From positions 1-33,039 of IMG/VR virus record IMGVR_UViG_3300032675_001516: 33,039 bases of DNA; one strand, written 5' to 3'. This stretch comes from a virus. Shown here piece by piece: positions 1 through 33,039 of this stretch; the stretch's first letter is position 1; each line of letters starts with the position of its first letter. The translations under genes and the position numbers were made by a program. The notes below the pieces were generated by a model that saw only the letters and a list, made by a program, of their open reading frames with translations, was not told where the DNA came from and ran no database searches.

Positions 1-643
1 AGTAGTTATAGAAAGCGATCCATGCGGCATCGTGCTGTCCGTAACCCGAATCCCAGACCGAAGCCCAGACCGAAGCCCCGACCGAATCCCAGACCGAAGC
101 CCCGACCGAAGCCCCGACCGAATCCCTGACCGAATCCCTGACCGAAGCCCAGACCGAATCCCTGACCGAAGCCCAGACCGAATCCCTGACCGAAGCCCAG
201 ACCGAATCACTGACCGAAGCCCTGACCGAATCCCAGACCGAATCCCAGACCGAATCCCAGACCGAATCACTGACCGAAGCCCTGACCGAATCACTGACCG
301 AAGCCCAGACCGAATCACTGACCGAAGCCCAGACCGAATCACTGACCGAAGCCCCGACCGAATCCCAGACCGAAGCCCAGACCGAATCCCCGACCGAAGC
401 CCCGATTTTTTTGTTTTTGACGAGATCGACAACTATCGCTCGCGTGAAGCCCTGCGCCAGTGGCGACGAGCACCATACGATTCGCGGTTCGTTCTTGCCG
501 GCGGCCTTGTAGGCCAACCGTATCCCGCGCTCAGCTTCGGCACGATTGGCCGGAGCCGTACTCAGGCCGATGGCGAGCCACTTATCCCGCCATTCGGCCA
601 TCTTTGCGTGCTGTTCTGGAGTGAGCTTCTCAATATTTTTCAC
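1..643 (-). CDS. DUF6745-like protein with ASVx/DSVx repeats (3' end outside window)
   Basis: The function of this family is unknown; it is frequent in phages and bacteria. Reading the minus strand from GTG at 643 gives an N-terminal region with LTPEQ, EWRDKWLAIGLST and VWCSSPLA, which I recognise as the start of DUF6745-type proteins. About 30 tetrapeptides of the form [AD]SV[WGRS] follow, then GYGQHDAAWIAFYNY, typical of the family after the repeat, and the frame runs off the left edge. At least 214 residues are present. An AAGGA motif lies six bases before the GTG; an in-frame ATG at 682 is an alternative start without a comparable site. The complementary strand is also open through the repeats, but its Arg/Pro/Asp product matches nothing. 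The gene closes a three-gene minus-strand operon. The family call is strong; the role is unknown. Confidence 0.8.
   Translation of the reverse strand, partial: MKNIEKLTPEQHAKMAEWRDKWLAIGLSTAPANRAEAERGIRLAYKAAGKNEPRIVWCSSPLAQGFTRAIVVDLVKNKKIGASVGDSVWASVWDSVGASVSDSVWASVSDSVWASVSDSVRASVSDSVWDSVWDSVWDSVRASVSDSVWASVRDSVWASVRDSVWASVRDSVRDSVGASVGASVWDSVGASVWASVWDSGYGQHDAAWIAFYNY
46..404. repeat. 12-bp tandem repeat, about 30 copies
   Basis: Units of the form GAAKCC-CNGACC are repeated head to tail without length changes, so the minus-strand frame stays open throughout. Variation is confined to two places, A/D (GAAGC or GAATC) and the fourth residue (W, G, R or S). There are no spacers, so it is not a CRISPR array. 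It encodes the tetrapeptide region of the DUF6745-like gene. Confidence 0.9.
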
Positions 644-735
644 GGACCATCCTTTGCGTGCATATTTTGTGGAACCACGCATTACGTAAAACTGGCCAGC
701 CGCACCAACCGCAAAGCCTGATACGGCTGAACCAT

Positions 736-1041
736 CTAGTCGGCAACATTGCGAATCTCTTCTGGGCTATACTCCCGCTGAATCGTAATCTCGTAATTTC
801 CAGCAGGGAGCATGATCGGCGCGTGTTCATCGTGAACGATACGGACGCCATCTTCGCTGACGCGTAGATACAAGTCCGTGCCCACTTCGAGAACTTCGGC
901 CTGATTCAAGTTCTCAACCTTGTGGCAATGTCCAGTTACTTCTCCGAAAGCCAAGATGCCGCTCTCGCGCTTGTTGGCTGTGGTCTGCGGGACAGCCTTG
1001 ACCCGCTTGATGAGTACGTCTCCTTGCCGGTAAACCTTCAT
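736..1041 (-). CDS. Small conserved phage protein (MKVYRQGDVLI type)
   Basis: A 101-residue protein of unknown function. It begins MKVYRQGDVLIKRV, has a central GEVTGHCHKV motif and ends with the REYSPEEIRNVAD tail. I recognise this arrangement from small proteins often found next to DUF6745 genes in phages and bacteria, and the same pairing occurs here. A strong ribosome-binding site, GGAGG, lies seven bases before the ATG. Two histidines and a cysteine in the central motif could bind a metal, but that is inference. It is the middle gene of the leftmost minus-strand operon. No signal peptide or membrane segment is visible. Confidence 0.85.
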   Translation of the reverse strand: MKVYRQGDVLIKRVKAVPQTTANKRESGILAFGEVTGHCHKVENLNQAEVLEVGTDLYLRVSEDGVRIVHDEHAPIMLPAGNYEITIQREYSPEEIRNVAD

Positions 1042-1062
1042 TGTGGAACCTCCGTGGATATT

Positions 1063-1194
1063 CTATGCCTTGACAACTGCTCCGCAGGTAGTGCAGACGC
1101 GTTCGAGAGTCTTTAACCGGAAGTAGGTTTGACTGGAGCCACACACTGAGCACTTCGGCTTTGGCAGAACTTCAACTTGTTTTGGTTTTGCCAT
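1063..1194 (-). CDS. 43-residue zinc-ribbon protein
   Basis: The minus strand encodes a 43-residue basic protein with two knuckles, CSVCG (Cys15, Cys18) and CTTCG (Cys34, Cys37), the pattern of a zinc ribbon. It starts MAKPKQVEVLPKPKC and ends GAVVKA. No Shine-Dalgarno sequence precedes the ATG; instead the ATG lies seven bases after a predicted -10 box, so the transcript may be leaderless. It is the first gene of the leftmost minus-strand operon, 21 bases before the next gene. A nucleic-acid-binding or adaptor role is possible but not shown. Confidence 0.65.
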   Translation of the reverse strand: MAKPKQVEVLPKPKCSVCGSSQTYFRLKTLERVCTTCGAVVKA

Positions 1195-1201
1195 GAGCGG
1201 G

Positions 1202-1230
1202 AGTATTATCTATTTATTTTTGTTTGTCAA
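1202..1230 (-). promoter_or_regulatory. Minus-strand early promoter
   Basis: On the minus strand a perfect -35 TTGACA (1230-1225) is followed 16-17 bases later by TAATAC/AATACT (1208-1202). The start codon of the 43-residue zinc-ribbon gene lies seven bases downstream. The -35 lies inside TTGTTTGTCAAGG (plus-strand reading, 1220-1232), which recurs at the other divergent promoter near 7580. Confidence 0.6.
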
Positions 1231-1234
1231 GGGA

Positions 1235-1272
1235 ATTCTGTAATAATTATTTAGTTGACTTGTTTACAGAAT
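1235..1272. promoter_or_regulatory. Candidate operator, 9-bp inverted repeat
   Basis: ATTCTGTAA at 1235-1243 and its exact reverse complement TTACAGAAT at 1264-1272 flank 20 bases that contain the -35 box of the plus-strand early promoter. The left arm lies just upstream of the minus-strand -35. The placement suits a repressor controlling both early operons. No regulator can be assigned. Confidence 0.45.
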
Positions 1273-1283
1273 AAGTTTACGAT
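1255..1283 (+). promoter_or_regulatory. Plus-strand early promoter
   Basis: TTGACT (1255-1260), a 17-base spacer and TACGAT (1278-1283) make a plausible sigma70-type promoter for the replication operon. The GTG start of the first gene follows after five bases, so initiation would be at or next to the start codon. Confidence 0.5.
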
Positions 1284-1288
1284 GCGCC

Positions 1289-1771
1289 GTGACTTTCACC
1301 AAACTTTTCTCTTCAATAACAGCTTCTACCATCTGGTGTGAGGACGATCAAACACGCATCGTGTGGATCACAATGCTGGCGATGGCGAATAAGAATGGAT
1401 TTGTGTTTGCTTCCGTTCCGGGATTGGCTAAGATGGCGGTCGTCCCCGTCGAAGCAACCAGATCAGCTCTCGAGAAGTTTATGCAACCGGATAGAGATTC
1501 CCGCAGCCAGGAGCACGAAGGACGAAGAATAGAAGTCATTGACGGCGGATGGCGTCTGCTCACGTACATGAAGCACCGAGCGATCCGAGACGAAGAGGAG
1601 CGCAGGGAATACCTAAAACTGTATATGCGCGAGTACCGTAAACAAAATTCGTTAACAAATGTAACCAATGTAAACCACGGTAAACCGAAGTTAACCCAAG
1701 CAGAAGCAGAAGCAGAAGCAGAAGCAGAAGCAGAAGCAAGAGTCAAAAGCAAAAGTCAAAAGCTCCGTTAG
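1289..1771 (+). CDS. Phage replication-organizer-like protein (winged-helix type)
   Basis: The 160-residue product resembles the N-terminal, winged-helix-like part of phage replication/replisome organizer proteins: YTKLF-like start (FTKLFSSI), STIWCEDD, ITMLAMANKNG, VPGLAKMAVVPVE, DGGWRLL, then a basic REYLKLYMREYRKQ segment. Such proteins are thought to bind the origin and recruit helicase. The C-terminus is low complexity, with seven Ala-Glu dipeptides encoded by a hexanucleotide repeat, then Lys/Ser. The start chosen is GTG 1289, since no other in-frame ATG or GTG exists upstream before a stop; it has no Shine-Dalgarno and may be translated leaderless. It is the first gene of the replication operon, ahead of a helicase. 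Confidence 0.7.
   Translation: MTFTKLFSSITASTIWCEDDQTRIVWITMLAMANKNGFVFASVPGLAKMAVVPVEATRSALEKFMQPDRDSRSQEHEGRRIEVIDGGWRLLTYMKHRAIRDEEERREYLKLYMREYRKQNSLTNVTNVNHGKPKLTQAEAEAEAEAEAEARVKSKSQKLR
1698..1738 (+). repeat. Hexanucleotide microsatellite (AGCAGA)n
   Basis: Six to seven copies of AGCAGA encode the Ala-Glu run at the end of the replication protein. Gain or loss of units would keep the frame and only change the length of the acidic tail. Confidence 0.85.
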
Positions 1772-1829
1772 GAGCAAAAGATTTAAACCCTACTGGTCAT
1801 ATAGGGTATATACAGGCGGGGGTAGAGCG

Positions 1830-3389
1830 GTGAATCAGTCCCACCTTTTCCAGTCGGATGCCATTGAACCGTCATCCCTCAGGCCATTGCGACCTAGACA
1901 GGCCGAAGCGCTGGACAAGATTCGAGAGGCCGTGCGCGAGGGTCACCGCCGGATAATCGTTCAAGCTCCTTGCGGATATGGCAAGACCCTGACGGCGGCG
2001 CACTTGTGCTTTTCTTCCATGGCAAAGTCACGTCGTCCCCTGTTTACCTGCCCTGCCATCGTGCTGGTCAATCAGACCCTGAAAGCATTCGAGGACGAAG
2101 GAATTACGGACATTGGCGTCATCCAGGCCGACCATGATCGCACTGACTACTCCTGTCAAATGCAGATTGCCTCAGTGCAAACGCTCATCCGACGTGAATT
2201 GCCAGAGGTTGATTTCATCATCGTTGACGAGGCTCATCTGAGCTGGGAAGCACTTTATAAGCGGCTCGACAGCGAGGAGTGGAAAGATAAGATCGCCATC
2301 GGCCTGACAGCTACCCCGTGGGCTAAGGGCATGGGACTGCACTGGACGAAGCTCATTATCGCGGCGACGATTGATGATTTGATTTCAGACGGGCATCTCT
2401 CGCCATTCGTGGTCTACGCCCCGTCAAAGGAATTTGAGCCAGACCTGAGGGGCGTCAAGGTGGTAGCGGGAGAGTTTGCCGAAGATGGATTGGCGGCTGC
2501 CGTGGATAAGCCCCCAATCGTGGCCGATATTGTCAAAACGTGGAAGGAAAAGGCGGAAGGACTACCGACTTTCATGTTTGCCGTAAACAGGGCGCACGCA
2601 CAACACTTACAGCGGGAGTTCGAAGCTGCCGGCGTAGCTTGTGGGTACATCGACGCCTATACCGACGATTACTGGCGAGCGAAAACATTCAGACGATTCC
2701 GTTCTGGTGACGACAAGGTAATTTCCTCTGTCGGATGTTTGATTCAAGGGGTTGACGAGGACGTGCGAGCCATTATTGACGCCGCTCCGACGAGAAGTGA
2801 AATCCGACATGTGCAGAAGATTGGCCGTGGTTTACGCACGGCGCCGGGGAAGGGTCGCTGCCTAATCCTGGACCACGCAGGAAACACGATCCGGCTGGGG
2901 ATGGTCACTGACATTTACCATGACACCTTAGATTCCAGGACGACGGCAGATCGCGGAGAGGCTTACGAGAACGACAGGAAGCCAGCAAAGCCAAAGCAGT
3001 GCAAAGAGTGTCACATGGTTATTCCTCAAGGGAAACGGGAGTGTCCCGGCTGCGGCAGTCCGGCGCTCCGCAATGACGTGATGACCCTTGACGGGGAACT
3101 AGTGGAGTTCAACGGGCAGAGAAAGAAGCACGAACACAAGGCCAAACGGGAGCCATCGCAGCATGAAAAGCAGTTGTTTTACTCAGGTTTCCTGTATATA
3201 GCCCGCGAACGAGGTTACAGCGAAGGTTGGGCGGCTCATGCGTATCGAGAAAAGTATGGCGTTTGGCCGCGGAACCTGAGTAAGATCGCAACCGAACCGA
3301 CGTGGGAAACCAAGCAGTACGATCGCCATCGCAGGATTAAGTGGGCCAAATCGAGAGACAAAAAGCAGGCAGGAAACAGTGCGAGCTGA
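1830..3389 (+). CDS. SF2 DEAH helicase with zinc finger (COG1061/RadD-like)
   Basis: A 519-residue ATP-dependent DNA helicase or translocase of superfamily 2. Visible motifs are Walker A APCGYGKT (46-53), DEAH box (133-136), TATP motif III (160-163) and motif VI QKIGRGLR (329-336). After the second RecA-like domain comes a four-cysteine zinc site (CKEC 391-394 and CPGC 405-408). The layout recalls SSL2/RadD-type helicases used by phages for replication or recombination. Translation starts at GTG 1830, with GGGGG seven bases upstream; no ATG is close. Two small hairpins (1762-1775, 1787-1807) precede it. Its neighbours are an initiator-like protein and a primase zinc finger, which supports a replisome role. 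Whether it is the replicative helicase or a repair helicase is unclear. Confidence 0.88.
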   Translation: MNQSHLFQSDAIEPSSLRPLRPRQAEALDKIREAVREGHRRIIVQAPCGYGKTLTAAHLCFSSMAKSRRPLFTCPAIVLVNQTLKAFEDEGITDIGVIQADHDRTDYSCQMQIASVQTLIRRELPEVDFIIVDEAHLSWEALYKRLDSEEWKDKIAIGLTATPWAKGMGLHWTKLIIAATIDDLISDGHLSPFVVYAPSKEFEPDLRGVKVVAGEFAEDGLAAAVDKPPIVADIVKTWKEKAEGLPTFMFAVNRAHAQHLQREFEAAGVACGYIDAYTDDYWRAKTFRRFRSGDDKVISSVGCLIQGVDEDVRAIIDAAPTRSEIRHVQKIGRGLRTAPGKGRCLILDHAGNTIRLGMVTDIYHDTLDSRTTADRGEAYENDRKPAKPKQCKECHMVIPQGKRECPGCGSPALRNDVMTLDGELVEFNGQRKKHEHKAKREPSQHEKQLFYSGFLYIARERGYSEGWAAHAYREKYGVWPRNLSKIATEPTWETKQYDRHRRIKWAKSRDKKQAGNSAS

Positions 3390-3407
3390 CGAGTTTGCGA
3401 GGACACA

Positions 3408-3926
3408 GTGACCGCAGAAGAATTTGCTCGGCTTCTCGACGGTCGCAGAGTTGGGCGTGGCAAGTGGATAGCTAGATGTCCAGCACATGCTGATTCTCAC
3501 CCGTCCCTCTCTATAACTACAGGGAGAAAGGTTGACGTTGTTTTCAGATGTATGAGTCAAGGGTGTACGGCTAACGAAATACTAGCAGCGATGGGCTTAC
3601 GCTGGCGTGATTTGCTAGGGAGACGCCCACAGATGAGCAGAGAAGCGCGTAGCAGGCTCGCAGACGAGCGGGCATTGCATTCCTTGAGAGACATCAGGCG
3701 GCTAATGGCGATCGACACCTACCTGTCATTTCCTGAGATGGGCGTCAGTCAGCGTCAGGTCGAAGGGTGGGATGCTATTACGCGCCAGATACGCGATATC
3801 GAGGAGCGGTTAAATCCAAAGCTCAAGGAGATTCGCTTACGGGGTGAAAAGACGTACAGATTCGTCAAAAAGTGGGGATGGGACAAGCTATGGAATTTAT
3901 ATCTTGAGAGGAGCAACGCTTTATGA
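3408..3926 (+). CDS. CHC2-type primase zinc-finger protein
   Basis: A 172-residue protein whose first 70 residues match the zinc-binding domain of bacterial primase: CPAH (Cys24, His27), HPSLSI, then Cys48 and Cys53 in FRCMSQGC, followed by ANEILAAMGL. This domain recognises template DNA during priming. No TOPRIM catalytic domain follows; the rest is charged and helical and ends at residue 172. It may be a stand-alone template-recognition subunit, or a regulator derived from a primase. It starts at GTG 3408, preceded by GAGGA, 18 bases after the helicase, and overlaps the next gene by ATGA. Confidence 0.75.
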   Translation: MTAEEFARLLDGRRVGRGKWIARCPAHADSHPSLSITTGRKVDVVFRCMSQGCTANEILAAMGLRWRDLLGRRPQMSREARSRLADERALHSLRDIRRLMAIDTYLSFPEMGVSQRQVEGWDAITRQIRDIEERLNPKLKEIRLRGEKTYRFVKKWGWDKLWNLYLERSNAL

Positions 3927-4564
3927 GTACGCAGCTAGTACCGTCGGAGTTTTCCACAGGTGCAAATTTGCGCTCCGACGAGGTTCAGGAATTTGAGGCC
4001 ATCGACGCCATGGTGCGAGCCTACGAGAAGCAATGGGTTCTGATCGCCCAGCAGTGCATTCGAGTCCAATCCGCGGCGCTCTGGCGGCATGGGGGGTACC
4101 ACAGCTACGAGCACTGGCTAAACGAAGCCGCTCCTAAGTCAGCGAGAACGATCTTCTACCACGTTGGGGTGGTCAAGGATCTGGCTCCAGACTTCACATC
4201 GGAAGAACTCGCAGAGATGCCCCCAGAGACCGCGAAGGTCATGCGGAGGCTGTCAACCTCAACCAGACGTGATCCGGCTGTCAGAGAGGCTGGGAAGCGC
4301 AAGAAACGGCAATTTATAGAGACCGTCCAAGAATTGCACCCCGAAGAACACCTTGAATCGACATTTAAGCTCGAATTGCAGTTTGAAGATTCGTTCTCGG
4401 GGATCTTCCGCACTTTTGTAGACGGAATCAGGGCTATCGAGGATGATCCGGAACTGAGCTACGAGAAATGCTTCGAGTTATCGATTCTCTCCTGGCTGAA
4501 TGAGTCTTTCTGTGAAAATACGACGAACCTGCAGCGGTTGAAGCAGTTGGAGATGTTAAAGTGA
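3923..4564 (+). CDS. Unknown early phage protein
   Basis: I do not recognise this 213-residue protein. It is acidic and mostly predicted helical, with no Cys pairs suggestive of zinc and no membrane segment. A motif SARTIFYHVGVVKDL (residues about 73-87) could belong to a helix-turn-helix, followed by MPPETAKVMRRL and a basic stretch GKRKKRQ. A DNA-binding or replication-accessory role fits its place between a primase finger and a nuclease. The gene overlaps both neighbours (ATGA at the start, GTGA at the end). A copy of the dispersed palindrome with one mismatch lies at 3961-3972 inside it. Confidence 0.75.
   Translation: MSTQLVPSEFSTGANLRSDEVQEFEAIDAMVRAYEKQWVLIAQQCIRVQSAALWRHGGYHSYEHWLNEAAPKSARTIFYHVGVVKDLAPDFTSEELAEMPPETAKVMRRLSTSTRRDPAVREAGKRKKRQFIETVQELHPEEHLESTFKLELQFEDSFSGIFRTFVDGIRAIEDDPELSYEKCFELSILSWLNESFCENTTNLQRLKQLEMLK
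3961..3972. repeat. Dispersed palindrome copy (one mismatch)
   Basis: TGCAAATTTGCG; the 10-bp core GCAAATTTGC is a perfect palindrome. It lies within the gene at 3923-4564. Confidence 0.8.
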
Positions 4565-4857
4565 TCCGTGTCACAAAAGACGGACGCACGATCCGGACCG
4601 CGAAGGACTATACCGCCTTCCGCCATGCTCTCTGGGAAATAAACCATGGGAACTGTTGGAAGTGTGAGCGGCGTACTAACCTGGTAGCGCATCCGAGCGC
4701 AGATAACTCGTTTCACGTTCACCACAAGGGCGGCCGAGGGCTCGGAGGGTCGAAGAGGGATGACACGTTTTTGAAGTGCAGCGGCTTATGTGGCTTCTGC
4801 CATCGTGGTCTTCATAATCAGGGCTGTAGCGGAGTTCCGCAATGGAGCAGAGCATGA
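4561..4857 (+). CDS. HNH-like endonuclease
   Basis: A 98-residue protein with CWKC (Cys32, Cys35), a histidine-rich centre HVHH-KGGRG (52-59) and CGFCHRGLH (77-85). This is the zinc-knuckle plus His arrangement of small phage HNH nucleases, which nick or cut DNA using a bound metal. It starts at a GTG overlapping the previous stop. It lies directly before a RusA-type resolvase and overlaps it, so a recombination or branched-DNA role is more likely than packaging. The exact catalytic His-Asn-His assignment is uncertain, and it could be a structural zinc protein. Confidence 0.65.
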   Translation: MIRVTKDGRTIRTAKDYTAFRHALWEINHGNCWKCERRTNLVAHPSADNSFHVHHKGGRGLGGSKRDDTFLKCSGLCGFCHRGLHNQGCSGVPQWSRA

Positions 4858-5321
4858 AACTTGAGTTCACAGTTTACGGGGAACCGATTCCGCAAGGTTC
4901 AATGAAAGCCTTCATCCCGAAGGGTTGGACTCGAGCCGTGCTGACCTCGGACAACAAACGCACAAAGCCATGGCGCCAGGAGGTAGCCAGCTCAGCACTC
5001 GAAGTCATGGACAAAGAAAACCTTGAGTGTGCCGGCAAGAACGTGCCATTTCTGCTGGCAGTAGTATTTCGCTTTACGAAGCCCAGGAGCGTTCGCAAGT
5101 CGATTCTCGAGAAAACTACCAAGCCAGACATAGATAAGCTCGTGCGGAGCATCCTAGACGCACTGACGGGCATTCTATTCGTTGACGACTCGCAAGTTGT
5201 GGCTATCTATGCTCGGAAGGAGTTTGGAGCACAGCCCATGGCGAAGATTTCAGCTTGGGAGATTGAGGAATTTCCGGTTGGAAAACCGGTCGTGCCGGAA
5301 TGGGTTGAAATACCGTTTTGA
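4842..5321 (+). CDS. rusA: RusA-family Holliday junction resolvase
   Basis: The product (159 residues from ATG 4842) carries the RusA signature: GEPIPQGSMKAF near the N-terminus, KPDIDKL (94-100) with the acidic pair Asp96/Asp98, and DALTGILFVDDSQV (106-119) with the third catalytic Asp. RusA dimers cut four-way junctions during phage recombination and before packaging. Two starts are possible: ATG 4842 (CGGAG upstream) or ATG 4854 (GGAG six bases upstream, giving MKLEFTVYG, the usual family start). It overlaps the HNH gene and is the last gene of the early operon, 50 bases before a terminator. Confidence 0.88.
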   Translation: MEQSMKLEFTVYGEPIPQGSMKAFIPKGWTRAVLTSDNKRTKPWRQEVASSALEVMDKENLECAGKNVPFLLAVVFRFTKPRSVRKSILEKTTKPDIDKLVRSILDALTGILFVDDSQVVAIYARKEFGAQPMAKISAWEIEEFPVGKPVVPEWVEIPF

Positions 5322-5358
5322 AAGGAGGCCGTGAGAAACTAGCTGGAGACAAATCCGA

Positions 5359-5520
5359 CTACTGAAAGTGGCGGGCTCCTTGGATAAGGGAGCCCGTTAT
5401 TCTTTTGTGATCGAAAAAACCACGACCTTTTCGAATGAACCTGTAACTCTCGTTGATCACTCTGAACGGGCTACCTTGTTCGCAGACGATGGGAGGTGCG
5501 AATTGTTTCCACTTTTCCAT
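5359..5520 (-). CDS. 53-residue unknown protein overlapping a terminator
   Basis: Minus-strand frame starting MEKWKQFAPPIVCEQG and ending QGARHFQ. GGAG stands six bases before its ATG and it follows the stop of the upstream gene by 34 bases, so it fits as the last member of the minus-strand operon. The last third is antisense to the plus-strand terminator hairpin. I recognise no domain; the protein is basic. The alternative is that the frame is open by chance. Confidence 0.5.
   Translation of the reverse strand: MEKWKQFAPPIVCEQGSPFRVINESYRFIRKGRGFFDHKRITGSLIQGARHFQ
5372..5406 (+). terminator. Rho-independent terminator of the early operon
   Basis: An eight-base-pair stem CGGGCTCC/GGAGCCCG (5372-5379 with 5389-5396), a nine-base loop and the tract TTATTCTTTT end the plus-strand replication operon. 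The hairpin lies inside the coding sequence of a small minus-strand gene (5359-5520). Confidence 0.75.
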
Positions 5521-5554
5521 TCTGGTCTCCTCAGTGCGGACCCTGATCGAGGGA

Positions 5555-5740
5555 TTACTCCCCCTTGGCCTTGCGGATCGCGGCTCTCATCTGCGGAATG
5601 CAGGCGCATATTCCGTCGCATTTGATAATAGGGTCGTCATCCTCGTGTCCAGTTTCCTTGTGCCAAGACTCGGCCTCGGCACAAATATGCTCCAGCGCTT
5701 CGAGCAGTTCCGGCGCGGCGGCGATCATGGGCTTGGTCAT
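5555..5740 (-). CDS. Small phage protein with APELLEALE motif
   Basis: A 61-residue protein starting MTKPMIAAAPELLEALE. This motif recurs in many small phage accessory proteins of unknown function and also, as IAAAPMLLKVM, in the gene at 5880-6179 of the same operon, suggesting related domains. Three cysteines (CDGICACI) follow. The ATG at 5740 is chosen because it overlaps the upstream stop by ATGA; a longer frame starting at 5815 has no such support. Confidence 0.7.
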   Translation of the reverse strand: MTKPMIAAAPELLEALEHICAEAESWHKETGHEDDDPIIKCDGICACIPQMRAAIRKAKGE

Positions 5741-5883
5741 TCCGACTTCTCCGACTGCAAAATCACCGCCTCGAAAATCTTCTCCAGTTGAGCGCCACGC
5801 CCGCAATGCGGACAATCGACCATGAGCACGATTTCTTTGTCGGGCAGCGAATTGAGATATTCGATCGCTTCGCGGACGGTCAT
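5737..5883 (-). CDS. 48-residue protein with CxxC knuckle
   Basis: The product starts MTVREAIEYLNSLPDKEIVLMVDCPHCG. The first part (VREAIEYLNSLPDKEIVLMV) resembles short conserved phage or bacterial domains that begin with a helix followed by a beta strand. One CPHC pair may bind metal with a partner. The start is fixed by the ATGA overlap with the preceding stop, and the end overlaps the next gene in the same way. The function is unknown. Confidence 0.65.
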   Translation of the reverse strand: MTVREAIEYLNSLPDKEIVLMVDCPHCGRGAQLEKIFEAVILQSEKSE

Positions 5884-6179
5884 CGCGAATGCTCCGTCAG
5901 CAGAACGGCTTTTTCGGCCCAAACTTTGATTTTAAAGAGATCCTCTCCGCGTTTCCATGCAGTCTGGGCGGCGTCTTCTTCTATGGGTTGTTCGGCGGCA
6001 AGTTGTGCGATTGTGCGCATCACCTTCAAGAGCATCGGTGCGGCCGCGATCAGTTGCGCGTCATCTGGAGTTTGATTGCAAATGCAGACCGTAGTCTGAT
6101 CGGCGGCATAAACGACGTGGGGATTCGCTACCCCTTGGTGCCAGGGGCCGTCAGTGGGCTTGATACCGGCGAGTTTCAT
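5880..6179 (-). CDS. Small phage protein with GPWHQG and IAAAPMLL motifs
   Basis: A 99-residue protein: TDGPWHQG, VVYAADQTTVCIC, then DAQLIAAAPMLLKVMRTI. I recognise the general pattern of a beta-rich N-terminus that ends in an alanine-rich IAAAPxLL helix; it is widespread in phage accessory regions and has no known function. The start at 6179 overlaps the upstream stop by one base (TAATG). Its tail shares the motif with the gene at 5555-5740, so the latter may be a truncated paralogue. Confidence 0.7.
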   Translation of the reverse strand: MKLAGIKPTDGPWHQGVANPHVVYAADQTTVCICNQTPDDAQLIAAAPMLLKVMRTIAQLAAEQPIEEDAAQTAWKRGEDLFKIKVWAEKAVLLTEHSR

Positions 6180-6364
6180 TACTTCTCCTCTCGTAGAATG
6201 TTGACCAAGTTGGGCAGCGCTTCGCGCTCTGCGATCGCCTCTTGAAGCCATTCGCGGTAAAGGTCGAGATGCACTTGCGCGTCGAGTCCGTGTGCGAGTT
6301 CAACGTACTTCTCGAGCAAGGCGACGATGCGGCGGAGTAGGCTGATTTCTTTATTAAGGCTCAT
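6179..6364 (-). CDS. Small helical protein, unknown
   Basis: A 61-residue protein starting MSLNKEISLLRRIVALLEKYVE. It is predicted all-helical and amphipathic, with no cysteine, metal site or membrane segment. Its stop overlaps the start of the next gene by one base. I recognise no family; protein-protein binding is only a guess from the helix pattern. Confidence 0.65.
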   Translation of the reverse strand: MSLNKEISLLRRIVALLEKYVELAHGLDAQVHLDLYREWLQEAIAEREALPNLVNILREEK

Positions 6365-6545
6365 GCGTTCCGATGGGCGTGCTGCTCTCGCGGGATTCGT
6401 TTTCAAGGTTCACTCTCACGTTCTGATGCCGCGGTGCGCGGACTTCCGGCTGGCCTAGCCGATGCTGGACGGGATTTTCTACTCGGCATCTAAGATTCCC
6501 GCCCGCCACTGTCCGCGCACCCAAAACTTTGGGAACTATATACAT
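6354..6545 (-). CDS. Possible 63-residue basic protein
   Basis: A minus-strand frame starting MYIVPKVLGARTVAGGNL and ending TPIGTHEP fills the gap between two better-supported genes; it begins 21 bases after the preceding stop and overlaps the next start by 11 bases. The only ribosome-binding candidate, GGGAG, is two bases from the ATG, which is too close. The sequence is rich in Arg and Pro and has no recognisable domain, so it may be non-coding. Confidence 0.35.
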   Translation of the reverse strand: MYIVPKVLGARTVAGGNLRCRVENPVQHRLGQPEVRAPRHQNVRVNLENESRESSTPIGTHEP

Positions 6546-6566
6546 AACTCCCTAAGTACAATGAAA

Positions 6567-6761
6567 TCACTCTCTGCACAAACTACACTTGCAGTCGCAG
6601 AAAAAGGATTCGCAGCCATTTCCGCGCAGCAGACAATGAGGCATTATCCTTCCGTGTTGGCGTGCCATCCAGCTAAGACCCCAATCGTGGACGCGCACGA
6701 TGGCTCCCCTGTCGCAGGAGTGAATAATCGAGGCGTTGATTTGCGTCTTTTCTTCTGCCAT
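6567..6761 (-). CDS. 64-residue protein with Cys-rich tail
   Basis: The product starts MAEEKTQINASIIHSCDRGA and ends CESFFCDCKCSLCRE, with five cysteines in the last 15 residues, which suggests a bound metal or an unusual zinc tail. GGAAAGGG lies eight bases before ATG 6761, supporting this start over one 18 bases upstream. It follows the previous stop by 24 bases. No family is recognised. Confidence 0.5.
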   Translation of the reverse strand: MAEEKTQINASIIHSCDRGAIVRVHDWGLSWMARQHGRIMPHCLLRGNGCESFFCDCKCSLCRE

Positions 6762-6785
6762 GAATTCGACCCTTTCCAAATAAAA

Positions 6786-7022
6786 TTATGCCCATTGATG
6801 CTCAGTGATAGAGATTGGTTCATTTTCAAACATGCTAGCGATTTGCTCAGCGTCCTCGCGTCGGCAGAAACGTATTGCCTTAGTCGAGTCATTGGTCCAA
6901 TCGAACTGCCACGCCGCTATGAGCCACATTGGCTCGCGCATGGGCGGAAGGCAACGCTCTATAAGCCAACCCGCCTCTTTGGTTGTTGCGCGATTCTCGA
7001 TTCTCGCTTGCTCGAGGTTCAT
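6786..7022 (-). CDS. 78-residue unknown phage protein
   Basis: The product starts MNLEQARIENRATTKEAGWLIE and contains PMWLIAAWQFDWTNDSTKAIRFCRREDAEQI. The latter looks like a small alpha/beta domain in which a residue run ending REDAEQIA begins a helix, as in single-domain phage accessory proteins. The ATG at 7022 overlaps the upstream stop (ATGA). The function is unknown. Confidence 0.7.
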   Translation of the reverse strand: MNLEQARIENRATTKEAGWLIERCLPPMREPMWLIAAWQFDWTNDSTKAIRFCRREDAEQIASMFENEPISITEHQWA

Positions 7023-7270
7023 CGCGCCACCTTGCCCAGGGAATCGATTGCGCTCCCGATGGCCCCACCACACCAAACCAGTATCGAAGCGATGGCTAAG
7101 GCCACCAGAACGTAAACACAGGCCATTGCAGTGTCGATCTGGCGCATCTCGCGCTGATAGCGAGCCTCGGTTTCGCCGGACCGGGCTAAAATCGGCCCAT
7201 CCAATCTAGCGAGTACCCGGTCCAGTTCTTGTTCGGTTGAATCAGGGCATCCTTCCCAAGCGATGGACAT
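7019..7270 (-). CDS. Small single-pass membrane protein
   Basis: An 83-residue protein with a charged N-terminal half and one strong transmembrane segment at about 48-70 (AMACVYVLVALAIASILVW), ending GSAIDSLGKVAR. It probably sits in the inner membrane with either orientation. ATG 7270 is preceded by GGAG at eight bases. It could be a holin-like or superinfection-exclusion protein given its size, but no lysis enzyme is near it, so neither is claimed. Confidence 0.7.
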   Translation of the reverse strand: MSIAWEGCPDSTEQELDRVLARLDGPILARSGETEARYQREMRQIDTAMACVYVLVALAIASILVWCGGAIGSAIDSLGKVAR

Positions 7271-7272
7271 TG

Positions 7273-7500
7273 CTAATTCTCCTTCCAAAGAGCTTTGATA
7301 CTTGGCAGTTCGCAGCAAATTCCGTTGTAGCCGAGGAAGTTGTTCCAGTCCTTCGACAGAAGGGTAATGGGGTCGGCGGTGACACGGTTTAAAACCTTAC
7401 CGAGGGATAACAGAGCCGTGCTGCCGCAGTCGCAACAGACGGGCGAATCCCCAATGTGATCGTTGCCGCAGAGCCATGATTTATCGAGTGGTATCAGCAT
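7273..7500 (-). CDS. Small zinc-ribbon protein
   Basis: A 75-residue protein with WLCGNDHIGDSPVCCDCGSTALL: Cys11, His15 and the CCDC group (Cys22-Cys25) suit a zinc ribbon, followed by a helical LGKVLNR segment. It is the first gene of the minus-strand accessory operon. GGAGAG lies eight bases before ATG 7500, and a promoter lies about 57 bases upstream. A perfect TGCAAATTTGCA palindrome sits in the leader at 7519-7530. Confidence 0.7.
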   Translation of the reverse strand: MLIPLDKSWLCGNDHIGDSPVCCDCGSTALLSLGKVLNRVTADPITLLSKDWNNFLGYNGICCELPSIKALWKEN

Positions 7501-7518
7501 TTCAGGTTCTCTCCGAGG

Positions 7519-7530
7519 TGCAAATTTGCA
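7519..7530. repeat. Dispersed palindrome copy
   Basis: TGCAAATTTGCA, exact, in the leader of the minus-strand accessory operon, between the promoter and first gene. It is the only copy outside a gene. Confidence 0.9.
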
Positions 7531-7556
7531 GCTTTAAGTCGTTGTGAACTGGTGCA

Positions 7557-7586
7557 AGAGTAGCGCAGAGAGCTATTGTTTGTCAA
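7557..7586 (-). promoter_or_regulatory. Promoter of the minus-strand accessory operon
   Basis: Minus-strand TTGACA (7586-7581) with an 18-base gap to TACTCT (7562-7557). CCTTGACAAACAA around the -35 is identical to that of the promoter at 1202-1230. A 57-base leader with a palindrome and a good ribosome site follows. Confidence 0.5.
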
Positions 7587-7595
7587 GGAAAATCA

Positions 7596-7624
7596 TTGAC
7601 AAGCAAATAAAACCTTGGTAATGT
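7596..7624 (+). promoter_or_regulatory. Promoter of the RHH-recombinase operon
   Basis: TTGACA (7596-7601), 17 bases, TAATGT (7619-7624). The -35 boxes of this and the opposing promoter form the inverted repeat TTGTCAA-N9-TTGACAA, so one regulator could cover both. The start codon follows after seven bases. Confidence 0.5.
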
Positions 7625-7631
7625 ATAGGTC

Positions 7632-7802
7632 ATGATCAATGAAACAAAGCAGAAACCAAAAACCAGATTCGTCGCGTTGCCTTCGGAAATTGACGATCGC
7701 GTGGTACAGCTCGCGGCGGAGGAGCGCAGAAGCGTTTCGAACATGATTATGCTCTTGGTCGAAAAGGGCCTCGATAGCGACCTACACAGTCGGGAGGAAT
7801 AG
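7632..7802 (+). CDS. Ribbon-helix-helix DNA-binding protein
   Basis: A 56-residue protein with the layout of Arc/CopG/MetJ-type regulators: a beta strand TRFVALP (11-17), helix A about 19-31 (EIDDRVVQLAAEE), the SVSNMI turn and helix B to about 46 (MLLVEKGL). Such proteins bind DNA as dimers through the strand and usually repress their own operon. The gene sits two bases before the recombinase start and shares its promoter region, so it may be an excision/directionality factor or repressor for it. No ribosome site precedes ATG 7632; the transcript is probably leaderless. The stop is TAG 7800-7802. Confidence 0.75.
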   Translation: MINETKQKPKTRFVALPSEIDDRVVQLAAEERRSVSNMIMLLVEKGLDSDLHSREE

Positions 7803-7804
7803 CC

Positions 7805-8341
7805 TTGAAACACCTTCAGATGGAACAAATCACCACTCTCTTGGACGCTACGAAGAACGACCGCGACCGCTTGTTTCTAACGATGACCTACGAGCACGGC
7901 CTGCGCGTCTCGGAGGCTTTGGCTCTGTCTCCGGATCGGGTCAAGAGCGGCCATTTACTAACAAAACCCGGCAAGGATGGAAAGTTAACAGTTCAGAAGT
8001 TGGCCCCAGATACGCTTAAGCTCTGGTCGGCGCTGACCTTGAACCTAGCGTCGGGCACGCGCGTTTTCCCGTTCACGCGCCAGCGTGCTCACACCATCTT
8101 CCACGCTGCTTGTGAAGCGGCCGGCATTGCCTTGGCCCCCCGCCAGGGTATTCACTCTCTACGCCACAGCATCGCGCACCACCTACTCGACTGTGGTTAC
8201 ACGCTTCCCATGGTTCAGCGCAAGCTCGGCCACCAATCCATTTCCTCCACTGGCTGCTACCTCCTTGCCGACGACTCCCAGGTCGATGCAGCCACAGCCG
8301 CGGTAATCTCCAGGCGAAAGGCTTGCGGGAAGGTTGCATAA
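7805..8341 (+). CDS. Minimal tyrosine recombinase (catalytic domain only)
   Basis: A 178-residue member of the lambda-integrase family, which breaks and rejoins DNA through a phosphotyrosine link. The active-site set appears complete: Arg34 (EHGLRVSEAL), Lys54 (LTKPGKDG), His117 and Arg120 (HSLRHSIAHHL), His143 (LGHQSISST) and the nucleophile Tyr152 (GCYLLADD). Arg34 is so near the N-terminus that no core-binding domain (about 80-100 residues) or arm-binding domain is present; usual family length is 300-400. The start is TTG 7805 with GGAGG seven bases upstream; the next gene overlaps the stop (TAATG). It follows an RHH gene. It may act in phage integration, but a dimer-resolution or DNA-switch role is equally possible. 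Confidence 0.85.
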   Translation: MKHLQMEQITTLLDATKNDRDRLFLTMTYEHGLRVSEALALSPDRVKSGHLLTKPGKDGKLTVQKLAPDTLKLWSALTLNLASGTRVFPFTRQRAHTIFHAACEAAGIALAPRQGIHSLRHSIAHHLLDCGYTLPMVQRKLGHQSISSTGCYLLADDSQVDAATAAVISRRKACGKVA

Positions 8342-8526
8342 TGCAAGATCACCTGAAATCGGTCGGTAAGACTATCGCTAACATCGAGTTAGATCATCCC
8401 AATGACCCAGAAACCTGCACCATCGCATTCACCGACGGCACGTCCCTCCAACTCTCCGCTTACTCCCCCGACATCTGCTACCTTTTCATCCAGTTCTCCC
8501 CAAACAAGCGCCCCATGAGCCGCTAA
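8341..8526 (+). CDS. 61-residue unknown protein
   Basis: Starts MQDHLKSVGKTIANIELDHPND at an ATG overlapping the recombinase stop by one base, with GGGAAGG seven bases upstream. The pattern IANIEL...CTIAFTDGTSLQLSAYSPDICYLFIQ looks like a small beta-sheet domain with an amphipathic edge. I do not recognise the family. Co-translation with the recombinase suggests an accessory role in the same operon. Confidence 0.65.
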   Translation: MQDHLKSVGKTIANIELDHPNDPETCTIAFTDGTSLQLSAYSPDICYLFIQFSPNKRPMSR

Positions 8527-8582
8527 TCGCTCGCACAAGGCACTTTACAGCACGTACCTACCTCGTTTACCCTCGTTAACCA

Positions 8583-8849
8583 GTGAATGTACCTTCTCCA
8601 GCTCCGAACAAAACAGAACGATTTGCTGCGATCCGCGCTCGCATGTCTGACCCGCGTGTTGGCTTCAAGATGTTGTCAACAAAGGGCGCTCGCCATGCGC
8701 ACAAAACGATCCTCGCCCAAGGTAGGAAGCTCTGCGAGGAGGCAAACGCGGCACGTAGGGCCAACGCGGCGCGCCGCCGCGAGGAAAAGGCCAAACAGGC
8801 GCTCCTGGGCCCGGCCTGGCGCTACGGGAACACCACGCAGAACGGGTAA
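8583..8849 (+). CDS. Basic Ala/Arg-rich unknown protein
   Basis: An 88-residue basic protein from GTG 8583 (MNVPSPAPNKTERFAAIRARM). A KGARHAHKTIL motif is followed by an Ala/Arg-rich helix (about 50-72) and the tail WRYGNTTQNG. There is no clear ribosome site; an alternative start is ATG 8643. The composition suggests nucleic-acid binding, but other frames over this stretch are also open, so it is less certain than its neighbours. Confidence 0.5.
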   Translation: MNVPSPAPNKTERFAAIRARMSDPRVGFKMLSTKGARHAHKTILAQGRKLCEEANAARRANAARRREEKAKQALLGPAWRYGNTTQNG

Positions 8850-9078
8850 TCGGCCCGCCGCCTGGATAGACAATCGTGTGTATCTCCTTTGTTATCAACG
8901 AGAGTTAACGAACTGTTAGATTGTAAACCGATTCATTTCCAGCCCAGGGACCCCCCGCGGGCACCCCATCGGGAAAAGGCAAGCCCCCCGGCTCACTAAT
9001 GAGGGTGCGGGGAAATACTAATGCAGTCCTCCGTGGAGATTTTCGTAGGATTTTGGTGGTACAGAGACCAGATACCTG

Positions 9079-9135
9079 TTGACAATGCGCACAGTCGGTG
9101 TACATTGTCACCATGGTTCCTGTGTACATTGTCAC
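9079..9135 (+). promoter_or_regulatory. Promoter with three operator half-sites
   Basis: TTGACA (9079-9084) is 16 bases from TACATT (9101-9106). The same bases form an inverted repeat, TGACAATGCGCAC (9080-9092) against GTGTACATTGTCA (9098-9110), 11 of 13 matching with a five-base spacer. A third copy, GTGTACATTGTCAC (9122-9135), is an exact 14-base repeat of 9098-9111. A repressor bound here would block both promoter boxes and the start codon. The region 8850-9078 upstream holds no supported gene. Confidence 0.55.
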
Positions 9136-9496
9136 AGTACAGGCGTGGGAATGTGGAAGGTGCCAGTGGAAGTGGATACCGAGGGGGAAGGAGATGCCCC
9201 GGCAGTGTCCGAATCGGGATTGCAGGCAGAGACTAGTTCTAGGAGTGGCCGATGAAATTTCCAGGGAAAAGGTTTTGTCCGGACTGCCCGAGGCTGAGTT
9301 GGGAAAAACACCAACTGACGGAGCACGCGGATCATTTGGCGACACACAACCCGTCTCCGGCGGCATGGGCGACGGCGTACATTCGGATTCAGGAGTGGAA
9401 AGACCGGGCAAAGGGAAAGGATTAAGCGCGGAGCAGTTTATGAATCTCTCGAACTCGGACAAGCTGCGGGCGAAGCGCGAAGGTAAGGCGCCATGA
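9113..9496 (+). CDS. Zinc-ribbon protein with disordered tail
   Basis: From ATG 9113 the product is 127 residues. The N-terminal zinc ribbon is VQAWECGRCQWKW (Cys14, Cys17) with PRQCPNRDC (Cys32, Cys37); the rest is rich in Gly, Ser and charged residues and probably disordered. GTG 9098 and GTG 9122 are in-frame alternatives. Because the predicted -10 ends at 9106, ATG 9113 would be near the first base of the transcript. It heads a long operon that leads through glycan-modifying enzymes to packaging genes. It could be a late-gene activator; that is inference only. Confidence 0.65.
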   Translation: MVPVYIVTVQAWECGRCQWKWIPRGKEMPRQCPNRDCRQRLVLGVADEISREKVLSGLPEAELGKTPTDGARGSFGDTQPVSGGMGDGVHSDSGVERPGKGKGLSAEQFMNLSNSDKLRAKREGKAP

Positions 9497-9576
9497 AGCC
9501 CCTGGACTGGTTGGTGCTGGTGATGATTGTTTCGTTGGCGGTAGCCCTGGCGGTGTCGTGTAGGGTGATTGGGTGA
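9493..9576 (+). CDS. 27-residue membrane peptide
   Basis: The peptide starts MKPLDWLVLVMIVSLAVALAV and ends SCRVIG. It is one hydrophobic helix, so a small membrane peptide is likely. It overlaps the previous gene by ATGA and the next by GTGA, which argues that it is translated. The role is unknown; size and neighbours give no basis for a holin call. Confidence 0.55.
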   Translation: MKPLDWLVLVMIVSLAVALAVSCRVIG

Positions 9577-9731
9577 TTGTTAAGATCCAAGACGGCGGGA
9601 TTTTGAAGTGGAAATGTTTGATCTGCGGTAAAACGTGGCTACCGAGGATCGACCAGGAGTACAAGTATCTCAGGTGCGCGAACAAGGCTTGCAGGAAGCC
9701 AGTGAACTTTTCAGGGACGAAGAATGGGTAG
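9573..9731 (+). CDS. 52-residue zinc-ribbon protein
   Basis: The product starts at GTG 9573 in a GTGA overlap. Two pairs, CLICGK (Cys16, Cys19) and Cys33/Cys38 (CANKAC), form a four-cysteine zinc site. The rest is basic. It is the third gene of a run of four Cys-rich proteins and overlaps the fourth by eight bases. No family is recognised. Confidence 0.6.
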   Translation: MIVKIQDGGILKWKCLICGKTWLPRIDQEYKYLRCANKACRKPVNFSGTKNG

Positions 9732-9975
9732 AGAGCGGAAGGTTTACGAGCGGATCATGTCGGATCGTCCCGAAAAACTGAATGAGGACGAGGCAGGATA
9801 CACCGATCCGTCGTCGGTGAGGTACAAGTGCTCAGGTTGTCTGCACTTCCTTGAGCGCAAGGTAGATGGGTTTGGGGTTTGCGAACTGGTCAGATTGCGG
9901 GATGATGATTCGATTGAACCGAAGGCGGTCTGCGATTATTGGACCGACGACGGAGAGGTTTTTCCCCTGCTATGA
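9724..9975 (+). CDS. Four-cysteine protein (HiPIP-like or zinc)
   Basis: An 83-residue acidic protein with CSGCLHF (Cys36, Cys39), GVCELV (Cys53) and AVCDYW (Cys70). This C-x2-C...C...C spacing with hydrophobic and Trp/Tyr partners recalls high-potential iron-sulfur-like phage proteins; a zinc site is the alternative. The start may be ATG 9724 or ATG 9757; no strong ribosome site separates them. The stop overlaps the next ATG. Confidence 0.65.
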   Translation: MGRERKVYERIMSDRPEKLNEDEAGYTDPSSVRYKCSGCLHFLERKVDGFGVCELVRLRDDDSIEPKAVCDYWTDDGEVFPLL

Positions 9976-10223
9976 ACATTCCCCAATGCCCGAACCACCT
10001 GAAATCAAAGTCTATCTGCGAGGTCAGTAAACTCCGCCTGATCGGGGAGAGCGACCAGGCCTTTAATTTCTTCTGCGCCTCCTGCCAGTTGCTCTGGTCG
10101 GTCACCAAGCCTCGGACGAAAGAAAAGGCTCGCTTCGAAAACAGTGTCCGGAAAATTCAGCAGGCATCCGAAATTGAAAGACAGAAAGCCGCAAGGCGGT
10201 TGTACTCCTTCCCATCCAAATGA
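9972..10223 (+). CDS. Small zinc-finger protein with basic helix
   Basis: An 83-residue basic protein with Cys6-x2-His9 and CASC (Cys35, Cys38), then a long basic helix (about 48-77). ATG 9972 overlaps the previous stop by ATGA, and its own stop overlaps the next start, so this start is well fixed. Nucleic-acid binding is plausible from finger plus basic helix; no family is recognised. Confidence 0.65.
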   Translation: MNIPQCPNHLKSKSICEVSKLRLIGESDQAFNFFCASCQLLWSVTKPRTKEKARFENSVRKIQQASEIERQKAARRLYSFPSK

Positions 10224-11566
10224 TAAACTTTTGCACGACCTGCCGCGGACGAACCTCCCACTTAAAAATAACCCTTCCCCGTAATCTTGCAGACAACAAA
10301 TCTCCCAACTCCCGTTTTGTAGTGCTCAATTACAACAGCCCCGACGGGCTCCTGGACTATGTCGTGACGCACCACCGGGAAGACCTGCGAACTGGAAAAC
10401 TAGTGGTCTATAGTTTCGCTCCCGATGATGGTAAGTGGCATATGGCGCACGCCAAGAGTATGGCGATGCGGCTGGGCATCTTGGAGGGAGCCGACACGGT
10501 TGTGACCCTCGATGCCGATAACTTCGCCGGTCCGAACTTGGACGAATACATCGCCGCTAATCTTGAGCCGGGGAGCTTCCTGCATCCCGACTTCGCCGCC
10601 ATCAAGAAAATGCCATGGACTGCAGAAAGGCCTTTACGTGGTTTTGCCGGCCGGTTGGCCATTCGGTCGCAGGATTTCCTGAAACTCGGTGGCTACGACG
10701 AACAGTTCGATATTTGGGGCAGCGAAGACATTGACCTGCTAGGCCGCCTGCACCGTTCTGGATACACTCCGAAGTTCTTTCATTACAAAAACCTCTACAC
10801 CATTCCCCACGGGCCAGAGGTCCGCTTCAAGGAATACCCTGAGGCGGAAAAGAACGAAGCCAAGGAACATAGTCGTTGGATTGATTCGCGGACGGAAACC
10901 GTAGTCAACTATGGGAAGTTTGGCATGGGGACCGTCTACAGGAATGGTGATCCAACTCCGATCACGCTAGGCCCAGTTCCCACCCGAGTATTCGGTATCG
11001 GACTCCACAAGACAGCCACTAGTTCCCTGCACAAGGCGTTTCAGTCTCTAGGCTTCGATAGCCTGCATTGGGGTAATGGTGAAGCCCCGCTGATCTGGCA
11101 GGAAGTCAACGCCGCAGGCCGGTCGAAAACCTTGGAGCGCTTCTACGCCGCTTGCGATATTCCCATCCCCTTGCTCTATCAAAAACTGGATAAGGCGTAT
11201 CCCGGATCGAAGTTCATCTTGACTACCAGAGATGAATCCGAGTGGCTGACGAGCGTGGAGAGGATGTGGGACGCGAAGTACAACCCAACGCGATGGCAGT
11301 GGGATGTTTGGCCGATTTCCAATCGACTGCATACGGCGTTGTATGGCCGCAGCGACTTCGACGCGCAAACGATGCTAAGCCGCTACCGCCAGCACAATGC
11401 CGAAGTTGTGGAGTACTTTAAGGATCGTCCTGACGACCTGTTGGTCATGGATATGTCGAACGGGGCCGGATGGCTGCAAATTTGCACCTTTTTAGGGAAG
11501 CCGGTCCAGAGCGCTCCCTACCCTAGGGAGTACCCAACGCGGGAAGTGGGGTCGCCAGAATCATGA
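10220..11566 (+). CDS. Glycosyltransferase-sulfotransferase fusion
   Basis: A 448-residue cytoplasmic-type protein of two enzymes. Residues 1-235 form a GT-A glycosyltransferase like family 2/galactosyltransferase-C types: FCTTCRGR start, a DxD metal site LDADN (97-101) and GGYDEQF...WGSEDIDL (157-172), which binds donor sugar and acceptor. Residues about 255-435 match P-loop sulfotransferases of the Sulfotransfer_4 kind: PAPS phosphosulfate loop GIGLHKTATSSL (259-270), FILTTRDESEW (332-342) as 3'-phosphate region, and a C-terminal LLVMDM...FLGKP. The predicted sequence is sugar transfer and sulfation by one polypeptide. No transmembrane segment is visible. It overlaps both neighbours. The substrate could be host surface polysaccharide or a virion protein; neither is shown. 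A TGCAAATTTGCA palindrome lies at 11475-11486. Confidence 0.8.
   Translation: MINFCTTCRGRTSHLKITLPRNLADNKSPNSRFVVLNYNSPDGLLDYVVTHHREDLRTGKLVVYSFAPDDGKWHMAHAKSMAMRLGILEGADTVVTLDADNFAGPNLDEYIAANLEPGSFLHPDFAAIKKMPWTAERPLRGFAGRLAIRSQDFLKLGGYDEQFDIWGSEDIDLLGRLHRSGYTPKFFHYKNLYTIPHGPEVRFKEYPEAEKNEAKEHSRWIDSRTETVVNYGKFGMGTVYRNGDPTPITLGPVPTRVFGIGLHKTATSSLHKAFQSLGFDSLHWGNGEAPLIWQEVNAAGRSKTLERFYAACDIPIPLLYQKLDKAYPGSKFILTTRDESEWLTSVERMWDAKYNPTRWQWDVWPISNRLHTALYGRSDFDAQTMLSRYRQHNAEVVEYFKDRPDDLLVMDMSNGAGWLQICTFLGKPVQSAPYPREYPTREVGSPES
11475..11486. repeat. Dispersed palindrome copy
   Basis: TGCAAATTTGCA, exact, near the end of the glycosyltransferase-sulfotransferase gene. On the minus strand it shares AGGTGCAAATTTGCAGC with the copy at 7519. 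Confidence 0.9.
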
Positions 11567-12144
11567 ATATCGAACGAGCGCTAAAGATCAAAGACGGGTG
11601 GATGAGCAGGCAAGAACTTCAATGGCTTGCCGCGTCGGCGTCCGTAAACGCTCGCATTGCCGAAGTCGGATCATGGACAGGACGCTCGACGCGTGCTTTG
11701 GTGGACAACACCCCCGGCACTGTCCTTGCCGTGGACACATGGTTGGGTTCCCCAGGGGACTTGGATGATATTGTTGCCCTGCGAGGGGCATGGTGGGCAT
11801 TTGGCAAGTTTCACCACAACCTGATGGATGCTTTCGAGGGGAACAGGCTCTCCGTTATGCGAATGGACTCATTGAAAGCCGCCGCTGAATTGAGAGATCG
11901 CTACGAAAGTTTTAACATGGTCTTCATCGACGCCAACCATACTTACGAGTCCGTAAAGGCTGACATTCTGGCGTGGACGCCACTGCTTAGACGTTCTGTT
12001 TCAGGGCGTGGGGGCTTGCTCTGTGGGCACGATTTTACAGAGCAATGGCCCGGTGTCATGCGAGCCGTGAGCGAACTGATTCCTAACTATCGTCTCATGG
12101 ACAATCCGTCAACGGATAGAACGATCTGGTGGAAGCCAGTCTAG
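11563..12144 (+). CDS. Class I SAM-dependent methyltransferase
   Basis: A 193-residue protein of the Methyltransf_24-like type: motif I AEVGSWTG (33-40) binds S-adenosylmethionine, Asp58 in AVDTW ends the second strand, FIDANHTYE (121-129) contains the acidic metal-side residues and GHDF (155-158) follows. Such enzymes are usually O-methyltransferases, often next to glycosyltransferases in polysaccharide clusters. It overlaps the fusion gene by ATGA, so the two are probably co-translated and act on the same glycan. The substrate is unknown. Confidence 0.8.
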   Translation: MNIERALKIKDGWMSRQELQWLAASASVNARIAEVGSWTGRSTRALVDNTPGTVLAVDTWLGSPGDLDDIVALRGAWWAFGKFHHNLMDAFEGNRLSVMRMDSLKAAAELRDRYESFNMVFIDANHTYESVKADILAWTPLLRRSVSGRGGLLCGHDFTEQWPGVMRAVSELIPNYRLMDNPSTDRTIWWKPV

Positions 12145-12156
12145 GAGGGAAAAATT

Positions 12157-12360
12157 ATGCACCACAATCGCAGGAGGAAATGGATCAACCAGCAACGTGA
12201 AATAGCGAGGGCAATTGCCGATGTACAGATGCGACCGCAGCCGTTCACGGACTCCCCACTCGCCGCGCTGCGCAGATACTTCCAAGTATCTACCGCAAGT
12301 GATAATTACGAAAACGTGCAGACCCTACTGACGGCGCTGAAATTGGCAACCAAGAAATAG
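12157..12360 (+). CDS. 67-residue basic protein, unknown
   Basis: The product starts MHHNRRRKWINQQREIARAI after GGAGG at a good distance. It is basic and helical and has no recognised domain. The position two genes before the large terminase could suit a packaging accessory or small terminase component, but nothing in the sequence shows it. Confidence 0.6.
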   Translation: MHHNRRRKWINQQREIARAIADVQMRPQPFTDSPLAALRRYFQVSTASDNYENVQTLLTALKLATKK

Positions 12361-12369
12361 GAGGCTACA

Positions 12370-12939
12370 TTGATTTTTACCCCAGAGATGCGAGCCAAAG
12401 GAGCCGCAACACGAGCGGCAAACAAGTTGAAGCGGGAAGAAAAAGCAAGACGAAAGGAGGAGCGCGATACTGCAAATCATAGCCCGAACAATGGTTCCGA
12501 AAAGGAGTCGAGTCAAGTTGACCAAAGTGTTCGAGCAGAACTTCCCAGTAACCCGGTATCGATGGTACCTGGCAACGTGTTCGACTGGGAAAACTGCCCG
12601 CTGGTTGATGCGATCAACAAACAAGCAGACATGAAAAGGGAATATGAGCGCATCTCTCAAATCGTACTCCGCCGTCAGAACCCACCGGGGCGGAGATGGA
12701 CCTGCTGGACGGACAGTCATAAAGACTTGATCCGGGCGAACATGACTGCGCCCAATTCGCGGGCGGTCATTCAGGCGTGCTTGAAGTCTGGGGAAGACGG
12801 GAAGCAGAGTTTTCGTGATGACGGGCGGTTCATCATCGAGAACGGGGTGAAGCGCCTGCAACCGGCTTTTTGCTGCAACGCGTTCTGTTTCAGGGCGTAT
12901 CAGCAGTTGCACAAGTTGGAGAATCAGCCATTAACCTAG
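12370..12939 (+). CDS. Unknown protein before large terminase
   Basis: A 189-residue protein starting at TTG 12370 with GGAGG six bases upstream. The N-terminus is charged and helical (KLKREEKARRKEE), the middle is disordered, and the C-terminus holds RRWTCWTDSHKDLI and a Cys-rich FCCNAFCFRAYQQL. Its location fits a small terminase subunit, whose sequence is variable, but I see no helix-turn-helix clear enough to claim it. The end overlaps the large terminase frame by 70 bases, or by 10 if the ATT start discussed there is used. Confidence 0.65.
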   Translation: MIFTPEMRAKGAATRAANKLKREEKARRKEERDTANHSPNNGSEKESSQVDQSVRAELPSNPVSMVPGNVFDWENCPLVDAINKQADMKREYERISQIVLRRQNPPGRRWTCWTDSHKDLIRANMTAPNSRAVIQACLKSGEDGKQSFRDDGRFIIENGVKRLQPAFCCNAFCFRAYQQLHKLENQPLT

Positions 12940-14693
12940 ATCACGCCAAGCAACTACTGGCCAAGCTCGATATCAAGCACCGGGACGAAGGTGTGTCTGT
13001 TCCCTTTGTACTGAATCCCAACCAGCTTAAGTGTCACAACATTGTCAAAGAACACTACAAGAAACACGGATCAATCAGGGTTGTGGTGCTCAAAGCTCGC
13101 AGGGTCGGGATGAGCAGTTACATCGACGGCCTGGCGACGATGCACTGCCTGGCCAAGCCCCAGGCCCACGCTCTGATTGTTGCGCACTTGAAAGACGTTG
13201 CCGACAAAGGCTTGTTCCGCGTGCCCCGCGACCTGGCTGTGTCACTGAATGACCGCCTTCCGGGCGCCTGCGACGTCAGGACGCGCAGCATCATCTTCCC
13301 GCATACGAAGGGCGCATCGAACCTCGACATCGCAACCGCGGGCTCCGTAGGCGCAGGGCGGGGGCTTACGCTTTCGTTCCTGCATCTTTCAGAAGCGGCC
13401 TCTTATCCCGGACAGAAATCATTCCTATCGATTCTCCCCAGTGTGTCGAAGGCCCCCGACACCGTCATCGCCTTGGAATCCACCGCTCAGGGCCGCACCG
13501 GAATTGGCGAGACGTTTTACAACTACTGGAACGGTGCCAATGAAACTGGATCGCACTGGAACGGATACACGCCGATTTTCCTTTCGTGGCTGGACGATCC
13601 GACATGCCATCGCCCCGCACACGAAGCGGAAGATGCCCCTGCGACCGACCTGGAAAGGGAGCTGATGGGGAAACCGTTCAACGCCTCCCTGTCGCAGATA
13701 GCTTGGATGAGAATGGTCCTAGAAGGCGAGTGCGAAGGTTCCGAGTTGATGTTTAATCAGGAATATCCCCACTCCGCACTCGTCGCGTTCGTGGCTACCG
13801 GTGACCCCGCATTCACCGCTCCCGAGATCCGTTACGCGATGGGGACGAAGCAAAAGCCTGTAAAGAAGGGACATTTCGAGCGCCAAGGCAAAGGGGCGGC
13901 CTTTGTAGACAACGTGCGTGGCAAGGCCTTGATGTACGAGACGGTCAAAGAAAAATGTACCTACTTTGTTGGAGTGGATTGTGCGAGAGGAATGGAGCAA
14001 GACAGCGGCCGCGCCACAGGAGACTTCGCGTCGTTCATGGTCTTGAATGGCACTACCGGAGACTTCGCCATGCAATTCAGTGACTGGGTCAATCCGGTGG
14101 AAATGGCGAAGCACGTGGACGCTGTTGGGCGTTACTATAACAACGCCATGATGATCGTGGAACTAACCGGCAACTTAGGGTTGTGGTGTCAGCAGGTTCT
14201 CCGCGATCAGTATCAATATCCGAATTGGTACATGTGGAAAGGCAAGGACGATAAGACCTGGGGCAAGGGTAAGTCGCCAGCTCTCGGCTGGGAGACGACG
14301 GGAAGAACGCGCGACCTGCTACTCTCGACTTTCCGTGGAGCGTTGCACAATGGGATGAAGAATATCCCTGGCGGCCTCCGGGTAAAAGACGAGGAGTTCT
14401 GCCGCCAAATGGATCTGATGACGATGAGCACTGGGATGCGATGGGATGTTGAGCACGGTCATGACGATGTCTTCATGGCGGGATGTCTCGCCGTTATCGC
14501 GTGCGCTCAGTACCCACCGACGAACATTATCAGCTTTAAGGGCAACACCTTGGACAAAGACAAATCCGGCAATCCCGCACTCAGTAAACTGAAACCGCAA
14601 ACGGACTTGGCCCATGCGCTATATCGGGACCAGTTGCAGATATTGAAGCCGGATAAGAAATTTTGCCGAAGCGTGATGCAGCCGCCGTTCTAG
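12870..14693 (+). CDS. Terminase large subunit
   Basis: This is the packaging motor. From TTG 12870 it has 607 residues. The ATPase has a Walker A-like KARRVGMSS (75-83) and Walker B LTLSFLHLSEAA (166-177, with catalytic Glu175), followed by STAQGRTG coupling motif (204-211). The nuclease domain shows GVDCARG (368-374, Asp370), IVELTGN (429-435, Glu431) and HGHDDVFMAG near the end. Order and spacing match headful or cos-type terminases. TTG 12870 is the only usual in-frame start upstream of the ATPase and lies deep in the previous gene; ATT 12930 has GGAG eight bases upstream and gives a more normal N-terminus, so it may be the real start. Confidence 0.92.
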   Translation: MLQRVLFQGVSAVAQVGESAINLDHAKQLLAKLDIKHRDEGVSVPFVLNPNQLKCHNIVKEHYKKHGSIRVVVLKARRVGMSSYIDGLATMHCLAKPQAHALIVAHLKDVADKGLFRVPRDLAVSLNDRLPGACDVRTRSIIFPHTKGASNLDIATAGSVGAGRGLTLSFLHLSEAASYPGQKSFLSILPSVSKAPDTVIALESTAQGRTGIGETFYNYWNGANETGSHWNGYTPIFLSWLDDPTCHRPAHEAEDAPATDLERELMGKPFNASLSQIAWMRMVLEGECEGSELMFNQEYPHSALVAFVATGDPAFTAPEIRYAMGTKQKPVKKGHFERQGKGAAFVDNVRGKALMYETVKEKCTYFVGVDCARGMEQDSGRATGDFASFMVLNGTTGDFAMQFSDWVNPVEMAKHVDAVGRYYNNAMMIVELTGNLGLWCQQVLRDQYQYPNWYMWKGKDDKTWGKGKSPALGWETTGRTRDLLLSTFRGALHNGMKNIPGGLRVKDEEFCRQMDLMTMSTGMRWDVEHGHDDVFMAGCLAVIACAQYPPTNIISFKGNTLDKDKSGNPALSKLKPQTDLAHALYRDQLQILKPDKKFCRSVMQPPF

Positions 14694-14746
14694 GATAATA
14701 TGTGCGGTAATTATATAGTTAACTCCCCGAAAGGAATCAGTGACTT

Positions 14747-14980
14747 ATGACGCTTTCTACATGGGTTTCTACGAACCACTCGGAGCCGGATGTTTACATC
14801 CGATGCCAAGGCCCAAATTGCGGCGGCGTCATCATGTTTAACGCTAAAGAGATAACCGACCGCAAGAATCTTCCGACCAGCACCTCTACTCCGTGTCGGC
14901 ATTGCGGATGGCACCCATCGTATCCGCCCGAACCGTGGTTGCCCCTGAAAGGCGCGGAAGGGCACGGAGTGATCTTATAG
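14747..14980 (+). CDS. Small zinc-ribbon protein
   Basis: A 77-residue protein with CQGPNC (Cys20, Cys25) and CRHC (Cys50, Cys53), forming a zinc ribbon with long loop. It starts at ATG 14747; AAAGGA lies 11 bases upstream, rather distant. The gene stands between terminase and other small genes and has no recognised family. Confidence 0.65.
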   Translation: MTLSTWVSTNHSEPDVYIRCQGPNCGGVIMFNAKEITDRKNLPTSTSTPCRHCGWHPSYPPEPWLPLKGAEGHGVIL

Positions 14981-15000
14981 GAAGGTACCTAGGGAGTTTT

Positions 15001-15243
15001 ATGGCGCATGACGAAGATCAACCTCTGCCGTGGAACGGGACTTATCTTTTCAGCAATACCGACGAGTGCTCGCGGGCTGACCGACTACGGCAAAGGATAA
15101 CCAGGGCTTTCGAGAAAGCCGGAGAGGCGGGCGTGTTCTCCACTCTCCGCCCGTACGAAGCAGATTTTATCATCCGGGAATTGGCCGACCAGTTGTTTGC
15201 GAGGATAGAACCGTTCTTCACTTTACCCGCCCGAAAAGGATGA
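15001..15243 (+). CDS. 80-residue unknown protein
   Basis: Starts MAHDEDQPLPWNGTYLFSNTDE with AGGGAG four bases upstream of ATG 15001, which is preferred to an upstream start at 14893 that overlaps the zinc-ribbon gene. The C-terminal half is helical (RQRITRAFEKAGEAG, YEADFIIRELADQLF). No domain recognised. Confidence 0.65.
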   Translation: MAHDEDQPLPWNGTYLFSNTDECSRADRLRQRITRAFEKAGEAGVFSTLRPYEADFIIRELADQLFARIEPFFTLPARKG

Positions 15244-15250
15244 GCCTATT

Positions 15251-15577
15251 ATGAAGACAACAATACCATCTAAAGTTCAGGTAGGTCCGTACCGGTACTC
15301 GATCAAGATCGTCAATCCAAATCAGTTGCCGGAATTGTCAGATTACGGAGCGGCTGACCACCATACGTTAGAAATTAGACTTCGCGAGGGCTTATGTGCC
15401 GATCAAATGAAGGTGACCCTACTGCACGAGATAATGCACTGTTGCTCGCGTGTAAAATTCGACTACTCAACGGCGTCAGATGTTTCTGAGGAAACGTGGA
15501 TCTCCTTTACTTCCCCAACGCTTTACGGAACGATCCGGGACAATCCGATCGTAAGAAAATTCCTGTTCGGAGATTAA
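15251..15577 (+). CDS. HExxH small metallopeptidase-like protein
   Basis: A 108-residue protein with TLLHEIMHCC: His59, Glu60 and His63 form an HExxH zinc site. A beta-rich part precedes it (VGPYRYSIKIV...HTLEIRLREGL). This is the pattern of small phage zincins with similarity to ImmA/IrrE-like or SprT-like folds, where LLHEILHA occurs. An acidic residue downstream (Glu80 or Glu81) may be the third ligand. The substrate is unknown; related proteins cleave repressors or act as virion-associated proteases. It precedes the portal region with a small gap. Confidence 0.7.
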   Translation: MKTTIPSKVQVGPYRYSIKIVNPNQLPELSDYGAADHHTLEIRLREGLCADQMKVTLLHEIMHCCSRVKFDYSTASDVSEETWISFTSPTLYGTIRDNPIVRKFLFGD

Positions 15578-15580
15578 ACG

Positions 15581-16033
15581 ATGCCCCCCACTGACACCAC
15601 CCCGCAGTCGCAGATCCGGTATTTTAAAAAGCTACTCGCTGCTCTGGTTATTCAGGCTGGTGGAGAACTCCGCATCCCGCAGAAGTTTATCCGGGAGGTT
15701 GCATCGGAGACTTCCCCGCAGGGCCTGTTTGAAGATTCCGACACTCCCGCCGATGAACTTGTGCTACGATTCGGCTCGAAGCTCTCCGCTGTGTACACGG
15801 TAGAGCCAGAACCATGCGCTTCTCCGACGCCCCGATCACCGACCTCTCCGCAACCATCCCCGCAAGTCGTAGACCCATTGTCCCGCCCGACAGCGGGACG
15901 CCCGCCCCTGACCGACGAGAAGCTGGCACAGATGGAGCGGGCGATAATGCAAAGGAGAGCGCGTATTCGCATGAAGCACGCACAAGAGCAGAACAACTCA
16001 TCCGAGACATCGGAACTGAATTTTCCCGTCTGA
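15581..16033 (+). CDS. Unknown protein with Pro-rich linker
   Basis: A 150-residue protein starting MPPTDTTPQSQIRYFKKLLAAL. The N-terminal 75 residues contain GGELRIPQKFI, then a proline-rich linker and a C-terminal GRPPLTDEKLAQMERAIMQRR helix. The last 73 codons overlap the next gene in another frame, and both frames read as protein. No family is recognised. Confidence 0.65.
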   Translation: MPPTDTTPQSQIRYFKKLLAALVIQAGGELRIPQKFIREVASETSPQGLFEDSDTPADELVLRFGSKLSAVYTVEPEPCASPTPRSPTSPQPSPQVVDPLSRPTAGRPPLTDEKLAQMERAIMQRRARIRMKHAQEQNNSSETSELNFPV

Positions 16034-16278
16034 GGAAGCAAAACCGGAGTGGAGCGTGGGCTGACCTTGAGGATAAGATAGCGAAGTCCGGAGATGTGAT
16101 GATTTCGAGTGGAATGATCTCCTCGAAAGACTGGGTAGGGATGCTGATCGACATTGAGCAGTTTCGGAAGGCGGAGACAGGAACAGCGGAGTCTCCGGGG
16201 GATGCCTTGGCAAAGTGGCTGTCGGAAGGCGCGGAAGATAAGCCAAAGCGCAAGAAGGCGAAGGAGGTAGCGCAATGA
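15814..16278 (+). CDS. Overlapping unknown protein (helical)
   Basis: A 154-residue frame from ATG 15814. The region after about residue 55 is convincing: RAEQLIRDIGTEFSRL, AWADLEDKI and a lysine-rich tail. The first 73 codons overlap the previous gene by 220 bases. No ribosome site precedes the ATG, and there is no other ATG, GTG or TTG in this frame before the convincing part. Either these are true overlapping genes, or the preceding frame is continued by a -1 frameshift. Confidence 0.5.
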   Translation: MRFSDAPITDLSATIPASRRPIVPPDSGTPAPDRREAGTDGAGDNAKESAYSHEARTRAEQLIRDIGTEFSRLRKQNRSGAWADLEDKIAKSGDVMISSGMISSKDWVGMLIDIEQFRKAETGTAESPGDALAKWLSEGAEDKPKRKKAKEVAQ

Positions 16279-16712
16279 TGGAACGAAGAGGATTCTTGAA
16301 GAATCTAGCCCCGTTGGCGTTAATTAGCAGCATGTCTCCGCTAGCGGCAATCAAGCACGCGTTTGGTAAGGTGACCACTGCAATCGTTCCAAAGAAAGTT
16401 GTTCCAGTGCGGGACTTCGCTTTGCAAATCGCTGGACGCATTTTGTTTTTGGAATCGAGAGGGGTGAACCTTGACGAGGTCGTTTTTGATGGCGACAACA
16501 TAAGAGTGGCGAGCGGTAACGAGCCTGCGGAATCAGATCCGCTTGTTGAGGTATTTAGCGATACGGAGGTCGATAAATTTAAATGCAACCTGATAGCATT
16601 TGAACCGTGCGATAGGATTGCTTTTGGGAACGAGAAATTGCTTAATGTCCCATCGATAAACGAGGATTTGAAACGATTGCGGGCAGGATTTGACACTGGA
16701 CCGGCAAGGTAA
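16275..16712 (+). CDS. Unknown protein with Tat-like N-terminus
   Basis: The product is 145 residues. From ATG 16278 it begins MERRGFLKNLAPLALISSM, a twin-arginine motif (RRGFLK) followed by a hydrophobic segment and a SPLAA end that could be a cleavage region. If real, a folded protein would be exported by the Tat system. The rest is beta-rich (NLDEVVFDGDNIRV, FKCNLIAFEP) and has no known domain. The start overlaps the previous stop (ATGATG). It directly precedes the portal gene, where an exported protein is unexpected; the N-terminus may be an internal membrane or scaffold segment instead. Confidence 0.65.
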   Translation: MMERRGFLKNLAPLALISSMSPLAAIKHAFGKVTTAIVPKKVVPVRDFALQIAGRILFLESRGVNLDEVVFDGDNIRVASGNEPAESDPLVEVFSDTEVDKFKCNLIAFEPCDRIAFGNEKLLNVPSINEDLKRLRAGFDTGPAR

Positions 16713-16717
16713 TTTAG

Positions 16718-18448
16718 ATGCCCCAATTTGTCGGCTACGACGTAGTAACGGAGCGTAAGACTTCTCCTGCTTACAACAACCCCGACAAGGTAGTTACGGA
16801 CCAACTGAACGAACTGGAGCGTATTTCGCGCACCGAGCGCGACAAGCACCTTGGCAAAGACTACTTCGATGACATCAAAGACTTCTACGACCTGCAAACG
16901 GTAGGCTCTGGGTTTGTAAACTCGTTCAAGCCGCAGGTGATGATTCCACAGCTTCAAACCTTGGTACTGAACGAAGCCACCGACATCACCGACGCCTCAA
17001 TCAAGGTCTACATCACAAACGACGGGAAGCGGGACAACGACCGCGAAAAATACTATCAGGCCAACTGGCGGCAGGGCTGCTACAACAACCGTATTCTGGA
17101 ATCAATTATCTGGGCCATGCTGACGAATCTGGGTTACCTCCAGATAGGGTTTTCCCCGTCGGCAAGGCGCGGCAAGGGGATGACGTGGATAGAGTCCCGC
17201 GATCCAGCCACGGTGAATCCTGACCCGTTCTGTAAGTCCGATTCAAACTGGTCATGGACGCAGTGGTGGGACTGGATGTACATCGATGAAGTCCGGAGAC
17301 GTTGGCCGGACGAGGGCTGGAAGATCAGGCCGAAACTTTATGCCGGCAGTGCAGACCCCTACGGGCAGATTGACACCACGTTAGATTTCCCGGAATACTC
17401 CCCACTGAGCAACCAAGGGAACGAGCCGGAGAAGCGCATCTTCCGGGATAACCGGGTTCGGGTCAGAAGCACATTCCTGTTTGACAACACGAGAGAAAAA
17501 GTTGAGTCTTACGCTGGTAGTTCTAGTGAAGCTGCTGGTCTGGTTCATCCTCGTTTCGGGTATAAGTACCCGGACGGGCGGTGGCTCGTAGACTGCGATG
17601 ACGTGGTTTTAGCGGACGGGAACAACTGGTGTCCGCAGTTGCCTGACGATGAGAGAGGCACGTTTCCGCTCGTCAGGGTGGCCGCCATGCCCACGATAGC
17701 GAATTTCTGGGGTCCAGCCCCCATAAACCTCTCGCGGAGCCTGCAGAACCTCGGGGAACGTATCTACACCCAGTTGTTCGAGAACATCGTTCGAATCAAT
17801 AACGGCGTGATCGTGTTTGAGGAGCGTACGGGTTTAGATCCCAACTCAATCGGCTGGCTGCCGGGTGAAGTTCTGGTTATCAAGAATGGTTCTACTCCCC
17901 CGGTGGTGACTCCAATTACTCCCATGCCTCAACACATGATTACCGTGCCGGCGTCCCTGTTTGCGCTGCAAAAGGAATTGCAGGGCTTCTCCGAGGCTCG
18001 CCAGGGGCAGTCTGGGGGCGGGAACGTGTCGCCTGACCTATTTGACGCTACGCTGTGGCAGAGTCACTACCAGACTAGATTACGCGGGCGACTGCTGGCT
18101 GAATCGCTCCAGCGCCTCGCCCAGATTGTGTTCTATACCGACGCGCGGTATAAGAGCATCGCGGACAAAGTTTCCGTTCCCGACAAAGGGGACATGATGC
18201 GGGCCGAATGGACTCCGATCGATTCGACGTCGATGGATCAGTACGACGCGCAGTTAGATCCCGGTAGCCTCAAGGTAGTAAGCGCGGGGGCCATGCGCTC
18301 GGTCGTCATGGCGCTGAGTAAGACGGGCATGATTCCGACCGAAACGGTACTAGAAACATTTGATATTCCCGAGGCCCAGAAAATAAGCGAAATGAACATT
18401 CGCGAGAAGGAACTTTCTGCGATGGCTAAACTAAAGAAACCAAGGTAG
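16718..18448 (+). CDS. Portal protein (P22-like podovirus type)
   Basis: A 576-residue protein. It forms the dodecameric DNA channel at one capsid vertex. Visible features are a helical start (QLNELERISRTERDKHLGKDYFDDIKDFY), repeated WxWTQWWDW and DPATVNPDP motifs common in podovirus portals, a large beta-rich clip/wing and a long C-terminal helix region with SLQRLAQIVFYT and KTGMIPTETVLETFDIPEAQ. Length is in the normal range for portals lacking the long P22 barrel. It starts at ATG 16718, five bases after the previous stop. Confidence 0.85.
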   Translation: MPQFVGYDVVTERKTSPAYNNPDKVVTDQLNELERISRTERDKHLGKDYFDDIKDFYDLQTVGSGFVNSFKPQVMIPQLQTLVLNEATDITDASIKVYITNDGKRDNDREKYYQANWRQGCYNNRILESIIWAMLTNLGYLQIGFSPSARRGKGMTWIESRDPATVNPDPFCKSDSNWSWTQWWDWMYIDEVRRRWPDEGWKIRPKLYAGSADPYGQIDTTLDFPEYSPLSNQGNEPEKRIFRDNRVRVRSTFLFDNTREKVESYAGSSSEAAGLVHPRFGYKYPDGRWLVDCDDVVLADGNNWCPQLPDDERGTFPLVRVAAMPTIANFWGPAPINLSRSLQNLGERIYTQLFENIVRINNGVIVFEERTGLDPNSIGWLPGEVLVIKNGSTPPVVTPITPMPQHMITVPASLFALQKELQGFSEARQGQSGGGNVSPDLFDATLWQSHYQTRLRGRLLAESLQRLAQIVFYTDARYKSIADKVSVPDKGDMMRAEWTPIDSTSMDQYDAQLDPGSLKVVSAGAMRSVVMALSKTGMIPTETVLETFDIPEAQKISEMNIREKELSAMAKLKKPR

Positions 18449-18456
18449 TTATATCG

Positions 18457-18699
18457 ATGGAGCAGGAAATCACATGGGTTCCCGTATCGGTCATCGCCGC
18501 GGAGTATCAGCGCACCCCGCAGATGATCCGTAACTGGGTGCGCTCGGGATTCATTGTCGAGATAGGTTTTTCGGTGCGCCGCGACATGACCGGCCACTTC
18601 ATAATCGGGGTGCCAACCTCGGAGTATGAGAAGTTCCAAAATGCAAACAATGCAAAACTAGCAAACCAACCTGTTGTAAACCTCTCGCAAATCTTGTAG
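18457..18699 (+). CDS. MerR/excisionase-like helix-turn-helix protein
   Basis: An 80-residue protein with WVPVSVIAAEYQRTPQMIRNWVRSGFIVEIGFSVRRD: a two-helix turn followed by a wing, as in MerR-type or excisionase proteins. The TP-QMIRNWVRSG core fits a DNA-recognition helix. It is unusual between portal and capsid genes and could be a late regulator, or an excisionase partner for the recombinase 10 kb upstream. The remainder (YEKFQNANNAKLAN) is polar and helical. Confidence 0.7.
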   Translation: MEQEITWVPVSVIAAEYQRTPQMIRNWVRSGFIVEIGFSVRRDMTGHFIIGVPTSEYEKFQNANNAKLANQPVVNLSQIL

Positions 18700-18710
18700 T
18701 TCTCTGAGTC

Positions 18711-18941
18711 GTGGACGGCTTCTACCCTGAGATTGTAGGTCACCGCTTCGAGATCCTCCGGCTGGAAAGCATGGGGGAAATGTGGTACGCCCAATTCGCG
18801 GTAGATGGCAGGCCATATCCGGCGTTCTTTGAGCCGAAAAGCAATGTGGATGCGATGAAGGAAGACGAATTTTTGGCGTACATGAAGTGTCAATCGCTCA
18901 CGATGGTGGCACACGTCGAGCAGAAAATGGGGCACGCATGA
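18711..18941 (+). CDS. 76-residue unknown protein
   Basis: Starts GTG 18711 (MDGFYPEIVGHRFEILRL) with only a weak ribosome site. A beta hairpin-like part (GEMWYAQFAVDGRPYPAFF) precedes a helix (DAMKEDEFLAYMKCQS). The stop overlaps the next start by ATGA. No domain recognised. Confidence 0.6.
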   Translation: MDGFYPEIVGHRFEILRLESMGEMWYAQFAVDGRPYPAFFEPKSNVDAMKEDEFLAYMKCQSLTMVAHVEQKMGHA

Positions 18942-19060
18942 AGGGTCGAGGATCGAAACTGAAAAGATTTGGGCCGCACAAGATGGCGACGAAGCTCCAG
19001 ACGAAGCGGAGCGGTGGCCGTGGTGGGCGCATGTCCGGCAAGCGCGGGATGCGGTCCTAG
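18938..19060 (+). CDS. 40-residue highly basic protein
   Basis: The peptide starts MKGRGSKLKRFGPHKMATK and contains RSGGRGGRMSGKRG. It has no acidic residues, so it probably binds nucleic acid. It is one of five tiny basic proteins spread among the structural genes, and ATG 18938 overlaps the previous stop, which supports translation. No domain recognised. Confidence 0.6.
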   Translation: MKGRGSKLKRFGPHKMATKLQTKRSGGRGGRMSGKRGMRS

Positions 19061-19081
19061 CGAGGTTGTTAAGCAGTAATA

Positions 19082-19127
19082 GACGCTGATATTGCTCTGG
19101 TGCCGCAAGGCGTCCGTGTTCAGCGTC
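19082..19127 (+). ncRNA. Structured RNA element with GNRA loop (candidate)
   Basis: An eight-base-pair outer stem (GACGCTGA 19082-19089 with TCAGCGTC 19120-19127) encloses an inner hairpin GGTGCC-GCAA-GGCGTCC with a GCAA tetraloop and one bulged base. It lies in the non-coding gap 19061-19144 between two tiny basic genes. It may be a leader element, a processing site or a small RNA. No known family is recognised. Confidence 0.4.
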
Positions 19128-19144
19128 GGAAGGGAGCACACACA

Positions 19145-19213
19145 ATGATCGACCGTTTCGAGTCCCAAGCCCGCAAGGGTGGACGCGGTGGCCGGAAACA
19201 CAAGCGCCACTAG
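19145..19213 (+). CDS. 22-residue basic peptide (candidate)
   Basis: A frame of 22 codons starts MIDRFESQARKGGRGGRKHKRH with GGGAG eight bases upstream of ATG 19145. It shares the RKGGRGGR style with the 40-residue gene at 18938. A short frame can arise by chance, but the ribosome site and similarity support it. Confidence 0.45.
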   Translation: MIDRFESQARKGGRGGRKHKRH

Positions 19214-19282
19214 AAAGAACGCAAGTCAACTGAACTAGGGGCGGTCCACCGGGGTGTACTGCCCTAAGTTCACAGGGGAAAA

Positions 19283-19486
19283 ATGGCAAAGAACATCCCA
19301 GGGTTGCACAACGATAGTCCGTTCAACGCGACTCGCGCGGACCGATTCACAACCCTGAGTCCCGCCCAAGAAAGTTTTGAAGGCAACAACCTGGCAGACC
19401 CTCCCCCGTTTAATGGTGAAGAACCACCGGACCCGCTAGGGATCTGTCCTGAGAGGGACAAAGTTTTTGGAAAGAAGAGGAGATAA
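19283..19486 (+). CDS. 67-residue Pro-rich protein, unknown
   Basis: The product begins MAKNIPGLHNDSPFNATRAD, has FNGEEPPDPLG in a Pro-rich acidic middle and ends KVFGKKRR. AGGGG lies shortly before the ATG. It is probably extended or disordered. Its place before the scaffold and capsid genes suggests a minor virion or assembly protein. Confidence 0.65.
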   Translation: MAKNIPGLHNDSPFNATRADRFTTLSPAQESFEGNNLADPPPFNGEEPPDPLGICPERDKVFGKKRR

Positions 19487-19488
19487 AA

Positions 19489-19671
19489 ATGTATCCAGAC
19501 CCCTATGGAAAGGCGACAAAAGCTTTACCCGACATACTCGGACCGCTGAACATCGCATCCCAAGGCGACAAGTTGGTTCCCGAAAACGACATGGCAGAAG
19601 TAGCTCCGTCGTGGGCCTCCGGCAAAGAGAGCAAAGATCCTCTCGGCGTAGTGATTAAAGGCGGCAAATAG
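19489..19671 (+). CDS. 60-residue unknown protein
   Basis: The product begins MYPDPYGKATKALPDILG with AGGAG seven bases upstream of ATG 19489 and ends VVIKGGK. Neighbouring genes are two to three bases away, and its TAG overlaps the next GTG. No domain is visible; like the preceding gene it may be a minor structural or assembly protein. Confidence 0.65.
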   Translation: MYPDPYGKATKALPDILGPLNIASQGDKLVPENDMAEVAPSWASGKESKDPLGVVIKGGK

Positions 19672-20096
19672 TGGCTGCTGGTCCTGGCGGAATCGGGCAG
19701 TTGATTATGTCTGCACTGCAGGCTCGCACTGGAGCTGGCGGTGGACAGCCCGGTCAGACTATGCCGGGGCAAGGTGGCCCTGACCAGCAAGATCCCGGAG
19801 CGCAGTATGCGCAGCAGGTAGCATCCCTCAAGGGTGCCGACCCCGGAATGCTTCTCCAGACTATGAAGGCCATGAAGCAGCAATGCGCCGTGCTCATGGT
19901 GCAGAACCTTGAACGGCTCCCGAATGTCAGCGGCCAGCTTTCGAAGTTGGTACCCATGTTTGACCGCGTGATTAAGGAGATAAGCCAGGCCCAGAACGTA
20001 AATTCAGCAGTACGAAATCCGATCGGCATGGGGGCCGCGATGCCCCCGACTGATTCACCCAACGCAACCGCTCCACCCAACCCCGGAGGGATGTAA
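19671..20096 (+). CDS. Gly/Gln/Pro-rich structural protein
   Basis: A 141-residue protein from GTG 19671, overlapping the previous stop by one base. The Gly/Gln/Pro-rich first 50 residues are disordered; the middle is a helical segment (MLLQTMKAMKQQCAVLMVQNLERLP) and VSGQLSKLVPMFDRVIKEI; the end is Pro/Asn-rich. The helix resembles minor head proteins placed before scaffolds. The stop overlaps the scaffold start (TAATG). Confidence 0.6.
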   Translation: MAAGPGGIGQLIMSALQARTGAGGGQPGQTMPGQGGPDQQDPGAQYAQQVASLKGADPGMLLQTMKAMKQQCAVLMVQNLERLPNVSGQLSKLVPMFDRVIKEISQAQNVNSAVRNPIGMGAAMPPTDSPNATAPPNPGGM

Positions 20097-20896
20097 TGAA
20101 TCTAGAGCAAGTTTTGCAGGACAAAACAGGCTACGAGGACAGTATTGAGATTGTCATCAAAGGGGAGAAGGTTACCCTTGGCGATTTGCGAACTCTGTCC
20201 GCTACTCAGCAACGTCAACTTTCGGACAAAATTTCTGGTGCCGAACGGCGCGAATCCGAAGCGCGAGATGTGGCCCAGAAGGCTGCCACGATGCTGGCCG
20301 AACTGAAAACCGCCCATGACGCATTACAGGCGCAGCGCACGACCCCGCCAAGTGAGGACGACTTCGACAAGGAAGAGTTCTGGGGCCCCGTGCGAAAAAG
20401 GTTTTCTGATCGTGATGCAAAGATCGATCAGGCCCTCAAGGGGATCGAGGCCCTAACGAACAGCGTGAAGCAGGCCGCTACCATTTGGGCGGAAGATCGC
20501 TTCCAGGGCCAGTTTGAAAAGAACGCCTCCCGGTTGAAGAAGGTTGATCAGTACAAAGACTGGGATTACAAGAAAGTCCGCGACTACGCGGCTGAGCACA
20601 AGGTTCTCGATGACTACGGGATGCCTTCGGTCGAAAGAGCCATTCTCGAACTGACCAAAGCCAACGACATTGAGACGATCCGCAAGGAAGCCTACGCGGA
20701 AGGCCTGAAAGCCGCCAAGACCAAAAATCGCCTCGAAGCTCAACCCCGCCCCTCGTCCGCTACCGGTGGGCGTCAGCCGGCAGACAAGAGCGCCGTTGCT
20801 GAAATCGGCCTTGAAGGTTTGGGGGATGACGCAATCAATGATCCCGAACTGATGGAAATGTTTGCCCAGATCCAGAATGGTGGAGAAGTTCAATGA
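20096..20896 (+). CDS. Scaffold protein (predicted)
   Basis: A 266-residue, mostly helical protein immediately before the capsid gene, the usual place for the scaffold that guides procapsid assembly and leaves before DNA entry. A charged coiled-coil-like stretch covers about 40-85 (SATQQRQLSDKISGAERRES and on), a second helical region follows at 110-200, and the C-terminus is acidic and polar. The evidence is position plus composition, since scaffolds share little sequence. The start is ATG 20096 in a TAATG overlap. Confidence 0.65.
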   Translation: MNLEQVLQDKTGYEDSIEIVIKGEKVTLGDLRTLSATQQRQLSDKISGAERRESEARDVAQKAATMLAELKTAHDALQAQRTTPPSEDDFDKEEFWGPVRKRFSDRDAKIDQALKGIEALTNSVKQAATIWAEDRFQGQFEKNASRLKKVDQYKDWDYKKVRDYAAEHKVLDDYGMPSVERAILELTKANDIETIRKEAYAEGLKAAKTKNRLEAQPRPSSATGGRQPADKSAVAEIGLEGLGDDAINDPELMEMFAQIQNGGEVQ

Positions 20897-21246
20897 AAAA
20901 CGTATCGAGTTTCTTGTCAGGCACGATCGATAAGGCCCTGCTCGCTAACGGCGTGCAGTTGACCGGTAAAGAACTAACTCCGGTTTCAAGGCAGGTTGCG
21001 GAGTACGTCTACCTGAACGAGGAAGCATTCAATAAGGCGTTTGCAGAGGACAAGAAAGTGCGCGCCGAAGTGGATGCCGCCGAAGCACAAGCGGAGAGAG
21101 AACGCGCCGAGGCCGCGGGAGAGCCGGTTAAGGAAGCGCCTGCAAATTTGCAGCCAGCTCCGGCGCAAGGTGGCAAAAGCTGGTGGTGGAGACAGCAGCA
21201 GGCCCGAGCTGTGACGGCAGAAGATCAGGCGGGTGAAAAGGTTTAG
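20893..21246 (+). CDS. Unknown protein between scaffold and capsid
   Basis: A 117-residue protein starting MKNVSSFLSGTIDKALLANG. Its middle is a charged Ala/Glu-rich helix (residues about 60-80) and the end is WWWRQQQARAV. It may be a second scaffold-like component or head decoration. The start overlaps the scaffold stop by ATGA. A TGCAAATTTGCA palindrome lies at 21141-21152 within it. Confidence 0.6.
   Translation: MKNVSSFLSGTIDKALLANGVQLTGKELTPVSRQVAEYVYLNEEAFNKAFAEDKKVRAEVDAAEAQAERERAEAAGEPVKEAPANLQPAPAQGGKSWWWRQQQARAVTAEDQAGEKV
21141..21152. repeat. Dispersed palindrome copy
   Basis: TGCAAATTTGCA, exact, within the gene between scaffold and capsid (20893-21246). Confidence 0.9.
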
Positions 21247-21250
21247 TAAG

Positions 21251-21269
21251 AGGGAGAAAATCACTCCCT
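21251..21269 (+). promoter_or_regulatory. Hairpin just before the capsid ribosome site
   Basis: AGGGAG (21251-21256) pairs with CTCCCT (21264-21269) around a seven-base loop. The capsid ribosome site AAGGAG (21270-21275) begins next to it and remains unpaired, so the stem may stabilise the mRNA 5' region or keep the site exposed. No T-tract follows, so it is not a terminator. Confidence 0.4.
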
Positions 21270-21280
21270 AAGGAGACGGT

Positions 21281-22345
21281 ATGTTTTCAGTTATTCGATG
21301 GCTGGCGAGTTTCTGGATTAGGCAGATTCTAAACGCCATAGCACCGACCATTGGCGTCGTGGGTACTGGAATCTACTCGCCACCTGCGTTGATGCAGAAC
21401 ACGCTCGACGCTTTGACCCAGAAGAAAATCGCACCATATCTCGCGGACATCGTGAACAAGCCATCTCCGACGCATTGGGCCTTGCAGCGGTCGGGGAAGC
21501 ATGTTACGGGTGGAGCTTTGATCTTTCCGCTGTTGACGGCAGAGGACCCCGCGGGCGGAGCGTTCTGGGGTGACCAGAATTTGAACACGTCGGTATTTGA
21601 TCCGGTGATTCCGGCTGAGCAACAGTGGCGGTTTTACTATCAGAACATAGCCATTGCGACGACCGACATCATTCTCGGATCTGGCGGGGCGTCTGCAGTA
21701 GACATCGTGAAGGCGAAGATGCAAATCGGGGCGGCATCATTGCTGCCGAAATTGGCCAGAGCGAACTGGGGCATTTACCCACAGAATACGTCGATTGACA
21801 TCGACAACATCCCGAACTGGATTGGGGTTCAGGGGAACACCATCGCTGGCGTCAACCGGTCTACGGTGACGGCTTGGAATCCTGGCGCCGCTGTATCGAA
21901 CGGCTCAGGAGCTTTGACTATTCCGAACTTTGAACAAGCGTATCAGTCGGTAACCTTTGGCTATGACGAGCCGGACACGCTGTTCCTGAACAACTACGAC
22001 TACGGACGATTCAAGACTCAGTTCATCAATGCCGGCGCGGCGCCGGGGTCTGTGGTTCGAATGAATGACAACATCACAGACAAGGAGCCCGCTCAGCTTG
22101 GTCTGCGGTATCACTTCCGCGTGGATAACGCGGTGATTTTGGCCGATCAGTACATCACGGCGGGAACCGGATGGCTGTGGAACTCAAAGTACATGTGGAT
22201 GAACTACCACAAGAACGGTTACTACGTGGTTCGTCCATGGCTGATGTCGAGTTCTCAGGAAGTGATTGCCAGCCGCATTGTGGTGGCAGAACAGTTGACG
22301 AATGTGCGGCCGTTGAGCGCTTGCACGATTACGAACTTAACCTAA
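21281..22345 (+). CDS. Major capsid protein (HK97-fold, predicted)
   Basis: A 354-residue protein with strong AAGGAG five bases before ATG 21281. After an unusual hydrophobic start (MFSVIRWLASFWIRQILNAIAP) comes KIAPYLADIVNKPSPTHW, PAEQQWRFYYQNIAIATTDIIL, a beta-rich core and IPNFEQAYQSVTFGYDEPDTLFLNNYDYGRF, whose motif FLNNYDYGRF resembles the axial/P-domain region of podovirus coats. It follows the scaffold and precedes a small beta-rich protein. Fold is inferred from order, length and motif style. Confidence 0.75.
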   Translation: MFSVIRWLASFWIRQILNAIAPTIGVVGTGIYSPPALMQNTLDALTQKKIAPYLADIVNKPSPTHWALQRSGKHVTGGALIFPLLTAEDPAGGAFWGDQNLNTSVFDPVIPAEQQWRFYYQNIAIATTDIILGSGGASAVDIVKAKMQIGAASLLPKLARANWGIYPQNTSIDIDNIPNWIGVQGNTIAGVNRSTVTAWNPGAAVSNGSGALTIPNFEQAYQSVTFGYDEPDTLFLNNYDYGRFKTQFINAGAAPGSVVRMNDNITDKEPAQLGLRYHFRVDNAVILADQYITAGTGWLWNSKYMWMNYHKNGYYVVRPWLMSSSQEVIASRIVVAEQLTNVRPLSACTITNLT

Positions 22346-22354
22346 GGAGCAGGT

Positions 22355-23035
22355 ATGGCGTTTAAAAATCGGCTTTTGAGTATGGTCAACGGGCCTGGAG
22401 TTCCACTCCAGAACGATGCGCTGTTCCTCTCGGTGGGCAATGCGCTGACGACGACCAACACGACTTCTTTGACCGGATTGACTCCAACGATTTCGAAGGG
22501 GTTGATTCGGTGCAAGGTGTATCAGGGCTTATCGTCTCCGACGCTGGCGACTTTGGCGCTAATCGTTTCTGACGGAACGACCTTCGTGGAAGTCTTTGAC
22601 TTCGCTCCGGGAACTGCTATCCCTCTATCCGCGACTCCTGCGGGTACGCAACTGGCAACCAATGGCGCCATGGCTTCGGCTTCGGCTATTTTGACCTCTG
22701 CGAGCGCACCGTTTACGCCTGCAATGGTGGGTTTGTCGATCGCCGTGTCTGCGGCTGGCAACACTGGTGGAACCCTGCCGCTGTACACCACGATTGCCAG
22801 TTACCAGAGTTCAACTCAAGTGACTTTGGCGACGGCTACTCTGCAAACGGGTGGAACTTCCGGAGCCACGGTGACCTTGACCGGTCAATATTCGAACGGT
22901 GGCTCAGACTCGGCAGTTGGCGGGGTGGACTTCGTGGTTCCGTTCGAAGTTGATATTAACGTTTCCCGGTTGGATGTGGTCACGACTGGCGCGGGTACGT
23001 CGCTGCTGGATGTCGAGATCAGTGGAACTAGCTAG
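22355..23035 (+). CDS. Beta-rich head-associated protein (decoration candidate)
   Basis: A 226-residue protein. Residues about 95-175 resemble a beta domain often inserted in phage virion proteins: ASAPFTPAMVGLSIAVS, TTIASYQSSTQVTLA and GATVTLTGQ. The remainder is also beta-rich with Thr/Ser/Gly repeats. As the last gene before a strong terminator, and directly after the coat gene, it could be a decoration or head-fibre protein. Domain role unproven. The start at ATG 22355 has AAGGAG upstream. Confidence 0.6.
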   Translation: MAFKNRLLSMVNGPGVPLQNDALFLSVGNALTTTNTTSLTGLTPTISKGLIRCKVYQGLSSPTLATLALIVSDGTTFVEVFDFAPGTAIPLSATPAGTQLATNGAMASASAILTSASAPFTPAMVGLSIAVSAAGNTGGTLPLYTTIASYQSSTQVTLATATLQTGGTSGATVTLTGQYSNGGSDSAVGGVDFVVPFEVDINVSRLDVVTTGAGTSLLDVEISGTS

Positions 23036-23063
23036 ATTTTTGGTTGCCCTTGGGTATGGACTT

Positions 23064-23101
23064 GGGTGGCTGTTGGCTTCGGCCAGAAGCCACCCATTTT
23101 T
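23064..23101 (+). terminator. Strong terminator after the capsid genes
   Basis: Outer stem GGGTGGCT/AGCCACCC (23064-23071 with 23088-23095) and inner TGGC/GCCA stem capped by a TTCG tetraloop, followed by ATTTTTG. It separates the head genes from the tail genes. Confidence 0.85.
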
Positions 23102-23115
23102 GTTAGGAGCGAAAA

Positions 23116-24585
23116 TTGCCAACCGTAGGCGATATCCTATTTGCGGTAAGAGCAAAAATACCAGATTTGCCTCCGACGCTTCCCGCGCCCACGGGAGCGG
23201 GCAATATTGCGGTTTCCTCGATTCAGTTCCCAATTGAGTTTCCACTGGTGTTTAACATAACGACGGTGAATAACTATACGCCGACGATTGGACAAGTTCT
23301 AGCCTACGTAGCGGGATCAGATTCAGCATTCAACGGCAATTACACGGTCACCCAGATTATTTCCGGAAACGAGTTTGCTTGCACGCGCTCGGCGCCGTAT
23401 CCGTCGCACCATACCTGCACAGGCGGGACGCTCGGAACAAGCCAGATTGTGACACTGTACACGGGTTCCTCTACGCTGCCGGCGGGGACGTACTACGTCG
23501 TCGTGACACAGCGGAATCCCTGGGGAGAGACTTTATCCTCGGAGGAAGATGGCCCTATTGCGGTTTCGACGGGGCAAGGTTTGACCGTCAATTCAGCACT
23601 ACTCCCCGGAGCTACGACGATCCGGGCCTACCTGACGCTTCCCGGCGGGCAGAGTGGCTCAGAAATTCAGTACATTGAATCAGTTGCGACTCCGTTCAAT
23701 ATCATAGCGCCATTGACTGGGTTTGGAACTCCACCGACGCGTAGCACGGCGTACTTGATGGATTCAGACGGGCCACAGTTTGGGGCCTCTACGCTCTATC
23801 AGTGGCTCAACGAAGCGTTAAACAAGCTCGCTAGGGCTGTAGGAGGCTTGCAGGACTACTCTGGCGTTCCCACGGTAGCAGGACAGCCGCTATATGTTCT
23901 TCCTGGAATGTGGGGTGAGATTTCAGACGTTTGGTATGGCGGATATTGGGTTCAAGGTGGAAAGCGGGCGGAATTCTTTCGGCGGAATAACATCAATTCG
24001 TCGGTTCTGAGCAAAGTCACAATCTCAGTGATGTCCGACAAGCAGGTGCTAGAAGTTTACCCGCAGCCGGATCGCAATGCAGGGGTCACAGCCACGAGCG
24101 CTCCCATGCTCGCTACAGATACCGCGGTAAATGTGGTCAATCCAGGGGTGTTCTACCTGCCCTTCGGCTTCTGTCAGATTGGAAATGAAGTTTGCGCCTA
24201 CGCGACGACGGCCCTAACAGGTCTAATCCGCGGTTTGGGGTCAACGGTAGCTACGGCGTGGCCAGAGGGAACCACGGTGACGGAGTTGAGCCTATTCTGG
24301 TGCGGGAAGCGGTTAGTGCTCATTCCCTACCAGCCAGGGCAGTCGTTGATGAATCTTGCCGCTCCGCAGGGTTGGGTTGCGATCCTGCCAAATTACATGC
24401 TCGCGCAGGCGAAGAAAGCAGAGTTGGACTTGGAATCGGCCAAGACTTTGGAGGACGCGTTTTTCAAAGAAGCGAATGAATGGATGTTGGCTAATAAGCC
24501 AGTGCCTCGGTTTGTGCAGGTGGGTGGCGGAAGGGGCACACTTGCCTTCGATGTCGTATTGGACAATGGAGTGATCGTCCCGTAG
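23116..24585 (+). CDS. Head-tail connector/tail protein with inserted domains
   Basis: A 489-residue protein from TTG 23116 with AGGAG six bases upstream. Residues about 45-105 form a beta module (GSDSAFNGNYTV), residues about 106-200 an FN3-like module (AGTYYVVVTQRNPWGETLSSEE), and residues about 225-470 the core (STLYQWLNEALNKLARAVGGLQ, FFRRNNINSSVLSK, AQAKKAELDLESAKTLEDAF), which resembles the adaptor proteins that follow the coat in podoviruses (role of P22 gp4). The order is coat, adaptor, tail hub, which supports the call. The same two modules recur in the next large gene. Confidence 0.65.
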   Translation: MPTVGDILFAVRAKIPDLPPTLPAPTGAGNIAVSSIQFPIEFPLVFNITTVNNYTPTIGQVLAYVAGSDSAFNGNYTVTQIISGNEFACTRSAPYPSHHTCTGGTLGTSQIVTLYTGSSTLPAGTYYVVVTQRNPWGETLSSEEDGPIAVSTGQGLTVNSALLPGATTIRAYLTLPGGQSGSEIQYIESVATPFNIIAPLTGFGTPPTRSTAYLMDSDGPQFGASTLYQWLNEALNKLARAVGGLQDYSGVPTVAGQPLYVLPGMWGEISDVWYGGYWVQGGKRAEFFRRNNINSSVLSKVTISVMSDKQVLEVYPQPDRNAGVTATSAPMLATDTAVNVVNPGVFYLPFGFCQIGNEVCAYATTALTGLIRGLGSTVATAWPEGTTVTELSLFWCGKRLVLIPYQPGQSLMNLAAPQGWVAILPNYMLAQAKKAELDLESAKTLEDAFFKEANEWMLANKPVPRFVQVGGGRGTLAFDVVLDNGVIVP

Positions 24586-24608
24586 CCGATTAGGGTAGGA
24601 GCATATAT

Positions 24609-24800
24609 ATGCCGGAATTTACAAGGCCAGGATTACTGACGGACAGGGAAACAGTCCCTCGTTCCTTGTCTCGCCCTCGAACTTCTCCCGGACAAGGATA
24701 TGCGATGGGAACGATGTTAGATTCGGCTATGACAAACGCTCGCCGGGGGTCTACCAGGAAATCTTCTCGGAGAAAAGGGAGAGGAGGTAAGCGTAAGTAA
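24609..24800 (+). CDS. 63-residue basic protein
   Basis: The product starts MPEFTRPGLLTDRETVPRS and ends in a basic run, TRKSSRRKGRGGKRK. The C-terminus looks like a nucleic-acid-binding tail. It is the second of the basic small proteins, between connector and tail hub, and overlaps the next gene by one base. No domain recognised. Confidence 0.6.
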   Translation: MPEFTRPGLLTDRETVPRSLSRPRTSPGQGYAMGTMLDSAMTNARRGSTRKSSRRKGRGGKRK

Positions 24801-27800
24801 TGGGTGTTAAGCCATCTACGTTCGGCGCCTTCGTAAAAGGCTGTGACGCCTCGACGGGAAGATTAATCCAGCCGAAGGGCTCGGTCCCTCGCGCGTCGAA
24901 TCTGCTCATGTCAAAAAGAGGATCGCTCCGCACTTGCGATGGTACCGACATAATCGACGCCTACAACGGCGTACCTACTTCCGGCCGCGGTCGCGCCATG
25001 GCTGAGTTCTTCTTTGCCCCTACTGGAGTTGCTGGCTACTACCTCCGGATCATGCAAGCTCTGGACCAGCATCTTGGGGCGCCCCGAAATCTCGCGGTGT
25101 CAGTCGTCAGTGGCGGTTCGCTGGTGTCAGAAACCTACTACTGGGTGGTCACGGCGATTGACGGGGCCGGGGGTGAAACAGTCATCTCCAATGAAGTTTC
25201 TGCGACGGTCAGCGGGGGAGAAACGGCCGACTTGACTTGGAACGTTGTACCGAATGCCTTTGGCTACAACGTGTATCGCGGGACGACTCCGGGAGGAGAA
25301 GTTTTACTCAGTGGTCCGGGCTTGCCTGCTCCGTCCAACTCGTATCAGGACAACGGCTCGGCTTCTCCGAGTGGTGGGACCTATGCCGTTGTGACCCTGC
25401 AGGCGACGTTTGAGGGGTTTGCGACGGTCACACTGACGACTCCGGTCAACAATGGTTTTATCGGCCAAGCAGGGGTGTACACGGCGGGCTCGAATGCGAG
25501 CTTCAATGGAAGCTATGAAATCGTCAATCAGACTGCTCCGACGGTGATTACCATCAAGGGAGGCACACAGACCGAACCAGCATTTTCCGATGGTGGAACG
25601 TTTGCCATCGGTGTGGCGATTACCCCTCCTGACACCGACACGACGCAGCAGACAGCCTTATACGCCATGCCAGCGCCAATAGAGGGCGTTACCTACACCG
25701 ACGAGAATATCGTTGCCCTGTTTCCCGCGGCTCAGGCTGGCGGGACCTTACAGCAAGGCTACAGCCCGTCTGGTGGGGTCATAGGTGCGGTAGGACTCCA
25801 GCCCCAGATGGCTCAGTTTACAAATCAGGCTGTGTTGGCCCTCGGGAACGGATTCGCTCCACAGGTCTACTCCGATCCGAATGGAACACTGACGAATCCG
25901 GCAACTATTGTGCCGATTTCTGCGATCAGCGTGGATGCGAATGGGGTGGTCACGGTGACGACCTCGAGCCCGAACAATATCAACCCGACCGTGAATTCTT
26001 TCCCATCGTGGCAGAAGGACACGGCTTACAGTGTTGGAGACACGATTGTTCCGATTCCCGAAAACGGCTATTATTACACGGCCACGCGAGCGGGCACGAG
26101 CGGTTCAACGCAACCAATTTGGCCAACCACGATCGGGCAGAGCGTGGACGACGGCGGTTCCCTGTTTACCTCAGTGCTCTGGGACTGTGCCGGTCTGGTT
26201 TCGATCATTAACGCGCAGCAAGGCCTGGGAGCGAATGTTTACATCTCGGGGGTAGCAGACCCTGTTTATAATACAAACGGTTTTGGCGCGAGTGCCTTCA
26301 CGACTATTTCGGTTCCGAGTGCAACTGAAGTGCAGATTGTGAATCCGCACGCGATTGGACAACCCCCGTCCAGCGGTGGGTTTATGACGGTGACGACCAT
26401 TCCTATCGTTTCCACATTCCTGCCGTCCTTTCCGGTGTGGACTACGGCTGTTTCCTACGCGGTTAACTCGGTGATTGAGCCCACGGTATCGAATGGGTAC
26501 TATTACACCGCAACAACTTCGGGAATCAGCGGCGGGACACAGCCTACCTTCCCGACAACCATCGGCGCCACGGTCACAGATGGCACGATCATATGGAAGA
26601 ATTCAGGGACGTTGCTCAGTGCAGCTCCTCCCCCGCCTGGGTGTGGTCATCTTGCGGTCTATTCCGGGTCACTCTGGATGTTCAATACTTGGGTCACGAA
26701 TACGGGCCCAAGTACGAACACGGGCACAGGTGCAACGCCGATCGCGCCTAATACTTCGACCGGATTGGACGGCCCATGCAGTCTGCGAATGTCGGACGTG
26801 AACAACCTGCAGTCATGGAACCCAGTCAATCAGGCGTTCCTTGACAAAGATGACGGCACGGAGGGCATGGGTTTAGGTTCGTTCACGATCGCCGCGCAGG
26901 GCATCCCGCCAGAGGGTAGCCTGTGCGCCTTTAAGAGACGTGCGGTTTATCAGATTGTTGGAGTTTTCGGTGCTTCCAACTTCCTGATTCAGCGCGTACA
27001 GAGCGATATGGGGATATTGTCTCCCCGGACACTCCAGTTCGTTCCCGGCTTCGGACTGATGCGGCTGACCTACATCGGCATTGGCGTGTTCGACGGGGTA
27101 AATGACCGCATTGTGAGCACGCAAGTTCAGCCCTACCTGATCGGTTCGAACGATCCGGACACGGCCGACATCGTTCCGATGGACCCGGAGTGGCAGACGG
27201 TATGCCAGTCGGCTCTAGTGGCTAATCCTCCGATGTACGTGACGGCCATCCCGATTGCCTCGACGCCGGGAGGTTCTGACGGGATGCTGACCAGAATCAT
27301 GTGTTTCGATATGGTGCTCAAGGCGTGGGCCATTGTGGACCTTCCGTTTCCAATTTCTACGATGTTCGGGGTGGTGACATTCTCCACTATCGCCGCGACG
27401 GTTATGGGCTCGTTTAGCGATGGTACCTTACAGCAGTGGCAGAACGAGGATTTAACTTGGGCGACCTCCTCGAGCGGCTCTAGTATTCCGGGGCAGATCG
27501 CGTGGGCGATGCAGAGCCCGACGACAGCAAGCAAGGACGCTTCGGGTCGCTTCTATCTCCGTCGGACGGTAGTTTTGGGCCAGCAAGATCCGAACGCTCC
27601 ATCGACCATGACCATCCGGACTCGGAACGGTGGAGTGGTGTTTGCTACCCAGAATCTACCGATGCCAAACTCGGGTGATATTCAGGTGCAGGCGGCGGCG
27701 GGCTCGACGGGACGACGTTTCGATGCGATTATCTCGGGGTTAGGCAGGATCACGATCGACAGTATCGAATTTCAAATCGAGCCTCGGCCAAGTGGGGTTA

Positions 27801-27820
27801 TGGCGGGAGCTATAAGCTAG
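24800..27820 (+). CDS. Tail hub/DNA-stabilisation protein (P22 gp10-like) with inserted domains
   Basis: A 1006-residue protein. Flanks match the gp10-type tail hub found after the adaptor in podoviruses: an N-terminal region (residues 1-90) and a C-terminal region with GMGLGSFTIAAQGIPPEGSL, PRTLQFVPGFGLMRLTYIGI and FDMVLKAWAIVDLPFP. The insertions are an FN3-like module (about 94-190), a FNGSYE beta module (205-270), and two tandem CBM5/12-like carbohydrate-binding modules (403-460 and 547-601), each with a W...Y..GD-type start, GYYYTAT, SG.TQP..PTTIG and a final DG...W. The insertions may help receptor binding. The ATG 24800 start overlaps the preceding stop. Confidence 0.7.
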   Translation: MGVKPSTFGAFVKGCDASTGRLIQPKGSVPRASNLLMSKRGSLRTCDGTDIIDAYNGVPTSGRGRAMAEFFFAPTGVAGYYLRIMQALDQHLGAPRNLAVSVVSGGSLVSETYYWVVTAIDGAGGETVISNEVSATVSGGETADLTWNVVPNAFGYNVYRGTTPGGEVLLSGPGLPAPSNSYQDNGSASPSGGTYAVVTLQATFEGFATVTLTTPVNNGFIGQAGVYTAGSNASFNGSYEIVNQTAPTVITIKGGTQTEPAFSDGGTFAIGVAITPPDTDTTQQTALYAMPAPIEGVTYTDENIVALFPAAQAGGTLQQGYSPSGGVIGAVGLQPQMAQFTNQAVLALGNGFAPQVYSDPNGTLTNPATIVPISAISVDANGVVTVTTSSPNNINPTVNSFPSWQKDTAYSVGDTIVPIPENGYYYTATRAGTSGSTQPIWPTTIGQSVDDGGSLFTSVLWDCAGLVSIINAQQGLGANVYISGVADPVYNTNGFGASAFTTISVPSATEVQIVNPHAIGQPPSSGGFMTVTTIPIVSTFLPSFPVWTTAVSYAVNSVIEPTVSNGYYYTATTSGISGGTQPTFPTTIGATVTDGTIIWKNSGTLLSAAPPPPGCGHLAVYSGSLWMFNTWVTNTGPSTNTGTGATPIAPNTSTGLDGPCSLRMSDVNNLQSWNPVNQAFLDKDDGTEGMGLGSFTIAAQGIPPEGSLCAFKRRAVYQIVGVFGASNFLIQRVQSDMGILSPRTLQFVPGFGLMRLTYIGIGVFDGVNDRIVSTQVQPYLIGSNDPDTADIVPMDPEWQTVCQSALVANPPMYVTAIPIASTPGGSDGMLTRIMCFDMVLKAWAIVDLPFPISTMFGVVTFSTIAATVMGSFSDGTLQQWQNEDLTWATSSSGSSIPGQIAWAMQSPTTASKDASGRFYLRRTVVLGQQDPNAPSTMTIRTRNGGVVFATQNLPMPNSGDIQVQAAAGSTGRRFDAIISGLGRITIDSIEFQIEPRPSGVMAGAIS

Positions 27821-28260
27821 TGATTACAGAGACGCAAGACTTCGATGTGATGCAGTTTTTAGCACCAAAGGATGAGGCTCGCCTGCTTGGTCCGGATGAG
27901 GAAATCCCCGCTGAACTGGAAGCAGGGTTCGATCAACTCGGAAAGTTAGATCGAAACTGGGTCTGGGTTGTGCAGTCGGATTGGAAGATTAAGGGGGTGT
28001 TGCTTGCATCGCCATGTCACGGGTCTGCGTTCGTCTGGAGGATATGTTTGGATCCATCGCTTTCTAATGTCGCCGTTATACGCCTTTTAAGGCGATTCCT
28101 GAGCGATATAAGAGCGCGGGGACTGGTAGGGTACATGACGATCATCGACCCCGCCAAGGCCCTGCAAGCGCGTCTAAAACACATCATCGTGAAAGCAGGC
28201 GGTCAGTCGTTCGGGAATTATGAGATGTTGGTGTCTCCAACGCCGCGGGAGGGGCTGTAA
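27820..28260 (+). CDS. GNAT-like acetyltransferase (predicted)
   Basis: A 146-residue protein from GTG 27820, overlapping the tail hub stop by one base. Pattern VWVVQSDWKIKGVLLASPC, WRICLDPSLSNVAVIRLLRRFLSDIRARGLVGYMT and a late FGNYEMLVSP fit the acyl-CoA N-acyltransferase fold: strand, the pyrophosphate-loop helix and a C-terminal strand. The R/Q-x-x-G-x-G/A loop is not clear, so catalytic activity is uncertain. Such proteins occur beside tail genes in some podoviruses. Confidence 0.5.
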   Translation: MITETQDFDVMQFLAPKDEARLLGPDEEIPAELEAGFDQLGKLDRNWVWVVQSDWKIKGVLLASPCHGSAFVWRICLDPSLSNVAVIRLLRRFLSDIRARGLVGYMTIIDPAKALQARLKHIIVKAGGQSFGNYEMLVSPTPREGL

Positions 28261-28776
28261 GTGCCAGCAATCGCCGGGATTATCCCACTGATAACCGCTT
28301 CTCTGGCCGCAGTCGGCACCGGTGTGTCGATTGACGAGGCTCTGAACGCTCCGAGCGCCCCAAAGATTAGCACTACGCCCACGCCTTTGACTTCAACGCA
28401 GAATGCAGGGCAGGCAGCGGCGGTCAGCCAGCAACTACCGACGCTCCAAACTTTGACAGGCGGTTCGTTGTCGCCAGAGTATTACAGCCAGTTCGGTGGA
28501 CAGGCGGCGGGAGTAGCGAATAACCCGCAGGCGACTGGTAATATCCAGTCTGCAATCAATCAGTTGTTCGGGTTTTCCTCTCCCGGCCAGACTGGCTTAA
28601 CGCCTGCGACTTCGACGGGAACAACTCCGGCGACACAGGGCGGTGGAAGTGGGTTACCGGGGATATTGGACTTGCTGCAGAAGCCGAGTGGCGGGAGTTC
28701 CCCATTCGGCGGCGGTGGCCCGGCATGGCTATCGCAGGCATTGAACAACAATCCCTATCAGGGACTACAGGCATAG
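28261..28776 (+). CDS. Internal/ejection protein candidate 1
   Basis: A 171-residue protein from GTG 28261 with a hydrophobic N-terminal stretch (IAGIIPLITASLAAVGTG) and a Gly/Ser/Gln/Pro-rich remainder. The tail hub is followed by several such low-complexity proteins, the usual place of podovirus ejection proteins. The hydrophobic part may insert in the host membrane on DNA entry. Sequence alone does not prove it. Confidence 0.55.
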   Translation: MPAIAGIIPLITASLAAVGTGVSIDEALNAPSAPKISTTPTPLTSTQNAGQAAAVSQQLPTLQTLTGGSLSPEYYSQFGGQAAGVANNPQATGNIQSAINQLFGFSSPGQTGLTPATSTGTTPATQGGGSGLPGILDLLQKPSGGSSPFGGGGPAWLSQALNNNPYQGLQA

Positions 28777-28779
28777 CTT

Positions 28780-29331
28780 ATGGATGGACTTGGAGCAATT
28801 GTACCTTTACTCAGCGGCGGGGCGGCGGTAGCCGGAACCGGTGGGAATATTTTGGAAGACGTCAAGAAAAACGACTACCAGAATTTTATTCTCAATCTGG
28901 TTAAAAATCCGACCGCTTTTGCCGCGTTGATTTCCAAACTCCAGCAACCGTTGAACGCTGGCCTAACGCAATCAGTGGGGAATCAGGTGCAGGGACAGAT
29001 GGCAGAACGCGGGCTGTCGCAGGCCCCCGGTATCTTCGCTGGTGCGGAGTCTCAAGCCCTCGCTCCGTTCTATCAGCAGAACCAGAGCACGGCCACAAAC
29101 GCTCTTTTACAAGCTCTTGGTTTGCCCGCGGGTACGTTTGGTCAGCCAGTTAATACGACTGGGGCGTGGCAGGGCTTGTTCAAGGGCTTACCGCCGCAGA
29201 GCAGTGGCAATTGGAGTGGACAGTTTAGCGACCCGGCGCTCGGCGGGATTCAGTACATGCCGGGTGGCTACGGCGGGGCAGTTGGGCCTGATCCGGCAGC
29301 ACCGACCTATGATCCTTCGTGGGGGAGTTAA
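28780..29331 (+). CDS. Internal/ejection protein candidate 2
   Basis: A 183-residue protein starting MDGLGAIVPLLSGGAAVAGTG. A helical centre (LVKNPTAFAALISKLQQPL; AERGLSQAPGIFAGAESQALAPFYQQNQ) is followed by a Gly/Pro-rich end. The same hydrophobic N-terminus as its upstream neighbour suggests the two are related. The role is inferred from order. Confidence 0.55.
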   Translation: MDGLGAIVPLLSGGAAVAGTGGNILEDVKKNDYQNFILNLVKNPTAFAALISKLQQPLNAGLTQSVGNQVQGQMAERGLSQAPGIFAGAESQALAPFYQQNQSTATNALLQALGLPAGTFGQPVNTTGAWQGLFKGLPPQSSGNWSGQFSDPALGGIQYMPGGYGGAVGPDPAAPTYDPSWGS

Positions 29332-29334
29332 CAA

Positions 29335-30630
29335 ATGGCGTGGCTCACTTCGATACTCCAAAACGTCGGGCGAACAGGGAGCGATATTTCCGACGCCAAG
29401 AGTGCAAATTTGCAGGAGAAGCAAAGGACACAACAGTTCCAGACTCAACAAAAGGAACTGCAGCAGCGCTTCCAGCAGAACGCGGCTCCCACGGTGGTGC
29501 ATACCTATCGCGCCTCAGACGGGAAACTGCATAACCTCGTTCGGAACCCGATGGACGGGAAGATTACGGATCAGGTAGCAGAAGGGGCGGCGCAGGAACT
29601 CACTCCCGGCCAGCAGAAGATCAAAGACGCGGAAGTAGCGCTCGGGCGCCCGCTAAGCGACAAAGAAAAAGAGATTCTCACGGGAATCATTCCCAAGCCT
29701 TCCGCCTCGCAGGACTTGTCGGACAAGTGGACCGAGGCAACGAAGATCGGCCAGCAGCAGTTCCCGAATGACCCGCAGAAGGCGATGGAGTTTGCCCGCT
29801 CGCTCATGCCGGGAGGGGCGTCGGTCAATCAGATGGTCTTTCCGCAGTTGAAGAAAACGACTGGCCTCGACCCGATCATTACGGCTCAGATTGGCAAGCC
29901 TCCGGATCCGTCGATCTACCCCAAGGGCGAAGATGACCCGATTTACAAGGCCAAGGCGAAGCAGTGGGGCGTGGAGGCCGAAAACATCAAGAATCGCATG
30001 GTAGAGGCTCGAGGGATGGGCTACAACATGACCCGAATCGGGGCCTACGTCGATGACGATGGAAATCTAATAACCACGACCGGCGGTACTGCCATGGCGA
30101 AAGGCTATACGCCGGCAGCTCCCACGTTTCAGTTGATGTCAAAGAACGCTCAGTTTCAGGAAATGGAGAATGCTTCCGGTAAACTTCGCGGAGCAATCGA
30201 AGCCTTGCAGCCGGGAGACGCTTTCACTCCCGATCAAGTGGCGAAACTATCACTGGCTTCGCGTGCGCCTGACGAGGGGGCATTCCACGCGATTATCAGT
30301 AATATGGCTTCCGGCACAACGAACGAGCGCCAACAAGACTATCTGATTTGGCTTGGCCAGATGGGGGAGCGCATCTTGTCGCTGCGAAACATCGCTGGCA
30401 TGGGCCAAGGCGCGCAAGATCTACGCGCGGCGATTCAAGCTACGTTGCCGAATCTATCGTCTGGCTCGAAGGAATTTGCGCTGAAACGTCTGGATGCGGT
30501 GGATAACCAAATAAATCTGCTGCAGAAAGGTATCGGGAAACTGAAGAACAATCCGGCCACGAATGGTGCGGGACAGCTGCCTCCGGGTGCAAAGATTATC
30601 AAGTGGGACGACGTGAAACCAAATGCCTGA
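29335..30630 (+). CDS. Internal/ejection protein candidate 3
   Basis: A 431-residue protein starting MAWLTSILQNVGRTGSDISDA. Residues about 20-55 form a Gln/Glu-rich coiled coil; the centre is an alpha-rich part with DPQKAMEFARSLMPGG, EARGMGYNMTRIGAYVDDDGN, and the C-terminus is helical (QDLRAAIQATLP, RLDAVDNQINLLQKGIGKL). No enzyme motif is seen. The length fits an ejection protein. A palindrome copy lies at 29403-29414. The end overlaps the next gene by eight bases. Confidence 0.6.
   Translation: MAWLTSILQNVGRTGSDISDAKSANLQEKQRTQQFQTQQKELQQRFQQNAAPTVVHTYRASDGKLHNLVRNPMDGKITDQVAEGAAQELTPGQQKIKDAEVALGRPLSDKEKEILTGIIPKPSASQDLSDKWTEATKIGQQQFPNDPQKAMEFARSLMPGGASVNQMVFPQLKKTTGLDPIITAQIGKPPDPSIYPKGEDDPIYKAKAKQWGVEAENIKNRMVEARGMGYNMTRIGAYVDDDGNLITTTGGTAMAKGYTPAAPTFQLMSKNAQFQEMENASGKLRGAIEALQPGDAFTPDQVAKLSLASRAPDEGAFHAIISNMASGTTNERQQDYLIWLGQMGERILSLRNIAGMGQGAQDLRAAIQATLPNLSSGSKEFALKRLDAVDNQINLLQKGIGKLKNNPATNGAGQLPPGAKIIKWDDVKPNA
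29403..29414. repeat. Dispersed palindrome copy
   Basis: TGCAAATTTGCA, exact, near the start of the ejection-protein candidate at 29335-30630. Confidence 0.9.
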
Positions 30631-32116
30631 CCGCTACGTGCAATTACCGAACGGATCCTACCTTCAGTGGCCAGAAGGTGTCAGTGCAGCCACGTTCAAA
30701 GCTAAGGCGACGAAGCTCATGGGCCCGTCGTTGCCAGTTTCGACGCGCAAGGCAGCGGATTTACCGTTGCCGACTGCTCAACCTCCAAAGCCGTTTATGA
30801 GTCGCCTGTCCGACTATGTTAGTCAAATCGCGCAGTCAACCGCCAAGACTCCCGGCTCGGTGATAGATAGTGCCCGGAACTACTACAAAGAAGGCGAGCA
30901 GCAGGGCGGTTTTACTGGTGGAATGAGGATGGCGGAAGCTCCTATCATGGCCGAAGGTGACGCTATTACCGGGATGCTCAAATCTGTGCTCGGCGTTACT
31001 GCGCCAGGTATTGCCTATCGCGTATCGAAGAATGAAGATCCCGCCAAGATTGCAGCGGACGCCGGTACGTTCCTTGGCGGCTACATGGCGGGAGGTCCGA
31101 AGGAAGCAACAGCGGGTGAAGGTTTGTCGGTAGGGGATGCAGCCAAGCAGATCACTGATGCGGTAAACCCAGCTCCGAAAGAAATGGCAGCGTTTCAACG
31201 GAGCGTCAGTCAGCATCTTGACAAGATCACCACATTCGCCAAGCAAAACGGCATTGACATTGGTTCAATCGGTGGCTTATCGGAGGCGATGAAGGGTGCC
31301 GGGAACTGGATCAGGACTCACTACTACAACGAGATTCTTGGACCCGTTAAAGATCGGCCGGTTTCCATCGCCGGAACGATTCCGGGATATTCGGGCGAAA
31401 CAGCCTCACCATCGACCGCCACGTTGGGCCAGTTGGACGCTCGCTTGTCGCAGATTAATGCGGAACTCAACCCGAAGTATTCCAAGGGCGGGATTGCTGG
31501 GCAGGCGGCGGTCAAGTCTGCCACGGAACTGAACGCAGAAGCGGCGGGAATCAGGAAACAGCTTTACGATGCAGTCGGTAAAGCCACTGGCCTGACTCCG
31601 GAACAGGTAGCGCAGACTCGCGGGGCATTCGGATCGCTCGACTCGCTGGCCGAGAAAACTGCAACGGCGGCGGCAAAAGAGAGATTCGCGGCGAACAAGA
31701 CTGCTCGGGCTCCGCTCACAGTCAATCCTTTCGGAGACAGCGGGAAGCAGTTTATTGCGGACAAGGCGGTAAATGCGGTGCGCGGCGATGTGGTGGGCAA
31801 GGGACTAAAGACGGCGCTCGGCAAGGTTAAAGTCAAGCCTTACGAATTACCAGCGGCCAAGCCCACGTCAGTCACTGCGAGGATCCGCACTCCATTGCGC
31901 GGGGAATCTGGCATTAAGACGAACATTGAAACACCAGGTCCCGCGGAGCGTGCCGCGGTTCCAGAAAAACTAGACGCTCGCAGAACACTGAATGAAGTGA
32001 CCCGAAAGAAAGCAGAACTCGACAGGGCGAATGCGGAACTGCAAAGGACAATTAAGAGTTCTCGGCATCCATTTTGGCAAGATCCAAGAGGTTCATTTGA
32101 GAAGGGAGATCAGTAA
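30623..32116 (+). CDS. Internal/ejection protein candidate 4
   Basis: A 497-residue protein starting MPDRYVQLPNGSYLQWPEG, an N-terminal motif like those of phage proteins that carry a YxxxxxGxYLxWPEGxS repeat. The centre is Gly/Ala-rich with membrane-like stretches (TAPGIAYRVSK; AGTFLGGYMAGG), the C-terminal half is basic and helical, ending with a coiled coil (EVTRKKAELDRANAELQ). It probably enters the host with the DNA. No lytic transglycosylase motif was found. Confidence 0.55.
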   Translation: MPDRYVQLPNGSYLQWPEGVSAATFKAKATKLMGPSLPVSTRKAADLPLPTAQPPKPFMSRLSDYVSQIAQSTAKTPGSVIDSARNYYKEGEQQGGFTGGMRMAEAPIMAEGDAITGMLKSVLGVTAPGIAYRVSKNEDPAKIAADAGTFLGGYMAGGPKEATAGEGLSVGDAAKQITDAVNPAPKEMAAFQRSVSQHLDKITTFAKQNGIDIGSIGGLSEAMKGAGNWIRTHYYNEILGPVKDRPVSIAGTIPGYSGETASPSTATLGQLDARLSQINAELNPKYSKGGIAGQAAVKSATELNAEAAGIRKQLYDAVGKATGLTPEQVAQTRGAFGSLDSLAEKTATAAAKERFAANKTARAPLTVNPFGDSGKQFIADKAVNAVRGDVVGKGLKTALGKVKVKPYELPAAKPTSVTARIRTPLRGESGIKTNIETPGPAERAAVPEKLDARRTLNEVTRKKAELDRANAELQRTIKSSRHPFWQDPRGSFEKGDQ

Positions 32117-32284
32117 ATGGCGAAGAAGAAGAAACGCTCACCAGTTTCGATGAAGATCGGCAAGTTGATCAAGGAAGGCAAGGAACCCAAGGCCGCTGAG
32201 GGCGAGGCATTTGGAATGCAGCGCGAGGGCAGGCTGACAAAACGCGGCGGTTACAGACGGACTCGCGGGAAGAAGAGGAAGTAA
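32117..32284 (+). CDS. 55-residue highly basic protein
   Basis: The peptide starts MAKKKKRSPVSMKIGKLIKEGKE and ends RRTRGKKRK. It has two basic ends around a short charged helix. It begins directly after the preceding stop and overlaps the next gene by one base. Nucleic-acid binding is likely. Confidence 0.65.
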   Translation: MAKKKKRSPVSMKIGKLIKEGKEPKAAEGEAFGMQREGRLTKRGGYRRTRGKKRK

Positions 32285-32382
32285 TGGCCAAAAAGAAACG
32301 TGGCGCAAAAGCATTATTCCTCAAGAACGTGAAACGGATTGCCGCCTACGACAATCGCGGCAGAGGGAAAACGAGGTCATAA
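32284..32382 (+). CDS. 32-residue highly basic protein
   Basis: The peptide starts MAKKKRGAKALFLKNVKRIA and ends NRGRGKTRS. It shares the MAKKK start with its upstream neighbour, so the pair may be a small duplication. ATG 32284 overlaps the previous TAA by one base, which supports translation. Nucleic-acid binding is likely. Confidence 0.6.
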   Translation: MAKKKRGAKALFLKNVKRIAAYDNRGRGKTRS

Positions 32383-32658
32383 ATGGTTGTAAGTCTGCAG
32401 GTAACAATCACAACTACGGGCGTAGCTCAGCAGATCAGTACGGCCCAGACCCAGGTTCGTTTCATCGATTTTCAGAATAACGCTGCCGCTGCAATGCGGA
32501 TCGGTGACTCGACAGTGAGCGCAACCAAAGGACATACCCTTGCGGCTACGGGAGGGGATTTCCCGGTCCACACAGGGGATGTGTATTTTTCCTACCTCAG
32601 CGATTGGTGGGTCGAAGGCACATCTGGTCAGTTGCTCGACGTGACGTACATAACGTAA
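32383..32658 (+). CDS. 91-residue beta-rich phage structural protein
   Basis: Starts MVVSLQVTITTTGVAQQIS and contains VRFIDFQNNAAAAMRIGDSTVSATKGHTLAATGG, the pattern of a small beta-sandwich protein that many phages encode near tail or fibre genes, in which a MRIGDSTVSATKG loop precedes the last strands. It may be a head or tail decoration. It begins right after the 32-residue gene and overlaps the next gene by one base. Confidence 0.65.
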   Translation: MVVSLQVTITTTGVAQQISTAQTQVRFIDFQNNAAAAMRIGDSTVSATKGHTLAATGGDFPVHTGDVYFSYLSDWWVEGTSGQLLDVTYIT

Positions 32659-33039
32659 TGAAAAAGTGGATCGCCATCTCGTTGCTGTTCCTTGCAAGCA
32701 TGGCCTTCGGGCAGTCCGTGGTTATCACGGGCACGGTTTTGAGCCCATCCGGGCAGCCTTACAGCAACGGCAACGGGAAGGCTCAACTACAGCCAAGTAA
32801 CGTACAGTGGTTGTTCGGAAATTCGCCTGTTCCTAGTCCCATAACGATCGCAAGCCTGGATTCATTCGGCCGTTTCAGCGTTACCCTAACCAGTACGGCC
32901 GTAATCCAGCCACAGTCCCAAGGACCAACATGGCAGTTTAGCTTCTGCAGTCAGGTCTACGCCTCACAGACACAGCCTGTTTGCTTCACGATGACCCCGA
33001 TGGCTCTAACGACCTCGCAGGACATTAGCACGCAGATTC
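32658..33039 (+). CDS. Secreted protein with Sec signal peptide (cut by window end)
   Basis: ATG 32658 opens a frame of 127 codons to the edge. It starts MKKWIAISLLFLASMAFGQS, a basic start, hydrophobic core and cleavage site after AFG, a clear Sec signal peptide. Beyond it, VVITGTVLSPSGQPYSNG looks like a carboxypeptidase-regulatory or Ig-like beta domain; the final part has two cysteines (FCSQ, VCFT). A secreted host-directed protein, or receptor-binding part, is possible. The gene continues outside the window. Confidence 0.65.
   Translation, partial: MKKWIAISLLFLASMAFGQSVVITGTVLSPSGQPYSNGNGKAQLQPSNVQWLFGNSPVPSPITIASLDSFGRFSVTLTSTAVIQPQSQGPTWQFSFCSQVYASQTQPVCFTMTPMALTTSQDISTQI

Follow-up and report, generated by a model that had tools for sequence, protein, structure and literature searches.

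The 12-bp palindrome TGCAAATTTGCA, which recurs along the 33,039-base stretch of viral DNA analysed here (the window), very probably serves as the recognition site for a DNA-binding protein encoded by this soil phage itself. The strongest candidate is the product of gene 3923-4564, for which binding to the palindrome is predicted with high confidence, and its main role is more likely than not genome-wide gene regulation combined with autoregulation. Support at the level of sequence comes from the non-random occurrence of the sites, the coupling between the gene and the type of site, a site near the gene, intergenic enrichment and, in some relatives, a fixed distance to the -35 box.

Occurrence of the palindrome in the phage genome

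Exact copies of TGCAAATTTGCA are present at 7519, 11475, 21141 and 29403, with a one-mismatch copy at 3961, all as given in the initial annotation. These sites, together with the two genes to which they draw attention, are as follows.

3923-4564, plus strand: proposed palindrome binder, 213 aa, with a helix-turn-helix-like segment; distant PHROG 17202 relative
3961-3972: site 1, TGCAAATTTGCG (one mismatch), 38 bp into the proposed binder gene
7273-7500, minus strand: zinc-ribbon-like ORF, 75 aa, located downstream of site 2, with 61% identity to its counterpart in phage G115; a candidate for regulation
7519-7530: site 2, exact; the start codon of the minus-strand ORF 7273-7500 follows after 18 bp
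11475-11486: site 3, exact, at the end of a glycosyltransferase/sulfotransferase gene, about 76 bp before the next gene (11563)
21141-21152: site 4, exact, in gene 20893-21246, about 130 bp before the major capsid gene
29403-29414: site 5, exact, 68 bp into gene 29335-30630

The rarity claimed for the palindrome holds in a Markov check, as models of order 0-5 expect 0.001-0.011 copies (for the exact 12-mer, 0.0013-0.0042 at orders 0-4 and 0.011 at order 5). Moreover, dinucleotide shuffles of the window gave a mean of 1.6 matches at two or fewer mismatches, and none of 100 reached the observed five; a chance origin of the repeats is excluded by these expectations and shuffles. TGCAAATTTGCA is the sole repeated palindrome of 10-12 bp in the window, where all five occurrences of CAAATTTG fall inside GCAAATTTGC. 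The 17-base identity that had been noticed between two copies is likewise real, with AGGTGCAAATTTGCAGC at 7516-7532 and inverted at 11473-11489. Coding constraint was rejected as the cause of the sites, since they lie in two frames, on both strands and also outside genes.

Several near-identical contigs overlap the window, the longest being G005 (54,627 bases), and placement on these indicates a circularly permuted genome of about 56.5 kb. Because this extended genome adds two exact copies, at window-equivalent positions ~48253 and ~55858, the phage has seven sites in total, six of which are exact. The flanks of the palindrome are also informative, since in one orientation each of the six exact sites reads [G/C]TGCAAATTTGCAG. 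With gene starts outside annotated records taken from a simple ORF rule, five of the seven sites lie between -120 and +80 relative to a gene start, where 23% would be expected (P=0.009).

Recognisable genes of the phage are those for a terminase, capsid, RusA, primase, helicase and tyrosine integrase. The gene at 10220-11566, whose 3' end holds the site at 11475, combines by Pfam a galactosyltransferase-like domain at the N-terminus with a sulfotransferase domain at the C-terminus. Positions 10-480 of the window are occupied by a 12-nt tandem repeat array of the CCCAGACCGAAG/T type with at least 25 registers, open at the window start, and a similar array is present in the related virus G014 (blast hits). 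G005 31378-32688 (L048 11378-12688, minus strand) encodes a protein with a long DSVWASV/DSVGASV repeat run and adjoins recombination genes.

Distribution of the palindrome among host genomes and viruses

The host of the window phage is probably an acidobacterium, as judged from the Tunturi phage and Terriglobia homologs described below; a prophage search in genomes carrying the terminase found none. The initial annotation had named four candidate identities for the palindrome, of which a repressor or stoperator site and a partition mark stay in contention, while a host-wide iterated palindrome and a methylation site do not fare well. Across 95 genomes of one acidobacterial order the motif occurs at about 0.05 copies per Mb, versus about 124 per Mb in the phage, and these counts speak against a host-wide palindrome in that order, from which the actual host of the phage may differ. 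A methylation target is unlikely, as it would not be expected to recur at regular intervals, to lie next to the family gene or to covary with a helix-turn-helix protein.

Among 31 viruses chosen for having at least one copy of the palindrome, 30 have exactly one and the remaining virus has two, so the counts of seven in the window phage, five in G115 and four in G116 are outliers. With background levels in genomes of the acidobacterial order and outlier counts in a few phages, the motif therefore belongs to particular phages. Separately, the metagenome-assembled genome QHYN01 (Acidobacteria gp2; L301-L306) holds six copies of the palindrome inside a dispersed repeat of its own around TGCAAATTTGCACCTTTnTTTTCAA, two of the six (C126 and C341) being in near-identical surroundings.

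Coupling of the sites to gene 3923-4564

Phage G115 (40.7 kb) has five copies of the palindrome in a genome that is otherwise different from that of the window phage, and shares with it only the homolog of 3923-4564 (61% over 206 residues), the small ORF and tail-fibre pieces. In both phages one site is found in the 5' part of the family gene and another adjoins the small ORF (7273-7500 in the window), the position of site 2 (7519) being matched at the equivalent place in G115. Among annotated phages, direct homologs of 3923-4564 (26-32% identity) are limited to Tunturi_1 and Tunturi_2, acidobacterial (Tunturiibacter) podoviruses with lytic cycles that were isolated by Demina et al. (PMC11924767). 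Here, a de novo palindrome search returned GTCCAAnnTTGGAC as the top iterated palindrome, with 5 and 6 copies versus 0.004 expected, and this sequence keeps the two-half-site layout of TGCAAATTTGCA with one base changed per half; no palindrome site adjoins the family gene in these two phages, which counts against the proposed model.

The initial annotation had made a functional claim depend on the sites being present in related phages. Relatives without sites do exist, namely the capsid and terminase relatives G018 and G014, with which most structural genes are common and in which no iterated palindrome was found, yet the same two also have no 3923-4564 homolog. In fact, when all window-phage proteins were compared, 3923-4564 was the sole gene common to G005, G115 and Tunturi_1/2 and absent from G018 and G014. 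The zinc-ribbon-like ORF 7273-7500 was considered as the binder and rejected, for it is common to G115 but absent from the Tunturi and other phages, which makes it more likely a target. An AlphaFold2 model of the 3923-4564 protein had a pLDDT of 42.6, too low to confirm a fold.

Palindrome copies were also found in fragments where a family member was not detected: G116 (IMGVR_UViG_3300036793_000015, 33,094 bases; L310-L311), possibly incomplete, has four exact and one near copy in its 33 kb, which counts against the proposed binder, and sites occur in G011 and in G019, the latter sharing site 4 (21141). Such fragments, and a motif common to phages of one host group, would suit a host protein whose signal the phages have adopted. 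We consider this highly improbable, because the acidobacterial genomes searched contain the motif only at background frequency, relatives without the gene are also without the sites, and in phages of unrelated hosts the TGCAA half-site recurs only together with the phage gene.

Relationship to PHROG 17202

No direct match was obtained between the 3923-4564 protein and PHROG 17202, a family of unknown function. A profile built from four proteins of its close group found homologs in 23 of 399 Terriglobia genomes (E down to 8.9e-16), and these match PHROG 17202 at 1e-12 to 5e-16. On homology, the window protein is a putative member, joined transitively through its acidobacterial relatives and not by direct match: whereas Vibrio, Stenotrophomonas, Rhizobium, Pseudomonas and Agrobacterium phage members belong to the sequence family itself, the proteins of the window phage, G115 and the Tunturi phages have diverged too far for a direct match. 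In many phages a Cas4-like exonuclease and RuvC are encoded directly upstream of the family gene in a constant neighbourhood, and in the window the neighbours are primase, HNH and RusA. A search of the open-access literature found no paper on the motif or on the function of the family.

The acidobacterial chromosomal homologs carry TGTGCAACCnGGTTGCACA within the gene itself, where protein constraint may be a further cause. In the Terriglobia genomes (L366, L368-L373) the homolog genes contain TGTGCAACC[T/A]GGTTGCAC, which encodes C-A-T-W-L-H; it may be an autoregulatory site inside the gene and thereby influence the protein sequence.

Palindromes in further family-bearing elements

Every family-bearing phage examined, from Acidobacteria, Vibrio, Pseudomonas, Rhizobium and other hosts, has its own scattered sites of similar type. 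All 13 further elements with the gene contain a dispersed palindrome of the TGCAA-n-TTGCA type, weaker in SIO-2. The first seven (six phages and one Rhizobium plasmid) were found through the acidobacterial homologs and then scanned, which revealed half-sites of TGCAA or GCAAT in up to 41 exact copies (V-YDF132, 25; HJ05, 16; Rhizobium p7, 41; DLP_3, 25-31; RcZahn, 8; LV6, 16; KarBoss, 8), KarBoss being the weakest. Six more phages were picked solely for carrying the gene, with a TGCAA-type palindrome predicted in writing before the scan. Five of these gave 30 (SM1), 17 (TM16), 47 (L338C), 33 (JP1) and 27 (RcKickapoo) exact copies versus 0 for the reversed control, and SIO-2 showed a weaker but clear excess at one or fewer mismatches (26 versus 4 in the reversed control). 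SIO-2 is again the exception where the family gene itself is concerned: in the other 12 of the 13 elements, this gene has a site 60-195 bp upstream.

In a null set of 20 viruses without the family (first 40 kb of each), a palindrome with at least three copies turned up in five; only one or two of these repeats were strong and none was of the TGCAA type. The P-values of the scans are Poisson values per motif under a second-order model, and the effects far exceed any correction for the number of motifs. A control virus, G527 (L335-L336), has a different iterated inverted repeat, CTATTA-n7-TAATAG, in 10 copies within 40 kb (expected 0.007). Because the non-acidobacterial phages have a common gene backbone (Cas4-RuvC-family gene), they do not count as independent, and in this set the binder could be encoded by another shared gene.

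Arrangement of the sites

The 33 sites of V-YDF132 are 1.25-4.4 kb apart with a CV of 0.37, far more regular than random, and intervals are significantly regular also in LV6, HJ05 (where this hinges on including near-matches), DLP_3, p7, L338C, JP1 and SM1; spacing is not regular in RcZahn and RcKickapoo. Even spacing is not expected of plain operators, and the regular intervals in these eight elements would suit a ParB-, Noc- or SlmA-like organiser, in which evenly spaced sites compact, segregate or separate phage DNA (for example, that of a phage-plasmid) and regulation is secondary. The occurrence of family members in DLP_3 and on the Rhizobium plasmid p7 points the same way, and DLP5, the sister phage of DLP_3, was isolated as a phagemid (PMC7326821). 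We nonetheless regard an organiser as fairly unlikely to be the primary explanation, given the strong intergenic enrichment and the fixed distance to the -35 box. Likewise, no ParA partner was seen adjoining the family gene in the window or in the other phages (where the neighbours are Cas4 and RuvC), DLP_3, SM1 and V-YDF132 have separate ParB-domain genes, the lytic Tunturi phages carry the family gene too, and in the window phage itself the regularity of spacing is not significant (P=0.17).

Intergenic enrichment was seen at P<0.01 in eight of the ten elements tested. In L338C, V-YDF132, LV6 and p7, a group of sites precedes -35-like boxes by 7-12 bp. The site centre would then fall near -51, where activators are found more often than occluding repressors. 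Several sites of the window phage and G115 are instead close to a start codon, up to about 30 bp before it or 70 bp after it, and look more like operators. With -35-linked sites in some groups and start-codon sites in others, the sign of regulation may therefore differ between groups. Arguing against a regulator, many sites are inside genes with no evident promoter.

Because primase, RusA/RuvC and exonuclease genes surround the family gene, the sites might instead serve recombination or replication as start points, pausing sites or annealing marks. This reading takes its support from the constant Cas4-RuvC pair upstream and the primase, HNH and RusA genes in the window, and is quite improbable, as the fixed promoter relation and the intergenic enrichment would not be expected from it.

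Comparison with known dispersed-site systems

The repressor gp71 of mycobacteriophage L5 has tens of short stoperators scattered through the phage genome, many of them close to gene starts, and these are asymmetric and oriented with transcription. The present system is alike in its short dispersed sites, many near gene starts, and its predicted phage-encoded binder, and differs in that the sites are perfect palindromes without fixed orientation (the flanks occur in both) and are evenly spaced in most relatives. Phage N15 SopB with its dispersed centromere sites, and P1 ParB with parS, are phage proteins that act on a few scattered inverted repeats. The likeness is again one of scattered inverted repeats for which binding by a phage protein is predicted, whereas here there are up to 60 sites, no ParA adjoins the gene and the 3923-4564 protein matches no Pfam ParB family at E<=10. 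The chromosomal nucleoid-occlusion proteins Noc and SlmA, finally, are helix-turn-helix proteins on many dispersed palindromes, as is predicted here, but there is no Pfam match to their families, and in our case promoters hold many of the sites and a further site lies by the protein's gene. Between the stoperator-like and partition-like identities first proposed, the data indicate a phage-encoded binder (3923-4564) and favour a regulatory role.

Proposed mechanism and significance

In the regulatory model, the phage's own likely helix-turn-helix protein would occupy the palindromes, probably as a dimer that in the window phage reads TGCAA half-sites 2 bp apart (TGCAA-AT-TTGCA). Through these sites, scattered over the whole genome, it would control the gene that encodes it together with a number of other phage genes. 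The outcome would be an operator- or stoperator-like network with some sites at promoters or leaders and others regularly spaced inside genes. We infer direct binding and dimerisation from the sequence comparisons, and the effect may be activation, repression or road-blocking.

Taken together, the family and its sites point to an undescribed system of genome-wide phage control or organisation. As a tentative and rather speculative extension, this may be a widespread chromatin-like system of phages, in which a helix-turn-helix family (PHROG 17202 plus the acidobacterial branch) and regularly spaced palindromes, bound by it over entire genomes of phages and phage-plasmids, would link genome organisation with the control of promoters, while protein and site co-evolve between phage groups. 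For PHROG 17202, whose function is unknown and which by homology extends to about 60 sequenced phages, the present analysis offers a concrete predicted activity and recognition sequence. Regulons may thereby become readable from the sequences of many phages, among them lytic ones of Pseudomonas and Vibrio as well as temperate phage-plasmids, and the even spacing prompts one to ask whether dedicated dispersed-site proteins organise phage genomes.
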